Of a DNA stretch of 64,000 nucleotides, positions 1-64,000 are shown piece after piece. The DNA comes from Pusillimonas sp. T7-7. GTDB lineage: Bacteria > Pseudomonadota > Gammaproteobacteria > Burkholderiales > Burkholderiaceae_B. The translations under genes were made by a program, and so were the position numbers. Below the pieces are notes generated by a model, which worked only from the letters and a program-made list of their open reading frames with translations, was not told the origin of the DNA and made no database searches. The stretch lies in contig NC_015458.1 in the NCBI RefSeq assembly GCF_000209655.1, positions 3,534,001 to 3,598,000 of the forward strand, read 5' to 3'. Position 1 is the stretch's first letter, and each line of letters starts with the position of its first letter.

Positions 1-4
1 GAGA

Positions 5-3000
5 TCAGGCGACATAGTGCTGATTTTCCGAAGGTGCTTGCAGTACGTCGGCAATGGCGTTCGCAACCTTGCCTACACTGGCGCCCGACAGCATCGTGAC
101 GTGATCCCCGGCAACGTGGCGTATTTCCACCGATGTGCTATAGGTTTGCCAGCCCATGTCCGGGAGGGCCAGCAGCTGATTTTCGTGCTTGCCCAGATCG
201 GAGTCGCGTGGCGCGGATGCGCGGATGAGGGCCAGACAAAGCGCGGTATCGGCGTTGGCTGCGGGTCGGTAAGCCAAATAAGCTTCGTATTGCGCCATAC
301 CTGTGTCGAGCGCACGTTCCAGCCAGTGTGCATCGGCGGCCGGCGGAAGCAATTTGGCGCCGTGCAGGCGCTGGGCGGCGAACTCGAAGCGGCTGGATGC
401 GGGAACGGTCAGTAGTTCTTCTTGTGTGAGCACGGGCTCGATGCCCTGGAAACGGGCGCGGACATCAGCCATGCGGGCCAGCCATTGGGCCTGGGCCCGC
501 TCAGGGTCGGGGTCCAGTATGGAGGTCCGCTCCAGCGGCGCCGGGGTGTCGATCAGTACCACGCGTTCCGGGGGGGAGCCCAGGGCCGCCAGTTGCCGGG
601 CCATTTCGAATGCCACCAGGCCGCCGAAGGAATAACCGCCTACCCAGCGGGGCGAGGCCTGGCCGCGTTTTGCCAATGCCTGCAGGTTGGCCCTGGCCAT
701 TTCGGGAATGGTCCGCAGTACTTGCTGACCTTGCTCCAGGCCGGCGGCTTGTATGGCCCAAAACGGTAAAGACGGCGGCAAGGCACGGGCCAGGTCTAGA
801 AATACGCTGACATCGCCGGCGACGGGATGTACGCACACAAAGGGAGGGTTGGCTTGGCAGGCCGAATCTGTGCCCGCCGTCTGGTTCATGGGTACCACGG
901 GGCTCCAGCGTTGGCCTGACTCCAGGGCTTGGGCCAGGGCGGCGACGGAGCGGTGCTCAAGCAGCAAGGAGATGGGGACGCTGCGATCCAGCACCTGTTC
1001 CAGTCGCAAGGCGAGCTGGGTTAGCCGAAGGGAGTTCAAGCCCAACAGCCAGAAATCGGTATCCAGATCAGGGTTGTCGCCGGCATCGCCAGGACCTGCT
1101 GTGCCGGGCAGTACGCTGCTGACAGCGCCCGCAATGCGGGCTTCCAGCGTGCTGCGTGGCCGGGTGGCAAACCGCAAGGACGAGCCGGCTGCGCTTGCGG
1201 CAGTCATTGGCGCCGTGCGCGCTTCCGGGCGGGGCAGGGCGTCATGCCGGCCGTCGGCGGCGGTCGGCAAGGCGGCGAGCATAGCTGCAATGACGCGCAG
1301 CAGCTGTTCGCCCTCTTCCAGTTCGCGGCCATCGTCGGGCTGCACTACGGACAAGGCAATGGATTCACCCGGTATGGCGACAAAGGTCAGATCGTAGGCT
1401 GTTTTAAGCCGAGTATGCACGGCCTCGACCTGCAAGCCTTCCGCCCCGCTCCAGGCGCTGGTGCCCGATGCCAGGTTCTCGACCAGCACCAATGTATCGA
1501 ACAAGGGACCGGACGCCATGGAAGCGCTGGCGGTCGCGGCAATGTCTGCCGGTGACAAATGGGCATGCTGCTGCAGCTGGCCCAGTTGCGTCTGCAGGGC
1601 GGCCAGTTGCGAGGCCGGTGTGCCGTCGGGATCCAGGCGCGCCCTGACAGGCAGATTGTTGATGAACATGCCTACGATATGTTCGACCCCCGGTATGCCG
1701 GCCGGCCGGCCGGAAACCGTCGTGCCAAATACTACATCACGCGTGTCCAGGCGCGCGGCCAGCCATGCGGCCCATACGTAATGCATGACTGTGGCAAGCG
1801 TCAGGCCGCGCCGGCGCGCAAAGGCAGTCAGTGCGCGACTTGCCGGTTTACTCAGGGCAAGCCGTTGCGTGTTGAAACGGTGCGCGGCTCGAGATGCCGG
1901 GGCAAACAGGCAACGGCGTTCAGGCAGGTCCTGCAGCTGGCGGGCAAAGAATGCTTTGCTGTCGGCATGATCGTTGCGCTCAAGCCAGGCAATATATGAT
2001 CGATAGGGAACAATGGGGTCGAGCAAGGGCGTGCGCCGGCTGCGGTAGCTTTCATAGGCGGCCCTGACTTCTCGCTCCAGGCGTCCCAGACACCAACCGT
2101 CGACCAGAAGATGGTGGAAGCTGGATATCAGGTAGACATCGTCATCGGCCACTTGAATCAGCGTCAGCCTGACCAGCGGCGCCTGTTCCAGTTGAAAGCC
2201 CCTGGCCTGGTCTTGGGCCAGCAAGACCTGCAGCCGCGCTGCATCGAATTGAGGCCAGTGTTCGATAGTGAGCGGCAAGGGTACTTGGTGCTGCACGACC
2301 TGCAGCGGCCGGGCCAGGCCGCGCCAGTGAAAAGCTGTACGCAAGACATCGTGGCGCTCGAATACGGTGGCCCAGGCGTGGCGGAAGGCCTCCAGGTCGA
2401 GCTTCCCGACGATGCGCATGCAGCTTTGTTCAAAGTTCACCCCCGAGCCCGAAGCTGCCAATGAATGCACAAGCATGGCCTCCTGCATAGGCGATAGCGG
2501 GTAGATATCTTGTATGTGATCGGTGGATGACAGCAGCGCGGTCAGTGTCGGCCCTGACACCTGGGCCAACGGAAAATCATGGTCGGTGTACAGCGGGCGC
2601 CGGCCAGGGACGGCCAGCTCGGCTATGGCCTGTAGCGCGGCGGCCACACGTTCGAGCAGCGCGGCGGCATCGATGGCGGATTCGGCGCCGGCCCAGGCGA
2701 GCTTGAGTTGCCCGCCAGAGAGTTCCGCCAGCAGTGCAGCTTGCACCGATGAGCTGAAGCTGGGCGGAGAGTGCATCCGTATGTGGTGCTGCGTGATGGG
2801 GGTGCCGGCCCAGGCCAATCCCAATTTGGCGGTAGGCAGGTCAAAAGCCTGGACCAATGTTTTGTAGGCGCAGGCGGTAGCCGATACGGCTTGTCTGGCG
2901 GATTTGACGGCCTGCAGCCGTTCAAGCGCAGGCATATGGCCCGTGGGCGCCAATATGGGCAATACGCTGTCCATCTTGCCCATGATGCGATGGGCGTCGG

Positions 3001-6000
3001 GTGCGTCGTCAGGCAGATGGCGAGGGGTATCCAATGCTTCAAGCAGGACCAGGCCTTCGCCCGCGTCCAGTGCGCAGCTCAGTGCCGCGGCCAGCATGTC
3101 CAGTGGTGTGATTGCCAGTTGCATGACGGTTTGTCGGCATAAGGTATCGCTTAATGCAGAGGGCAGGCTCAGCCGGGCGGCAACAGGAAGTGAGGCCGTC
3201 CGGCCATCCAGCCTGGGCAGGGCGGCATCCCGCAGGGCAGGCGCTTCCAGTGCAGCAAGGCCGGGTCCGGCGGCCTGCCGATCGGCGTGTTCTTGCAGCC
3301 AGCTGAGCCAATCACCGTAATTCAGCCCATCATTGGGTAAGGGCAAGGCGGCTGTGCCGGACTTGATGGCCCGGTTCAGTTCGCTCAGCAGCAGTGCCAG
3401 GCTGGCCTGGTCGGCGGCGCCCGGGTGTACCGCCAGGACCACCACCGGAGGCATGGCTGCGCCGCGGTCAACCAGCGTTGCGGCCAGTGTGACGCCGGTC
3501 TGGGTGTCCAGGCCGCGGCCTAGACGCTCGGCATGCTCGGCGACCCATTCGTCGATATGCGTGTCTGGCAGATTTGCGGCTTCGACCATGCGTATGGGTA
3601 GCTGGCCGACATACGCGGCAATTTCCAGATGGCTGGACTGGCCCTCGCGCATCCAGCGCAGGCGCAGCGCATCGTGCCTTTCGGCCAGCCTTTGAACAGT
3701 CAGCGCCAGCTCGACCGCCCGGACGGATTGATCGAGCACTACGCTGGCGAGCAGGTAAGGCTGAGTCAGGACGGCGCCAGTGGCTTCAGGCAGGAGCTCG
3801 GCGGGGAAAATCCGTGCGGCGCTTCGGCGAGAGGCGGACTGGGACGAGATCAACAGCCCGGCCAGCTGTTCTATGGTTTGAAGCTGGAAGACATCGGATG
3901 GCGTGAGCGAATAGCCGGCCTCCGAGGCGCGGGCCGCCATGCGTATGGCCAGTATGGAGTCGCCGCCAATGTGAAAAAAACTTTCGGTGACGCCTACGGA
4001 CTCCAGCCCCAGCAGCTCTTGCCAGATGGATTGAAGCAGGATTTCTTCTTCGTTGCGGGGCGCAACCAGGCCTCCCGCGCGATCATAGTGATGATCTTCG
4101 ACGGGAGGGAGCGCCTTGCGGTCGACCTTGCCATTCAGGTTGAGGGCAAGCGTCTTGGCGCTGACATAGGCGTGCGGCAGCATATGGGGAGGCAACAGCG
4201 CCTGCAGGAACTGGCGCAGATCGGCCGGGCTAGGCCCCGGCATGGTCTGTGGAACCGCATAGGCAATAATCTGCCGCTCTCCTTTGCCCTGTCGCGGCGC
4301 GGCGACATGCACCATGCGCAACGCAGGGTGGCGCGCAAGCGCGGCCGCGATTTCGTTCAGCTCGATGCGGAATCCACGTACTTTGACCTGGTCGTCCGAG
4401 CGGCCGGTGAACAGCAACAGACCGTCAGGGCGCCAGCGGCCGAAGTCGCCGGTGCGATACATGCGGGCGCCGTCCCTGTCGTCGAAAGGGTCGGGCAGAA
4501 AAGCCGCGGCGCTGCGTTCCGGGTCGTTCACATAGCCGGAGGCTACGCCGTCTCCGCCGACATAGAGTTCGCCATTGATTCCGGGCGGCAAAGGCTTGCC
4601 GCGCCTGTCGAGCACATAGACGGTGCTGTTTGCCACAGGCGGACCCAGGGGAAGATGAATGTCATCGTCACGCAGGTCAGCCAGGTTGAAGCAGGTGCTG
4701 AAGGTCGTGTTCTCTGTGGGGCCGTAGGCATGCAGCAGCTGCAGGCCAGCGTTGACGCCCGCCTGGTATACCGCGCGGGCCAGATCCAGATTGGTGGTGT
4801 CGCCACCCGTCAGTATGGTGCGTTGTCCGGCAAACAGGCTGGGGTCGATCGCGGCGATTTCATGGAAAAGACCCGTGGTGATCCACATCAGGGTGATGTT
4901 GTGTTCGTCCAGCGTGCGTTTGAGCAAGGTGCTGTCCAGCACGGTTGTGCGGGTCAGTGTGACGAGGGCGCCGCCATTCAGCAAAGGGGACCAGATTTCG
5001 AGGGTCGACGCATCGAAAGCTGGATTCGAATAGAGCGCGGCCCGGGTCTGTGGTCCGAACTCGGCAAAGTTGACGTTGTGAGCCAGACGCACGATGCCGC
5101 GATGCGGCACGGCCACGCCCTTTGGCTCGCCAGTGGAGCCTGAGGTGAACATGATGTATGCGGTGCTGGATGAGGCAAGAGGATATGCTGGGAAAGCGTC
5201 CAGTCTGGATGCCCGGTCTTCCAGACTGGCGATATCGTGGGTGTCTATGCCTTCATAGTCCTGCTCGTCGGTATCTGCCGCCAGCAAGATGGCGCGTGCA
5301 CCGATGGACTTTGCCAGCCGACAGCGGTGAGCATGAGGGTGGGCGGGATCCAAGGGCACATAAATGGCGCCCAAGCGCAAAACCGCCAGTACCAGCGTTA
5401 CGTAGCGGGCGCAGGGCGGTTGCACGATGACCACCGGATCGCCAGCGCCCACGCCGACTGCGCCCAGGGCGCTGGCCATGCGAGCTGATGCGGACAGCAG
5501 CTCGGCATAGCTGATGGTTGTGCCGTTTTCTTCAATGGCCGGGTTATTCGGGCAGCGCTGTGCGATGCTGTCGAACATGGCCACAACGCTGAGTTCGGAG
5601 GCATAGGGGCGGCGCGTGTCGTTGAACCGCCGGACGAGGTCGCGGCCCTGCGCATCGCTGATCAGCGGCAGGTCGGCCAGCGCCCGGGATGGCGCAGCGG
5701 CTGCCGCCTCGGCCAGGGCGCCGAACCAGGACAACAGGTTGCCGATGGTTGCGCGCTCGAACAACGAGGGATCATACCGACACCAGAGCTCCAGATGCTG
5801 ATCTGTTTGGCGGTAAACCACCGAAAGATCCGACTTGGCGGCCTGTTCGGTTTGATCGTCCACCACGGTGTAGCGGCTGCCATCGCTGGTTTGCACAGGC
5901 CGGCCATCGGCTTCAAGACCGCCAAACAGTATTTGCATGAGCGGTATGACGTCGGCATGCCGTTCGATATCGATGGCCTGGACGATACGCTGGAATGGGA

Positions 6001-7012
6001 CGTCGCGGTGCCGGACGGCGTCGCGAAAAGTGCGCTGCACTTGTTCCAGTAAAGTGTCGTAGCGTGTGTCGGCGTCGCATTGGATGCGCAAGGGCAAGGT
6101 ATCGACCAGCAGGCCGATCAGGCCGGCCAGTTCTGGCCGGGTGCGCTTGGAAACCGGCACAGTCACCATCAGGTCCTCAAGACCGCTCCAGCGGTGCAAG
6201 ACGGCAAAGAACACTGCAAGCAAAGCCATGAAAGGTGTTGAGCCTCGCTGCCTGGCCGATTCGGCCAGTGCCGTGCCTATGGCGCCGGGCAGCAATAAGC
6301 GCTGAGTTGCGCCGGGGCCTGATGGGCGTGCGCCGCGCTGTCCATCGACAGGCAGGTCCAACAGGGCGGGCGCTTCGTGCAGCTGCTCGCGCCAGTAGCG
6401 CAAGGCCTCGGTCAGTGCGGGTGCATGGGGTGCGCCGAACTGTTCCTGCTCCCAGTCGGCATAATCGGGATATTGCAAAGGCAATTCAGCCCAGGCTGGC
6501 GCCGTGCCTGACAGCACGGCATCGTAGGCGACGGCCAGATCGTCAATAAACAGGGGCAGCGATGCGCCATCGGCCACGGCATGGTGAAACACCACGCCCA
6601 AAGCCATGCCACAGCCTGCGGCCAGGGGATTGTCGGGCACGAACAGCCGGGCGACAACGACGGGACCCTGGTCGAGGTTCAGGCCTTGCGAGGCCAGATC
6701 GGACAGCGTATTGCGAATACCCTGCAGCCATTGATCGCGGTCGCCAGGCATATCGATTCGCGGCAAGGGGATATCGAGGTCATCGTGCACTGTCTGTGCC
6801 GGAACGTCGTCGATCAGTGGAAAGCTGGCCCGCAGCACATCGTGCCGCTGTATGACGGCGTTAAAGGCCAGCCGCAAGCTGGCTTCGTCGACGGGCGGGC
6901 TGATCTCGATCAGCAGCGGCAGTGCGTAGTCGGACCTGCCCGGCTGCAACAGATCGAGATAGCGCAACTGGCGCTGGGCGAATGAAGCCGCGGCGATATA
7001 TCCGCTGCTCAT
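5..7012 (-). CDS. NRPS, C-A-PCP-(E-like)-C-PCP-TE, terminal synthetase
   Basis: Nonribosomal peptide synthetase of 2,335 residues, probably the last enzyme of the line. Domains in order: C (HHAVADG near 142), A (FTSGSTGEPKG near 622; AYGPTENT), PCP (GGDSI, Ser about 1018), an epimerase-like domain about 1070–1420, C (HHLLVDGW near 1633), PCP (LGLNSLRL, Ser about 1994) and a type I thioesterase (GYSFGG, Ser about 2128; late GDHVTML His). By alignment with GrsA the A-domain code reads D-A-L-W-L-G-A-T-F-K, closest in my memory to Val-type codes (DAFWIGGTFK), weakly. Two oddities: the E-like domain has HPGAADQAS where HHxxxDxxS is expected, and the last C-PCP pair has no adenylation domain. Its ATG overlaps the upstream NRPS stop by four bases (ATGA), so the two are co-translated. 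The stop codon lies at the window edge, so further cluster genes may lie to the left. Confidence 0.93.
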   Translation of the reverse strand: MSSGYIAAASFAQRQLRYLDLLQPGRSDYALPLLIEISPPVDEASLRLAFNAVIQRHDVLRASFPLIDDVPAQTVHDDLDIPLPRIDMPGDRDQWLQGIRNTLSDLASQGLNLDQGPVVVARLFVPDNPLAAGCGMALGVVFHHAVADGASLPLFIDDLAVAYDAVLSGTAPAWAELPLQYPDYADWEQEQFGAPHAPALTEALRYWREQLHEAPALLDLPVDGQRGARPSGPGATQRLLLPGAIGTALAESARQRGSTPFMALLAVFFAVLHRWSGLEDLMVTVPVSKRTRPELAGLIGLLVDTLPLRIQCDADTRYDTLLEQVQRTFRDAVRHRDVPFQRIVQAIDIERHADVIPLMQILFGGLEADGRPVQTSDGSRYTVVDDQTEQAAKSDLSVVYRQTDQHLELWCRYDPSLFERATIGNLLSWFGALAEAAAAAPSRALADLPLISDAQGRDLVRRFNDTRRPYASELSVVAMFDSIAQRCPNNPAIEENGTTISYAELLSASARMASALGAVGVGAGDPVVIVQPPCARYVTLVLAVLRLGAIYVPLDPAHPHAHRCRLAKSIGARAILLAADTDEQDYEGIDTHDIASLEDRASRLDAFPAYPLASSSTAYIMFTSGSTGEPKGVAVPHRGIVRLAHNVNFAEFGPQTRAALYSNPAFDASTLEIWSPLLNGGALVTLTRTTVLDSTLLKRTLDEHNITLMWITTGLFHEIAAIDPSLFAGQRTILTGGDTTNLDLARAVYQAGVNAGLQLLHAYGPTENTTFSTCFNLADLRDDDIHLPLGPPVANSTVYVLDRRGKPLPPGINGELYVGGDGVASGYVNDPERSAAAFLPDPFDDRDGARMYRTGDFGRWRPDGLLLFTGRSDDQVKVRGFRIELNEIAAALARHPALRMVHVAAPRQGKGERQIIAYAVPQTMPGPSPADLRQFLQALLPPHMLPHAYVSAKTLALNLNGKVDRKALPPVEDHHYDRAGGLVAPRNEEEILLQSIWQELLGLESVGVTESFFHIGGDSILAIRMAARASEAGYSLTPSDVFQLQTIEQLAGLLISSQSASRRSAARIFPAELLPEATGAVLTQPYLLASVVLDQSVRAVELALTVQRLAERHDALRLRWMREGQSSHLEIAAYVGQLPIRMVEAANLPDTHIDEWVAEHAERLGRGLDTQTGVTLAATLVDRGAAMPPVVVLAVHPGAADQASLALLLSELNRAIKSGTAALPLPNDGLNYGDWLSWLQEHADRQAAGPGLAALEAPALRDAALPRLDGRTASLPVAARLSLPSALSDTLCRQTVMQLAITPLDMLAAALSCALDAGEGLVLLEALDTPRHLPDDAPDAHRIMGKMDSVLPILAPTGHMPALERLQAVKSARQAVSATACAYKTLVQAFDLPTAKLGLAWAGTPITQHHIRMHSPPSFSSSVQAALLAELSGGQLKLAWAGAESAIDAAALLERVAAALQAIAELAVPGRRPLYTDHDFPLAQVSGPTLTALLSSTDHIQDIYPLSPMQEAMLVHSLAASGSGVNFEQSCMRIVGKLDLEAFRHAWATVFERHDVLRTAFHWRGLARPLQVVQHQVPLPLTIEHWPQFDAARLQVLLAQDQARGFQLEQAPLVRLTLIQVADDDVYLISSFHHLLVDGWCLGRLEREVRAAYESYRSRRTPLLDPIVPYRSYIAWLERNDHADSKAFFARQLQDLPERRCLFAPASRAAHRFNTQRLALSKPASRALTAFARRRGLTLATVMHYVWAAWLAARLDTRDVVFGTTVSGRPAGIPGVEHIVGMFINNLPVRARLDPDGTPASQLAALQTQLGQLQQHAHLSPADIAATASASMASGPLFDTLVLVENLASGTSAWSGAEGLQVEAVHTRLKTAYDLTFVAIPGESIALSVVQPDDGRELEEGEQLLRVIAAMLAALPTAADGRHDALPRPEARTAPMTAASAAGSSLRFATRPRSTLEARIAGAVSSVLPGTAGPGDAGDNPDLDTDFWLLGLNSLRLTQLALRLEQVLDRSVPISLLLEHRSVAALAQALESGQRWSPVVPMNQTAGTDSACQANPPFVCVHPVAGDVSVFLDLARALPPSLPFWAIQAAGLEQGQQVLRTIPEMARANLQALAKRGQASPRWVGGYSFGGLVAFEMARQLAALGSPPERVVLIDTPAPLERTSILDPDPERAQAQWLARMADVRARFQGIEPVLTQEELLTVPASSRFEFAAQRLHGAKLLPPAADAHWLERALDTGMAQYEAYLAYRPAANADTALCLALIRASAPRDSDLGKHENQLLALPDMGWQTYSTSVEIRHVAGDHVTMLSGASVGKVANAIADVLQAPSENQHYVA

Positions 7013-10000
7013 GAGGCACTTTTGGCAGCTGTGCCAGCGAGGTCGACCCGGACTCTTTGCTTCTTGCGTATGGCTGTTGCGCCGCCGCCGCCTTGATTGG
7101 TCAGTCGCTGCGCCAGGTCGGACAGGCGCGGCGCTTCGAACAGATCGATGAGGTCGATGGACATATCCATTTCGCGGCGCAGGCGAGAGACGACTTGCAT
7201 GGCGTCCAGCGATTTGCCGCCCAGGGCAAAGAAATCATCGTGGCGGCCGACGCTGTTGCGGTTGAGCACCGACTGCCAGACCTGGGCTATGCGCTGTTCG
7301 TTTTCGCCCTCGGGCGGAGCTGCGGTGGCGGTTTGCGGCGTTGGCGGTGGCAAGGCCTTGCGATCGAGTTTGCCGGATGCGCTGCGTGGCAGGCGTTCGT
7401 GCAGCACGATACTATGGGGAAGCATATAGGCGGGCAGCAAACCCTGGACGTGCCTGAGCAAGCTGTCTGCCGAGGGCAGGTCGGTACCCGCCACATGCCC
7501 GATGATCTGCGCCAGCGCCTGTGGAGAGTCGCGGTGTACCACGGCGGCGGCATCGTTGACGCCCGGCGCCTGCAGCAGACAGGCGCTGATCTCGTCCAGC
7601 TCGATGCGATAGCCGCTGATTTTGACTTGGTCGTCGGCTCGGCCCTGAAAACGCAATTTGCCGTCGAAACCCAGGGCGACCTGGTCGCCGGTCCGGTATG
7701 CCCGCGCGCAATCGTCTGTACTGCTGAAGGGGTTGGCGATGAAGCGATCGGCGGTCAAGTCGGGGCGCCCTATGTAGCCGACGGCAATGCCTGGCCCCGC
7801 GATAAGCAGTTCGCCGGTGGCGCCGGGCGGGCAGGGCCGGCCGCGCTGGTCGACCACGTAGGCGCGTGCGCCTGGTATGGGCCGGCCAATGGCGACAGGC
7901 CCGGTTTCTCCGGCAAGACAGTGTTCCAGCGTAGCCCAGACCGTGGTTTCGGTGGGGCCATACTCATTGCACAAACGGGTGTCGGGCAGCTGCGCGTGAT
8001 GACGTTCGACCAGCTCGCGGGGGCAGGCTTCGCCGGCCACGACAGCCAGTTCCAGTCCGGCCAGTTCTTTGCAGGCCATGGAGGACAGCATCAGGCTCCA
8101 CTGTGATGGAATCATGATGGTCTGGGTGACTCTTTCCTGGGCGATCAGTCGTGCCAGGCGATCGGGATCGGAAGCGGCGATGGGCTGGGGCAGTACCAGT
8201 GTGCCGCCTATCGACAAGGTGCCGAATATGCCGGTGACGGATCCGTCGAAAATCAGGGGAAAGGTCAGCAGCAGAATACGGTTGGGCTGGCCGGGATGGG
8301 CCTGGTTGCGGGCGGCAACGTGATAAGACAGATTGCCATGCGTGATAGCAACACCTTTGGGCCGGCCTGTGGAGCCCGAGGTGAAGATGACATAGGCTTC
8401 GTCATGGGACAGGTCGCCGGGCACAGGGGCCGGCATGGGGTTGGCGGCGGCGGGTTGCTCGAGCTCGGCGACGACTAGCGGGGTGATACCTGCGATGGCA
8501 TGGGGCGTACCGGACACGATAGCGGCCAGCTTGGCTTCGGCAATGATAAATGCCTTGCGGTCTTCGGGGGCGTCCAGATCGAGGGGCACGTATGAGGCGC
8601 CGCGCAGCATGATGCCCAGTATGGCGGCCAGGGCAAGCGGTGTGCGCTCCAGATGCAGGCCGACCCGTTCACCGCGCTGTACGCCTTGTGCTTCAAGCCG
8701 GTGGGCGATGGCGCTGGCCGATGCCAGCAGTGTGCCGTAGCTCAAGCGCTGGTCGCCGTGGACAATGGCTGTGGCGTGGGGGTTGGCGACGGCGTGGTCA
8801 AGTATGGTGTGCAGGACTGAGGGTGGATAGGCGTGGGTGAGCGGGGCATGCCCGCCTTGCTGCAGACTGTCGCGCAGCGCTTCGGGCAGCGTATCGATCT
8901 GTGAAACCGGTGTAGTGGCCAAGCTGGGTAGCGTAGCCAGCGTATGGGCCAGCATGTCCAGCCGCAGCGCTGCGTCGGCCTTGCTGTAATAGCGCAAGTC
9001 GTGCATGAGCTGCAGGCTCAGGCCTGCGTCCGCCTGTCGTTCCACCATCAGGTTGAGCGGCATGTCGGGTACGGTGGTGTCACCGCTTTCAAGCATGCTC
9101 AGCCCGCTGCCGGCGAAGGTGGCCGCCTCGTTCAGGGGATAGTTCTGGTAGCCCAGCAGGCTGTCGAAAGGCAAAGTGTCGGGTTGCAGGCCCAGCAATT
9201 CTCGCAGGTCGTCCAGACTGATGGGGCCGGCCGCGCGCGCCTGGGTGGCATCCGCTTGCAGCGCCATGGCCCAGGTGCTTAGCGGTGCATCTTGAATATG
9301 GGCCAGTATGGGTTGAATTTGAATCTGGATGCCAACCAGGGGTGCTGCGCTGCTGTTTTCCAGGTGGGGCGGCCTGATGGTTTCTACCGAACCGAACAAA
9401 ATGGTGTCCTGATTGTTCAGACGGGCGGCCACCAAGGCCCATGCGGCTTGAACCAGCGTGCTAACGGTAAGTTGCGCCGATCGGGCGAACTCGTTCAGGC
9501 CGGCTGTGTGCTTGGCCGATAATGCCAGGCTTATCGTATTGATGTCGGGATTGCCGCGTGCTTCGGTCAACGAGATCAGACCCCGACCGGTCAGCCCGGC
9601 ATTGGAACCAGCCTGCAGCTTGGACTGCCAATGGCTTCGTGCATGATTGCCGTCGCGCGCTTTTTCCCAGTCGGCATAGGCGCGAAAGGCAGACGCCGGC
9701 AAGAGGCCGTGATCGTGGCCAGCTTGTAGCGCTTTGTACAAGGCAAATACTTCGTCAAGAATAATGCCCAGCGACCAGCCGTCTACGGTCAGGTGATGGC
9801 GTGTCCAGACCACGCAATGGCGGCCGGCCGGCAAGCGGACCAGGGCCAGGCGCATAAGCGGAGGCTTCTTGATGTCGAAAGGCTGGTTGCGGTCTTCGGC
9901 CAGCAGGGCGTCGAGTTGCGCGCGCCAACTGGGGGAACCGCTTAAGTCGTGTCGGGTAATGGGTAGCGTGGCCCGGCGGTGCACGACTTGAAAGGGATGG

Positions 10001-10305
10001 TCTTTAAGGTCCCAGTGGAATCCGCTGCGTAGTGCGGTGTGCCGGTCGACGACACCTTGCCATGCCGCACAAAAGGCTCGCTCGTTGAGTTCGCCTTCGA
10101 GTTGCACCCACCACTGCCCTGTATATAGCGCCTGCTCGGGGTAGGCAATGCAGCGGACCAGCAAGGCCTGCTGGATGCGGGTCAGGGGATAGGCGTCCTC
10201 GATGGGACGCAACAAGGGTTTTTCTGTTGAGGCAGGGCGTTGCGGTGAACCTGCGCCACTGGGAAAAGGTGTTGCGGTCATGAGCGTATCCAGCCCGACG
10301 GTCAT
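7009..10305 (-). CDS. NRPS single module, C-A-PCP
   Basis: Single-module peptide synthetase of 1,098 residues. The first 35 or so residues are a non-conserved leader. Then come a condensation domain (HHLTVDGWS near 169), an adenylation domain (FTSGSTGRPKG near 640; EYGPTETT; YRTGD) and a PCP whose Ser about 1032 sits in GGKSL, with Lys replacing the usual Asp/His before the serine. The A-domain code reads D-G-T-M-V-A-E-V-W-K. It shares seven of ten positions with the Tyr code DGTITAEVAK as I recall it, but the pocket differs at three positions, so the substrate is uncertain. The C domain should accept a D-configured donor if it follows the Asp-PCP-E module of the megasynthase at 17806. It overlaps the next NRPS by four bases and follows the ABM-fold gene by 91 bases, so it is part of the leftward operon. 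Confidence 0.92.
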   Translation of the reverse strand: MTVGLDTLMTATPFPSGAGSPQRPASTEKPLLRPIEDAYPLTRIQQALLVRCIAYPEQALYTGQWWVQLEGELNERAFCAAWQGVVDRHTALRSGFHWDLKDHPFQVVHRRATLPITRHDLSGSPSWRAQLDALLAEDRNQPFDIKKPPLMRLALVRLPAGRHCVVWTRHHLTVDGWSLGIILDEVFALYKALQAGHDHGLLPASAFRAYADWEKARDGNHARSHWQSKLQAGSNAGLTGRGLISLTEARGNPDINTISLALSAKHTAGLNEFARSAQLTVSTLVQAAWALVAARLNNQDTILFGSVETIRPPHLENSSAAPLVGIQIQIQPILAHIQDAPLSTWAMALQADATQARAAGPISLDDLRELLGLQPDTLPFDSLLGYQNYPLNEAATFAGSGLSMLESGDTTVPDMPLNLMVERQADAGLSLQLMHDLRYYSKADAALRLDMLAHTLATLPSLATTPVSQIDTLPEALRDSLQQGGHAPLTHAYPPSVLHTILDHAVANPHATAIVHGDQRLSYGTLLASASAIAHRLEAQGVQRGERVGLHLERTPLALAAILGIMLRGASYVPLDLDAPEDRKAFIIAEAKLAAIVSGTPHAIAGITPLVVAELEQPAAANPMPAPVPGDLSHDEAYVIFTSGSTGRPKGVAITHGNLSYHVAARNQAHPGQPNRILLLTFPLIFDGSVTGIFGTLSIGGTLVLPQPIAASDPDRLARLIAQERVTQTIMIPSQWSLMLSSMACKELAGLELAVVAGEACPRELVERHHAQLPDTRLCNEYGPTETTVWATLEHCLAGETGPVAIGRPIPGARAYVVDQRGRPCPPGATGELLIAGPGIAVGYIGRPDLTADRFIANPFSSTDDCARAYRTGDQVALGFDGKLRFQGRADDQVKISGYRIELDEISACLLQAPGVNDAAAVVHRDSPQALAQIIGHVAGTDLPSADSLLRHVQGLLPAYMLPHSIVLHERLPRSASGKLDRKALPPPTPQTATAAPPEGENEQRIAQVWQSVLNRNSVGRHDDFFALGGKSLDAMQVVSRLRREMDMSIDLIDLFEAPRLSDLAQRLTNQGGGGATAIRKKQRVRVDLAGTAAKSAS

Positions 10306-10396
10306 GCGTCAGCATTGCCGATTGAAAAAGCCGCAGCCCTGCGTGCATGTCGGATTGGAATGACATGCACGCAGGTATTGCGTGCTCGTGTGGCGA

Positions 10397-10723
10397 TTAC
10401 AGGCTTTCTATGTAGAAGCCTTCACCCTTGACGTCGCCAGAGGTGAATGTTTTGAACTTTTCCACCCAGTCGCCGCCGGTCTTGGCATTTGCGTTGCTGG
10501 ACAAGGCGTCGAACGAGGCTTCGTCTTTCCAGACGGTAGCCAGGCCAAACATGGAAGGATCTTTTTTGGAGCGCATGAGACCGAAACCGATCAGGCCGGG
10601 AATATGGTCGCCAGGCTTGGATCCGTCGTTGGGAAGCAATGATTTTTCGAGCAGGGCGCGGGCCTCTTTTTCGTTGCCTGCCTTGATATTCGCGCGCGTT
10701 ATGGTTAGAAACATTTCAGCCAT
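10397..10723 (-). CDS. ABM-fold (antibiotic biosynthesis monooxygenase-like) protein
   Basis: Small protein of 108 residues with the pattern of a dimeric alpha/beta-barrel ABM domain: an N-terminal strand (MFLTITRANIKAG), an Arg/Glu-rich helix, then a GFGLMRSKKDP strand and ATVWKDEASFDAL. Family members include cofactor-less oxygenases, but many have no known activity, so the reaction is unknown. A GGAG element lies about 8–12 bases upstream of the ATG. It lies just ahead of the two leftward NRPS genes and probably shares their transcript, which suggests tailoring or a protective role in lipopeptide synthesis. That role is inferred from context only. Confidence 0.72.
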   Translation of the reverse strand: MAEMFLTITRANIKAGNEKEARALLEKSLLPNDGSKPGDHIPGLIGFGLMRSKKDPSMFGLATVWKDEASFDALSSNANAKTGGDWVEKFKTFTSGDVKGEGFYIESL

Positions 10724-10854
10724 AATAAGGTATCTCCGAGTATGAAAAGGGTGACTACGGGATTTGCAAACACCAAGCAGACATCTATTAATCGTTACAA
10801 AAAATATTGCTTGGAGGACATCGAGTGTATTCGTATCAGATTAAAATTACCATC

Positions 10855-10883
10855 ATTAGAATTAAATTAATTTTTTTTGTCAC
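10855..10883 (-). promoter_or_regulatory. Candidate sigma-70 promoter for the ABM–NRPS genes
   Basis: Read on the minus strand, GTGACA (10883–10878) and TCTAAT (10860–10855) are separated by exactly 17 bases. Each hexamer matches consensus at five of six positions. The spacer is an A8 tract followed by TTAATTTAAT. The 235-base gap here (10724–10958) is very AT-rich compared with its surroundings and holds no ORF. Transcription would start near 10848 and give a leader of about 125 bases before the ABM-fold gene. Confidence 0.45.
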
Positions 10884-10958
10884 ATATAAAACGAGCCTGT
10901 ATTTTGATGCCTGTTTTTATCATGCGCATTGGGCCGCAGCGTCGGATTTCCGGTTTGG

Positions 10959-11798
10959 CTAGAAGTTGAATGGCGGGAACAGCGTTCCGCGTATGGGGCC
11001 GCCCAGGCGCAGGCCGGCATTCAGCCCGGCACGATCAAGTGCGGCGATCATGTCTTGAGCATGAGGCGCCACAAAAGCCTCGTCAGTAACCCAGCGCGTT
11101 ACGAAGCGGCGTACAGGTTCGAAGGTTTGATTGCCTGGGGCGCCGTGCACGGTGCGGGCGTCGAACAGCACGCAATCGCCTGCTTCCATGTCCCATCCAA
11201 CAATATCGTAGGCATCGCGGTCGGACTCGATGTCGGGTACTTGGCCGAACAGGTTGGCATCGCCGCGGGTTTGATCGCCATGGAATTCCGAGTAGTAGGC
11301 GTCGGCGGCCGAGCGAGCCGCTGGATCTTCGAAGAAGGACTTGGGCATGAGGGTTTTGCCCCAAGCGTGCGAGCCTCGTACGAATTCGAGTGAGGCCTCG
11401 CGGGGAATGGCATCGAGGGCCACCCAAATGGAGCAGAAGGGGCCTTGAATGACGGTGTCGTGGTGCCAGGGGGTGCGTGCGGACGTGCCGGGTTCTTTGA
11501 CGAACCAGGTGTCTTGGGCCAAGCGTACCTGGCTGGATCCCAGGGCATGAAAGGCAATGCGAGCGGCCGGAGATTCCAGGCAGAACCGTTCAAGCTCCGG
11601 AATGTGCCGACGCGACCAGCAGTCGGACAGGAAAGCCCCGCTGCCATCGTCCAGTCGGCGGAAAAAGGGGCTGGGTTGGGCGATGTTTTTTTCTATGCCC
11701 AGCCGGGCCAGCTTGACCCATTCATCTGAAAATGCCTGGCGTATGCAGGCCACGCCGTCGCGGGCGTAGCGCTCTGTGAACTCGGGTTTGTCTTCCAT
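10959..11798 (-). CDS. Phytanoyl-CoA dioxygenase family Fe(II)/2-oxoglutarate oxygenase
   Basis: Protein of 279 residues of the PhyH family. The metal-binding facial triad is visible: His112-x-Asp114 in WHHDT and His218 in ARTVHGAP, followed by arginines (230–235) fit to hold 2-oxoglutarate. Such enzymes hydroxylate (rarely halogenate or desaturate) unactivated carbons. In an NRPS cluster the likely target is an amino-acid side chain on a carrier protein or the fatty acyl chain; the sequence does not say which. It is the first gene of the leftward arm, divergent from the thioesterase gene. A GGCGGA stretch precedes the ATG. Downstream, a 235-base AT-rich gap with its own candidate promoter separates it from the ABM-fold gene. 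Confidence 0.88.
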   Translation of the reverse strand: MEDKPEFTERYARDGVACIRQAFSDEWVKLARLGIEKNIAQPSPFFRRLDDGSGAFLSDCWSRRHIPELERFCLESPAARIAFHALGSSQVRLAQDTWFVKEPGTSARTPWHHDTVIQGPFCSIWVALDAIPREASLEFVRGSHAWGKTLMPKSFFEDPAARSAADAYYSEFHGDQTRGDANLFGQVPDIESDRDAYDIVGWDMEAGDCVLFDARTVHGAPGNQTFEPVRRFVTRWVTDEAFVAPHAQDMIAALDRAGLNAGLRLGGPIRGTLFPPFNF

Positions 11799-11978
11799 AA
11801 TCCGCCCATTTTCGTAAAATGTTACTTTATTGTTTCAATTATGTTGTGCTTAAGTGATGACGATAATTTATTCTAAATGAAATTATTTGTACCTGAAGAA
11901 TAAAAATATGAAAATACACACTCGGCTGCTAGAATGCTCAATCTCTATTGCTACAACTTGTAAGTTTAATGGGGTCGT
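11799..11978. promoter_or_regulatory. Divergent control region of the lipopeptide cluster
   Basis: This 180-base AT-rich stretch separates the divergent dioxygenase and thioesterase genes and must carry the promoters of both arms. Near its centre is an inverted repeat (11863–11886): ATAATTTATT, then CTA, then AATGAAATTAT, two 10-base arms that match except for one inserted G. A second small palindrome, TACAA-C-TTGTA, lies about 30 bases before the thioesterase ATG. A TAGAAT (-10-like) element lies about 45 bases before that ATG, but no good -35 was found. No regulator gene lies in the cluster. Confidence 0.5.
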
Positions 11979-12776
11979 ATGCCTTATGCGGTGGATAACA
12001 GCGAGAAATTGACTGCCAGGCAATGGCAATGGTTGTTGCGGGTACGCGGTGCTGTGCCCGGTCAGCCCACTTTCGTTTTTTTTCCGCATGCAGGGGCCAC
12101 ACCGTTGTCCGTAGGCCGTCTGGCCTCTCTCTTGCCTCGTGCCGCAGGAGTGATCGTAGCCGTTCTGCCGCGTGGCAGTGAGCTCGACGACGGCGTGCCA
12201 CTCTTACGTGTTACCGACGCCGCACAAGGTGTGGCACAAGGAATGATCACCTTGCTGGACGCAGACGCCGCCGGCTCGACCCGTCTGGTCTTGGTGGGCA
12301 ATAGCTATGGCGCTTTGCTGGCCTACGAAACAGCGTGGCGCCTGGTGCGAGCCGCAGTCTCTATCGAACGGCTCATCGTGTCGGGTTTTCGCTCCCCGAT
12401 ACTGCCCCTGGCCGATACCCCCCTTTACCGACTGCCTCTGGCGCAGTTGCGCTCCGAGTTAAGCGCGCGTTTTGGTGTTCCCCCCGATGCCGGACCGGCT
12501 GCCGTATGGGGTGGCGAACTTGCCGAGCAGGCGCTGCGCGCCGACTTGCAGGCTTGCGACACCTATCGTCACCAGCACGACGAGTCTTTGCCTATACCCA
12601 TAAGCGTCTTGCATCTGACTGGCGATGCCTCGGTATCCCTTGAAGATCTAAAAGCCTGGAAGGCGGTTAGCCGCTTTCCGGTATCTCTTACACCGTGTGA
12701 CGCCGGACATTTTCCCTGGGCGGGGCAGCCCGACGCCATGGTCCGGACGCTGCTTGAACTGGTGGCCGATGGATAA
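11979..12776 (+). CDS. Type II thioesterase
   Basis: Alpha/beta-hydrolase of 265 residues of the stand-alone (type II) thioesterase family found with NRPS and PKS clusters. It contains FFPHAGA, the nucleophile elbow GNSYG (Ser109), TGDAS (Asp216) and the catalytic His in DAGHF (His244). These enzymes clear mis-primed or stalled acyl groups from carrier domains. It is first in the rightward operon, 55 bases before the ABC exporter gene. A GGGG stretch lies a few bases upstream of the chosen ATG. The GNSYG elbow is a small change from the more common GHSMG. Confidence 0.9.
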   Translation: MPYAVDNSEKLTARQWQWLLRVRGAVPGQPTFVFFPHAGATPLSVGRLASLLPRAAGVIVAVLPRGSELDDGVPLLRVTDAAQGVAQGMITLLDADAAGSTRLVLVGNSYGALLAYETAWRLVRAAVSIERLIVSGFRSPILPLADTPLYRLPLAQLRSELSARFGVPPDAGPAAVWGGELAEQALRADLQACDTYRHQHDESLPIPISVLHLTGDASVSLEDLKAWKAVSRFPVSLTPCDAGHFPWAGQPDAMVRTLLELVADG

Positions 12777-12831
12777 ATAAGCCAGGACGTTCCTTGAGCA
12801 GTGCCAACAGACCTATACAACAGGATGGACC

Positions 12832-15642
12832 GTGTTCAAAAGACTAAAAGTATGGTTGCAGCAAAAGCTCAGGCCTTCTTCCAGCAGGCTTGAGCGTATA
12901 GAGAAGGACGCCTGCGCTTTGCTGGGCTTGCCTGCCGTTCTCCCCGCCGAGCAACTGGCCGCTAAAGTCAGGGCCGATACGCGTCCGGGTTCTGGCCGGG
13001 ATCCTGGGCTGGAACTCCTGCGCCGGCTGCTCGTCGAGCGTCTGGATTTCCCGGAACCCGCCTTGGGCCTGTACAGCGCCGGCTTATTGCATTTGCTGAC
13101 GCACAAAGCCGAAGAAGGGGTGCACATACGTCCCGACGAGACGAGCGATATCACGGAGCTGGTCTCCTGTCTTGAGCAGCCGACCTACAGCCCGGCCGAT
13201 GCCGCCCGCGCGGGCGCTTTTCTGCGGTTTTTGCTCGATACCTACGAAGTCGAAGGCACGCTTGCCTTTGCTCGCGCCATGCAGCCCGGCGTCGACCTTG
13301 ACGACGTTGCCCAGCAGGCAACCAACAAATCATTGCTTATGCTGTCTTTGCAATGGGGCGAATCCGTGTCGCGCGAACAGCCCGTCAAGGGTTTGTGGCC
13401 ATTTGTTGTCTGGACGGTAGGCTTGCTGCGACCCTATCGGGGTTTTTGTTCGTTGTTGGTCGTGGGCATACTGATACAAACGGCTTATGCCACACTCATG
13501 CCCATCTGGCTGAACGACTTGTTCGATGATGGCATCACCGCTCGCAACGCTACGGTCATATGGCATACGCTGGCTTACCTGGTCGGCGGGTTTCTGGTTA
13601 CGTCCGCGGCCGGCGTGGCCATAGACTTCAGTGTGTCGACCTTGGGGCCTAAAGCGTTGAACGATGTACGCACCAAGGTGTTCGACAAGCTGCTGGCCTT
13701 GTCTTCCCGGTCATTGAATCATTTCAAGAGCGGGGATCTCGTCTCGATGTTCTCGGCCGATATGCAGGTGATGGAAAATGCCATAGTCCGTGCCGTGCCG
13801 GGTATCGTGTCCAAGAGCTTTCTGATGCTGGGCTCCCTGATCACGGCAGTCATTCTTGACTGGCGCATGGCGGTGGCAACGATATCACTACTGGTCATTG
13901 CTTTCTGGCTGCCTCGCCAGGTTGGCCGCCTTGCCGTCCGGGCGGCTTATGCGCGCAAGGTCCAAGACGGCAAGCTGGCAGGCTTCATCAAAGAATCGGT
14001 TTTGCTGCTCCCGGTAATCCGCACCCTCGACATTGGCGCTCACAGGCGTGCGGAGTTCGACACGCATACCGATGAGGTCTACCTGGCCAGCCACAAACAG
14101 TACCTGATGGGCGAACTTACCGGGCGAGTCACGGTTTTTGCGGTCAGTGCGGCGCAGTTGGGCATCATAGGTCTGGGCGCCGTGCTTTCCTTGAACGGGA
14201 CTGTGTCGGGCGGGGTTGTTGTGGCCTATATCGGCCTGCTGCTGGCATTCGGCGGCTCAGCGGGCGCCATTGCCGGGCTGCTGCCGCCGGCCATACAGGC
14301 GGTGGGCAGCTGGCAGCGCATCAATACCGTGCTGGCTCAGCCCGACGATGTCTCGACCACGAACCCGGGCACTCCCTTTCAGGAGCCGCTGGGGCGTGTG
14401 GCCTTCGACAATGTGTCTTTCAGCTACAGCGGCGATCGAATCAATTTGCAGGGGGTGACGCTAGATGCGCCCGTGCCCAGACGCATTGCGCTGGTGGGGC
14501 CGTCGGGTTCCGGGAAAAGCACAGTCATCAATCTGCTGTCGCGCAATTACGATGTCATGAGCGGCAGCGTCATGCTGAACGATACCGACATACGCACTAT
14601 CGATAACCAGTCGCTGCGCGCCCTGATGGCGGTGGTCAATCAAGACACCACGCTATTCGAAGGTTCCATCGCCTACAACATCCGCATAGGCCGTATGGAT
14701 GCCTCCGACCAGGAAGTCGAACAGGCTGCGCGGGCGGCGGAAATTCATAGTTTCATCGTCTCGCTGCCCGGTGGCTACGAAACCAATGTGGGTGAGGGCG
14801 GCAAGCTGCTTTCAGGCGGGCAGCGCCAGCGTGTGGTCATCGCCCGCGCCTTGTTGCGCAATCCGCAAATACTGTTGCTTGATGAAGCCACATCGGCGCT
14901 CGACGCCGAAGCAGAAGCGGCGATCAACAGCACTTTGTCCAGGATCAGCGCCGACCGCAGCCTGTTTTCGGTAACCCATCGCCTGGCTTCTTGCCCCGAG
15001 ATGGACCTGATCTGCGTATTCAAGGATGGCAGCTTGGTCGAATATGGCCAGCACACTGACTTGCTCAGGCAAGGTGGCGTGTACGCGGGCATGTGGGAAA
15101 AGCAGGCCGATATCTCTATTGCAAACGAAGGCCAGAACGTCGACATCACTATCGAACGGCTGCGCAAAATTCCCCTGTTTGCCAGTGCGCCCCAACATGA
15201 TCTGGAACGACTGCGCAGCCTGTTGCGTGTTGAAGAGGTGGACGCAGACACCGCACTGATCAAAGAGGGTACAAGCAGCGGACGTTTCTACATCATCGCC
15301 CGCGGCAGCGTAGAAAGCTCAGTCAGACTGGACGATGGCACGGCCCTGGTCATGGAGGTCCTGGAAGTCGGCGACTTCTTTGGCGAATTCGCCTTGCTTG
15401 AAGACATTCCCAACCCCACTACCTGCCGCACCCGCCATCCTTGCCTGCTGCTGTCGCTGAGTCGTCAGGATCTTCGTCATATTGCTGACCTTGGCCGAAG
15501 CAGCGAGCAGCAGACTGAGCTTGAAAAAGAAATCGCGGCCACGCTGGATCGCCGCCTTGACGCCAAACTCGATGAATTGATGGGACGCCGACTTGCCTTG
15601 CGCAAGTCGGCAGCTGCCAAAGGAGCAAGTCCTCAAACCTGA
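12832..15642 (+). CDS. ABC exporter with C-terminal cyclic-nucleotide-binding-like domain
   Basis: ABC transporter half-molecule of 936 residues starting at GTG, with AGGA about nine bases upstream. The first 180 or so residues are a soluble extension of unknown function. An exporter-type membrane domain (roughly 190–480) follows, then an ATPase domain with Walker A GPSGSGKST (near 555), signature LSGGQRQR (near 660) and Walker B ILLLDEATSAL (near 680). The C-terminal part (about 775–890) resembles a cNMP-binding/Crp-type beta-roll (IPLFASAP, KEGTSSGRFYII, GDFFGEFALL). In cluster context it most likely exports the lipopeptide. The C-terminal sensor suggests gating by a small ligand or an autoinhibitory role; this is inference. 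It is followed after 19 bases by the acyl-AMP ligase gene. Confidence 0.88.
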   Translation: MFKRLKVWLQQKLRPSSSRLERIEKDACALLGLPAVLPAEQLAAKVRADTRPGSGRDPGLELLRRLLVERLDFPEPALGLYSAGLLHLLTHKAEEGVHIRPDETSDITELVSCLEQPTYSPADAARAGAFLRFLLDTYEVEGTLAFARAMQPGVDLDDVAQQATNKSLLMLSLQWGESVSREQPVKGLWPFVVWTVGLLRPYRGFCSLLVVGILIQTAYATLMPIWLNDLFDDGITARNATVIWHTLAYLVGGFLVTSAAGVAIDFSVSTLGPKALNDVRTKVFDKLLALSSRSLNHFKSGDLVSMFSADMQVMENAIVRAVPGIVSKSFLMLGSLITAVILDWRMAVATISLLVIAFWLPRQVGRLAVRAAYARKVQDGKLAGFIKESVLLLPVIRTLDIGAHRRAEFDTHTDEVYLASHKQYLMGELTGRVTVFAVSAAQLGIIGLGAVLSLNGTVSGGVVVAYIGLLLAFGGSAGAIAGLLPPAIQAVGSWQRINTVLAQPDDVSTTNPGTPFQEPLGRVAFDNVSFSYSGDRINLQGVTLDAPVPRRIALVGPSGSGKSTVINLLSRNYDVMSGSVMLNDTDIRTIDNQSLRALMAVVNQDTTLFEGSIAYNIRIGRMDASDQEVEQAARAAEIHSFIVSLPGGYETNVGEGGKLLSGGQRQRVVIARALLRNPQILLLDEATSALDAEAEAAINSTLSRISADRSLFSVTHRLASCPEMDLICVFKDGSLVEYGQHTDLLRQGGVYAGMWEKQADISIANEGQNVDITIERLRKIPLFASAPQHDLERLRSLLRVEEVDADTALIKEGTSSGRFYIIARGSVESSVRLDDGTALVMEVLEVGDFFGEFALLEDIPNPTTCRTRHPCLLLSLSRQDLRHIADLGRSSEQQTELEKEIAATLDRRLDAKLDELMGRRLALRKSAAAKGASPQT

Positions 15643-15647
15643 TAGCC

Positions 15648-15653
15648 AAGGAG
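15648..15653 (+). promoter_or_regulatory. Ribosome binding site fixing the FAAL start
   Basis: AAGGAG sits eight bases before the GTG at 15662. This strong site supports the GTG over the in-frame upstream ATG at 15593, which would overlap the ABC gene by 50 bases. Confidence 0.8.
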
Positions 15654-15661
15654 CTGCCACC

Positions 15662-17809
15662 GTGAATCCTCCAGCCCAGGCCATGGCCTCTGTGCTACTG
15701 CCTCATGTCTTGCAACAGCGTGCGGCCGATCCGGCCGATCGCTGGTCCTATGTCTTTCTAGACAGCCAGGGAGCCGAGCAATGCCGCTGGACGGCTGCTG
15801 CGTTGGCCGCTCGTACGCGCGCCATTGCTGCAAATATCGAGCGCATCAGCTCACCGGGCGAGCCCGTGCTGCTGGTGTACCAGGCGGGGCCGGAATTTCT
15901 GGCCGCCTTCATGGCCTGCTTGTCTACCGGCAGGTTGGCAACACCCATCAATCCGCCGCGGCGCAATCGCCTCATAGAGCGCCTGGTGGCCGTGGCCGTC
16001 GATTCGGCGGCACGGGTGGCGCTGACTAGCCAGGATCTGGTGAATGCAACCCACGAATGGCGGCAGTCCAGTACCGACTTGGGCGCACTGAGCTGGATAG
16101 CCACTGACAGTCTGCCTGATGAACCGGGTTTCAAGCCGGCCGATATCAGCCCGGATGACATCGCTTTCCTTCAATACACATCGGGCTCGACGGCGCTGCC
16201 CAAGGGTGTGCGTGTAAGCCATGGCAATCTGGTGCAAGACATGGAACGCATGCAAGCGGCCTGGGCCCTGGGGCCTGAGTCCACCATGGTCAGCTGGCTG
16301 CCTGCCTTCCATGACCTGGGTTTGATTTTTGGCCTGCTGCAGCCCTTGTACTCGGGCTGCGCCTCGGTGCAAATGGCACCCAACGCCTTTCTGCAGAAAC
16401 CTTTGTTATGGCTGTCGGCCTTGTCGCGCTACAGGGGTACGCATACGGCGGCGCCCAGCTTTGCCTACGACTTGTGCTGCCGACGCATTGCGCCCGAAGA
16501 TCGGTCCGAGCTGGACTTGTCCAGCCTTGTCATGACGATGAACGCCGCGGAGCCCATCAATCCGGCTGTCCTGGAACAATTCAGCACTGAGTTTCAACCT
16601 CATGGTTTCCAGCGCGCGGCCTTTGCACCTGCTTACGGCCTGGCTGAAAGCACGCTTGCGGTTACGGCCAATCCGACCGGGGCCGAACCGGTAATGCGCT
16701 GTTTCGATGTCGCCGTGCTGGAGCAGGGCCAGGTGCGCATGCTGGACGCACAGGCTGCCGGCGGCCGTGTGATGCCGGGCAGTGGACGGCCTCTGCCCGA
16801 TGTGCCTGTTGCTATTGTCGATCCGGAAACCTTCAGGCGTTGCCCGCCGCATGTGGTGGGCGAGATTTGGGTGGGTGGCCCCACGATAGCGCAGGGCTAC
16901 TGGCGCAGGCCCGACGAAACAGCCGCCACGTTTGCTGCGGTTATTGCCGACGAGGAAGACGCGGGCCCGTTCCTGCGGACCGGTGATCTGGGCGTGTTGC
17001 AAGACGGCGAGCTGTTCGTGACGGGACGCATCAAGGATCTCATTATTTTGGGCGGCGCCAACTTCTATCCGCATGATATTGAGCGCGTCGCGCAAGACGC
17101 CCATGAAGCCCTGCGCCGCGACAATGGCGCGGCGTTTGCCATCGCATCCGAGGCCGATGGTGGTCGTGAGCAAGTCGTTTTGGTGCAAGAACTTGAACGC
17201 TCGCGGCGAGGCGAGGCGCCCGAACCCATTATGCAGGCGATTGTTCAGGCGGTCTGGCAAAACCTGGAAGTGCCTTTGTCCCGTCTGGTGCTGGTGATGC
17301 CCGGTTCGGTGCTTCGGACGTCCAGTGGAAAAATCCAGAGACTGGCCAACAAACGCGCCTTTCTTGAGGGCGCGCTGCCCGTGATTGCCCAGTGGCAAGC
17401 CCTGACGGCACAGCCGGCGCTGTCGACTTCCAAGCCGCTGCAAGCCACCAGTCCCGATGCCGACGCCTTGAGCGGGTGGTTGATGGCCTGGCTGTCAGAC
17501 CGACTCAAACTGCCTGCCGCATCCATAGATGCCAGCCGTGGCTTTGCCGAGATGGGCCTGGACTCCCTGGGCTCCACAGAACTTGCCTTTGCCCTGGGCG
17601 AACACGCCGGGATGGAACTGCCGGAAACCATCGCCTACGACTATCCCACCATCAGCCGCTTGGTCGACCATATTGCGCCGGGCACGGCCCGTACTTCGTC
17701 GGCACAATCGGCGTCGGCGGGCACGATCAGGCCGGCCCATGACACCGTAACGCAGGGTGGCACGGATCTGGATGACTTGCTGGATGCCATTGAGCGGGGT
17801 GAGCCGTGA
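15662..17809 (+). CDS. Fatty acyl-AMP ligase with C-terminal acyl carrier protein
   Basis: Protein of 715 residues. Residues about 1–590 form a fatty acyl-AMP ligase (FAAL): YTSGSTALPKG near 172, SWLPAFHDLGLI, YGLAESTLAV, RTGDLG and IKDLIILGGANFYP. The latter motifs are typical of FAALs that pass acyl adenylates to a carrier protein rather than to CoA. Residues about 605–680 are an ACP with GLDSL (phosphopantetheine Ser635). Role: select a free fatty acid, adenylate it and load its own ACP as the starter unit. The stop overlaps the GTG of the PKS/NRPS gene (GTGA), so starter enzyme and first extender are translationally coupled. Chain-length choice cannot be read from the sequence. Confidence 0.92.
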   Translation: MNPPAQAMASVLLPHVLQQRAADPADRWSYVFLDSQGAEQCRWTAAALAARTRAIAANIERISSPGEPVLLVYQAGPEFLAAFMACLSTGRLATPINPPRRNRLIERLVAVAVDSAARVALTSQDLVNATHEWRQSSTDLGALSWIATDSLPDEPGFKPADISPDDIAFLQYTSGSTALPKGVRVSHGNLVQDMERMQAAWALGPESTMVSWLPAFHDLGLIFGLLQPLYSGCASVQMAPNAFLQKPLLWLSALSRYRGTHTAAPSFAYDLCCRRIAPEDRSELDLSSLVMTMNAAEPINPAVLEQFSTEFQPHGFQRAAFAPAYGLAESTLAVTANPTGAEPVMRCFDVAVLEQGQVRMLDAQAAGGRVMPGSGRPLPDVPVAIVDPETFRRCPPHVVGEIWVGGPTIAQGYWRRPDETAATFAAVIADEEDAGPFLRTGDLGVLQDGELFVTGRIKDLIILGGANFYPHDIERVAQDAHEALRRDNGAAFAIASEADGGREQVVLVQELERSRRGEAPEPIMQAIVQAVWQNLEVPLSRLVLVMPGSVLRTSSGKIQRLANKRAFLEGALPVIAQWQALTAQPALSTSKPLQATSPDADALSGWLMAWLSDRLKLPAASIDASRGFAEMGLDSLGSTELAFALGEHAGMELPETIAYDYPTISRLVDHIAPGTARTSSAQSASAGTIRPAHDTVTQGGTDLDDLLDAIERGEP

Positions 17810-20800
17810 CGACATCATCGCCGCAAGGCTTGCACGAGCGCATTGCCCGCTTGAACGCCGAGCAGGTCGTCAAGCTGGTCACTGGGCTGCAGCAGCGCAT
17901 CGATGCGTTACGGGCTGCACAAGATGAGCGGCACGACGCCGCATTGATTGCCGTCATCGGGTTGGGGTGCCGTTTTCCGGGTGCTGCCAGCGCGGCCGAA
18001 TTCCAAGGCTTGCTGGAGCGTGGCATTCATGCCGTGGGCGCCGCAGCGGTCAATCGGCCAGAGCGCGAACAGCTGCCGCCCGGGGGCTATATCGAAAACA
18101 TAGAATGCTTTGATGCCGCATTCTTTGGCCTGCGCGACAGCGAGGCGGCCCAGATGGATCCCCAGCATCGCATTGCGCTCGAAGTGGCGTGGCATGCGCT
18201 CGAAGACGCGGGTCTGGCCGATTCGGCATGCCGGCCCAGGAACAGCGGCGTATTTCTTGGCATCAGCACGCACGACTATGCCGCCCGTTTTCACGGAAGC
18301 GAGGCAGGCTTCACTCCGCTTGCGGCCACAGGCAATTCGGCCAGCGCGGCAGCGGGCAGACTGGCGCATTGGCTCGATATCACCGGACCGGCCCTGGCGG
18401 TCGATACGGCTTGCTCCTCGTCGCTGGTTGCCGTTCACACAGCTTGCCGCAGCTTGCAGGCCGGCGAGTGCGACATGGCCCTGGCAGGCGGCGTTAACGC
18501 CTTGATTTCCGATGAGCTGACGCGTGGGTTTGCCGCGGCGGGCATGCTCAGCCCCACTTACGCCTGCCATACTTTCGACGCGAGCGCCGATGGCTATGTG
18601 CGCGGAGAAGGCGCGGGCTTCGTTGTGCTGAAGCGCTTGTCCGATGCCCTGCGTGATGGCGATCATGTGCGTGCAGTCATACGCGGCGGCGCGGTCAATC
18701 ATGATGGGCGAGCCAGTTCTTTGACGGCGCCCAATGCCAGCGCGCAGGCCGCCCTGATAAGCGCCGCATTGGCCGATGCAGGCCTGGCGCCCGGCGATGT
18801 ACAGGTGGTGGAGTGCCATGGCACGGGTACGCCTTTAGGCGATCCCATTGAAGTCCAGGCTCTGGCGCAAGCCTATGCGCAGGGACGGCAGAGCCCTCTA
18901 TTGTTGGGCTCCGTCAAAACCAATATAGGGCATCTTGAAGCCGCCGCCGGCATAGCGGGTTTGATTAAACTGGTGCTGTCGATACAGGCCGGCAAGCTGT
19001 TTCCCACCTTGCATCAGTCTGCGCTCAATCCACGCGTAGCCTGGGATACCCTGCCGATACGCGTCATCGATCATGGGCAAAGCTGGCCTCAGGCTGCGGA
19101 ACGCCGGGCCGGTGTCAGCAGCTTTGGCTTTAGCGGCACCAATGCGCATCTGATTCTCGAGGTGGCGCCCGAGGCCGCGGCTGCTTCCGCGCCAGCCTTC
19201 CACGGACCTGTCGTACTGCCTTTGTCGGCCCCCGACCAAACCGGACTAGCCAGGCTGGCCGGCGTGCTGGAGGCATGGGTGGGCCAGGAAGGCCTGGATT
19301 TGCATTGTGCGGTGGCGGCTTATGCGCTGGGGCGTCAACCCCATGCCTTTCGGGCCGCGGTGGCCGGTGATGACGCCGCCGCATTGGCGGCCGGGCTGCA
19401 AGATATTGCGGCCGGCCGGGACCCCATGCTTGGCGCGCGCGGCACGCCTGTGTCCGATAAACCCCGGGTTGCTTTCATGTTCACCGGACAAGGCAGCCAG
19501 TGGGCGGGCATGGGTAAAGACCTGTACGACACAGACCTTGTGTTCAAGCAGGCTGTAGATCGCTGCGCCAGCATCGTCACGCCCTTGATCGGATGTTCGC
19601 TGACCGATCTGATGTTCCAGGAGCCGCCCGCAGGCGAGTCGCTGTCTGACACCCGCCTGGCTCAGCCCGCCCTGTTTACGCTGGAATATGCGCTAGCTGA
19701 ACGCCTGGCGTCCTGGGGCGTCGTGCCTGATATCATGATAGGCCACAGCCTGGGCGAGTGGGTCGCGGCCTGCCGCGCCGGTGTGTTCTCGCTGGACGAC
19801 GCCCTGCGCCTGGTGGTCGAGCGCGGCCGGTTGATGGCGGGCGCTTCGCAAGAGGGCGCGATGGCGGCCGTATTTGCGCCGGCCCAATGCCTGGCGCAAC
19901 TGCCCGGAGAACTTGCGGCAAGCGTAGACCTGGCCGCCGTCAACGCGCCTGATGAATGCGTGATCTCCGGCCCGGCCCAGGCTGTTCGGCAAGTTTGCGA
20001 GGCCCTGGAAGGCCTGGGCCTAGGCACTCAACTGCTGCGCACATCCCATGCTTTTCACTCGCGTCTTATGGAGCCGGCGCTTGATGCGTTTGCATCGATG
20101 GTGTCCAGTGCCGTCATGTCGCCGCCCACCATGGCACTGGTGTCCAATCTTACGGGCGCCATCGACGCGCCCTTCGATACCGTCGATTATTGGGTGCGCC
20201 ACATAAGGCAGCCGGTGCGTTTTGCCGATGGCGTCTCCACGCTGGCCGACATGAAAGTCGACGTATTGATCGAAGTGGGTGCAAGCCCCAATCTGATCGG
20301 CACAGCAAGCCGCTGCCCTGCGTTTCAGGAAATAGCGCCGGTACTGGCGGCCACCTTACGCCGCAATCAGCCTGCCAGCCGTACGCTGGGCCAGTTGCTG
20401 GCCCAGTTATATGTGGCGGGCCTGCCCCTGAATTGGGAAGCTCTATACGGTAAGCGTCCACACATGGATGCGCCTGGCTATCCCTTTGAGCGGCGCCGGC
20501 ATTGGGCCGAACCGGCAGCGGCGCCTCTTGTGCGTTCTGCCTCAACTGCGCCGGCAAGTACGCTTGCGGCGGCTCAGCCCGAGGACCTCAAGCCAGACTC
20601 GCACAAGACGCCACAAGATCTCGCTGCCGAGGTCGGCCAGTTTCTGGTTCGCACCCTGCAGCTTTCAGAAAGCGATTGCGATTCGGATCGCAGCTTTCTG
20701 GAAATGGGTGTGGATTCGCTGGCGCTCACTGAAGCGGTTGCCGCGCTTGAGCGGAAATGGTCGATAGCCATTCCAAGACGCGCCTTGTTTGAAACATTGG

Positions 20801-23800
20801 GTACGCCGGGGCGCCTGATCGCACATGTGCTGGCCGAGTCCGTCCGCGCCGTGCCGCCTGCTGCCGGCAGCAAGCCTGTCGCGGCGGCCGCAGTGATGGC
20901 GCAAACGCTGGCGCCAAGTCCGGCGCCAGCGGCGCCTGTTCAAGCGCTTTCAGCCGAGCAGCAGGCGGGTCTGGCACAGTTCTCGCAGGCTTATGTGCAA
21001 CGCAGCCGCGCCTCACGCGAGCAGCGCAGCCAGTTTGGCGCTTACCTGGCCGACAGCCGGGCTGTGGCGGGGTTTCGACCGGAAACCAAGGGCATGCTTT
21101 ATCCCATAGTCGGATCGCGCGCCGAAGGCAGTCAAATGTTCGACGTGGACGGCAATCGCTATGTGGACATTGCCATGGGTTTTGGGGTCCAGCTGTTCGG
21201 CCACAGCCCAGGCTTTATTGCGGAGGCGATCTCCAGGCATATCGGCGAGCGTGGCTTGTTCATCGGGCCGCAAGCGCATTTGGCGGGCGAGGTTGCGCAA
21301 CGTCTGTGTCGTCTGACCGGCAATGCGCGGGCGGCCTTCTGCAACAGCGGGACTGAAGCCGTCATGACGGCGCTGCGCCTGGCCAGGCATGCCACAGGCA
21401 GAAAAAAAGTGGCCATGTTCCAGGGTTCCTATCATGGCCATTTCGATGGCGTGCTGGCCCAACTTGGCCCCGATGGCGCTGCCCTGCCTATGGCCGGGGG
21501 CACTCCGCAAGGCATGGCTGATGATATCGTGCTGCTCGATTATGGCGACGAAACGGGATCGCTTGAAACCCTGGCCGCGCTGGGCGATACCGTTGCAGCT
21601 GTATTGGTCGAGCCAGTACAGGGCCGGCGGCCTGATCGCCAGCCCAAAGTATTCTTGCAACGGCTGCGCGAGCTTACTCACTCGACCGGTGCGGCGCTCA
21701 TATTCGACGAGGTGCTGCTGGGTTTTCGCGTCGCACTGGGCGGGGCGCAAGCCTGGGCGGGCGTGCAGGCCGACCTGGTCACTTACGGCAAGATCGTCGG
21801 CGGCGGCCTGCCTATCGGTGTTGTGGCCGGGCAGGCCCGCTACCTGGACGCCCTGGATGGCGGGCCATGGTCGCTGGATGGCGATGGCGAACCGCGTGGC
21901 GAGCGCACTTTTTTTGCAGGCACCTTCAACAAGAATCCACTTGCCATGGCGGCGGCGCGGGCGGTGCTGGCATATCTTGAAGAGGCGGGTCCGGGCCTGC
22001 AGGAGGCCTTGAACCAGCGTACCCATGATTTTGTCGTCCGCTTGAATGCCATACTCGATCAAGAAGACTGCGGCATATCGGTACACGCATTTTCGTCCCT
22101 GTTCCGCTTTGTGGGGGCCAGCGATCTGTTCTACAACGCCATGATCCAGAATGGCGTTTATGTCTGGGAAGGACGCACCTGCTTTCTGTCCACCGCCCAT
22201 AGCGATGACGATTTGCGGCACATCGAAAACGCCGTGCGCGAGTCGCTGCGAGGCATGCGCGCCTGCGGCATGTTGCGCCCCGCCAGCCAGGCCTTGCCAT
22301 CGGCGTCTGTGGCCGTTGCGCCGCAAACCGAATCCATCCCGGCAACAGCCGGACAGACGGCCTTGCGGCTACTGGCCGCTTTCAGTCCACAGGCTTCGGC
22401 GGCTTACAACCAATCCTTGATATTCAATTTTCACGGGCCGCTGGATACGCAGGCCCTGCGTTCGGCTTTGCACGAGGTTTGCGCCAGGCATGAGGCCTTG
22501 CGCACTACTTTTCCCGAGGACGGCGCCACCCAAGTCATTCATCGCGAGCTGGCCCCCGAGCTATCCAGCATGAATAGTCCGGGTGATGAGCAAGCGTTCC
22601 AGCAGTGGCTGGACGATGCGGTGCTCACGCCCATGGACCTGGAGCACGGCCCCATGCTGCGTGCCTGGATTCTTGCACAAGAGACCGACCGTCATCGCCT
22701 GGTGCTGGCCATACCGCACCTGATAGTCGATGGCTGGTCACTGCAGCTGATCGCTCTTGAACTGGCTGAGCTGTATAGCGCGCGCACGCAAGGCCGGCCT
22801 GCAATACTGGCCGAGGCGGTACCGTATCGCCGCTATGCCGAGCATGCGCGCTTGCAGGCTGATGCACCGGAAGCAGCGGATTACTGGCGCGCTCTGTATG
22901 CCACTCAGCCTCCTGCGCTCGACTTGCCTGCCGACCGGCTGCGCCCGGCATTGCAAAGTTACGCCGGAGCCCGTGCCCGCTGCCGCGTGCCTGCTTCAGT
23001 GCGGGGCAGCCTGGAGGCGCTGGGCCGACAGACCGGGAGTTCTCTGTTTTCGGTTTGCCTGGCTGCTTATGGGCGCTTGCTGTCCGAGCTTTCGGGGCAG
23101 CGCGATATGGCTGTAGCCATCTTTTCAGCCGGGCAGCCCGAGCTGGGTGTTTCTGCTCTGGTGGGCTATTGCGTAGGGGTCTTGCCTTTGCGCTTGAACA
23201 TCGATGCAGCGGTTCCAACGACAGCTCTCCTGGCTTCCACACAGCAGTCTGTTTCGCAGGCCATGGCGCAGCGCGACTATCCCTATGCAAGGCTGATAAA
23301 AGACTTGGGCTTGCGGCGGGATCCCGCCCGCCCGCCACTGGCTTCGGTGTCGTTCAACCTGGACCGCATGGATGCCGCGCCCTGCTTCGCGGCGCTGGAC
23401 ACGCAAGTCGACGCCAATGCGCACGCCGCAGTGCGCTGGGACCTGAACTGGAATATCTTGTCTGATGCCGACGGGCTGCATATCGACGCTTATTACAACC
23501 GCGACCTGTTCGATGCGGAGCGGGTTCAAGCCTGGCTGGCGCGTTATGTGCAGATACTGGAATCACTGACCGACACAGCCCCGAGCGGCCCGCCCCAGCC
23601 GTCGCAAGAGTCTGCACAGATCGAGACACTGGCAGGCAGGGTAGCAACTGCCGTAAAGCTTGCCCCAACGGCCACAGCCGTGATCGACCATGTGGGCAAG
23701 ACAGATTACGCCGCGCTCGATGCAATGGCCAACGCTCTTGCACAACGCCTGGCGGCCAAGGGCGTGCTTCGCGGCGACAGGGTGGCGTTCAGGCTGGCGC

Positions 23801-26778
23801 GGGGTTTGGGGCCGGTCGTTGCCATGCTGGCCATCATGCGGCTGGGGGCGGCTTTTGTTCCGCTCGACGACGAACACCCGGACGAGCATCATGCCTATGT
23901 GCTGCAAGATAGCGCCGCAGTGGCCGTGATTATTGATGCCGGCGCCCGCAGTCTCTTGTCGTCCATTGCCACCGTTGAGTGGCAGCGGGGGGGAGCGGCG
24001 TCCGTGGCCGCCTGCCTGCCTGCATCGACCATGCCTGCCGGGGCGACAGCCTATGTCTTGTACACCTCGGGCTCCACCGGTAGGCCCAAGGGCGTGCGCG
24101 TTTCGCATGGCGCCATTGCCTGCTATGTACCGGCCATGCTGGAGCGTCTTGCGATGACAGGGGCGCTCTCTTTTGCCATGGTCTCTTCATTCGCCGCCGA
24201 CCTCGGTTATACCTCGGTGTTCGGTGCGCTATGGACGGGGGGCGCCTTGCATGCCATCGATGCGGAGTCCGCCCGCGATCCGGCGGCCCTGCAGCGCTGG
24301 ATGGCCGAATCGCCGGTCGATGTGTTGAAAATTGTTCCGACGCATTTGGCGGCCCTGCTCGATACGCCGGAATCGCAATCTCTGCTGCCGCGGCGCGCGC
24401 TGATTCTGGGGGGCGATGTCCTTACTTGGCGGCTGGTGGACCGCATTCAGGCTTTGGGCGCCGAGTGCCGTATCTTCAATCACTATGGTCCGACTGAAAC
24501 AACCGTGGGCGCCTGCATGACTGAAGCGCGGGACGATTTGCGCGAAGAAGGCGATCATGCCGTGCCGGTCGGCCCGCCTCTTTCCGGTTATCACATCACG
24601 TTGCTGGATTCGAGCGGCGCCGCGGCGGCAGCCGGTCAGGAAGGAGAGATCGTTATTGCGGGCGCTGCCGTGGCCATGGGCTATACCCAGCCCGAAGCCG
24701 CAGACAAGCAACGATTCGGGATATCCGACACCGGCGAGCGCTTTTATCGCACTGGCGATCTTGGACGCCGGCCCAAGCATGGCGCCATCGTCTTTGTGGG
24801 GCGCAGCGATGACATGGTCAAGATACGCGGACATCGCATCGAGCCTGCCGGTCTGGCCGAGATCTTGCGTACCTATCCCGGGGTGCGGGCCGCGATTATG
24901 CTGGTTGAGGCAAGGGAAGGGCGTGAACCCACGTTGTGCGCGGCGGTGGCTGGTGAAGTCAATGGCGATGATTTGCTTGCCTGGCTGGCCAGGCAAGTAC
25001 CCGCGGCCATGGTTCCGCAGCGTTGTGTGGTGTGCGCCGCCTTGCCCTTGACCTCCAATGGCAAGATCGACCGCCAGGCTTTGCTGGCCAAAGCCGCATC
25101 GCAGGCGGCCGCCGATCATCCGTCTGTCTCCATGCCAGTGCTGCAAGACGATCCTGTTCTGGAGACCATGTATGCATTATGGCGCTCGGTGCTGCAGTGC
25201 GACGAGGTTGGCCCCGATGATGATTTCTTTGCGTTGGGCGGCGATTCCATCATGGCCATACAAATCGTTGGCAGAGCGCGTGCCCACGGCCTGGCCTTGA
25301 CGCCCACCCAGGTATTCGAGGCGCCCACGCCGCGAGGGCTGGCGCAGCTTGCGGCACCGGTCAGCGAGGTAGCGGGCCGTGATGTGATCGTCGAGGCGGT
25401 GCCGCTCACGCCCATACAGCACTGGTTCATGGAAACCCCCATGCGTGATCGCAATCGCTGGTGCCTGACAGCGGTATTTGCACTGCCCCTCGTGCCTACC
25501 CAGGACCGGATACGCGCAGCAGCCACGGCTATCCAGGCCAGGCATGACGCATTGCGTGTCCGCTGGGCGCCGGGGCCGCAGGGCATGTTGCAGCAGCTTG
25601 CGCCGCCGTTGCCGCCAACCGTGCGGATTGTTCAAGGCGTTTCGCCGGACGCGGGGATGCTACGGCAGAGCGAAGACGAGTTGGCCGATACCCTGATGGC
25701 ATCCATGGATCTTAGCCAGGGCAGAGTCTTTGCCATGGGAGCGCTTGCCATGCCAGGCGGGCAAGGCCGTCTGGTGGTGGCTGTACATCATGCTGTCTTC
25801 GACATGGTGTCGTGGTCGATACTGGCTGATGATCTCCAGGCGGAACTGATGGACAATGCTGTGCCGGCGCAGCCCGCCACCACAAGCTGGACGTGGTGGT
25901 CCAGGGCGCTATCAGAGCGGGCTCAGGCAGCTGATGCCGCTCTGCCTTACTGGGCTGACGTCGCCAGGAAGGCCGCGACCGCCGCGCTGATACCGATCGA
26001 CGAGCCCGCAGCAGACAACACCGAAGGCAAGGTGCAGGAAGAACATCTGGTGCTGGACCAGGCGCTGTCTTCCCGCTTTCTGGCCGGAACGTCCGCCGTC
26101 TTTGGCTTGCGCCCGCACGAGGCCGTGCTGGCTGCTGTCGGGCTTGGCCTGGCCGAGTGGTCTCAAGGGCCGTTGGCCTGGGAGCTCGAAGGACATGGTC
26201 GCCAGCCCTTCGATCCGGCCATAGACTTGTCGCGCAGCATAGGCTGGTTCACCACGCGCTATCCGGTAGTGCTGCCCGGGCAGGCAGACTTGCAGGCCTG
26301 GGTGGTAGCCATGAAAGAAACGCTCAGGGGGATACCCGATCATGGTCTGACATACGGCCTGTTGCGATACGGCGGGCACGCCGACTTGCACGCCGAGCCG
26401 CAATTGTCTTTCAACTTTGTTGGCGAAATCAGTCAGTTCGGCACGCAGGCCATGGCCTTGCAACGGCTGGGCGCCGGTACGGAAAGGGCGGCGGATGCGG
26501 CACGCCGTCATGTGCTGGCTTTCGATGGCTGGCAGCAAGGCGGCGAGCTCATACTATCGTGTCGATATGCGGCGCGGCATCACAGGGAAACCATTCAGGG
26601 CTTGCTGGAGCGAGTCCGCCATATGGCGCAGCAGCTGGCTGATGCATGTCAGACATCGGCCGCAGCGGTTTATACGCCATCCGACTTTACGGGCATGTCT
26701 TTCTCGCAAGATGAGCTGGATGATCTTTTGGGGCAAATTGCAGAAACCGATCCGGAAAACGAGGCGGGTCATGGCTAA
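17806..26778 (+). CDS. Hybrid PKS/NRPS, KS-AT-ACP-AMT-C-A(Asp)-PCP-E
   Basis: Megasynthase of 2,990 residues starting at GTG. KS: DTACSSS Cys203, His338, His376. AT: GHSLGEW Ser648 with HAFH at 748–751, the malonyl-CoA signature. ACP: VDSL Ser971. A class III PLP aminotransferase (about 1010–1470) has YGKIVGGG, Lys1329. Then C (PHLIVDGW near 1637), A (YTSGSTGRPKG near 2086), PCP (GGDSI Ser2481) and an intact epimerase (HHAVFDMVSW His2661–2662; EGHGR; GWFTTRYP). No KR, DH or ER is present, so the beta-keto group made by the KS is the natural aminotransferase substrate, giving a beta-amino acyl chain. The A-domain code D-L-T-K-I-G-H-V-G-K matches Asp. The architecture parallels iturin-family MycA/ItuA, except that their loading ligase is fused. 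It overlaps the next gene by eight bases. Confidence 0.93.
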   Translation: MTTSSPQGLHERIARLNAEQVVKLVTGLQQRIDALRAAQDERHDAALIAVIGLGCRFPGAASAAEFQGLLERGIHAVGAAAVNRPEREQLPPGGYIENIECFDAAFFGLRDSEAAQMDPQHRIALEVAWHALEDAGLADSACRPRNSGVFLGISTHDYAARFHGSEAGFTPLAATGNSASAAAGRLAHWLDITGPALAVDTACSSSLVAVHTACRSLQAGECDMALAGGVNALISDELTRGFAAAGMLSPTYACHTFDASADGYVRGEGAGFVVLKRLSDALRDGDHVRAVIRGGAVNHDGRASSLTAPNASAQAALISAALADAGLAPGDVQVVECHGTGTPLGDPIEVQALAQAYAQGRQSPLLLGSVKTNIGHLEAAAGIAGLIKLVLSIQAGKLFPTLHQSALNPRVAWDTLPIRVIDHGQSWPQAAERRAGVSSFGFSGTNAHLILEVAPEAAAASAPAFHGPVVLPLSAPDQTGLARLAGVLEAWVGQEGLDLHCAVAAYALGRQPHAFRAAVAGDDAAALAAGLQDIAAGRDPMLGARGTPVSDKPRVAFMFTGQGSQWAGMGKDLYDTDLVFKQAVDRCASIVTPLIGCSLTDLMFQEPPAGESLSDTRLAQPALFTLEYALAERLASWGVVPDIMIGHSLGEWVAACRAGVFSLDDALRLVVERGRLMAGASQEGAMAAVFAPAQCLAQLPGELAASVDLAAVNAPDECVISGPAQAVRQVCEALEGLGLGTQLLRTSHAFHSRLMEPALDAFASMVSSAVMSPPTMALVSNLTGAIDAPFDTVDYWVRHIRQPVRFADGVSTLADMKVDVLIEVGASPNLIGTASRCPAFQEIAPVLAATLRRNQPASRTLGQLLAQLYVAGLPLNWEALYGKRPHMDAPGYPFERRRHWAEPAAAPLVRSASTAPASTLAAAQPEDLKPDSHKTPQDLAAEVGQFLVRTLQLSESDCDSDRSFLEMGVDSLALTEAVAALERKWSIAIPRRALFETLGTPGRLIAHVLAESVRAVPPAAGSKPVAAAAVMAQTLAPSPAPAAPVQALSAEQQAGLAQFSQAYVQRSRASREQRSQFGAYLADSRAVAGFRPETKGMLYPIVGSRAEGSQMFDVDGNRYVDIAMGFGVQLFGHSPGFIAEAISRHIGERGLFIGPQAHLAGEVAQRLCRLTGNARAAFCNSGTEAVMTALRLARHATGRKKVAMFQGSYHGHFDGVLAQLGPDGAALPMAGGTPQGMADDIVLLDYGDETGSLETLAALGDTVAAVLVEPVQGRRPDRQPKVFLQRLRELTHSTGAALIFDEVLLGFRVALGGAQAWAGVQADLVTYGKIVGGGLPIGVVAGQARYLDALDGGPWSLDGDGEPRGERTFFAGTFNKNPLAMAAARAVLAYLEEAGPGLQEALNQRTHDFVVRLNAILDQEDCGISVHAFSSLFRFVGASDLFYNAMIQNGVYVWEGRTCFLSTAHSDDDLRHIENAVRESLRGMRACGMLRPASQALPSASVAVAPQTESIPATAGQTALRLLAAFSPQASAAYNQSLIFNFHGPLDTQALRSALHEVCARHEALRTTFPEDGATQVIHRELAPELSSMNSPGDEQAFQQWLDDAVLTPMDLEHGPMLRAWILAQETDRHRLVLAIPHLIVDGWSLQLIALELAELYSARTQGRPAILAEAVPYRRYAEHARLQADAPEAADYWRALYATQPPALDLPADRLRPALQSYAGARARCRVPASVRGSLEALGRQTGSSLFSVCLAAYGRLLSELSGQRDMAVAIFSAGQPELGVSALVGYCVGVLPLRLNIDAAVPTTALLASTQQSVSQAMAQRDYPYARLIKDLGLRRDPARPPLASVSFNLDRMDAAPCFAALDTQVDANAHAAVRWDLNWNILSDADGLHIDAYYNRDLFDAERVQAWLARYVQILESLTDTAPSGPPQPSQESAQIETLAGRVATAVKLAPTATAVIDHVGKTDYAALDAMANALAQRLAAKGVLRGDRVAFRLARGLGPVVAMLAIMRLGAAFVPLDDEHPDEHHAYVLQDSAAVAVIIDAGARSLLSSIATVEWQRGGAASVAACLPASTMPAGATAYVLYTSGSTGRPKGVRVSHGAIACYVPAMLERLAMTGALSFAMVSSFAADLGYTSVFGALWTGGALHAIDAESARDPAALQRWMAESPVDVLKIVPTHLAALLDTPESQSLLPRRALILGGDVLTWRLVDRIQALGAECRIFNHYGPTETTVGACMTEARDDLREEGDHAVPVGPPLSGYHITLLDSSGAAAAAGQEGEIVIAGAAVAMGYTQPEAADKQRFGISDTGERFYRTGDLGRRPKHGAIVFVGRSDDMVKIRGHRIEPAGLAEILRTYPGVRAAIMLVEAREGREPTLCAAVAGEVNGDDLLAWLARQVPAAMVPQRCVVCAALPLTSNGKIDRQALLAKAASQAAADHPSVSMPVLQDDPVLETMYALWRSVLQCDEVGPDDDFFALGGDSIMAIQIVGRARAHGLALTPTQVFEAPTPRGLAQLAAPVSEVAGRDVIVEAVPLTPIQHWFMETPMRDRNRWCLTAVFALPLVPTQDRIRAAATAIQARHDALRVRWAPGPQGMLQQLAPPLPPTVRIVQGVSPDAGMLRQSEDELADTLMASMDLSQGRVFAMGALAMPGGQGRLVVAVHHAVFDMVSWSILADDLQAELMDNAVPAQPATTSWTWWSRALSERAQAADAALPYWADVARKAATAALIPIDEPAADNTEGKVQEEHLVLDQALSSRFLAGTSAVFGLRPHEAVLAAVGLGLAEWSQGPLAWELEGHGRQPFDPAIDLSRSIGWFTTRYPVVLPGQADLQAWVVAMKETLRGIPDHGLTYGLLRYGGHADLHAEPQLSFNFVGEISQFGTQAMALQRLGAGTERAADAARRHVLAFDGWQQGGELILSCRYAARHHRETIQGLLERVRHMAQQLADACQTSAAAVYTPSDFTGMSFSQDELDDLLGQIAETDPENEAGHG

Positions 26779-28129
26779 GCCGGAAAAGGGCATGGATAGC
26801 TGGGCGGAACAGGACGGCATGGAGTTCATGATGCCTTTTCCCCTGCACTTTCACTGGCTGGTTGATGACCTGCATATTTGTGCAGGGCCTTCTGTCAATG
26901 GGCAGCTGTGGTGCCTGAATGTCGATGTCCGGCGGCTCTCGACGGGCCAGTGCGAACGCATGCTGTGGGACGCCAATACGCCCTGGGGCCTGGTACGGCG
27001 CGATTCCCATTCCTCCTCCATCATGTCGGTATTGCCGGGTCCGCGCGAACGGGATCTACTTATTGTTGCCGAGCAGGGCATAGGCGACATTATTCAACAG
27101 CTACGCTATGTGTCTCCGGTTGCCGCGCACTTTTGCAGGACCCGAATCCAGTGCAAGCCGGAACTGCACCGTTTCATCAGGCGGCAAGCCATGAATGCAG
27201 AACCGGTTGTGCCGGAACAAGTGCGGGCGGATCCGCCCACGGTGCGAGTGCCGTTGATGCGCATGGGGGCTTTATGCGCCGATCCCCTCCAGGGCGCGGC
27301 TTACCTGACCGCCCCGGGCCGTCCGCGCACCTGGCATGATGGCCTGCGAGTCGGCTTGAACTGGTCCGCAAGCATAAAGGGCGTGGCCAAAGACATTAAA
27401 TCCATACCCGTGCTGTTGCTTGAGCAGCTGATTTCGGCGCATCCGGACGTGTCCTGGGTGAGCGTGCAATGGGGTGACGACGAGGCTTTGCTCATGCAGC
27501 AACCTTGGGCGGCGCAAGTAGAAGCCTGTGGACAAACCGTGGGCGATGTGGCCGACCTGGCTGATGTCGTTGCCGGTCTGGATTTGCTCATCACCATAGA
27601 TAGCGCGCCCGCCCATCTTGCGGGAGCATTGGGCATACCCGTCTGGACGCTGCTGACCCAGCCGTGCAGCTGGCGTTGGGGGCTGGGCAGCAGCCGGACA
27701 GACCTGTATCGCTCCATGCGTCTTTTCCGTCAGGCTGATCTGCACGCCTGGCCTGAGCTGCTGGCCCATGTTTCCGGTGCGCTTGAGTCTGCCAAATTAT
27801 CCACAGATACCCTGGCAGGACCGGTCATGCCAGGGATGTCCGGGCGCAAGCCCAGGGCAAACGCCCCCGCCCCCGCTGCGGGCCAGGCAAGCCAGACATC
27901 GTTGAGCGGCGTTCTGAATATGTGCAAGGAAGCGCCAGCTTTGCGTGCGGCTTTTGTTGCACACCCACTGAAGTTCCTGGCCATGCAGGGCGTACATGTG
28001 CAAAGCCGCGACTATCGCAAGCTGAATCAAATTTTCCAGGCCATGGTCGACTTTCATGGCGGGTTTTCTTGGTGTTGGCCCCTGAAGCCGCTACAATCAT
28101 CTTCTTTCAATTCAACGGTTGCCTCATGA
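26771..28129 (+). CDS. GT9-like glycosyltransferase at the end of the lipopeptide operon
   Basis: Protein of 452 residues from ATG 26771, eight bases inside the end of the megasynthase gene. Earlier in-frame starts lie wholly within that gene and are unlikely. EQGIGDIIQQLRYV near residue 100 and DLLITIDSAPAHLAGALG near 271 match the donor-binding face of heptosyltransferase-type (GT9) enzymes. The TPR repeats that often precede this domain in relatives are absent; instead there is a short N-terminal beta-rich segment. From about 355 a Pro/Ala-rich linker leads to a 60-residue tail (KEAPALRAAFVAHPLKFL) of unknown fold. Position and overlap suggest a sugar is added to the lipopeptide, but donor and acceptor are unknown. 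Its last four bases overlap the STAS gene. Confidence 0.7.
   Translation: MAKPEKGMDSWAEQDGMEFMMPFPLHFHWLVDDLHICAGPSVNGQLWCLNVDVRRLSTGQCERMLWDANTPWGLVRRDSHSSSIMSVLPGPRERDLLIVAEQGIGDIIQQLRYVSPVAAHFCRTRIQCKPELHRFIRRQAMNAEPVVPEQVRADPPTVRVPLMRMGALCADPLQGAAYLTAPGRPRTWHDGLRVGLNWSASIKGVAKDIKSIPVLLLEQLISAHPDVSWVSVQWGDDEALLMQQPWAAQVEACGQTVGDVADLADVVAGLDLLITIDSAPAHLAGALGIPVWTLLTQPCSWRWGLGSSRTDLYRSMRLFRQADLHAWPELLAHVSGALESAKLSTDTLAGPVMPGMSGRKPRANAPAPAAGQASQTSLSGVLNMCKEAPALRAAFVAHPLKFLAMQGVHVQSRDYRKLNQIFQAMVDFHGGFSWCWPLKPLQSSSFNSTVAS
28069..28097 (+). promoter_or_regulatory. Candidate sigma-70 promoter of the STAS gene
   Basis: TTGGTG (28069–28074) and TACAAT (28092–28097) are spaced by 17 bases and lie 29 bases before the STAS ATG, inside the 3' end of the glycosyltransferase gene. 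This suggests the STAS gene is an independent unit and that the cluster ends here. Confidence 0.5.
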
Positions 28130-28464
28130 GTCTCTCAAGCGAAAAAATCGGCGAGGTTCTGGTGGTTTCGGCCTCGGGCCAGATCAACAGCGCGAACGCG
28201 GCCGAAGTCGAATCGGCGCTGCTGGCCTATGTCAATCAGGGGGAACGTTTGTGCGTGCTCGACCTGAGCGGCCTGGACTACATCTCCAGCGCGGGCCTGC
28301 GCGTGGTCCTGATGCTTGCCAAAGGCTTGAAGCAGAAAGCCGGCCAACTGGTCTTGTGTGCGCTGCAGCCGCAAGTGCATGAAGTATTCGACATCAGTGG
28401 CTTCCTGGCGATTCTTACCGTTGTCGACACACGTCCGGCCGCAGTAAGCCAGCTTTCCGCCTGA
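28126..28464 (+). CDS. STAS-domain protein (anti-anti-sigma-factor type)
   Basis: Protein of 112 residues that is a single STAS domain of the SpoIIAA/RsbV class. The segment DLSGLDYISSAGLRV carries the phosphoacceptor region; Ser55, just before AGLR, aligns with the serine phosphorylated in SpoIIAA. Such proteins bind a kinase/anti-sigma partner and release it depending on phosphorylation. No partner kinase or phosphatase gene is next to it, so the pathway is unknown. The start is ATG 28126; an upstream extension would run inside the glycosyltransferase gene. It is convergent with pxpC. Confidence 0.85.
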   Translation: MSLSSEKIGEVLVVSASGQINSANAAEVESALLAYVNQGERLCVLDLSGLDYISSAGLRVVLMLAKGLKQKAGQLVLCALQPQVHEVFDISGFLAILTVVDTRPAAVSQLSA

Positions 28465-28502
28465 CGCTTTTTCGGGCGCGGGCAGTGTTTCCGCCTTGAT
28501 GT

Positions 28503-29489
28503 TCAGGCAAATAGCTCGCGCAGCGGCGCTAGGCTCAGCCCAAGGCGGGCAAAAGCGTCTTCGTGCTGGCCATCGAGTTTCTGGGCTTGTTCCAGGCTGA
28601 CTTCCATGAAACGCAGCATTTCTCCGGGCATGCTCTGGGCGATAAAAGGCAGGTCCACCGCGGCGATATGGGCGATCTTGGCGTATCCGCCGGTGGTTTG
28701 ACGGTCGGCCATCAAAATAATGGGGTTGCCATCGGCCGGCACCTGCACGCTGCCGAAACTGGTTGCTTCAGACAGCAGTTGCGTAGCGCTGAGCAGTTTC
28801 AGTTGCGCGCCTTGCAACCGGTAGCCCATGCGTTCCGATTGCGGACTTATTTGGTACTCGCCTGAGAAAAAATCCTGGATGGAGTCGTCAGTAAACAGCG
28901 CAGCATGCGCGCCGCGCACGGCCCGTATGGCTGGCCTTGGGTTCATGCCCAATATGGCTGGCAGATAGATTTTGATTTGCCATAGTTTGTCCGCAAGTTC
29001 GTCAAGATTATGGTCTTGCAGATCGGCATTAAGGGTCAGCGTGTCATCCTTGCGCAGGGCGCGTCCATGAAAACCACCAAAGCCGCCGCGCAGATAAGTG
29101 CTGCGGCTGGCCATTATGGGCGGCAGCGCCATGCCGCCATGCCAGGCAATATAGGCACGTAGCCCTGCCGCTCTGGCGCCAAATGCCAGGACGTCGCCGC
29201 GACGGACGATCAGTGGACGATTATTGGGTATGGGCTCTTTATTCAGTGTTGGGTTCAGCTGGGCGCCGCAGATTGCAATACATGCGGGCGCATCGAAACG
29301 CAGCGTGGGGCCTGTTAAAGTGATTTCAAGCGTGGCTTCGTTTTCGTCGTTACCCACCAGCAGGTTGGCCAGCCGGTGGGCCCGACTGTCCATGGCTCCG
29401 CCTACCGGTACACCCAGATGCTGGTAGCCGGTACGCCCCAGGTCTTGAAAGCTGGACAGCATGCCGGGTTTGACGACGAGTATGCTCAT
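28503..29489 (-). CDS. pxpC: 5-oxoprolinase subunit C (biotin-dependent carboxyltransferase family)
   Basis: Protein of 328 residues of the KipA/PxpC family (carboxyltransferase-like fold). The start MSILVVKPGMLSSFQDLGRTGYQHLGVP and the GGAMD segment are typical of the family. With PxpA and PxpB it forms the ATP-dependent prokaryotic 5-oxoprolinase that opens pyroglutamate to glutamate. It overlaps pxpB by four bases (ATGA). PxpA is not in the window. Homologues are also annotated as urea amidolyase-related proteins or as the sporulation-kinase antagonist KipA; in this lineage PxpC is the more likely reading. Confidence 0.87.
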   Translation of the reverse strand: MSILVVKPGMLSSFQDLGRTGYQHLGVPVGGAMDSRAHRLANLLVGNDENEATLEITLTGPTLRFDAPACIAICGAQLNPTLNKEPIPNNRPLIVRRGDVLAFGARAAGLRAYIAWHGGMALPPIMASRSTYLRGGFGGFHGRALRKDDTLTLNADLQDHNLDELADKLWQIKIYLPAILGMNPRPAIRAVRGAHAALFTDDSIQDFFSGEYQISPQSERMGYRLQGAQLKLLSATQLLSEATSFGSVQVPADGNPIILMADRQTTGGYAKIAHIAAVDLPFIAQSMPGEMLRFMEVSLEQAQKLDGQHEDAFARLGLSLAPLRELFA

Positions 29490-30223
29490 GCCGGTTTGCC
29501 CTTCAGGGTTTGAAACTCCGCCGAACTGATGGAAACAAAGTTCACCGTATCGCCGGGAGACAGCAGTGTGGGCGGTTCTTGCGCCGGGTCGAACAACACG
29601 GCAGGAGTCGCGCCTATGATATGCCAGCCGCCCGGTGAGGCGTTGGGGTAGATCATGGTCTGGAGGTTGGCAATGGCGACCGAGCCGGCTGGCAACAATG
29701 TACGCGGTGTTGCACGTCGGCCTATGGCGAGTCTTGCATCGTGTACGCCAATATAGGGCGCGCCGGGCGCAAAGCCCAGCATGAATACATAAGCTGACTG
29801 GTGGCTGTGTAAATGGATGACTTCTTCTGGAGTCAGCCCGCAGTGCCCGGCCACGTGCTCCAGGTCGGGGCCATGCTCGCCACCGTAGCAGACGGGGATG
29901 TCTATTTTTCGTGAGGTCTTGGCTCGGGCCGCTGTTGTCAGTGCCGCCGACAGCGGTTTTTGTATGGCTGCCGTCAGCTGCGTGAGGCGGTTGACGGTAT
30001 CGGGCAGGCCGGGGCTATAGTGCAGCGCAACCTGGTTGAACGATGGCACGATATCGCTGATGCCCGGAATATTGGCTGCGCGCAGGGCGGCGGCGGCCAG
30101 CGCGCAGCGACGCCCCGTTTCGATGTCGATCTGCTCGCCAAAGACCAGCAGCAAAGTCCGGTCGCCTTGGGGGACGATGCGCCAGTCGGGTCCGCCTGTA
30201 TCCCTGAGGGCAGCCGTGGACAT
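29486..30223 (-). CDS. pxpB: 5-oxoprolinase subunit B (KipI family)
   Basis: Protein of 245 residues from ATG 30223 (MSTAALRDTGG). An earlier in-frame start at 30340 adds a low-complexity stretch that lies within the VOC gene and is unlikely. Family marks include GDRTLLLVFGEQID, the segment ending GYVFML-like AYVFMLGFAPGAPYIG, and GSVAIANLQTMIYP followed by GGWHIIG. It forms a complex with PxpC. Its start overlaps the end of the VOC gene, so the order is VOC–pxpB–pxpC in one unit. Confidence 0.87.
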   Translation of the reverse strand: MSTAALRDTGGPDWRIVPQGDRTLLLVFGEQIDIETGRRCALAAAALRAANIPGISDIVPSFNQVALHYSPGLPDTVNRLTQLTAAIQKPLSAALTTAARAKTSRKIDIPVCYGGEHGPDLEHVAGHCGLTPEEVIHLHSHQSAYVFMLGFAPGAPYIGVHDARLAIGRRATPRTLLPAGSVAIANLQTMIYPNASPGGWHIIGATPAVLFDPAQEPPTLLSPGDTVNFVSISSAEFQTLKGKPA

Positions 30224-30224
30224 T

Positions 30225-30656
30225 TTATTTTGCGAACAGGGAATCAAGGTTCTTGAAGGACTTGAACTCCAGCGCGTTGCCCGATGGATCCAGGAAGAAC
30301 ATGGTGGCTTGTTCGCCGGCCTCGCCCTTGAAGCGCACATAGGGCTCGATCACGAATTGGGTGCCGGCATCTTGCAGCTTCTTGGCCAAGGCTTCCCAGA
30401 CAGACATTTCGAGCACTGCGCCAAAATGACGTACAGGTACGTTGTGGTCGTCGACACTGCTGGTTTGCGTGCCACCGCATTCGTCGGGCGACAGGTGGGC
30501 GACAATTTGATGGCCATGGAAATTGAAATCCACCCACTGGTCGGATGACCGTCCTTCGGGACAGCCCAGCAAGTCGCCATAGAAGGCGCGAGCCGCGGCC
30601 AGATCATGTACGGGAAAGGCCAGGTGGAAAGGGGGCAGTGTAGTGCTTGTGGACAT
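30225..30656 (-). CDS. VOC (glyoxalase/dioxygenase fold) family protein
   Basis: Protein of 143 residues from ATG 30656, chosen because GGAG lies nine bases upstream; a longer frame to 30719 has no such site. It has paired beta-alpha-beta-beta-beta modules: [21 protein letters not shown] with [11 protein letters not shown], and a C-terminal [15 protein letters not shown]. Metal ligands are plausible at an N-terminal His, a middle His and the Glu of ALEFK. The reaction is unknown. It leads the pxpBC unit. Confidence 0.8.
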
Positions 30657-30777
30657 GAGTCGCTCCGTCTGTCTGATAAGTCGCGGGCGCCGTTTGTGCA
30701 ACGGCGTGCAGGCAGTCATTTTATGTGTTTTTGCCCGGCTCCGCCCATGCTTGCTCGTACGCGACGAAGCAATTGAA

Positions 30778-32073
30778 TCAGTCAGCCCTGCTGATCCGGG
30801 AGGCCGGGAAAATCACCGAAAACAGACTGCCTGCCCCAAAGCGGCTGTGTATGCTCAGTTCAGCGTTGTGCCGCATGGCTACATGCTTGGTAATGGCCAG
30901 CCCCAGGCCGGTGCCGCCGGTTGCGCGGGAACGGCCGCGGTCTACACGGTAAAAGCGTTCGGTGAGCCGCGGGATGTCTTGCGCCGCAATGCCAATGCCG
31001 GTGTCTTGTACCGAATAACAGGCGTGGCCCTGATCCGTCACATACCAGCTTACGGTAATTGTGCCGTCTTTCGGGGTATAGCGTATGGCGTTGGTGAGCA
31101 GATTCGATACCGCCGACGCAAGTTCGGTTTCTATGCCGTTCACGCACAGCTCTTCATCGACGTTTTCCATGAACACATGCTGGTCGTTGGACAGAACGCG
31201 GCCCTGCTGCAAGGCGGTATGAATGATGGCGCCCAGGCGTACCGGCTCACCCTCGATCGAAGGGGATGATTCCAGTGTGGACAAGGTCAAAAGGTCTTCG
31301 ACAATCGCCTGCATTCTTTGCGCCTGCTCCAGCATCATCGCCAGGTAGCGCTGACGTTGTTCGTCGCTCAGGGATTCATCCGGCATGTCGTGCAGGGTTT
31401 CCAGGAAGCCCGACAGTACGGTCAAAGGTGTGCGAAGTTCGTGCGATACATTGGCGACGAAATCCTTTCGTGTGGTTTCCAGCTTTTCTACCTGCGTGAC
31501 GTCGCGGGTGACCACCAGGAACTGTCCCAGGCCATAGCGCGTGAGCTGCACCAGCAGCGCTTTTTCGTGGCCGTCGGCATTCAAGTGCAGCAGCAGAGGG
31601 GTGGGCCAACTGGTCTGGCGGGCGTAGCGGGCGAATTCCGGAGCGCGCAGTATGTTGAATATGCTGTGGTTGCGGTCGACTTGCAGATCCAGGCCCAGGT
31701 GCTCGCTGGCGGTTTTGTTGCTCCAGATCAGCAGCATGGACTCGTCCAGGGTAATGGCTCCGTCGGGCAAGGCCTCGGCCGCCATCATAATGCTGTCGAC
31801 GTGGCGGTTCAGCGACTCGATTTCATGCTTGTCTTTGCGCAGTTTTCGGTAGACGACGGCCAGGACGTTGTCCCAGGGGCCTACCGACGCCGGAGGAGAG
31901 GCTTCGATGTCTGCTGTCCAGCGTTCCATCAGCATAAGCTGCCAGCCGCTGACCAGTATCATGCTTACCAGCCCCAGGGTGAAAACGCCCCAGCCCACAT
32001 GGACGCTCAGCCAGGTTCCGCAGGCCCAGCCAAACACTGCCCACAAGCCTATTGAGATAACGGTTTTTATCAT
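30778..32073 (-). CDS. phoR: Phosphate regulon sensor histidine kinase PhoR
   Basis: Protein of 431 residues. Two N-terminal membrane helices (about 5–25 and 30–48) are followed by a PAS-like region (about 95–195), HisKA with SHELRTPL (His211) and an HATPase with N box [17 protein letters not shown] and GTGLGLAI. Lack of a large periplasmic domain fits PhoR, which senses phosphate through PstSCAB–PhoU. It phosphorylates PhoB, whose gene lies 38 bases upstream. The pst and phoU genes are not in the window. Confidence 0.9.
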
Positions 32074-32111
32074 GATGACAAGTAAGGGCAGTGAGGCTTT
32101 ACAGACGATGC

Positions 32112-32813
32112 TCAGGCAGGGTTCGCAATTTGCGCAGTGAACCGGTATCCGGCTCCGCGCACGGTTTCAATGTGATTTTCAAGCTTGCCGGGTTCCAGGG
32201 CCTTGCGCAGGCGCCGTATATGTACATCTACGGTGCGCTCTTCCACAAAGACATGGTCGCCCCAGACTTGATCCAGCAACTGGGCGCGTGAAAACACTCT
32301 TTCAGTATGTGTCATGAAAAAGTGTAGCAGACGGAATTCGGTCGGCCCGACGGTCAGCGTCTGCCCACCGCCCGTTACCCGGTGCGTGGCTGGATCCAGC
32401 TTGAGTCCGCCAATCTGGATGATGTCGTCGGTCAGTTGGGGCGCGCGCCGGCGCAGTACGGCCTTGATGCGTGCAATCAGCTCTTTGGGAGAAAAGGGCT
32501 TGGTGATGTAGTCGTCGGCGCCGGCCTCCAGGCCTTCGACTTTGTCATGCTCGGCGCCCTTGGCGGTCAGCATAATGACGGGCACATGCCGTGTGCGTTC
32601 GTCGGAACGGAGCGTGCGGGCCAAGGTGATGCCTGATGCGCCGGGCAGCATCCAGTCCAGCAGTATCAGATCGGGAAGTTCGGCCCTGATCAGGGTCTGG
32701 GCTTGCTCGGCGTCGAAGGCGCGAAGCACCTTGTGGCCGGCAAAAGACAGATTCACCGAAATAAGCTCCTGGATGGCGGGCTCATCTTCTACAACAAGTA
32801 TGGTAGTGCTCAT
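32112..32813 (-). CDS. phoB: Phosphate regulon response regulator PhoB
   Basis: OmpR/PhoB-family regulator of 233 residues. The receiver has the acidic pair ED near 9–10, phosphoacceptor Asp53 (LLDWMLPG) and the switch Lys in ITKPFSPKEL. The C-terminal winged helix contains GPTEFRLLHFFM and the VDVHIRRLRKAL recognition region. On phosphate limitation it binds Pho boxes. A strong Pho box and -10 lie upstream, so it probably activates itself together with phoR. Confidence 0.93.
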   Translation of the reverse strand: MSTTILVVEDEPAIQELISVNLSFAGHKVLRAFDAEQAQTLIRAELPDLILLDWMLPGASGITLARTLRSDERTRHVPVIMLTAKGAEHDKVEGLEAGADDYITKPFSPKELIARIKAVLRRRAPQLTDDIIQIGGLKLDPATHRVTGGGQTLTVGPTEFRLLHFFMTHTERVFSRAQLLDQVWGDHVFVEERTVDVHIRRLRKALEPGKLENHIETVRGAGYRFTAQIANPA

Positions 32814-32919
32814 AGCGCGTAAATTTTGGTACGTTAAATAACATATGCAGGCATGGATCCGGGATATCTTATGGCCAAATCCAGCACCTGGCAGGGTAGC
32901 TCATGCTTTGATGGTAGAC

Positions 32920-32953
32920 ATAATATGGCGTGAATATGTCAGGTTTGTGACAT
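32920..32953 (-). promoter_or_regulatory. Pho box with -10 element upstream of phoB
   Basis: On the minus strand ATGTCACAAACCTGACAT (32953–32936) matches the PhoB consensus of two CTGTCAT-type repeats with an A-rich spacer at about 14 of 18 positions. Exactly ten bases further on is TATTAT (32925–32920). In PhoB-activated promoters the box replaces the -35 hexamer and sits about ten bases before the -10, as here. Transcription would start near 32913, about 100 bases before the phoB ATG. Confidence 0.68.
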
Positions 32954-33046
32954 TTCGCATAAGCAATGGCTGGCGACCGCATTTTGGCGCCCAAGCGCCG
33001 GTTTGCATCACGTCCGGCCTGGATAATGATGTACGATTAACAAACC

Positions 33047-33835
33047 ATGCAAAATACCCATTCTTCTTCCCCCGCCGGCGCAACGGCAGCCCAGGCCCCA
33101 GAGGCCAGCACGCACTTTGGCTTTCAAACCGTCGCCGAAACAGAAAAAGCCGGTAAGGTGGCCGAGGTTTTCCACTCGGTGGCCCAGCGCTACGACGTCA
33201 TGAACGACTTGATGTCGCTTGGCCTGCATCGCGCCTGGAAAGTCTTTACGGTAGGCCGTGCCGATGTGCGGCCCGGCATGAAAGTCCTGGACATTGCCGG
33301 GGGCACCGGCGATCTGGCCCGCGCCTTTGCCAAGAAGGCAGGCGCCAGCGGCGAAGTCTGGCTGACTGACATCAATGACTCCATGTTGCGCGTTGGCCGC
33401 GACCGCCTGGCTGACCGCGGCATGTTGCTCCCCACCGCTGTCTGCGACGCCGAAAAACTGCCTTTCCCCTCTGCTTACTTTGATCGTGTCAGCGTGGCGT
33501 TTGGTTTGCGCAACATGACGCACAAAGACCAAGCCCTGGCCGAGATGCGACGGGTGCTGAAGCCGGGCGGTAAATTGCTGGTGCTGGAATTTTCAAAGGT
33601 GGCCAAGCCGTTGTCGCCCGTCTACGACTGGTATTCCTTCAACATTCTGCCCTGGCTGGGCCAGAAAGTGGCCGGTGACCAGGAAAGCTACCGCTATCTG
33701 GCAGAATCCATACGCATGCATCCCGACCAGGACACGCTGGCCGGCATGCTCGAAGCCGCCGGTTTGTCGCGCGTACGGTATTTCAACCTGAGCGCCGGGG
33801 TGGTTGCCCTGCATGAAGGCGTGAACCTGGGCTGA
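33047..33835 (+). CDS. ubiE: Ubiquinone/menaquinone C-methyltransferase UbiE
   Basis: SAM-dependent methyltransferase of 262 residues. It has [22 protein letters not shown] near the start, motif [15 protein letters not shown] and the C-terminal [12 protein letters not shown] typical of UbiE/COQ5. It methylates carbon 2 of the demethoxyubiquinol ring. An N-terminal Ala/Ser-rich extension of about 30 residues is longer than in E. coli. It heads a ubiquinone block with ubiJ and ubiB; a Tim44-like gene is inserted. Confidence 0.95.
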
Positions 33836-34032
33836 GCCCGGCTTGGGGGCGCCATGGTGTCCGCGTTTTCCCCTGCTTGTGAACTAATTTTCTGTCCGCC
33901 TGTCCAACTTTATGCTAATGTTCAGCTTCCAGTAAGCTTGGGTCGTTTAGCAAGGCTGCGGCAAAAGCTACGGCAACTCAAATTAATTACATCTGCATTG
34001 CGCCGGGGCGCGATGCATAACAGGAGCACTAC

Positions 34033-34977
34033 ATGTCCCATCGATTTTCCCGGCTGCTCGCTGTAGCCATGCTTGTTTTTTCGGCGGGGGCGATGCTGAC
34101 GGCATCGTTCGACGCTGAAGCTCGCCGGATGGGCGGCGGTAAGAGCTTTGGTCGCCAATCGTCCAATATTACTCAACAGCGCCAGGCTGTCACGCCTCCG
34201 GCTGCTTCCACGACAACACGCAGCACAGCGACAGGTGCTGCGGCTGCGGGTACAGCGGCCAAAAGCGGCATGTCGCGTTGGCTGGGGCCTATTGCCGGCA
34301 TAGCGGCCGGCCTGGGCATCGCCGCGTTGCTGTCCAGCATGGGCCTGTCTGGTGCATTTCTTGAATTCATGTCCAGCCTTGTGCTGATCGGCTTGCTGGT
34401 TTTTGGCGTTATGTACCTTGTGCGCCGCTTGCGTGGCGGCGCCGCGCGTCCTGCCATGCAGCAGGCCGGTGGCATGAACCGCCAGAATGCCCAATCGCAA
34501 AATACCTGGCAGCAGGCCAGCCCGGCAGCCGCTCCGGCAGCTTCTGCGGCTGCGGCGCCCGTCGTGCCGGCGCCACCCGTGGATAAAAGCTGGTTCATTC
34601 CCGGCGATTTCGATACCTCGGCCTTTTTGGCCAATGCCAAGGCCCAGTTCATCGAGATCCAGGCTGTCTGGGACAGCGGCGACCTGACCCGCCTTACCGA
34701 TTACATGACTGACGATCTGGTGGCCGAGATCAAGCCTGAACTCATGGCGCGCGGCGAAGGCAACGTCACCGAAGTCGTCTTGCTTAACGCAGAGCTGCTG
34801 GGCATAGAAGCCGTATCGGGCGGCCACCTGGCCAGCGTCCGTTATTCCGGCATGCTGCGCGAGGCCAAAGACGCCGAAGCCTTCCGCTTTGAAGAAGTCT
34901 GGAATCTGTACAAAGGCGACAACACTGGCTGGCTGCTGGCCGGCATTCAGCAAATTCCGCTGGAGTATGCCAGCTAA
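34033..34977 (+). CDS. Tim44-like domain membrane protein
   Basis: Protein of 314 residues. It has a signal peptide or anchor (MSHRFSRLLAVAMLVFSAG), a Gly/Ser/Thr/Ala-rich segment, two adjacent hydrophobic stretches (about 78–102 and 110–135), an Ala/Pro-rich linker and a C-terminal Tim44-like domain of about 150 residues (FDTSAFLANAKAQFIEIQ onward). The fold is shared with the mitochondrial translocase component, but bacterial members have no settled function. The position between ubiE and ubiJ suggests envelope or quinone-complex assembly, by context only. Confidence 0.85.
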   Translation: MSHRFSRLLAVAMLVFSAGAMLTASFDAEARRMGGGKSFGRQSSNITQQRQAVTPPAASTTTRSTATGAAAAGTAAKSGMSRWLGPIAGIAAGLGIAALLSSMGLSGAFLEFMSSLVLIGLLVFGVMYLVRRLRGGAARPAMQQAGGMNRQNAQSQNTWQQASPAAAPAASAAAAPVVPAPPVDKSWFIPGDFDTSAFLANAKAQFIEIQAVWDSGDLTRLTDYMTDDLVAEIKPELMARGEGNVTEVVLLNAELLGIEAVSGGHLASVRYSGMLREAKDAEAFRFEEVWNLYKGDNTGWLLAGIQQIPLEYAS

Positions 34978-35036
34978 CAGTGGCTGAGCAGATATCCGCC
35001 AGGGCCTTTTAGCAGCAGCAGGCGCCAGGCATGATT

Positions 35037-35060
35037 ATGGGTCGCCACATGGCGACCCAT
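35037..35060 (+). terminator. Hairpin terminator after the Tim44-like gene
   Basis: A perfect 10-base stem, ATGGGTCGCC/GGCGACCCAT, encloses the loop ACAT and is followed by TGTTT. The T-run is short, so termination may be partial. It lies 60 bases after the Tim44-like stop. Confidence 0.6.
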
Positions 35061-35138
35061 TGTTTAGGGCCTGTTAACAGCTAAAACCGTTAAACTTGGA
35101 CTCTTGCCTTTAATACGGTTTGTTGCGCAACCCCTGCC

Positions 35139-35765
35139 ATGCTTTCTTTGCCTTCTTTTCTTACTCCTGTCGCCATTTATGCGCGCATGCTGAACAAGCT
35201 CTTGCAGCGCGAGAGCTGGGCGCGCGATCGGCTCAGCCGGCATTCGGGCAAAACCGTCGGCTTCAAGGCAGGCAGCTTCAAAATGGGCTTGTCCATACAG
35301 TCCGATGGCCTGGTCCAGCCGTCCGACCAGGCCGTGACACCCAATGTCACGCTAACGATTCCTGCGGATCAGCTGGCCGAGTTGCCCGGGGTGCTGCGCG
35401 CCCGAGATCCCGCCCTCCTGACCGAATTGCTGCATGTGGAAGGCGATGCCGGGTTGGCGCAAGTGGTGTCAGAGCTGGCTCGCGACCTGCGTTGGGACAT
35501 CGAAGACGATTTGTCGCGAGTGGTGGGCGATGTGGCTGCCACGCGCATGGTGCAGGCTGCAGACGCACTGAAAACAGGCGTACAAATGGCCGCGTCGCGT
35601 TTGGCGGGCAATGCCAGCGAGTACCTGACCGAAGAAAGCGCCTTGATGGCCAGCCGTCCGGCCTACGATGACTGGGCGGCCCGCATGCAGGCCATGCGCC
35701 GCCGGCTTGATCAGCTGGATCATCGCATTGCGGCGCTTGCGTCGCGTTCGGCGCGCGAGGCCTGA
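35139..35765 (+). CDS. ubiJ: Ubiquinone biosynthesis accessory factor UbiJ (SCP2 domain)
   Basis: Protein of 208 residues. An N-terminal SCP2-type lipid-binding domain (about 12–110, with VTLTIPADQLAELPG) is followed by a helical C-terminal part ending in a coiled coil (RMQAMRRRLDQLDHRIAAL). UbiJ with UbiK holds hydrophobic intermediates for the soluble Ubi complex. It is followed three bases later by ubiB, the usual arrangement. A longer frame in another register at 35120 is a shadow. Confidence 0.88.
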   Translation: MLSLPSFLTPVAIYARMLNKLLQRESWARDRLSRHSGKTVGFKAGSFKMGLSIQSDGLVQPSDQAVTPNVTLTIPADQLAELPGVLRARDPALLTELLHVEGDAGLAQVVSELARDLRWDIEDDLSRVVGDVAATRMVQAADALKTGVQMAASRLAGNASEYLTEESALMASRPAYDDWAARMQAMRRRLDQLDHRIAALASRSAREA

Positions 35766-35768
35766 CCC

Positions 35769-37325
35769 ATGTTCATCCTGTTCCGCCTGCTGCACATTGT
35801 TTTCGTGGCTTTACGGTTCCGTCTCGACGAGCTGGTGCTGTCGGGCATCAAGCATCCGGTGGCCTATGGGCTGCTGCGTGTCGCCCGTTTCGGCAGGCCC
35901 CCTAAAACTCCTCGCGGTGTACGCCTGCGCCTGGCTTTGGAGTCACTGGGCCCCATTTTCGTGAAGTTCGGTCAAGTGCTGTCTACACGGCGCGACCTGA
36001 TTCCGCTCGATGTCGCCATTGAATTGGCCTTGCTGCAAGATCGCGTGCCTCCTTTCCCGTCCGACAAGGCGGCAGCGATGATCGAAGAAGCGCTTGGTGC
36101 TTCGCCTCATACGTTGTTCAAGCATTTTGAAACCGACCCGGTTGCTTCCGCCTCGATCGCGCAAGTGCATTTTGCCGTCTTGCACGATGGCCGCGAGGTT
36201 GCGGTCAAGGTGTTGCGTCCTGGCATGCGCGACATTATCGAAAAAGACTTGTCATTGCTGCGTGTGCTGGCCGGTCTGGTCGAGCGTTTGGCGGCCGACG
36301 GACGCCGCCTGAAGCCGCGCCAGGTCGTGGCCGAGTTCGACAACTATTTGCACGACGAGCTGGACCTGATCCGCGAGGCGTCCAATTGCAGCCAGTTACG
36401 GCGTAATTTCTCGCCGGAAACCGGTCGCGAGCATTTGTTGATGATTCCTGAAGTCGTATGGGAATACTGCGCCACCACCGTCTTTACCATGGAGCGCATG
36501 CGCGGCATACCGGTCAGCCAGATCGAGCGCCTGAAGGCAGCCAACATCGATACCCGCGAGCTGGGCCGCAAAGGGGTCGAGATCTTCTTCATGCAAGTGT
36601 TCTCCGATGGTTTCTTCCATGCGGATATGCACCCGGGCAATATATATGTGTCAGATGAGCCTGAAACACTGGGCCAGTACATTGCCCTTGACTTCGGCAT
36701 CGTAGGCTCGCTGTCCGAGTTCGACAAGAACTATCTTGCGCAAAATTTCCTGGCCTTTTTCCGCCGCGATTATCATCGGGTCGCCCAGCTGCATATCGAA
36801 TCGGGCTGGGTGCCGCCCACCACGCGAGAAGAAGAACTGGAAGGCGCGGTGCGCGCTGTCTGCGAACCGTATTTCGACCGGCCATTGTCCGAGATCTCGT
36901 TGGGGCAGGTTTTGTTGCGCCTGTTCCAGACTTCACGCCGCTTCAATGTCGAAATACAACCTCAGCTGGTGCTTTTGCAAAAAACACTGCTGAATGTAGA
37001 GGGCATGGGCCGTGAACTGGATCCCACCCTGGATTTATGGAAAACGGCCAAGCCATATCTGGAAAAATGGATGCACGACCGCATAGGCCTGGCCGGCTTG
37101 CGCAAGCAGCTCGATAAGGAAGCCAGCCAATGGGCGCAGCTGCTGCCGCAGATTCCCAGACTGGTGCATGCCACCCTGAATCGTCCCGATACCCGCCCTG
37201 GGTTAAACTTGGAACTCGAGCGCATGCGGCGGGCTCAGGAACACACCAATCGCCTGCTAGTTGTGTTGTGCGCTATTTTGGCGACTGCCCTGGGTACCGC
37301 CATATGGGCGCTGACCCGTTACTGA
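35769..37325 (+). CDS. ubiB: Ubiquinone biosynthesis protein kinase-like UbiB
   Basis: Protein of 518 residues of the ABC1/COQ8 family. The signature [14 protein letters not shown] lies near 70, the Ala-rich nucleotide loop [11 protein letters not shown] follows, then the Lys in [10 protein letters not shown], and [11 protein letters not shown] with the later DFGIVG. A hydrophobic C-terminal segment ([20 protein letters not shown]) anchors it to the membrane. Family members are ATPases that help extract quinone precursors from the membrane. Confidence 0.94.
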
Positions 37326-37368
37326 CCAGTCTATGATCCCGACTCCTGGTCCATATATAAAAATTAAT

Positions 37369-37397
37369 CATGCTGAAATATTCCTGTTAACAGCATG
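37369..37397. repeat. Inverted repeat in the ferritin-like gene promoter region
   Basis: CATGCTG (37369–37375) and CAGCATG (37391–37397) are perfect inverted copies separated by 15 mostly A/T bases, 70 bases before the ferritin-like gene. Such spacing fits a dimeric repressor site. There is no T-run to suggest a terminator of ubiB. Confidence 0.4.
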
Positions 37398-37466
37398 GCA
37401 TACAGTGGCACCATACACACGGTGCATCTTTAGCGGAGTTCCGTCCGTTACTTAAGAGAGATTTTT

Positions 37467-38318
37467 ATGCTTTACCCTGAACTGTTCAAATCAATGGAAG
37501 CCGTGCGCTGGAATATGAATAGCGATATTCCCTGGGACGACTTCGACGCCAGCAAGCTGACTGACGATCAGGCGTACACAATCAAGATGAACGCCATTAC
37601 CGAGTGGGCGGCTTTACCGGCCACCGAAATGTTCCTGCGAGACAATCGCGACGACAGCGATTTTTGCGCCTTCATGTCGGTCTGGTTCTTCGAAGAGCAA
37701 AAGCACTCGCTGGCCCTGATCGAATACCTGCGCCGTTTCCGCCCGGAACTGGTGCCGACCGAAGAAGAGCTGCATAAAGTCCGCTTCGAATTCGACCCCG
37801 CCCCTGCGCAAGAAACCCTGATGCTGCACTTTTGCGGGGAAGTGCGCCTGAATCACTGGTACCGGCGCGCATCCGACTGGCATTCCGAGCCTGTCATCAA
37901 GGCCATCTACAAGATCATTGCGCAAGACGAGGCGCGCCACGCCGGCGCCTATTTGCGCTACATGAAACGCGCACTGGTCCATCAAGGGCAAGAGTTCGGC
38001 CATAACGCCCGTATCGCCTTCTCCAAGATAGGCGTCCTGATGGCGTCGGCCCATCGCACACCGCAGGCCTTGCACCCCACCAATCTGCACGTCAACAAAG
38101 AGCTCTACCCGCAAGATACAGTGCAGTCCAAGCTGCCATCGCCGGGCTGGCTGGAAAACTGGCTCGATAACCAGATCTGCTTCGATAACGAGTGGGAAAC
38201 CAAGGTCAGTTCACGGATACTGCACAATATGTCGCTGCTTATGGACAACACCTTCAACACCGTGCAAGACCTGAATCGCTACCGCAAAGAGCTGATCAAG
38301 ACGGCCACGCCGGCCTGA
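37467..38318 (+). CDS. Ferritin-like diiron protein (acyl-ACP desaturase-like)
   Basis: Protein of 283 residues, largely helical, with the carboxylate/histidine pattern of ferritin-like diiron enzymes: Glu46 in ITEWAALPATE, Glu77-x-x-His80 in FFEEQKH, Glu125 in CGEVRLNH and Glu155-x-x-His158 in DEARH. The spacing resembles soluble acyl-ACP desaturases and related oxygenases, but the protein is shorter than plant desaturases. The substrate is unknown. An AAGAGAGA ribosome site precedes the ATG. Confidence 0.78.
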   Translation: MLYPELFKSMEAVRWNMNSDIPWDDFDASKLTDDQAYTIKMNAITEWAALPATEMFLRDNRDDSDFCAFMSVWFFEEQKHSLALIEYLRRFRPELVPTEEELHKVRFEFDPAPAQETLMLHFCGEVRLNHWYRRASDWHSEPVIKAIYKIIAQDEARHAGAYLRYMKRALVHQGQEFGHNARIAFSKIGVLMASAHRTPQALHPTNLHVNKELYPQDTVQSKLPSPGWLENWLDNQICFDNEWETKVSSRILHNMSLLMDNTFNTVQDLNRYRKELIKTATPA

Positions 38319-38346
38319 TGGCGGGGCGTTGCACAAGGCTCCCGAA

Positions 38347-38829
38347 ATGACTGCCAGGTTCGAATCGAAGATACTGCCGCGGCCAGACTGCGTGGCGGCT
38401 GTTCAGGCGGGCGCCTTGCCGCGCCCCATCATATTTACCAACGGCGTGTTCGACATCCTGCACCGCGGGCATGTCACCTACCTGGACGAGGCCGCTCAAC
38501 TGGGCGCCAGCCTGATCGTGGCCATCAACACCGACGAGTCGGTCAGGCGGCTGGGCAAGGGCGACGACAGGCCGCTCAATAAGCAGGCCGACAGGGCAGC
38601 ACTACTGGCGGCGCTGTCGTGTGTCACCCTGGTCACCGACTTTGACGACGACACCCCCCAGGCGCTGATTGAACAATTGCGGCCCGATGTGATCGTCAAG
38701 GGGGGCGACTACGATATGGATACCTTGCCTGAAACGGCCAGCGTCAAAAGCTGGGGTGGCAAGGCCGTGGCGATTCCATTCGAGTTCCAGCGTTCGACCA
38801 CATCGCTGATAGGCAAGATACGGGGCTGA
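38347..38829 (+). CDS. rfaE2: D-beta-D-heptose 1-phosphate adenylyltransferase
   Basis: Nucleotidyltransferase of 160 residues from ATG 38347. AAGG lies eight bases upstream; the alternative TTG at 38329 has no better site. NGVFDILHRGHVTYL holds the HxGH nucleotide-binding motif, and KGGDY and the terminal STTSLIGKIR are typical of RfaE2, the adenylyltransferase half of HldE. It makes ADP-heptose for the lipopolysaccharide core. The kinase half (RfaE1) is not fused and not in the window. Confidence 0.9.
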   Translation: MTARFESKILPRPDCVAAVQAGALPRPIIFTNGVFDILHRGHVTYLDEAAQLGASLIVAINTDESVRRLGKGDDRPLNKQADRAALLAALSCVTLVTDFDDDTPQALIEQLRPDVIVKGGDYDMDTLPETASVKSWGGKAVAIPFEFQRSTTSLIGKIRG

Positions 38830-38832
38830 GCG

Positions 38833-39768
38833 CTACGGCTTGTTTTGTTCCGGTGCGGCGTGCCGTATATCGCGTGTGCCGGCTTTCAGTATCTGGCTGG
38901 GAACGTCGTGTCCAATCAAGCCAGGCAGTTGGCCGGCAATGCCCAGGATCTTGCCAAGGTCGACTCCGGTTTCATACCCCATGAGTTCCAGCATGTGCAC
39001 CAGTTCTTCAGTGCAGACATTGCCGCTGGCGCCAGGCGCATAGGGACAGCCTCCGATGCCGCCCAAAGAGGCATCGAAACGGTCTATACCCTGGCTGATG
39101 GCTGCCACGGCATTGGCCAGCGCCATGCCGCGGGTATTATGAAAATGCATGGTGAATTCCAGGCCCTGGAACTGTTCTGTTGCCTGCCTGGCAATGTGCT
39201 CGACCTGCGTGGGGTAAGCCATGCCGGTGGTATCGCATAGCGTTACACCGTGAGCGCCCAATTGCGCAAAGCGGTCGACAAGATCAAACACTTCAGGGGT
39301 GTTTATATCCCCTTCCATGGGGCAGCCAAAGACGGTTGAAAGCGAGACGTTGATTCTGATGCCGGTGTTGCGTACGGCCTTGACCACATCGCTCAGTTGC
39401 GCAAACGATGCGTCGCGAGTCATGCGTAAATTAGCCTGGTTGTGGGTCTCGCTGACCGACATGACCAGATTGACTTCGTCCACACCGCATGCCAGCGCGC
39501 GCTCCGCCCCTCGGACATTGGGTACCAGGACGGTATAGACCACGTCAGGATGGCGCTTGATCTCATGCATGACCATGTCGGCGTCTTTCAGTGCGGGAAT
39601 GGCTCGCGGAGAGGTGAAAGACGTTGCCTCGATTTTTGCGAACCCGCTGTCGGAAAGCTGATTGATAAAAGCAATTTTGTCTTGCGTATCGATAAACTGC
39701 TTTTCGTTCTGGAAGCCGTCGCGCGGCGCCACTTCCTGGATGTACAGTCTTTTCTTTGTGTTCGTCAT
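38833..39768 (-). CDS. Hydroxymethylglutaryl-CoA lyase family protein
   Basis: TIM-barrel lyase of 311 residues from ATG 39768, ten codons inside a longer frame that overlaps the upstream gene. Catalytic features are present: EVAPRDGFQNE, TSFTSP, CDTTGMA, MHFHNTRGMA (metal-binding His pair) and GGIGGCPYAPGASGN with the active-site Cys. It splits a 3-hydroxy-3-methylglutaryl-type CoA ester. Its neighbour is a CoA transferase, so the pair could activate and cleave a branched dicarboxylic acid; the exact substrate is not determined. Confidence 0.88.
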   Translation of the reverse strand: MTNTKKRLYIQEVAPRDGFQNEKQFIDTQDKIAFINQLSDSGFAKIEATSFTSPRAIPALKDADMVMHEIKRHPDVVYTVLVPNVRGAERALACGVDEVNLVMSVSETHNQANLRMTRDASFAQLSDVVKAVRNTGIRINVSLSTVFGCPMEGDINTPEVFDLVDRFAQLGAHGVTLCDTTGMAYPTQVEHIARQATEQFQGLEFTMHFHNTRGMALANAVAAISQGIDRFDASLGGIGGCPYAPGASGNVCTEELVHMLELMGYETGVDLGKILGIAGQLPGLIGHDVPSQILKAGTRDIRHAAPEQNKP

Positions 39769-39790
39769 GTGCTTTTCTCTTTGTGCCGTA

Positions 39791-40978
39791 TTAAACAATC
39801 TGGCGTTTACGCCACGCTGCGCGCGTGTCTTCGTCTATACCCAGGCTGGACAGCACTTCGTCGGTATGCTGGCCAAGCCGGGGAGCAGGGCTGCGCACAT
39901 TCCCGGGGGTGCCGCCCAGTTTGGGTACGATGCCGGGCAGCTTGATGGGTGTTCCGTCAGGCAGGTTTGAGTCCAGTATCATGTCGCGGGCCAGAAAATG
40001 AGGGTCTTGCGCGATGTCGGCGATGTCGTATATTTTCCCGGCGGGAATATGATGTTCGTTCAATTTGGCCAAGACGTCATCGAGCTCGTGCTGAACGGTC
40101 CATGCCGAGATCGCCCCATCAATCTTGTCGACCTGCTGTACTCGACCAATATTGTTTTCCAGGGCCGGGTCATGCGCCAGGTCTTCTCGGCCGATGACGT
40201 TCATCAGGCGCTTGAAAATACTGTCGCCATTGCCGGCAATGAGTACGAACTTATCGCCTTTGCACCGATAGGCATTACTGGGTGCGATGCCGGGCAGGCT
40301 GCTGCCTGCGGCCTGGCGGACTTCACCAAAGACGGAATACTCGGGCAGCAGGCTTTCCATCATGTTGAATACCGACTCATGCAAGGCAACGTCGATCATC
40401 TGGCCGGCGCCTCCTTGGTCGCGGGCGCGCAAGGCCATCATGATGCCGATCACGCCATGCAGGGCCGACAAAGAGTCGCCGATGGATATGCCTACCCTGA
40501 CTGGTGTCCTTCCTGGCTCGCCGCTCAGATGGCGCAAACCGCCCATGGCCTCGCCAATGACGCCAAAACCGGGCAGATCGCGGTAGGGGCCGGTTTGGCC
40601 GTAGCCCGATACACGCAGCATGATCAATTTGGGGTTGAGGGCTTTCAGGTCTTCCCAGCCCAGCCCCCAGCCTTCCAGGGTTCCCGGCTTGAAGTTTTCG
40701 ATGACGATGTCTACTTCCTGGGCCAGGCGGCGTATGACATCTTGTGCTTCGGGCTGGCGCAGATCGAGTGTGACCGATTTTTTATTACGCGACTGGACTT
40801 CCCACCATACCGAGGTGCCTTTGTGTATCAGGCGCCAGTTGCGCAAGGGATCGCCTTTGAGCGGCGGTTCTATCTTGATGACTTCGGCGCCAAATTCGCC
40901 CAGCATTTTCGCGGCAAAGGGGCCTGCAATCAGCTGGCCCAGTTCCAAAACGCGTATTCCGTCCAAAGGTTTAGACAT
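39791..40978 (-). CDS. CaiB/BaiF family CoA transferase
   Basis: Class III CoA transferase of 395 residues from ATG 40978 (MSKPLDGIRVLELG). GAGG lies seven bases upstream, and the longer frame to 41068 runs into the divergent promoter. Family marks are GQLIAGPFAAKMLGEFGAEVIKIE, SRNKKSVTLDLR and the catalytic Asp in VVIENFKPG-like DIVIENFKPG with the GYGQTGPY segment. It moves CoA between acyl-CoA and a carboxylic acid. The HMG-CoA lyase-like gene follows after 22 bases, so they are probably one operon under the divergent LysR gene. Confidence 0.88.
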   Translation of the reverse strand: MSKPLDGIRVLELGQLIAGPFAAKMLGEFGAEVIKIEPPLKGDPLRNWRLIHKGTSVWWEVQSRNKKSVTLDLRQPEAQDVIRRLAQEVDIVIENFKPGTLEGWGLGWEDLKALNPKLIMLRVSGYGQTGPYRDLPGFGVIGEAMGGLRHLSGEPGRTPVRVGISIGDSLSALHGVIGIMMALRARDQGGAGQMIDVALHESVFNMMESLLPEYSVFGEVRQAAGSSLPGIAPSNAYRCKGDKFVLIAGNGDSIFKRLMNVIGREDLAHDPALENNIGRVQQVDKIDGAISAWTVQHELDDVLAKLNEHHIPAGKIYDIADIAQDPHFLARDMILDSNLPDGTPIKLPGIVPKLGGTPGNVRSPAPRLGQHTDEVLSSLGIDEDTRAAWRKRQIV

Positions 40979-41070
40979 AATGTCCTCGTTGATGTTCTTG
41001 CATAGCGCTTTACGCGCAACGGTGACTAGTCTAGCCATTCTGCCGGTGAAACTAAACCTGTCTATCATGA

Positions 41071-41099
41071 GCTTGCCATCGCGAATGACGATGGCAAGC
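41071..41099. repeat. 11-base inverted repeat in the LysR/CoA-transferase intergenic region
   Basis: GCTTGCCATCG and CGATGGCAAGC are perfect inverted copies around the 7-base loop CGAATGA. There is no T-run on either side, so this is more likely an operator or a leader hairpin of the CoA-transferase transcript than a terminator. Confidence 0.55.
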
Positions 41100-41126
41100 G
41101 GGCAGCGGCGCTATACTAGGCTCCTG

Positions 41127-41147
41127 TAGTCATACCCAGAATGACTA
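41127..41147. promoter_or_regulatory. Candidate LysR operator
   Basis: TAGTCAT-ACCCAGA-ATGACTA is a perfect 7+7 inverted repeat with a 7-base spacer, 19 bases before the LysR ATG. Size and symmetry fit the dyad bound by LysR-type regulators, which usually overlap their own promoter. Confidence 0.55.
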
Positions 41148-41165
41148 TCTAGGGCCTTTACTTCC

Positions 41166-42059
41166 ATGCACCTTGATCCCATCTCGTTAAGACTCTTCAT
41201 CAGTGTGATTGAAGAAGGGACGATAAGCGCCGCGTCAGAACGTGAGCATATTGCCGCGGCGGCGATCAGCAAACGAATCAGCGAACTCGAGTCTGCTTTC
41301 AAGACAACGCTGCTGCTGCGTACCAACAAGGGTATTCAACCGACAACTGCGGGGATGGCGCTGTCGTCGCTCGCCAGGCGTGCGTTGCGCGAACTGGACG
41401 AGGTTTCCGTGCACATGAAGGAATACTCGAGCGGGCTGCGAGGGTTTGTTCGTGTCTTTGCCAATATTTCGGCCATTACCCAGTTTCTCCCGCAGGACAT
41501 CAAGACCTTTCTGTCAGACTATCCAAACATTCAAGTCCATCTTGAAGAAAAAGTCACGCCGATGATTCTCAAGTCGGTCTATGAAAACTCAGCGGATATA
41601 GGCATTTTTTCAGAGACAAGCCTGGGGCATGAGCTGGAGATATTGCCGTATAAGGCCGACAGGCTGGCGCTGATTGTTCCGTCCGGGCACCCGCTTGCCA
41701 AACGCTGGAATGGTCAGTTTTCTGATGCGCTGGACTACGATTTTGTTGGCTTGCATGCCGGTAGCGCCATCAACCAGATAGTTGCAAACGCCGCCGCCGA
41801 GCTTGACCGCAGGGTCAGCATCAAGGTGCAGGTAACTGGCTTCGACAGCCTGTGTTTTATGGTTGATTCCGGACTGGGCATAGGTGTGTTGCCTCTGGGA
41901 ATCGCCCAGCGTTATGCCCGGATATTCGATATAGACATCCTGCTTATCGACGAACCGTGGGTTGGCCGGCATCTGCAAATTTGCGTACGTTCTTTTAACG
42001 CGCTCCCCCGGGCCGCGCAACTATTCGTCAAGCATCTGAGCCAAGAATCTACAGACTGA
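41166..42059 (+). CDS. LysR-family transcriptional regulator
   Basis: Protein of 297 residues. The N-terminal winged helix (about 5–65) contains SLRLFISVIEEGTISAASE and AISKRISELESAF, and a periplasmic-binding-like effector domain follows (from about 90). It is divergent from the CoA-transferase/lyase pair and is the obvious regulator of that operon, with the inducer probably a pathway acid or CoA ester. Its 3' end is convergent with the TolC-like gene, 18 bases apart. Confidence 0.9.
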   Translation: MHLDPISLRLFISVIEEGTISAASEREHIAAAAISKRISELESAFKTTLLLRTNKGIQPTTAGMALSSLARRALRELDEVSVHMKEYSSGLRGFVRVFANISAITQFLPQDIKTFLSDYPNIQVHLEEKVTPMILKSVYENSADIGIFSETSLGHELEILPYKADRLALIVPSGHPLAKRWNGQFSDALDYDFVGLHAGSAINQIVANAAAELDRRVSIKVQVTGFDSLCFMVDSGLGIGVLPLGIAQRYARIFDIDILLIDEPWVGRHLQICVRSFNALPRAAQLFVKHLSQESTD

Positions 42060-42077
42060 TTTGCCAGCGTTGTGCTG

Positions 42078-43430
42078 TCAGGGCTCGCTGGAAAGCAGCT
42101 CATTGATGGCAACGATGTCCTGATCCGTCAGGATGCCGCTGCTGGCCTTGAGCCGCAGCCCGCTCATGAGGGTGTCGTAGCGGGCTCGTGCCAGACCGCG
42201 CTGCGTTTCGTACAGCTGCTGCTGTGCATTGAGCACATCGATGTTGATTCTTACACCTACTTCGTAGCCGGTTTTATTGGCCTGCAGCGAGGCCTGGCTG
42301 GATCGCTCGGCAGCCTGCAGGGCGCTGATCCGGGCCAGCCCCGATGTAACACCTGAAAAATGCTGCTGTGTCGATTGCACAGCCTGTCGTTTTGCGTTCT
42401 CGAGCTCGTAGCGTGCCTGTTGCAGGCGCGAGGTTTGTTCGCGGACAACAGAAGAAATTCCACCGCCCGTAAAGATCGGAATGGACAGTTGCAGCCCAAT
42501 ACTGCTGTTGAGCGAGCGGGGGCCGCCTTCGGTGTTGTACAAGCCCCGGTCTGTGGCGCTGCCGGTTTGGGCCTGCAGGCTCAAGCGCGGGTAATGCTCG
42601 CTTTTGGCGATATCTATCTGTTTTTCGGCAATCTTGGCAGCCAGTTCGGCGTGGGTTACGGTCAGGCTGCTTCGTCTGGCCTGCTCCACCCAGTCAGTGA
42701 GCCGATTGGGCGTGGGGCTGGGCAAGACCGTGCCGGGGGGCAGTGTTGCCAGTTCTCCGGGCCGCTCATTGATAAGCCGGGCCAGCTGATCCACGCTTAG
42801 TTGCAATACATTTTCGGCCAGCAGCTCGCTGGCGTTGATCAGGTCCAGTCTGGCTTGTGCTTCGTAGGTGTCGGCAATGGTCGTGCTGCCCAGCTCGAAG
42901 CCCTGGCGGGCGGCACGCAGTTGCGTATCGATGGCCGCCTTTTCCGCCCGCAACGCCCGCAGTGTGTCTTGGGCAGCCAGGACATCGAAATAGGCCTGGG
43001 AAACCCGTAGTATCAGTTCTTGATAGGCGTTAGCCTGCTGAACGTCGGCCAGGCTGGCGACGTATTCGGCGCGCTGCAGCCCGCTCCAGGCTCTCAGGTC
43101 GATGATGGGTTGCGTCAAGGTTAGAGACCACAAGGCGCGGCCTTCGCCATTTGTGTCATTCAAGCCACTGATGCGCCGTCGATCATTTTGCTCGGCTACG
43201 CCATCAGCGGTTATATAGGGCAATAATTGCGCCCGCGCCTGCGGGATTCTTTCCTGCTCGGCATTGCGCTCGGCCTGGCTGGCCGCATAGATGGGGTCGC
43301 GTTGCGCCGCCATTTGCCAGATTTGCAGCAAGTCTTGCTTCTGATCCTGCTGCTGGGCATGTCCAGGCAGCACCCAGGCAACAATAAGCAGAACAAGCCC
43401 CAGCCGGGCGTACTTGCCGGCTTGTGGCAT
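42078..43430 (-). CDS. tolC: TolC family outer-membrane channel protein
   Basis: Protein of 450 residues. A signal peptide (MPQAGKYARLGLVLLIVAWV, then GHAQQ) leads into the two-repeat helical-hairpin architecture of TolC: QMAAQRDPIYAASQAERNA, then LRVSQAYFDVLAAQDTLRAL and, in the second half, EYVGV-like TGYEVGVRINIDVLNAQQQLYE. It forms the outer-membrane duct for efflux pumps and type I secretion. The gene begins immediately after the methyltransferase stop. It could serve the RND pump at 59–64 kb. Confidence 0.9.
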   Translation of the reverse strand: MPQAGKYARLGLVLLIVAWVLPGHAQQQDQKQDLLQIWQMAAQRDPIYAASQAERNAEQERIPQARAQLLPYITADGVAEQNDRRRISGLNDTNGEGRALWSLTLTQPIIDLRAWSGLQRAEYVASLADVQQANAYQELILRVSQAYFDVLAAQDTLRALRAEKAAIDTQLRAARQGFELGSTTIADTYEAQARLDLINASELLAENVLQLSVDQLARLINERPGELATLPPGTVLPSPTPNRLTDWVEQARRSSLTVTHAELAAKIAEKQIDIAKSEHYPRLSLQAQTGSATDRGLYNTEGGPRSLNSSIGLQLSIPIFTGGGISSVVREQTSRLQQARYELENAKRQAVQSTQQHFSGVTSGLARISALQAAERSSQASLQANKTGYEVGVRINIDVLNAQQQLYETQRGLARARYDTLMSGLRLKASSGILTDQDIVAINELLSSEP

Positions 43431-44111
43431 TTAGAACTTGAATTGGGTAACGGTTGCGCCACGCAAAGGCTTGATAAGCGTGTCGAACAGGCTGTGGGTT
43501 TCGAAACTTGCCGCACTGGTGCGCGTGATGCGGCAGGCCGTCATGACGGGAGCCTGGCCCACTACCACCACAAGCCGGCCTCCGACACGCAACTGATACT
43601 TCAGGGCATCGGGTACGTTGGGTACCGAGCCGGTAATCAGTATGGCGTCGTATTCAGTGGTGCCCCAGCCCGCATGGGCGTCGCCGGTTTCTACGCTGAC
43701 ATTGCCAACTTGATTGCGCTGCAGGTTTTCGACGGCAAAACAGGCCAGACGGCTGTCGACCTCGATACTGGTGACTTGTTGCGACAGCCGGGCCAACAGG
43801 GCGGCCTGATAGCCCGACCCCGTACCGATTTCAAGCACACAGTCGGTGGGCTTGAGCTGGAGTTCCTGGGCAAGGCGGGCCTCGACCTTGGGTGTCAGCA
43901 TGCTTTCGCGGGTGTCTACCGAATTGATGACAAGAGGCAGTTCTACGTCGGAGAAGGCGAGGCCCTGCATGGGAGCGGGCACATAGCGCTCGCGCTGGAC
44001 TTCGAAAAGCGCCTGCAATACCCGGGCGTCCAGTACTTCCCAGGGACGGATCTGCTGCTCGACCATATTGAATCGAGCGCGTTCGATATCTGACAGGGCA
44101 GTAACGTTCAT
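43431..44111 (-). CDS. Protein-L-isoaspartate O-methyltransferase family protein
   Basis: Protein of 226 residues from ATG 44111; the longer frame begins at a TTG without a ribosome site. SAM motif I is LEIGTGSGYQAALLARL, with EQQIRPWEVLD near the N-terminus and a degenerate active-site segment TRESMLTPKVEARL. Members of this shorter, TolC-linked group resemble Pcm but often lack its repair activity, so the substrate is unsure. Immediately followed by the TolC-like gene. Confidence 0.85.
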   Translation of the reverse strand: MNVTALSDIERARFNMVEQQIRPWEVLDARVLQALFEVQRERYVPAPMQGLAFSDVELPLVINSVDTRESMLTPKVEARLAQELQLKPTDCVLEIGTGSGYQAALLARLSQQVTSIEVDSRLACFAVENLQRNQVGNVSVETGDAHAGWGTTEYDAILITGSVPNVPDALKYQLRVGGRLVVVVGQAPVMTACRITRTSAASFETHSLFDTLIKPLRGATVTQFKF

Positions 44112-44214
44112 GGTTTCTACAAATAAAAACAAAGGTAAAGAATAGTATTGTATTGATGGCTCGAATCCGCTGGGCGGCAGTCGAGCACCTTGTGCCTACT
44201 ATAGCGTATTTGCA

Positions 44215-45036
44215 TTACTTTGGTATCGACCACCAGGCATGGAAATGCTGCACCGGCCCGTGGCCGGTACCCACCTGAAGCTCGCCGGACCGGGCGATGG
44301 CCTTGATCAGGTAGTCCTTGGCAAGCTTTGCGGCTTCGGGCACGTCATTGACCTGTGGAAGCAGCGCGGCCAAGGCCGCCGACAAGGTGCAGCCGGTGCC
44401 ATGGGTATTACGGGTATCAATGCGCTGACCGGGCAGTTCTATCAGGCGGTCGCCGTCGTGCAGCACGTCAATGGTGTCGTTGCCTGGCAAATGCCCGCCT
44501 TTCAGAAATACCCAACGCTCGCCCGAGTCATTCAGCAGGCGGCGCAGTTTTTCGGCTGTGCGACGCATTTCTTTCAAGGTTTCGACGGGCGATGCCGACA
44601 GCAGCACACCGGCTTCGGGTAGGTTTGGGGTAATCATGCTGGCCAAAGGCAGCAGGCTTTCGCGCAGCTCGTTGACGGCGGCACGCTCAAGCAGGTGATC
44701 GCCGCTTTTGGCCACCATGACCGGATCCAGGACCAGGTGAGCGGGTTTCCAGTGCGCCAGACGGTCGGCAACCACGCGGGTGATCGATTGCTGGCCCAGC
44801 ATGCCGATTTTGACGGCGTCTATGCGTACATCGGTAAACAAGGTGTCGATTTGCGCGGCTACAAAATCGGGCGGCACTGGGCAAATGCCAGTCACGGCGT
44901 GGGTGTTCTGAGCCGTCAGGGCGGCAATAACCGCCGTGCCGTAGGCACCCAGGGCGCTCATGGTCTTGATGTCGGCCAAGACACCGGCGCCGCCGGACGG
45001 GTCAACGCCGGCAATGGAGAGTGTATTTGGGATCAT
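44215..45036 (-). CDS. thiD: Hydroxymethylpyrimidine/phosphomethylpyrimidine kinase
   Basis: Ribokinase-fold enzyme of 273 residues from ATG 45036, right after the thiG stop; a longer frame overlaps thiG. SIAGVDPSGGAGVLADIKTM at the N-terminus and GTGCTLSAALAALL near the C-terminus (catalytic anion hole) are diagnostic of ThiD. It phosphorylates HMP and HMP-P for thiamine synthesis. It is in one unit with thiG. Confidence 0.93.
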   Translation of the reverse strand: MIPNTLSIAGVDPSGGAGVLADIKTMSALGAYGTAVIAALTAQNTHAVTGICPVPPDFVAAQIDTLFTDVRIDAVKIGMLGQQSITRVVADRLAHWKPAHLVLDPVMVAKSGDHLLERAAVNELRESLLPLASMITPNLPEAGVLLSASPVETLKEMRRTAEKLRRLLNDSGERWVFLKGGHLPGNDTIDVLHDGDRLIELPGQRIDTRNTHGTGCTLSAALAALLPQVNDVPEAAKLAKDYLIKAIARSGELQVGTGHGPVQHFHAWWSIPK

Positions 45037-45043
45037 GGCGCGT

Positions 45044-45841
45044 TTACTTGCGAGGCTCCAGCAGGCCTTCAGAGGGCGAGCTTGGATCGGCGCTGTACAG
45101 CTTGCGCGGCACACGGCCGGCCAGGAAGGCGTCGCGGCCTGCTTCAACGGCCTTTTTCATGGCGCTCGCCATCAGGATGGGATTGCGGGCGCCGGCTATG
45201 GCGGTATTCATCAGGATGGCATCGCAACCGAGCTCCATGGCCACGGCGGCGTCTGATGCGGTGCCGACACCCGCATCGACCAGAACCGGAACACTCGCCT
45301 GGTCGATGATCAGACGCAAGTTCCAGGGATTCAGTATGCCCATGCCCGAGCCAATGAGCGATGCCAGGGGCATGACGGCCACACAGCCTATGTCTTCAAG
45401 CATGCGGCATTGAATGGGGTCGTCAGTGCAATACACCATGACCTTGAACCCGTCCTTGACTAAAGTGCGGGCGGCCTCCAGGGTTTCGGGCATATTGGGG
45501 AACAAATTGTCTTTATTGCCCAGCACCTCGAGCTTGACCAGATCGTGCCCATCAAGCAGTTCACGCGCCAGGCGCAAGGTTCGTACGGCTTCGTCGGCGC
45601 TGAAGCAACCCGCTGTATTGGGCAGTATGGTGAATTTTGAAGGGGGGAGAAAATCGAGCAAATTCGGCTCGTTGGCATTTTGGCCGATATTGGTGCGGCG
45701 TATGGCAACGGTAACGATCTGTGCGCCGCTGGCGTCGATGGCCAGCCGGGTTTCTTCGAAGTCTTTATATTTGCCCGTGCCCACCAATAAGCGCGAGTTG
45801 TACCGGCGTCCTGCAATATCAAGAGTGTCTGTGTGGTTCAT
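45044..45841 (-). CDS. thiG: Thiazole synthase ThiG
   Basis: TIM-barrel protein of 265 residues. It contains [25 protein letters not shown], the imine-forming Lys in [10 protein letters not shown] and [18 protein letters not shown]. It condenses deoxyxylulose phosphate, dehydroglycine and the ThiS thiocarboxylate. The usual neighbour thiS is absent: the 128 bases upstream hold no ORF of its size and no recognisable TPP riboswitch. Confidence 0.94.
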
Positions 45842-45969
45842 GTGCTTGCTGCGTGTTGTTTAGTATTGGCGCGGGCGGGAACGCCTGGCGCTCATTACCC
45901 TGCCGGATATGTCGGCGAGGCAATATGAAAGAATAATCCATTTGAGCCGGCCATGTCTGAAACAATGGC

Positions 45970-46929
45970 TTAAAAGCCGTTTGTATCGCCGGGGTTGGAT
46001 GGGTTCGGCGCTTGCCGAGCCTGATCCAGTGCGCGGCATAATGCTTCAGCGGCGTCGATCAGGCGCGGGCCCGGGCGAAACAAGGCGTCTGGATCAATCA
46101 TGTATACGTGGCCCAGTAAAGCGGCCGGCAGCTGCAGTGCCGCCCAGCGCTGGAGAGCTTCTTCCTGGGCGGCCTTGTCCCTGCCCGGCGTGATGACCAC
46201 GTCGGGGCGCCGGATCAGTATGCTTTCGACGTTGATTTGCGGTGCGGCAACGCTGGCGTTTGCGTAGATGTTGATGCCGCCGCACAAACTCAGCGCGTCG
46301 TTCAGCAAGGGGTCCGCTCCTATGGTGTAGGGGGGCGAATTGCCCACTTCAATAAAGACCGATACCGGCGTTCGCCGCGCATAGCGCCTGGCTAGCGCAT
46401 CCAGGCGCTGCCTTAGTGCCTGCGCTGCCGCATTGGCCCGGTCTTGTGTGTGGAACAATTTCCCATAGCGGATAATTTCGCGAGGAATATCGCTGAGCTT
46501 GCCGGGGCGTGAATGCAGGAGCGGGATATTCAGCCTGGACAGCGCAGGAGTCAGCGTTTGCGTTGCGCCTTTGGGTTGCCAGGTAATGACGACGCTGGGC
46601 TGGAAAGCAAGGATTCGTTCCACGCTTATTTCCAGCCCGTTACCGATACGGGGTATTTCCCGGGCTGCAGGCGGGTAGTCGCTGCTGAGTACGGTGCCCA
46701 CGATTTTGTCGCCCGCGCCAGCCGCAAAAACCAGCTCGGTAATATGCGGCGCCAGCGTGATGATGCGGGTTGTGGGTGTTGCTGGCGCGTGGCGCTGAGC
46801 GTGAGTCTCAGTGTGGGCGGCTTCCATGGCCGGCAACGTCGGGTATGACCATGCCGCAGGGAGTGCTATGGATCCCAGCAGTATCAGCAATACCTTGAAC
46901 AGCATGCCGCCACCCACACTGTTCTTCAT
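45970..46929 (-). CDS. btuF: Cobalamin ABC transporter substrate-binding protein (BtuF-like)
   Basis: Protein of 319 residues. A signal peptide (LLILLGSIALPAAWSYP) leads a two-lobed helical-backbone binding protein: RIITLAPHITELVFAAGAGDKIVG, RIGNGLEISVERILAFQPSVVI and VNVESILIRRPDVVITPG. The family binds B12 or iron chelates. The gene follows btuB by three bases under a cobalamin riboswitch, which decides for B12. The permease and ATPase genes (btuCD) are not adjacent. Confidence 0.87.
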   Translation of the reverse strand: MKNSVGGGMLFKVLLILLGSIALPAAWSYPTLPAMEAAHTETHAQRHAPATPTTRIITLAPHITELVFAAGAGDKIVGTVLSSDYPPAAREIPRIGNGLEISVERILAFQPSVVITWQPKGATQTLTPALSRLNIPLLHSRPGKLSDIPREIIRYGKLFHTQDRANAAAQALRQRLDALARRYARRTPVSVFIEVGNSPPYTIGADPLLNDALSLCGGINIYANASVAAPQINVESILIRRPDVVITPGRDKAAQEEALQRWAALQLPAALLGHVYMIDPDALFRPGPRLIDAAEALCRALDQARQAPNPSNPGDTNGF

Positions 46930-46932
46930 GCG

Positions 46933-48816
46933 CTACATCCGCAAGGACAGATTTACAAAGACATTCGAGCCAGGTGTGTTATAGCCATAGACGTTGGCGT
47001 AGTTCTTGTCCAGCAAGTTATTCCAGCGGACTTGTATGCTCGCGTTCTTGCTGAAGTCGTATGCGGCGGTCAAGTTCACCAAGCCATAGCCACCCAGCGT
47101 GACCCGTTCTGCCGGGAAGGCATTAAAGTCGTTATCGTAGCGCTTGCTGGTGAACTGGTATTCGGCTCCCAGGCGCAGGGCATTGAGCCGGTGTTCGGCG
47201 CTCAGGTGAAATACTCTTTTGGCGCGCTGAATAAGCTGATCGCCGGTTTTCTCGTCAACGGGGTCCATGAAGTCGGCGCTCGCGCGCAACGTGGTGTTGC
47301 CAAAGACTTGTTCCGCCGTCAGGGTAATGCCGCGTATGGTTGCCCGGTCAATATTTTGAGCGGTATTGGCACTGATCGCCGGATCGAAAACCGAGCCCAC
47401 GATCAAGTCTTTGATCTTGTTCTGGTAAACCACCAGGCCCAAGCGTGTCGTATCAGTGGCGTACTGGAGACTGGCTTCGATATTACGCGATTTCTCCGGC
47501 TTCAGGTTGGGGTTGTTCTGGTATCTGGGACCCCAGAATGACGCGGGCGTATCCGGTGCGTACAGGTAGGCAAATGTGGGCGCCTGGAAGCCTGTGTTGC
47601 CTGCAATGCCGATGCGCCAGTTGTCGGTCAAATCGAAGTCGTAGGCCAGGCTGCCCGTGGTTTCGTTGCCGTAACCCGTAATGTTGTCGTTACGCACGCT
47701 AGCCTGAAGATGATGCGCATCGAAATCGCCACGGTATACAAGGCCCGCCGAGTTAGTGTCGCGGCGGTTGCTCAAGTAGTTGGATCCACTGTCTACCCGC
47801 TCTTCCAGCCGCTCCATAATAAGCGACAACTGCTGGTGTTCCAGGAATTTGAAGTTGTTTTGCCATGTGTAGGAACGCTGCAGGCTACCCGCGGTGGAGT
47901 CGAAACCGGGTATGCGGTTGTCGATGGCTTCCTTGGAAAAACCAAGGCGAAAAACACTTTGCCAGTAGTCGGTCAGATCATTGGTGCTGGTCAGGTTATA
48001 GGCCTGCTGCCGAGTGAGGGTGCGAACGGGGCCAGGCCCCGCATCAAAATCGCCGCTGATATACCCGTTGTAGGCGGTTAGACCGATGTGTTGGCCGGCC
48101 GCCCAGCGATAACCCAGCGATCCGGACAGCGCGTGCTGGCTGTAGCCGTCGGCATCGCGGTCGTAAGTATACGGACCCGCCAGTTCATTGGTAGCGCTGA
48201 ATCCGCTGCTGTCGGCCATGCTGCTTGATAGGGCGTAATCCCAACCGTCCTGGGCGCCCGAAAAACCTGCACTTGATTTGAACGTGTCGTAGGTTCCGTA
48301 GCCGATATTGGTCCAGGCGCTCAAAGGCCGGTCTTCGCCGCCCTTTTTGGTAATAATGTTGACGACACCTCCCATTGCGCCCGATCCGTACAGGCTGCTG
48401 CTGGCGCCACGTACGATTTCAATCCGCTCAATCAATGCGGGGTCGATGGCATTCCAGTTGCTCACGCCCGTTGTAAGGCTGTTGATGCGAATGCCATCGA
48501 CCAGCACTTGTGTGTGCTGCGAGGGCGCGCCGCGCAGAAAGACGCTAGTGGCTGTTTGCGGGCCGCCGGTGTTGCTGATTTGGATCCCGGGCTGTTTGGC
48601 CAGGATCTCAGCCACGCTGTTCTGGCCTTCCTTTTGCAGGTCTGTCTTGTTGATGACAGTCACGTCGCCGAGCACATCTTTTTGCAGCTGTGGGGTACGG
48701 CTGGCGGTGACGACGATGTTGTCCAGCTGTGCGGTGGTGGTGGTTTGGGCGGTTGCCGCGGCGGCGGCAAAGCACGAAAGCACGGCAAGCGTTTGCCGGT
48801 TGAGTATGAAAGACAT
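46933..48816 (-). CDS. btuB: TonB-dependent vitamin B12 receptor BtuB
   Basis: Outer-membrane receptor of 627 residues from ATG 48816 (MSFILNRQTLAVLSCFAAAAA, a signal peptide). Earlier in-frame starts lie in the riboswitch leader. A TonB box-like LDNIVVTASRT is followed by a plug domain (about 45–155) and a 22-strand barrel ending VFVNLSLRM with the usual terminal aromatic/hydrophobic pattern. It imports cobalamin with TonB energy, passing it to the BtuF-like protein encoded next. Confidence 0.92.
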   Translation of the reverse strand: MSFILNRQTLAVLSCFAAAAATAQTTTTAQLDNIVVTASRTPQLQKDVLGDVTVINKTDLQKEGQNSVAEILAKQPGIQISNTGGPQTATSVFLRGAPSQHTQVLVDGIRINSLTTGVSNWNAIDPALIERIEIVRGASSSLYGSGAMGGVVNIITKKGGEDRPLSAWTNIGYGTYDTFKSSAGFSGAQDGWDYALSSSMADSSGFSATNELAGPYTYDRDADGYSQHALSGSLGYRWAAGQHIGLTAYNGYISGDFDAGPGPVRTLTRQQAYNLTSTNDLTDYWQSVFRLGFSKEAIDNRIPGFDSTAGSLQRSYTWQNNFKFLEHQQLSLIMERLEERVDSGSNYLSNRRDTNSAGLVYRGDFDAHHLQASVRNDNITGYGNETTGSLAYDFDLTDNWRIGIAGNTGFQAPTFAYLYAPDTPASFWGPRYQNNPNLKPEKSRNIEASLQYATDTTRLGLVVYQNKIKDLIVGSVFDPAISANTAQNIDRATIRGITLTAEQVFGNTTLRASADFMDPVDEKTGDQLIQRAKRVFHLSAEHRLNALRLGAEYQFTSKRYDNDFNAFPAERVTLGGYGLVNLTAAYDFSKNASIQVRWNNLLDKNYANVYGYNTPGSNVFVNLSLRM

Positions 48817-48830
48817 GATGAGCCCTGAAT

Positions 48831-48850
48831 AACGTGCGTCCCCGCACGTT
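48831..48850 (-). promoter_or_regulatory. Leader hairpin next to the btuB ribosome site
   Basis: AACGTGCG and CGCACGTT form a perfect 8-base stem around a 4-base loop. It ends 14 bases before the btuB start codon, beside the AGGGC ribosome site. It probably belongs to the riboswitch expression platform, acting on translation. Confidence 0.5.
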
Positions 48851-48939
48851 GTAAACAGAAAAAAAGCATTCCCGGGCAAAGTCTGGACGCCAGCCGTTGC
48901 GGGCGGCATCTTGCCTGGAAGTGAACCGAGGGATGGGCA

Positions 48940-49107
48940 AGGCTGGTATCGGGCTGACATGCTTACCGTTGCGGGGGCAGCACAGATTGTTCGGGCCGGG
49001 CTTGCCGGGGCAGGCAGGCGCGAATTCTGGTTTCCCATTTGACTTTCGCAGTGCGTGTGGCGGCGCGATTTGCATAGCGCCATCTTTCACGAACCGAAAG
49101 CACCTCT
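48940..49107 (-). ncRNA. Cobalamin riboswitch of btuB–btuF
   Basis: Read on the minus strand, the region upstream of btuB contains the conserved pieces of the cobalamin riboswitch in order: GGTGCTTTCGGTTC (49104–49091), AAATGGGAAACCAG, the core CCCCCGCAACGGTAAGC (48977–48961) and AGCCCGATACCAGCC (48955–48941). About 125 bases follow before the ATG, including a run of seven T and a hairpin near the ribosome site. B12 binding should reduce btuB–btuF expression. This fills most of the 480-base gap between btuB and metH (48817–49296). The rest holds the metH leader, with a TACAAT at 49203–49208 as a possible -10. Confidence 0.9.
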
Positions 49108-49296
49108 TCCGTAAGGAAATATATCACAGCCCGATGTGCACCCCTTTGGGGGATTTCCTGGCCGGTGGCTTGCCCTCTCGCCGGGCCGGCGGCGTCCGGC
49201 GATACAATGGGGACTCTTGATCTAGTCTGGACGCGGCCTGGGCGCATGTTTACGTCTATGGCCGCGCGCACTATTAATACTTAACGGGCCAGTTGC

Positions 49297-52200
49297 GTGT
49301 CTTATCCTTCCTTACCGTATCCGCTTTCTTCCTATACGCATGGCGTCGAGTTCGCGCGCCTGCTTGGCGAGCGTATTCTGATTCTCGATGGCGCCATGGG
49401 CACCATGATCCAGCAATACAAGCTCAGCGAAACGGACTTCCGGGGTGAGCGCTTTGCCGAGCACGTCAAAGATGTCAAGGGCAATAACGAATTGTTGTCG
49501 CTGGTGCGGCCAGACATCATCACCGCGATACACCGCGAGTATCTGGAAGCGGGCGCCGACGTCATCGAAACCAATACCTTTGGCGCCACCGCTATCGCGC
49601 AGGGCGATTACGGCCTGTCCGAACTGGCCTACGAGCTGAACGTCGAATCGGCCAGGCTGGCGCGTGCCGCCTGTGACGAATACAGCACGCCAGAACGCCC
49701 GCGCTTTGTCGCCGGGGCAATGGGGCCGCAACCCAAGACCGCGTCCATTTCCCCCGACGTGAATGACCCCGCTGCGCGCAACGTCACGTTCGAGCAGTTG
49801 CGCGATGCCTATACGGAACAGTTGAATGGTTTGCTCGATGGCGGCATTGATATCGTCCTGATCGAAACCATTTTCGACACGCTCAACGCCAAGGCGGCCA
49901 TCTTTGCAGTGGAAACCGTGTTTGAAGAGCGCGGCGTGCGTCTGCCTGTCATGGTGTCCGGTACGGTGACCGACGCTTCGGGCCGCATTCTGTCGGGCCA
50001 AACTGTCGAGGCCTTCTGGAACTCGGTGCGTCATGCGCGGCCCATCACGATAGGCCTGAACTGTGCTCTGGGAGCGGCCCTCATGCGCCCCTATGTGGCC
50101 GAGCTGTCCAAAATCTGCGACACCTATCTCTGCGTCTATCCGAACGCGGGTTTGCCCAATCCCATGGCCGAGACCGGCTTCGATGAAACCCCGCAAGACA
50201 CCTCGTCTTTGCTAGAGGAGTTTGCCCAGGCCGGACTGGTGAATATGGCGGGCGGTTGCTGCGGCACGACGCCCGAGCATATCCGCGCGATTGCCGACAA
50301 GGTGGCCAGCCTGCCCGTGCGCCAGGTGCCGCAGGTACCCGTCAAGACCCGCCTGTCCGGGCTGGAAGCCTTGAATATCGACGCAGACTCGCTGTTTGTG
50401 AACGTGGGCGAGCGCACCAACGTGACCGGCAGCAAGATGTTCCTGCGCCTCATACGCGAAGAAAAATACGACGAGGCCCTGGCGGTCGCGCGTCAGCAGG
50501 TTGAAAACGGCGCGCAGATCATCGACATCAACATGGATGAAGCCATGCTGGATTCGGCTGTATGCATGCGCCGCTTTCTGAACATGATTGCCTCCGAGCC
50601 CGACATCGCCCGCGTGCCCATCATGATAGACAGCTCCAAATGGGAAGTCATCGAGCAGGGCTTGCGCTGCGTGCAGGGCAAGGCGGTGGTCAACTCGATT
50701 TCCATGAAAGAGGGCGAGGCCGCTTTCCTTGAACATGCGCGCCTGTGTCGCAAATACGGGGCTGCCGCCATCATCATGGCTTTCGACGAAAAGGGCCAAG
50801 CAGACAACCTGCAGCGGCGCAAGGATATCTGCGAGCGTGCCTACCGCCTTCTGGTCGATGAAGTCGGCTTCCCGCCAGAAGATATTATTTTCGATCCCAA
50901 TGTGTTCGCTATTGCCACCGGCATTGAGGAGCACAATCATTATGCTGTGGACTTCATCGAGGCCACAGCCTGGATCACGCAGAATCTGCCGCACGCGCGG
51001 GTGTCTGGCGGAGTTTCCAACGTCAGCTTTTCCTTCCGCGGCAACGAAGCCATGCGCGAAGCCATACATGCCGTCTTCCTGTATTACGCCATTCAGCAAG
51101 GCATGACCATGGGTATCGTCAATGCCGGGCAGTTGGGCGTATACCAAGACATAGACAAGAAAGTATTGGACATGGTCGAGGATGTGGTGCTCGACAGGGC
51201 CGAACCCCTGGGCCGGACGGACCCGTCCGACGAGCTTACGTCCACTGAACGGTTGGTGGAATTGGCCGAAACCATCAAAGGGTCGGGCGCCAAAAAAGAA
51301 GAAGATCTGTCCTGGCGCGAACAGGCGGTCGAGGGGCGTATATCGCATGCGCTGGTGCATGGCATTACCGCATTCATCGTTGAAGACACTGAAGAGGTGA
51401 GGGCAAAAATCGCGGCAGCCGGCGGACGCCCCATACAGGTTATCGAAGGCCCGCTGATGGACGGCATGAATATCGTCGGCGACCTGTTCGGCGCGGGCAA
51501 GATGTTCCTGCCACAGGTGGTCAAGTCGGCGCGGGTCATGAAGCAGGCGGTCGCGCATCTGATTCCCTTCATCGAAGAGGAAAAGCGCCAGATCGAAGCG
51601 GCAGGCGGGGATGTGCGCTCCAAGGGCAAGATCGTCATCGCCACGGTCAAGGGCGATGTGCACGACATAGGCAAGAATATTGTGTCCGTCGTGCTCGAGT
51701 GCAATAACTTCGAGGTCGTGAACATGGGCGTGATGGTGCCGTGTTCCGAAATCCTGGCCAAGGCCAAGGAAGAAAATTGCAACATGGTCGGCCTATCGGG
51801 GCTGATTACGCCTAGCCTGGAAGAAATGGCCTACGTGGCATCGGAAATGCAGCGTGATGAATACTTCAGCAGCCGCAAGTTGCCGCTGCTGGTGGGCGGC
51901 GCCACCACCAGCCGTGTGCACACCGCCGTGAAAATCGCCCCCAATTACGAAGGACCCGTGATCTACGTGCCTGACGCCAGCCGTTCGGTGGGGGTCGCCA
52001 CCAACCTGATGTCAGACAACGCCGATGCCTATCTGGCCGAGGTGGCCGAGGAATACGAGCTGGTCCGCACGCGCCATGCCAACCGCAAGGCTACGCCGTT
52101 GGTCTCGCTGGCCGAGGCGCGTGCAGGCCGGCCCGAGATCGATTGGGCCGGCTACACGCCGCCCCGGCCCAAATTCATCGGCCGGCGTACCTTCAAGAAC

Positions 52201-53070
52201 TACGACCTGTCTGAAGTCGTGCAATTTCTGGACTGGACCCCTTTCTTTCAGACCTGGAGCCTGTTCGGCCAGTTCCCCGCCATCCTTGACGACAAAGTCG
52301 TGGGCGAGCAGGCACGCAAGGTGTACGAGGAAGGTCAGGCGATGCTCAAAAAAATCATCGAAGGGCGCTGGCTGACCGCCAGCGGTGTGGTGGCTTTTTA
52401 CCCGGCCAATACCGTCAACGACGACGACATTGAGATCTATCGCGACGAATCCCGTTCGGAAGTCCTGCTCACCTGGCGCAATGTACGCCAGCAAACCGTC
52501 AAGCGCGAAGGCGTCGACAATAAATGTTTGGCCGATTACATTGCCCCTAAAGAAACCGGCATTGCCGACTATATAGGCATGTTTGCGGTTACCGGCGGCC
52601 TGGGCATAGAAAAGCACGACAAGGCCTTCCTGGACGATAACGACGACTATTCCAGCATCATGCTCAAATCAATCGCCGACCGTCTTGCCGAAGGCTTTGC
52701 CGAGTGTCTGCACGCCCGTGTACGCCGCGATTTGTGGGGCTATGTGCCCGATGAGTCGCTCAGCAACGAAGCCGTCATCGCCGAGAAATACCAGGGTATA
52801 CGCCCTGCGCCCGGTTATCCCGCCTGTCCCGAACACGTCGTCAAGAAAGACATGTTCGAGGTGCTGGAGGCCGAGGAGATCGGCATGCAGCTTACCGAGG
52901 GCTATGCGATGTATCCTGCTTCCAGCGTGTCGGGCTTTTATTTCAGCCATCCCAAGTCGCAATACTTCAATGTAGGCAATATTGGCGATGACCAGGTCAA
53001 AGACTATGTGCAACGTAGCGGCCGCGACGAAGACGATGTGCGGCGAAGCCTGGCCAGCACACTAAGGTAA
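49297..53070 (+). CDS. metH: Cobalamin-dependent methionine synthase
   Basis: Full-length MetH of 1,257 residues from GTG 49297. Domains in order: homocysteine-binding barrel with zinc cysteines Cys256, Cys321 and Cys322 ([10 protein letters not shown]), pterin-binding barrel ([16 protein letters not shown]), cap plus cobalamin domain with GDVHDIGKN (lower-ligand His789), and a C-terminal SAM-binding activation domain ([15 protein letters not shown]). It methylates homocysteine using methyltetrahydrofolate and B12. It lies back to back with the riboswitch-controlled B12 uptake genes. No riboswitch was seen on its own strand. Confidence 0.96.
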
Positions 53071-53084
53071 GGGCGGCCAGGCTC

Positions 53085-53942
53085 ATGCGCAACGATGGCG
53101 ACGGTGTACAGCTGTCTGCCGAGCAGGCGGCATCGATCCGGCGCAAGGCCCTGGGCGACTTCCTGCGCCAGGCCAGGGGGCGAGTGCAACCTGAGTCTGT
53201 CGGCTTGCCGCCAGGCATTCGGCGGCGCACGCCAGGCTTGCGCCGCGAAGAAGTCGCGCAGTTGTGCGGCATCAGCGTTACCTGGTACACCTGGATAGAG
53301 CAAGGCCGCGATGTATCGGTTTCGGCCGGAGTATGGGCGCGTCTGGCGTCTGTGCTGGGCCTGGCCCGGGCCGAGCGTCATTACCTGTTCGAACTGGCTG
53401 AGTGCGCCGACCCCGAGCATGGCCATGATTACGTGACGCCATTGCCGACCTATCTGGCCGATTGCGTCCACAGCATCACCGCGCCCGCCTATATTCTTGA
53501 TCGTTGCTGGAATGTGCTGGCGCGCAATGAGCCGCTGCTGCGACTGTTCGATGGCTGGCCCGACCGCGATGGCAGCCCTAATTTGCTGCGTTATATTTTC
53601 AGCGATCCCGCCGCCCGGGACCTGGTGGTCGACTGGGAGCAACGCGCCAGCCGCGTGGTGGCCGAGTTCAGGGCGGATGCCGCCGCTCATGCCGACGAGC
53701 CGGATGTACGGGCGGTGCTGGATGGCTTGCAGCAGGCCAGCCAGGTGTTTGCCCATTGGTGGACACGGCATGCGGTAGTAGACCGGGAAGGCGGCTTAAG
53801 GGAGTTCAACCATCCCCAGCATGGCATATTGCGCTATCAGCAGATCACCTTTCGCCTGGCGACGCGGCCGGACTGCAAACTGGTCATGTTGCTGGAAAGT
53901 CAATTTCGCCCGGGTGAAGTAAACTCGAACTTTGCAGGTTAA
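53085..53942 (+). CDS. XRE-family regulator with MmyB-like ligand domain
   Basis: Protein of 285 residues. The N-terminal HTH (about 18–85) contains RRRTPGLRREEVAQLCGISVTWYTWIEQGRDVSVS. The C-terminal part, with YILDRCWNVLARNEPLLRLF and the terminal VMLLES, matches the MmyB-like/PAS-fold ligand domain that in relatives binds fatty acids. Targets are unknown. It starts 14 bases after metH and may be read through from it. Confidence 0.87.
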   Translation: MRNDGDGVQLSAEQAASIRRKALGDFLRQARGRVQPESVGLPPGIRRRTPGLRREEVAQLCGISVTWYTWIEQGRDVSVSAGVWARLASVLGLARAERHYLFELAECADPEHGHDYVTPLPTYLADCVHSITAPAYILDRCWNVLARNEPLLRLFDGWPDRDGSPNLLRYIFSDPAARDLVVDWEQRASRVVAEFRADAAAHADEPDVRAVLDGLQQASQVFAHWWTRHAVVDREGGLREFNHPQHGILRYQQITFRLATRPDCKLVMLLESQFRPGEVNSNFAG

Positions 53943-53965
53943 ATCACATCTGGCATATAAGCATC

Positions 53966-54154
53966 ATGGCAAAGAATTTCGAATCCGAAGTTACCCAGTT
54001 CCTGAAAAAATACAAAAAGGAACACTCCGATACCGAGCTGCGTCAGCGTGAGGGGCGTGCGCGTCTGTGGGACAAGCACATCGATCCCGAACTCCAGGAA
54101 GGCTTCCGGGCGAGCAAGGTACCGCTCAAACCCTACGTCTACCAAACCAACTGA
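53966..54154 (+). CDS. DUF3460 family small protein
   Basis: Protein of 62 residues, highly charged (MAKNFESEVTQFLKKYKKEH), with RLWDKHIDPELQEGF and a Tyr-rich end. It matches the small DUF3460 family common in Burkholderiales next to scpA. No function is known. Nine bases before scpA. Confidence 0.8.
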   Translation: MAKNFESEVTQFLKKYKKEHSDTELRQREGRARLWDKHIDPELQEGFRASKVPLKPYVYQTN

Positions 54155-54163
54155 TCAGGCTGC

Positions 54164-55929
<1,766 letters not shown>

Positions 55930-55978
55930 CAGCTGACTCCGGTTGGGCGCTATGCAAGAATCGCTTACCGCTATCCAA

Positions 55979-55984
55979 AAAGGA
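55979..55984 (+). promoter_or_regulatory. Ribosome binding site fixing the LuxR-type start
   Basis: AAGGAG lies seven bases before GTG 55992 and sets the start of the small LuxR protein. The frame is open back to 55926, but that start overlaps panC and has no such site. Confidence 0.75.
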
Positions 55985-55991
55985 GTCAAAC

Positions 55992-56216
55992 GTGGCAGAT
56001 ATTCAGCATCCGGCCAGTTCGCTTTTTTCGGCGCTCACGCCGCGCGAGCGCGACGTCATGGATTACGTTGCGCGTGGCAAACCCAATAAAATCATTGCGG
56101 CCGAACTTGGGGTGTCACAGCGCACCATCGAAGCGCACCGAGCCCGCATTTTCCAGAAAATGCAGGTACGCAATGCCGTTGAACTGGCGCATTGCGTATT
56201 GGCCCAGCGCAGCTAA
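55992..56216 (+). CDS. Stand-alone LuxR-type HTH protein
   Basis: Protein of 74 residues that is only a LuxR/FixJ DNA-binding domain: LTPRERDVMDYVARGKPNKI, AELGVSQRTIEAHRARIFQKMQ and RNAVELAH. There is no receiver or ligand domain. It could bind DNA constitutively or compete with full-length relatives. Targets are unknown. It is convergent with the NlpE-like gene, seven bases apart. Confidence 0.85.
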   Translation: MADIQHPASSLFSALTPRERDVMDYVARGKPNKIIAAELGVSQRTIEAHRARIFQKMQVRNAVELAHCVLAQRS

Positions 56217-56223
56217 ACTCGGT

Positions 56224-56886
56224 TCAGTCGCACTGTAGCGGCGTTTTGTTGGTGATTTCGTCTATGCCGTCCACATCGGCCTGCCGTGTCAGGCGGTGCT
56301 CAAGCCGGGGCTGCATGTCGTTGATCATATTAATGCGCAAGACGTTGTCATTAATAAAGGTCAGGTTGGCCATACTGGCCTTGTTCTTCTGCTGCAAAAT
56401 GATGCGCAGCGGCTGAACGCCTATGACGTCCCAGCACCCTTGCTGGGCAATATTGTTTTTGGCGTCGGGGTTATCCAGAAAAACGGTGCGCGACCGCCAC
56501 TCGCCGCTAGGGGCCAGCGTCAGGGTAATGCGGGTGGCCGAGCAGCCGGTGTCAACGCTCAGGCAGGGAACGGTACCCAAAAATGTGCGGGCTTCGGCCA
56601 GCGGGCGCGCCTTGATCACGGGTTCGTTTTGCGCTGCCGCTTCTTCCGCGGCAAGAGGTTTGGCTGGCTGGTTTTCCCCAAAGCCCAGCTGTATTTGCGA
56701 CGGGGCCCGCATGCCGCCGCGACCTTGCGCATTTTGTTGAGCGTCAGCAGCCGTGGTGTCGTGCTGTACCGAATAATACCCGGCTGGTTGTTGCTGGGCA
56801 CAGCCAGCCATTGCCAGTGTCAGTAAAGCGGCGCCCAATATTTTGCCGTAAGGGTGGTGTTGGGTAAGCAGGTTTGAGCTGGGCAT
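56224..56886 (-). CDS. NlpE-like lipoprotein
   Basis: Protein of 220 residues from ATG 56886. A signal peptide ends in a lipobox-like LAMAGC, so Cys is the likely lipidated residue. The middle (GTVPCLSVDTGCSATRITL) followed by LAPSGEWRSRTVFL resembles the NlpE N-terminal domain, whose members sense envelope or copper stress. The CxxC of NlpE appears here as two more widely spaced cysteines. Function not established. Confidence 0.65.
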   Translation of the reverse strand: MPSSNLLTQHHPYGKILGAALLTLAMAGCAQQQPAGYYSVQHDTTAADAQQNAQGRGGMRAPSQIQLGFGENQPAKPLAAEEAAAQNEPVIKARPLAEARTFLGTVPCLSVDTGCSATRITLTLAPSGEWRSRTVFLDNPDAKNNIAQQGCWDVIGVQPLRIILQQKNKASMANLTFINDNVLRINMINDMQPRLEHRLTRQADVDGIDEITNKTPLQCD

Positions 56887-57001
56887 GACGGTTCCAAAGG
56901 CGGGGTTTACAAATGGCCAGGCATGCGTGCGCCGCGCCTTGCCCATACACTGTGCATTCTACTTATTAATCGGTGCGCTCGTAAAACGGGAAAACTTGTT
57001 T

Positions 57002-57766
57002 ATGTGGCTTCAGGTTGAATTTCAATTATGGCAGGCTGTTGCCGTGACTGCTATGGCCGTATTGGGCGCAGCAATGGGGGCCTGGTGCGCGCAAGCCGCA
57101 CTTGCCTATGCGCGTCTGCTCGATGCTGGCGCTCATGCCGATGCCGGGAGCTTGCTGACTGCTTTGCGCATTGCGGGTCGGCGCAGGCCTGCTGCAATCC
57201 TGGGCGACGCCTCCTCGCGTGTATCGCCAACCCTTAAATTGTTCAGTGCCATCTTGCTGGTCGTCGTGTTTGGAGCGGTGGGCGTCAGCCATGGATTCAC
57301 GCCGCGAGCGTGCTTGTTGGCTGTAGCGGCGGTCATGCTGATGTTGCTGGCGCATATCGATGCCCGCACCCGCTTGCTGCCCGACGCCCTGACGCAGCCC
57401 ATGCTGTGGCTGGGGCTGGGCGCGGCCTGGATAGGCTGGGGTGTTGTCCCCGTGCACGATGCGGTGGCCGGGGCAATGGCTGGCTATGGCTTTTTATGGT
57501 TGCTGCTGCAGGGCTTTCGCTTGCTGCGTGGTATCGAAGGCATGGGCTATGGCGATCTTAAACTGCTGGCCGCCCTGGGCGCCTGGCTGGGCTGGCAGGC
57601 CCTGCCGTGGGTACTGCTGGCAGCATGCCTGACAGGTATCGTATTTGCCATGCTTCGCAACAAAACCTTGTTTCCGTCTGGCGCCTATCCCTTCGGCCCG
57701 TTTCTGGCGGCTGCCGGCGTCGCTGTATTCATGGCGGCGCCTGGGTTACATTTGTACTTTTACTGA
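57002..57766 (+). CDS. pilD: Prepilin peptidase (A24 family)
   Basis: Membrane protein of 254 residues from ATG 57002 (MWLQVEFQLWQAVAV); longer frames extend into the divergent lipoprotein gene. The two catalytic aspartates are in HIDARTRLLPDALT and GMGYGDLKLL. It cleaves leader peptides of type IV pilin-like proteins. The N-terminal half lacks the zinc-binding CxxC pairs of bifunctional PilD, so N-methyltransferase activity is doubtful. pilB and pilC, usual neighbours, are absent. coaE follows after 15 bases. Confidence 0.87.
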   Translation: MWLQVEFQLWQAVAVTAMAVLGAAMGAWCAQAALAYARLLDAGAHADAGSLLTALRIAGRRRPAAILGDASSRVSPTLKLFSAILLVVVFGAVGVSHGFTPRACLLAVAAVMLMLLAHIDARTRLLPDALTQPMLWLGLGAAWIGWGVVPVHDAVAGAMAGYGFLWLLLQGFRLLRGIEGMGYGDLKLLAALGAWLGWQALPWVLLAACLTGIVFAMLRNKTLFPSGAYPFGPFLAAAGVAVFMAAPGLHLYFY

Positions 57767-57781
57767 CAAGGGTGTGCCTGA

Positions 57782-58429
57782 ATGTACAAAATTGGCCTGA
57801 CGGGCGGCATAGGTTCCGGTAAAAGCAAGGTGGCCGACCTGCTGGCAGGGTGGGGAGCCGCCATTGTCGATACCGACGTCATTGCCCACGATCTGACTGC
57901 CCCAGGAGGTACGGCCATTGAGCCCATACGCCAGCAGTTCGGTCCGGACGTCATTGCCCCCACCGGTGCTCTCGATCGGCAGGCCATGCGCGAGCTGGTA
58001 TTCGAAAGCCCGGAAGCACGGCACAAGCTTGAATCCATCATCCATCCCATGATAAGTTCCGTTACACGGCAGCGTGCCTCAGAGGCCCAGGGGTGTTATC
58101 TTGTGTTCGTTGTGCCTTTGCTGATTGAGTCTTTGCAGCACTCCAGCCGCTGGCGTGATCAGGCAGACCGAATTTGCGTCGTCGACTGTGATCCGGCAAC
58201 CCAGGTGGCCAGGGTGCAGTCGCGCAGCGGGCTGACGCCGGAAGTGATTGCGCGTATCATGTCAGCACAAGCTTCGCGGGCTGATCGTCTGGCCGCCGCC
58301 GACGACGTTGTTCTTAACGATGGGCTAACCACTGTCGATGACCTCGCTCACCGCACACGCGTGCTGCACGATAAGTGGTGTGAACTGGCACAGGGCCGCC
58401 GCGGTTCGCTTGCAGGCAATCGTTCCTAG
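57782..58429 (+). CDS. coaE: Dephospho-CoA kinase
   Basis: P-loop kinase of 215 residues: GLTGGIGSGKSKVADLL at the N-terminus, DTDVIAHDLTAPGG, and VVDCDPATQVARVQSR with a C-terminal base-recognition helix. It performs the last step of CoA synthesis. It sits in the conserved prepilin peptidase–coaE–zapD block. Confidence 0.95.
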   Translation: MYKIGLTGGIGSGKSKVADLLAGWGAAIVDTDVIAHDLTAPGGTAIEPIRQQFGPDVIAPTGALDRQAMRELVFESPEARHKLESIIHPMISSVTRQRASEAQGCYLVFVVPLLIESLQHSSRWRDQADRICVVDCDPATQVARVQSRSGLTPEVIARIMSAQASRADRLAAADDVVLNDGLTTVDDLAHRTRVLHDKWCELAQGRRGSLAGNRS

Positions 58430-58451
58430 TCATTAAAAAGGTTTTGTTCGC

Positions 58452-59204
58452 GTGATTCTTTATGAATATCCTTGCAACGAACGCGTAAGGTCTCTGCTAA
58501 GGGTCGAGCATCTCTTTGACAGGTTGTTTTTTTTCGCTCAAGGCTCCGACGTTCATCACCATCAGATTGCGGTCGCCACCCTGTTCGATCTGCTCGATAT
58601 CTGCGACCGTAACGATTTGCGGGGCGGAGTTCTGCAAGATCTCGAAAGACAACGTGTTTCGCTCAGCGGCTTGCGCCAGCATCCAGGCGTCGATACCGAG
58701 GCGCTCGATGCGATGCTCACCGAAATTCAAGACGTGGCAGGCGAACTCGGCACGCAGGGCCGTATCGGTCAGGAACTGCGCGACAACGAGTGGCTGGCCA
58801 GCTTGCGGGGTCGCCTGGCCGTGCCGGGCGGTTCGTCGCAGGTCGATATGCCATCGTATTTTTCATGGCAAATCAAATCACCCGATGTTCGTATGCACGA
58901 CCTGCATCAATGGGTCAAACCTTTTCTGCCCTTGTATAAGGGCCTGGCTCTCATCCTGCGCGTGCTGCGCGACTCGGGCGATGTTGTTGACGTCATGGCG
59001 CGCCAGGGCGCTTACCAGGAAATGCTGGGCGGCAAGGTTTTTCAGCTTTTGCGGGTTTGGGTCGATACCGCACTTAATATTTTTCCCGAAATGAGCGCCA
59101 ATAAATATGTGATCTGGGTTCGTTTTGCCGCACAAGATCCCGAGCTGAAACCGCAGCCTGTCACGCGCGACGTTGCCTTCAAACTGGCTCGCTGCAACGT
59201 TTAA
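58452..59204 (+). CDS. zapD: Cell division protein ZapD
   Basis: Protein of 250 residues with the ZapD pattern: ILYEYPCNERVRSLLRVEHLFDRL, then LMVMNVGAL-type strand as HHHQIAVATLFDLLDICDRNDLRGGVLQDLERQ, and a C-terminal beta domain (KYVIWVRFAAQD). It cross-links FtsZ filaments at the Z-ring. The yacG gene that often follows is not present in the 164 bases downstream. Confidence 0.93.
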   Translation: MILYEYPCNERVRSLLRVEHLFDRLFFFAQGSDVHHHQIAVATLFDLLDICDRNDLRGGVLQDLERQRVSLSGLRQHPGVDTEALDAMLTEIQDVAGELGTQGRIGQELRDNEWLASLRGRLAVPGGSSQVDMPSYFSWQIKSPDVRMHDLHQWVKPFLPLYKGLALILRVLRDSGDVVDVMARQGAYQEMLGGKVFQLLRVWVDTALNIFPEMSANKYVIWVRFAAQDPELKPQPVTRDVAFKLARCNV

Positions 59205-59368
59205 TACGGCCTCCAGGCCAAAAATACAATACAGAACCAGACGTGCGTGCCTGCATCGCAGGTACCGGATAGTTGTTGCGCTCCGTTTCAAATCGGCAAT
59301 TTTGATGCCCGCGGTGCCGGCAATAGGCGAAAATGTCGCCTGTTTCGTTCGTTCCCGGAGAACACTGC

Positions 59369-60544
59369 ATGTCGGATTCATACTCCGAGCCGAGCCGACC
59401 ACGTAAATACTGGCCCTGGCTTGTCATCCTGTTGCTGCTGGCTGCCAGTGTCTATTGGTTTTTTGGCAAAGACAGCACCCCGCAGTCCCAGGGGGGCGGG
59501 ACATTTTTTGGCAGGGGCGCCATGTCGTCCATGTCGGTGCCTGTCAAGGTGGCCACGGCGGAAATCGGGCCTATCAACTACACGCTTAAAGCCATAGGCA
59601 CTGTAACCGCCTTCAATACGGTAACTGTGCGCAGCCGGGTCGACGGCGAACTGCAGAAAATCGCCTTCAGAGATGGACAAAAAGTACAGGCCGGCGATCT
59701 GTTGGCCCAAATCGACCCGCGCACCTACCAGAACGAGCTGGACCAGGCGTTGGGGCAGCAGAAGCAGAACGAAGCACAGTTGGTCAATGCTCGGCGCGAC
59801 CTGCAGCGCTATCAATTGTTGTACAAGCAAAATTCTATTGCAAAACAGCAGGTTGACGCCCAGGCGGCTCTGGTTCAGCAACTGCTGGGCTCACGCAAAA
59901 GCGACCAGGCGGCCGTTGACAGCGCCAAGCTGCAGCTGGAATTCACTCGCATCACGGCGCCCATCAGCGGTCGTCTGGGGCTGCGCAAGATTGATGAAGG
60001 CAATATGGTGAATGCCTCCAATACAGATGGCATTGTCACCATTACGCAAACCCAGCCGATCTCGGTGCTGTTTACATTGCCGCAAGCCCAACTGCCCGAT
60101 GTGTTGGCACAACTGCGTGCCGGAAAAACGCTGGTGACCGATCTGTACGACCGCAACGACCAGAAGAAAATTGCGACCGGCCAATTGATGTCGGTGGATA
60201 ACCAGATCGATGTGGCCACCGGCACGGTCAGCTTCAAGGCGCGCTTTGAAAACGAAGACGAAACCCTGTTCCCGAATCAGTTCGCGAATGTGCGCCTGCG
60301 CGTCGATACGACACAGGCGCTAGCCATACCCGCCCTGGCCGTTCAGCACGGCTCAGTGGGGGCTTTTGTTTATCTGCTTGACGAAGAAGACAAGGTGCAT
60401 GTGCAGCCTATTGTTGTGGGGCGTACTGATGAAAAGCTCATCGCGGTGGAATCCGGCCTGAGTGCGGGGCAAAGGGTGGTGATCGAGGGGGTTGACCGCT
60501 TGCGTGAAGGCGCCAAAGTGGAAATCGTCCAGGAACGCCTGTGA
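59369..60544 (+). CDS. mdtA: RND efflux periplasmic adaptor (MdtA-like)
   Basis: Membrane-fusion protein of 391 residues from ATG 59369, with GGAG nine bases upstream. An N-terminal anchor ([19 protein letters not shown]) precedes lipoyl and hairpin segments ([37 protein letters not shown]) and a beta-barrel. It links the inner-membrane pump to a TolC-type channel. The stop overlaps the next gene's GTG (GTGA), so it is the first gene of an mdtABC-type operon. Confidence 0.92.
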
Positions 60545-63500
60545 ATTTGTCACGCTTATTCATCCTCAGGCCGGTAGCCACGACGCTGGCCATGGTTGCA
60601 TTGCTTGTTTCAGGCATATTGGCCTACCGCTTGCTGCCGGTGTCGGCCTTGCCGCAAGTTGATTACCCGACCATACAGGTATCTACTTTGTATCCGGGCG
60701 CCAGCCCTGACGTCATGGCGGCGCTGGTGACTTCGCCGCTGGAGCGTCAGCTTGGGCAAATGCCGGGGCTTACGCAAATGACCTCGTCCAGTTCAGGCGG
60801 TTCTTCGCTCATTACCCTGCAATTTGACCTGGACTTGCCGCTGGATGTGGCCGAACAGGAGGTCCAGGCGGCCATCAACGCTGCTTCCAATCTGCTGCCC
60901 GGCGATTTGCCGGCGCCTCCTATCTACAACAAGGTCAACCCGGCTGACACGGCAGTGATCAGTCTGGCGGTGACGTCGCCGACCTTGCCGCTCTATGAAG
61001 TGCGCGACCTGATCGACATACGGGTTGCACAGAAGCTGTCGCAGATATCGGGCGTGGGTCTGGTCAGCATTACCGGCGGGCAGCGTCCAGCGGTACGCAT
61101 ACAGGCCAATCCACGGGCCCTGGCGGCCCATGGGCTCACGTTGGCCAGCTTGCGCTCCGCCATCGTCGGGGCCAACGTCAATCAGCCCAAGGGCAATCTG
61201 GACGGCCCTGAGCGCTCGACCACCATCAACGTCAACGATCAGTTGCGATCGGTTGACGATTATCAGCAGCTGATCGTGGCCTACGAGAACGGTGCGGCGC
61301 TGCGCCTGCAGGACGTGGCGCAAACACGGGAAGATGCCGAGAACATTCGTCAGGCTGCCTGGATAGGCCAGACCCCCGCCATTCTGCTGAACATACAGCG
61401 CCAACCGGGCGCCAATGTGATCGAGGTGGTGGACCAAGTCAAGGCCTTGCTGCCGTCGCTCCAGCAGGCCTTGCCGGTGGGTGTGGACGTCAGTGTTGCC
61501 ACCGACCGGACTCAAACCATACGTGACTCCATTGAGCATGTGCAGATCGAGATGCTGTTGGCCGTGATGCTGGTGGTGCTGGTGACCTTTGTTTTTTTGC
61601 GCACCTGGACCGCCACCTTTATTCCCAGCATTGTTGTGCCGCTGTCGCTGGTGGGCACTTTCGGCATCATGTATTTGGCGGGCTTCAGTGTCAACAACCT
61701 GACGCTCATGGCCTTGACCATCGCCACAGGCTTTGTGGTGGACGATGCCATTGTCATGATAGAAAACATTGCGCGCTACATCGAGAAAGGCGAAAGTGCG
61801 CTGAACGCCGCCTTGAAGGGGTCGGCCCAGATAGGCTTTACCCTGGTGTCGCTGACCTTGTCACTCATTGCCGTGTTGATCCCGCTGTTGTTCATGAGTG
61901 ATGTGATCGGTCGGCTGTTCAGGGAATTCGCCATTACGCTGGCCGTGGCCATTTTGCTGTCGCTGCTTATTTCCCTGACCCTCACACCCATGATGTGCGC
62001 CCGTCTGCTCAAGGCGGAATCAGAAATCAAGCACAGCCGCTTCCAGCTTGCCCTGGGCCAGTATATGGATAGATTGACCCATGCTTACGACGGCGGTTTG
62101 AAGTGGGTATTGCGCCATCAGGCACTGACCTTGTGGGTGGCGCTGGGTACGTTTTTGCTCACGGCACTGCTGTATGCCATGGTGCCCAAGGGATTTTTCC
62201 CGCAACAAGATACAGGCCTGATTCAGGCCATCAGCCAGGGTCCGCAAACGGTGTCGTTCAGCGCCATGGCGCAGCGCCAGAAAGGTGTGGTCGAGCGCAT
62301 TTTGCAAGATCCCGATGTATCGGCGGTCACCTCTTTCATCGGGATAGACGGTACCAATGCCACACTGAATACCGGCCGCATGCAAATAGCCCTCAAGCCC
62401 ATAGGCGAACGCAGCGCCACGGCAAGCGCCATCATAGAACGCCTGAATCAGGATCTGGCCTCGCTGCCCGATATGCAGGTCTTCATGCAGCCTGTGCAAG
62501 ACCTGACGGTAGACGACCGGGTCAGCCGGACTCAATATCAGATGACACTGTCCGACCCCGACCATGCGTTGTTGCTTGAGTGGACCCCCAAGCTGGTGGA
62601 TGCCTTGCGTGAGCTTCCGGAGTTGCGGGGCGTGGTCGACGACCTGCAAAGCAGCGGCCTGCAGGCCACCGTGGTCATAGACAGGGATGCGGCTGCGCGC
62701 CTGGGCGTTACCAATGCAGTGATCGATGACGCCTTGTACGATGCGTTTGGGCAACGCCTGATATCCACCATCTTTACCCAGTCGAGCCAGTATCGGGTCG
62801 TGCTTGAAGTGGCCCCCCAGTTCCGGCAGGATCCACAGGCCCTGGCGCACATTTACATACCGACCACATCCGGCACGCCCGTTCCGCTAAGCAGCGTTGC
62901 ACGCATTGAGCAAAGCAGCTCGCTGTTGTCCGTCGAGCGCCTGGGCCAGTTTCCGGCCACAACGATATCCTTCAACCTGGCGCCTGGCGTGGCGCTGTCC
63001 GATGCAGTCCTGGCCGTTCGACAAGGGCAGGCGGAGCTGTCCATGCCCGCTTCGCTGGACCTGCGTTTTCAGGGCGCCGCCCGGGCATTCCAGGCCTCGC
63101 TGGACAGCACGCTGTGGCTGATGCTGGCGGCAGTGGCTGTTATGTACATTGTGCTGGGCATTCTGTACGAAAGCTACATTCACCCAATCACCATATTGTC
63201 GACCCTGCCTTCGGCGGCCATTGGCGCCTTGCTGGCCTTGCTGTTAACGGGGTCAGATCTGGACATGATAGGAGTGATCGGCATCATCTTGCTGATTGGT
63301 ATCGTCAAGAAAAACGCCATCATGATGATTGATTTCGCGCTGGATGCAGAGCGCAGCCGCGGCCTTGCACCCAGGGCAGCCATACACGAGGCCGCCCTGT
63401 TGCGGTTCAGGCCCATACTGATGACCACCTTGGCGGCCCTGTTCAGCGCCATTCCCCTCATGCTGGCCACCGGTTCGGGCTCCGAGTTGCGCCAGCCGCT

Positions 63501-63648
63501 GGGCCTGGTCATGGTGGGGGGGCTGTTGTGCAGCCAGGTACTGACCCTGTTCACCACGCCTGTCATTTACCTGATGTTCGACAGACTGTCGCGGGGCAAG
63601 CGCGGGCGGTATCGCACGCAGTCTGCCGAGGGTGGATCAGCCCAATGA
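60541..63648 (+). CDS. mdtB: RND efflux transporter (MdtB-like)
   Basis: Inner-membrane pump of 1,035 residues from GTG 60541. The start [20 protein letters not shown] is MdtB-like. Twelve membrane helices are expected, with proton-relay segments such as [14 protein letters not shown] and [15 protein letters not shown]. MdtB works with MdtC as a B2C heterotrimer to export bile salts, novobiocin and other drugs in E. coli. It overlaps the next pump gene by four bases. Confidence 0.93.
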
Positions 63649-64000
63649 GGTTCTTCTCCATCTTCATCGTGCGGCCAGTGGCGACCACGCTGCTGTGCCT
63701 GGCCATGGTGTTGTCGGGAGGGCTGGCTTTCGTCTTTCTGCCTGTGTCGCCCTTGCCGCAGGTGGATTTCCCTATGATTTCGGTGTCGGCCAGCATGGCA
63801 GGGGCCAGTCCGGAAACCATGGCCTCCAGCGTGGCCACCCCGCTGGAGCAGTCGCTCGGTTCGATTGCCGGGCTTAGCGAAATGAGCTCGCGCAGTTCCG
63901 AGGGGTCGACCCGCATCTCCTTGATGTTCGATCTGGACCGGGACATCAACAGCGCCGCGCGTGACGTGCAGGCGGCCATCAATGCAGCCCGCAGCATGCT
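63645..64000 (+). CDS. mdtC: RND efflux transporter, MdtC-like, partial
   Basis: Start of a second pump subunit; the frame is open to the window edge (118 codons visible). [20 protein letters not shown], then [20 protein letters not shown] and [15 protein letters not shown], is the MdtC-type N-terminus. Its ATG overlaps the mdtB stop (ATGA). It is truncated by the window, not in the genome. Confidence 0.9.

Follow-up and report, generated by a model that had tools for sequence, protein, structure and literature searches.

A conserved hybrid PKS/NRPS cluster of Alcaligenaceae predicted to make a short lipopeptide headed by a beta-amino fatty acyl chain

Organization of the locus

The window, that is the whole stretch of DNA analysed, comprises 64,000 nucleotides of Pusillimonas sp. 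T7-7 (NC_015458.1, positions 3,534,001 to 3,598,000). Pfam matches and reading of the sequence place in it, at 5-28129, a PKS/NRPS cluster in which two NRPSs run leftward, and a FAAL-ACP and a KS-AT-ACP-AMT-C-A-T-E hybrid rightward (Table 1). The parts assigned to these positions by an earlier sequence-only reading are all there, but the cluster extends beyond the window's left edge as far as a convergent PPTase gene; from this gene to the GT9-like gene it measures 29 kb. Every domain that had been claimed for the hybrid (KS-AT-ACP-AMT-C-A-PCP-E) is present, and the GTGA coupling of the FAAL-ACP and hybrid genes is borne out by their overlap at 17806-17809. The ABC exporter P0008 would most likely export the product. 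An ORF of 298 aa (L008:13171-14067, minus strand) was rejected as a cluster gene, being antisense to the PPTase gene. A STAS gene was not adopted as a member either: it occurs in all 13 genomes that carry the cluster, yet also in 56 of 255 others.

Table 1. Genes and domains of the cluster (positions in the window)
Feature	Position	Strand	Description and basis
NRPS P0001	5..7012	-	C-A3-T3-E0-C4-T4-TE, 2335 aa; Pfam and sequence; layout common to 13/13 clusters
TE (P0001)	38..865	-	terminal thioesterase; GYSFGG; Pfam, motif
T4 (P0001)	923..1150	-	carrier domain without an A domain of its own; Ser in 13/13
C4 (P0001)	1268..2521	-	DCL-type by tree; HHLLVDG intact
E0 (P0001)	2543..3835	-	epimerization-type; lacks second His of HH motif
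T3 (P0001)	3839..4060	-	carrier domain; GGDSI
A3 (P0001)	4103..5590	-	code DALWLGATF, Val-like
C, module 3 (P0001)	5633..7000	-	LCL-type by tree; HHAVADG
NRPS P0002	7009..10305	-	C(DCL-type)-A2-T2; A2 code DGTIVAEVW; Pfam, motifs, tree
Oxygenase P0005	10959..11798	-	PhyH-family Fe(II)/2OG; Pfam; HxD (W-H-H-D) and distal His in 13/13
Thioesterase P0006	11979..12776	+	type II, RifR-like, GNSYG; Pfam, motif
ABC exporter P0008	12832..15642	+	predicted; C-terminal cNMP-binding domain
FAAL-ACP P0004	15662..17809	+	ORF opens at 15593; GTG at 15662 after AAGGAG is the likelier start
Hybrid P0003	17806..26778	+	KS-AT-ACP-AMT-C-A1-T1-E, 2990 aa; Pfam, motifs
KS (P0003)	17938..19215	+	DTACSSS; Pfam, motif
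AT (P0003)	19453..20445	+	GHSLGEW; HAFHS malonyl signature in own genome; Pfam, motif
PKS ACP (P0003)	20608..20835	+	GVDSL
AMT (P0003)	21043..22290	+	class III aminotransferase; PLP Lys1329 (TYGK); Pfam, PDB comparison
C (P0003)	22318..23580	+	putative acceptor of beta-aminoacyl chain; Pfam, motif, tree
A1 (P0003)	23638..25095	+	code DLTKIGHVG (Asp)
T1 (P0003)	25153..25365	+	carrier domain; Pfam, motif
E (P0003)	25408..26670	+	HHxxxD and EGHGR intact in 13/13; tree
GT9-like protein	26771..28129	+	weak PF01075 (23.9 bits, cut-off 22); overlaps stop codon of hybrid

Conservation and distribution

The cluster is found in 13 of 268 genomes of the same family, its own counted, and in eight genera, and the order of its genes and domains does not change. 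The deviations are these: in four clusters FAAL and hybrid form one protein, whereas in nine the FAAL is a protein of its own, and the last NRPS is split in one; in A. ginsengisoli P0001 is represented by two ORFs, divided between A3 and T3. Since the layout recurs in 12 further genomes, it is not due to chance. The motifs of the KS, AMT, C, T, E and TE domains are conserved throughout, and all 13 clusters include the PhyH-type oxygenase and the type II thioesterase. The PPTase gene adjoins ten clusters and the GT9-like gene is present in nine. This distribution, the conserved accessory genes and the features of the last NRPS described below had escaped the earlier reading.

AMT modules of a related kind are already known from this order and are not new there. 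They occur in 12 of 399 genomes of the order, the present one included, and the architecture was read for 11 of these 12 loci (all but G393) and in one of the seven g192 genomes. A related module also lies on a plasmid of Burkholderia arboris, found among 5 inspected plasmid records out of 123, and the described ocf cluster, with a transaminase in its gene table (PMC9494966), is a further example. The protein search considered the best 120 of 295 matches.

The starter and the hybrid synthetase

P0004 has Pfam matches to an AMP-binding, a PP-binding and a DIP2-like AMP domain, and FAAL families are among its top NCBIfam matches, each scoring under its own cut-off. The FAAL is probably tied in function to the KS of the hybrid, because the two proteins are fused in four of the clusters. 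A malonyl signature HAFH had been noted in the AT; it lies at hybrid residues 748-752 as HAFHS. Relatives carry HAFHS, QAFHS or HGFHS, each variant differing at one variable residue. At E<=0.001 the Pfam matches of the hybrid include no KR, DH or ER, in line with the earlier reading.

The aminotransferase has the claimed Lys1329 in a TYGK motif. Its closest solved structure by sequence is the AMT of mycosubtilin synthase, which scores 445 bits, 247 more than the next kind of PDB chain (198). The C domain that follows falls into one clade with seven of eight other post-AMT C domains, including those of BamA, Paenibacillus and Planktothrix; the exception is the domain of G279, which groups with LCL-type C domains. 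This tree of C and E domains drew on 3 of the 13 cluster-bearing genomes of the family, and its groupings are read without branch supports. LCL and DCL are the labels that we take to apply to its groups of C domains. The second Condensation-family stretch of the hybrid is an E domain, as it carries HHAVFDMVSW and EGHGR and clusters with E domains in the tree. For the first residue Asp or Asn had been proposed; the A1 code points to Asp and not to Asn, DLTKIGHV being the code of SrfAB-M2-Asp (PMC3207962).

The downstream synthetases and accessory enzymes

The A2 code fits none of the known codes with which it was compared, sharing 6 of 10 positions with a His code of PMC12283262, and no informative PDB neighbour of A2 was found. 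LgrA was set aside as a neighbour of A2 and A3; its high totals are two A domains summed, the single-domain scores being 192-274 bits. The A3 code resembles DALWIGGTFK and DALWIGGT, which belong to Val-type A domains (PMC12283262, PMC4219678). With three A domains in all, the short peptide that had been predicted still appears the likely outcome.

The best match of the oxygenase P0005 is MysH, and its type of protein is found at E<=1e-55 in one of 369 genomes of the class, the present one. Halogenases of the SyrB2 type have HxA/G where hydroxylases have HxD, and P0005 was rejected as a halogenase since its HxD is kept in 13/13. It thus looks hydroxylase-like and would most likely hydroxylate a carrier-bound intermediate. 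The nucleophile of SyrC is a Cys; a SyrC-like role for P0006 is not favoured in view of its Ser motif and RifR-type match, and it may instead remove mis-primed loads from the carriers.

The last NRPS: an inactive E domain and a module without an A domain

E0 looks dead as an epimerase. The second His of the HHxxxD motif, which we take to be catalytic, is replaced in every cluster (HP in six, HR in seven, HH in none). E0 nevertheless falls with the E domains in the tree, its AF2 model (mean pLDDT 75.4) predicts a C/E fold, and it retains an invariant Glu (E266, alignment A3) close to the EGHGR position. Its best PDB match, the E domain of TycA, is weak (E 0.008). The mean identity to the Pusillimonas copy is 55 % for E0 versus 57 % for the live E domain. 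Without an epimerising role, E0 may be retained as a structural link.

The last module lacks an A domain in 13/13 clusters, while the motifs of its C, T and TE domains are intact, the T4 and TE serines are kept and, among the four C domains, C4 is the best conserved, with a mean of 72 % to the Pusillimonas copy. As a DCL-type domain C4 would be expected to take a D donor, while the E0 before it looks dead. Two cluster genomes, G519 and G577, both 100 % complete, show three A domains and no more at E<=1e-60, all within the cluster, which in G519 sits on a contig of 3.85 Mb. Because these two genomes have no other A domain at that threshold, an in-cluster A domain probably loads the terminal module. 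A literature search on modules of this kind gave no match.

Proposed assembly route and product

We put at roughly three in four the probability that this is a complete hybrid cluster of PKS and NRPS genes and that its product is a short lipopeptide bearing a beta-amino fatty acyl head. The earlier proposal of such a head remains plausible given the FAAL start, the malonyl AT signature, the mycosubtilin-like AMT with its PLP lysine and a hybrid in which no reductive domains were found. From the observed gene and domain order, motifs and conservation each chemical step is inferred as follows. The FAAL would adenylate a fatty acid and load its ACP, the KS would add one malonyl unit supplied by the cis AT, and the AMT would turn the beta-keto into a beta-amino group with the chain on the ACP. 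The post-AMT C domain would then join this chain to Asp, with the E domain yielding D-Asp; the hybrid is best read as making a beta-amino fatty acyl chain attached to D-Asp. From there the chain would pass to P0002 for residue 2 and to P0001 for a Val-like residue 3, whereupon A3 may load both T3 and T4 to give a lipotetrapeptide freed by the TE.

That A3 charges both carriers is a tentative proposal to which we give somewhat less than even odds. In its fullest form the proposal is speculative, and we consider it unlikely to hold in every part: one A domain would serve two successive carriers across a dead E0, an arrangement fixed in eight genera, with E0 as a connector and C4, a D-donor domain by descent, now taking an L donor; an undescribed lipotetrapeptide of the type beta-aminoacyl-D-Asp-X-Val-Val would result.

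Alternatively, module 4 may add no residue, and C4-T4-TE would merely take over the chain of a lipotripeptide and release it by hydrolysis or by closure onto the beta-amine. The universal lack of an A domain there and the two complete genomes with no A domain to spare are compatible with such a relay, but C4 retains HHxxxDG and its high conservation, as though it were condensing, and C domains normally require an aminoacyl acceptor. We regard the relay as doubtful, at about one chance in a handful or slightly better.

Loading of T4 in trans is improbable to a similar degree or a little more so. It would involve a separate divergent adenylating enzyme or another transferase, as in syringomycin-type terminal modules, where an A-less C-T-TE is loaded by a free-standing A-T, and the residue might be modified by P0005. 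A PhyH oxygenase stands beside an A-less C-T-TE end here as in SyrB2/SyrE; additional A-type matches beyond the cluster occur at E<=1e-60 in 10 of 12 genomes searched, and the Pusillimonas genome has further adenylating enzymes of up to 202 bits, under the search threshold (~205 bits). However, the cluster DNA of the 13 genomes showed no free-standing A-T or A gene, and both the HxD of P0005 and the Ser nucleophile of the type II thioesterase depart from the syringomycin enzymes.

A siderophore of the acyl-beta-hydroxyaspartate type would account for Asp in first place and an oxygenase in the cluster, and DLTKIGHV is also found in a pyoverdine synthetase. It is very improbable, since neither a TonB receptor nor a ferric reductase nor any iron-uptake family is found among the cluster genes and the scanned flanking genes, the oxygenase is of PhyH type whereas those of beta-hydroxy-Asp are TauD-type, and another NRPS of the genome, separate from this cluster, looks EntF-like. 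An idle aminotransferase, leaving a keto or hydroxy head, is scarcely credible: AMT activity is deduced from sequence, but its lysine motif is kept in 13/13, it is the most conserved of the 23 domains and genes compared (72-89 % identity to the Pusillimonas copy in 12 relatives, mean 80 %), and no KR was found to make a hydroxyl.

Comparison with known systems

Laxaphycins contain a beta-amino acid, but the peptides of both laxaphycins and puwainaphycins are much longer than the product predicted here, and occidiofungin is an octapeptide. Puwainaphycins are FAAL-started beta-amino fatty acid lipopeptides of cyanobacteria (PMC4219810) and laxaphycins are PKS/NRPS-made cyanobacterial lipopeptides (PMC7524897, PMC8471579). 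Occidiofungin (ocf, Burkholderia) is a betaproteobacterial glycolipopeptide whose NAA2, a novel amino acid, comes from a polyketide route; its locus likewise encodes one TE within the last NRPS and another on its own, as well as a glycosyltransferase and a transaminase, but differs in its 58 kb, several large NRPSs, separate transaminase gene ocfL and gene order (PMC9494966). AFC-BC11 of Burkholderia is a short N-acyl tetrapeptide whose pathway includes a FAAL; it was rejected as a match, being described as made without condensation domains (PMC12186527), whereas the present cluster has four C and two E-type domains.

No characterised cluster with this gene order turned up in the sequence and literature searches, and among the papers listed, in which subscription literature is thinly covered, none dealt with a product of this kind in these genera. 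The locus offers one conserved, compact and apparently undescribed Alcaligenaceae lipopeptide cluster in 13 natural variants, clonable whole by its size. It is a natural case for asking what charges a terminal module that lacks an A domain when the genome shows none outside the cluster at E<=1e-60 (2/13 genomes), and why a dead E domain persists between a T and a DCL-type C domain.

Two parallels concern the start of the assembly line. Mycosubtilin, iturin and bacillomycin D of Bacillus likewise begin with a FAAL and an ACP, use one malonyl extension and have the AMT beside a C domain. The AMT of BamA is 51.7 % identical to the present one (tblastn), and their post-AMT C domains share a clade. 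The iturin-like logic seen earlier is right as to the mycosubtilin type of the AMT but not as to membership of the family, whose peptide begins with Asn. Here the FAAL is separate in 9/13, Asp replaces Asn, an E domain follows residue 1, the last module is A-less and three A domains stand against seven. At the iturin-type BamA locus the malonyl transacylase is annotated as a separate protein, BamD, and BamA itself gave no AT match, whereas the AT here is in cis. Members of the iturin family are cyclic heptapeptides (PMC11751314).

Microginins, small linear lipopeptides of cyanobacteria, share the FAAL, the ACP, a KS-AT-ACP-AMT-NRPS hybrid, few NRPS modules and an ABC transporter (PMC12250027). 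Their halogenase (micC) and N-methyltransferase (micH) have no counterpart among the Pfam matches of this cluster, though non-halogenated microginins exist; they usually end in Tyr, Pro or Trp, whereas A3 here is Val-like (PMC12250027). Their beta-amino acid is alpha-hydroxylated, and the present cluster has a PhyH oxygenase, which together with the E domain, the dead E0 and the A-less module sets it apart from them. The start of the assembly line thus resembles iturin and microginin synthesis, while the cluster belongs to neither family.

Cluster organization and distribution

The window (G000:C1:3534001-3598000, in a host genome of two contigs and 3.92 Mb) contains two divergent operons which, from Pfam matches and gene reading, meet at about 11.9 kb. 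The rightward operon encodes a type II TE, an ABC exporter with a cNMP-binding domain, a FAAL-ACP, the hybrid KS-AT-ACP-AMT-C-A-T-E (AMT, aminotransferase domain) and a GT9-like protein, for which glycosylation of the product is a possible role. The leftward operon encodes a PhyH-type oxygenase (P0005), a C-A-T synthetase (P0002) and the terminal synthetase C-A-T-E0-C-T-TE (P0001). The sequence-only reading is borne out in its details: PLP Lys1329 of the AMT lies in a TYGK motif, the AT signature HAFH is present in the hybrid, the FAAL-ACP and hybrid genes overlap at GTGA, and KR, DH and ER are absent from the Pfam matches. GC content is 0.63-0.64 in most of the cluster (1-8000, 16001-28000), 0.58-0.60 in its middle and 0.57-0.59 in the DNA downstream.

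Locations of features in and around the cluster and in other genomes (L, stretches read around loci, with their own coordinates; L008 is the left flank of the cluster)
Feature	Location	Strand	Remarks
Sfp-type PPTase gene	L008:13201-13980 (window -800 to -21)	+	PF01648, 56.8 bits; convergent; adjoins terminal NRPS, just past left edge
Exporter	window 12832-15642		N-terminal extension of ~190 aa, ABC transporter core, C-terminal cNMP-binding domain
GT9-like protein	window 26771-28129		weak PF01075; last gene of rightward operon
SpoIIE phosphatase/HATPase/STAS block	window 27922-28464; L008:5079-11319		cluster lies within or beside it
Separate NRPS of the host	G000:C1:1044656-1049072		C and A domains (1345 aa frame); adenylating enzyme next door
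P0001 counterpart, Allopusillimonas ginsengisoli	L045:4603-11687		two ORFs, break between A3 and T3
AMT cluster, G021 (Burkholderiales)	L062:241-7302 (joined L061+L062 20241-27302)		ends C-A-T-E-C-T-TE
Permease-STAS junction, G474	L115:8028-10475		cluster-free

The host belongs to the Alcaligenaceae, and the cluster is family-wide. At E<=1e-60 the AMT domain is matched in 20 of 268 genomes of the family. Thirteen, spread over 8 genus codes and counting the host, show 73-100 % identity to the host copy; the other seven, from a single genus, show 47-50 %. Core genes, order, orientation and domains are identical across the 13 clusters, and the one locus read among the seven (G642) has a different architecture. 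Among named organisms, the hybrid is closest (75-78 % identity over the best segment) to its counterparts in Pusillimonas sp. MFBS29, Alcaligenaceae bacterium CAII-52 and A. ginsengisoli. The variation among the clusters is small and comprises a FAAL-hybrid fusion (4/13), the split P0001 of A. ginsengisoli, a GT9-like gene (9/13) and a PPTase gene beside the cluster (10/13), which was not found in the 2-3 kb examined beyond the NRPS of the remaining three. At order level a related AMT occurs in 12 of 399 genomes, own included, and the 10 other loci read have architectures unlike this one.

A terminal module lacking an A domain

P0001 ends in E0-C4-T4-TE. E0 clusters with E domains in the tree; its best PDB match, a weak one (E 0.008), is the TycA E domain, and its AF2 model has the C/E fold at moderate confidence (mean pLDDT 75.4, 13 sequences). 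The second catalytic His is replaced by Pro in six clusters and by Arg in seven, and all that is invariant of the EGHGR motif is a Glu near the expected place. By these residues E0 would be unable to epimerise. Its mean identity to the host copy is 55 %, against 57 % for the live E domain. C4 falls within the DCL clade, keeps HHxxxDG and, at 72 %, exceeds the other three C domains in conservation. The serines of T4 and TE are retained in 13/13, and none of the 13 clusters has an A domain before T4.

A census of A domains (TIGR01733, E<=1e-60) covered the 12 cluster genomes other than the host. Two of them, G519 and G577, both with a completeness rating of 100 %, contain three A domains and no more, all in the cluster; in the remaining ten the number is four to eight. 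In the host only one other A domain passes the curated cut-off, that of the separate NRPS, which appears EntF-like, and the next match, at 202 bits, we take for the acyl-CoA ligase range. Given these counts, T4 would either receive its residue from one of A1, A2 and A3 or from a ligase of lower score, or stay empty. A3 is the tentative favourite (probability roughly 0.4) since it is adjacent in the same protein.

An A-less module behind an apparently dead E domain, fixed across the 13 clusters, is unusual and testable in a cluster of an otherwise familiar kind. This type of ending, with an A-less final module after an E domain, may have arisen or been kept elsewhere too, as the different AMT cluster of G021 shares it. 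The separate host NRPS is perhaps part of a catecholate siderophore system.

Predicted product

Among PDB sequences the AMT scores 445 bits with that of mycosubtilin synthase and 198 with the next kind, glutamate-1-semialdehyde aminomutase. The C domain following it shares a clade with some N-terminal C domains and seven of eight other post-AMT C domains (G021, G218, G642, BamA, a Paenibacillus, and plasmid loci of Burkholderia arboris and Planktothrix); the eighth (G279) groups with LCL-type domains. No domain is better conserved than the AMT (mean 80 % to the host copy). On this evidence a beta-amino fatty acyl chain is the best reading of the predicted product.

A-domain code positions were set by alignment to the GrsA layout. 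A1 carries DLTKIGHVG or a near variant in 13/13; PMC3207962 pairs DLTKIGHV with the Asp domain of SrfAB. D-Asp as first residue would be consistent with the E domain behind A1, intact in 13/13, and with the DCL-type C domain that opens P0002. The A2 code, DGTI(V/I)(A/G)EVW in 13/13, has no exact match among the known codes compared; the host version shares 6 of 10 positions, counting the usual final Lys as added, with DSALIAEVWK, given for His in PMC12283262. A3, DA(L/V)W(L/V/M/I)G(A/G)TF, is close to DALWIGGTFK, which the same paper gives as common among branched-chain domains; DALWIGGT is given for Val in a putisolvin synthetase in PMC4219678.

The AF2 model of P0005 (mean pLDDT 94.6) has MysH as top structural match, followed by SnoN and SnoK; SyrB2 ranks 43rd. 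Its HxD motif, kept in 13/13, argues for hydroxylation over halogenation. SnoN, an epimerase, shares the fold, so that a stereochemical role is conceivable, though none of the present results supports one. At E<=1e-55 P0005 occurs in one of 369 class-level genomes, the host alone. Among the matches listed in a protein search, relatives run down to ~46 % identity and 266 bits, then fall to 191 bits; those named are from Pusillimonas, Parapusillimonas granuli, Candidimonas and Pollutimonas subterranea.

Genomic setting and history

In six of the 13 genomes the cluster is bordered most closely by the same genes as in the host, with a xanthine/uracil-type permease gene to its left and a STAS gene to its right. 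In cluster-free G474, of the genus of A. ginsengisoli, the matched stretches of these two genes are ~310 bases apart, and this junction is an empty site. Neither AMT nor STAS gene was found in G597, of the host genus. Flanks read in G504 and G575 show the same SpoIIE-MFS-Alr-HATPase-STAS block with the cluster at its opposite side; coordinates place STAS within ~10 kb in G505 and G574 too (10/13 in total), and far off or on another contig in G519, G600 and G593. Relative to this block, which looks like a partner switch, the cluster occupies two different positions in different genera. STAS occurs in 13/13 cluster genomes and 56/255 others, a co-occurrence that relatedness alone could explain. 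Cluster identity (15 concatenated domains/genes) correlates with MetH identity at r = 0.58 (78 pairs). G519 is 93.9 % identical to the host in MetH and 62.9 % in the cluster, which suggests, by this one marker, transfer within the family.

Comparison with known systems

In its predicted steps the cluster resembles the opening of iturin and microginin synthesis. This cluster is not of the iturin family, because it has a cis AT, three A domains, Asp and an E domain. Microginin clusters are similar in size and layout; the portions of their descriptions compared list a halogenase and a methyltransferase, both absent here, and this cluster in turn has features absent from those portions.
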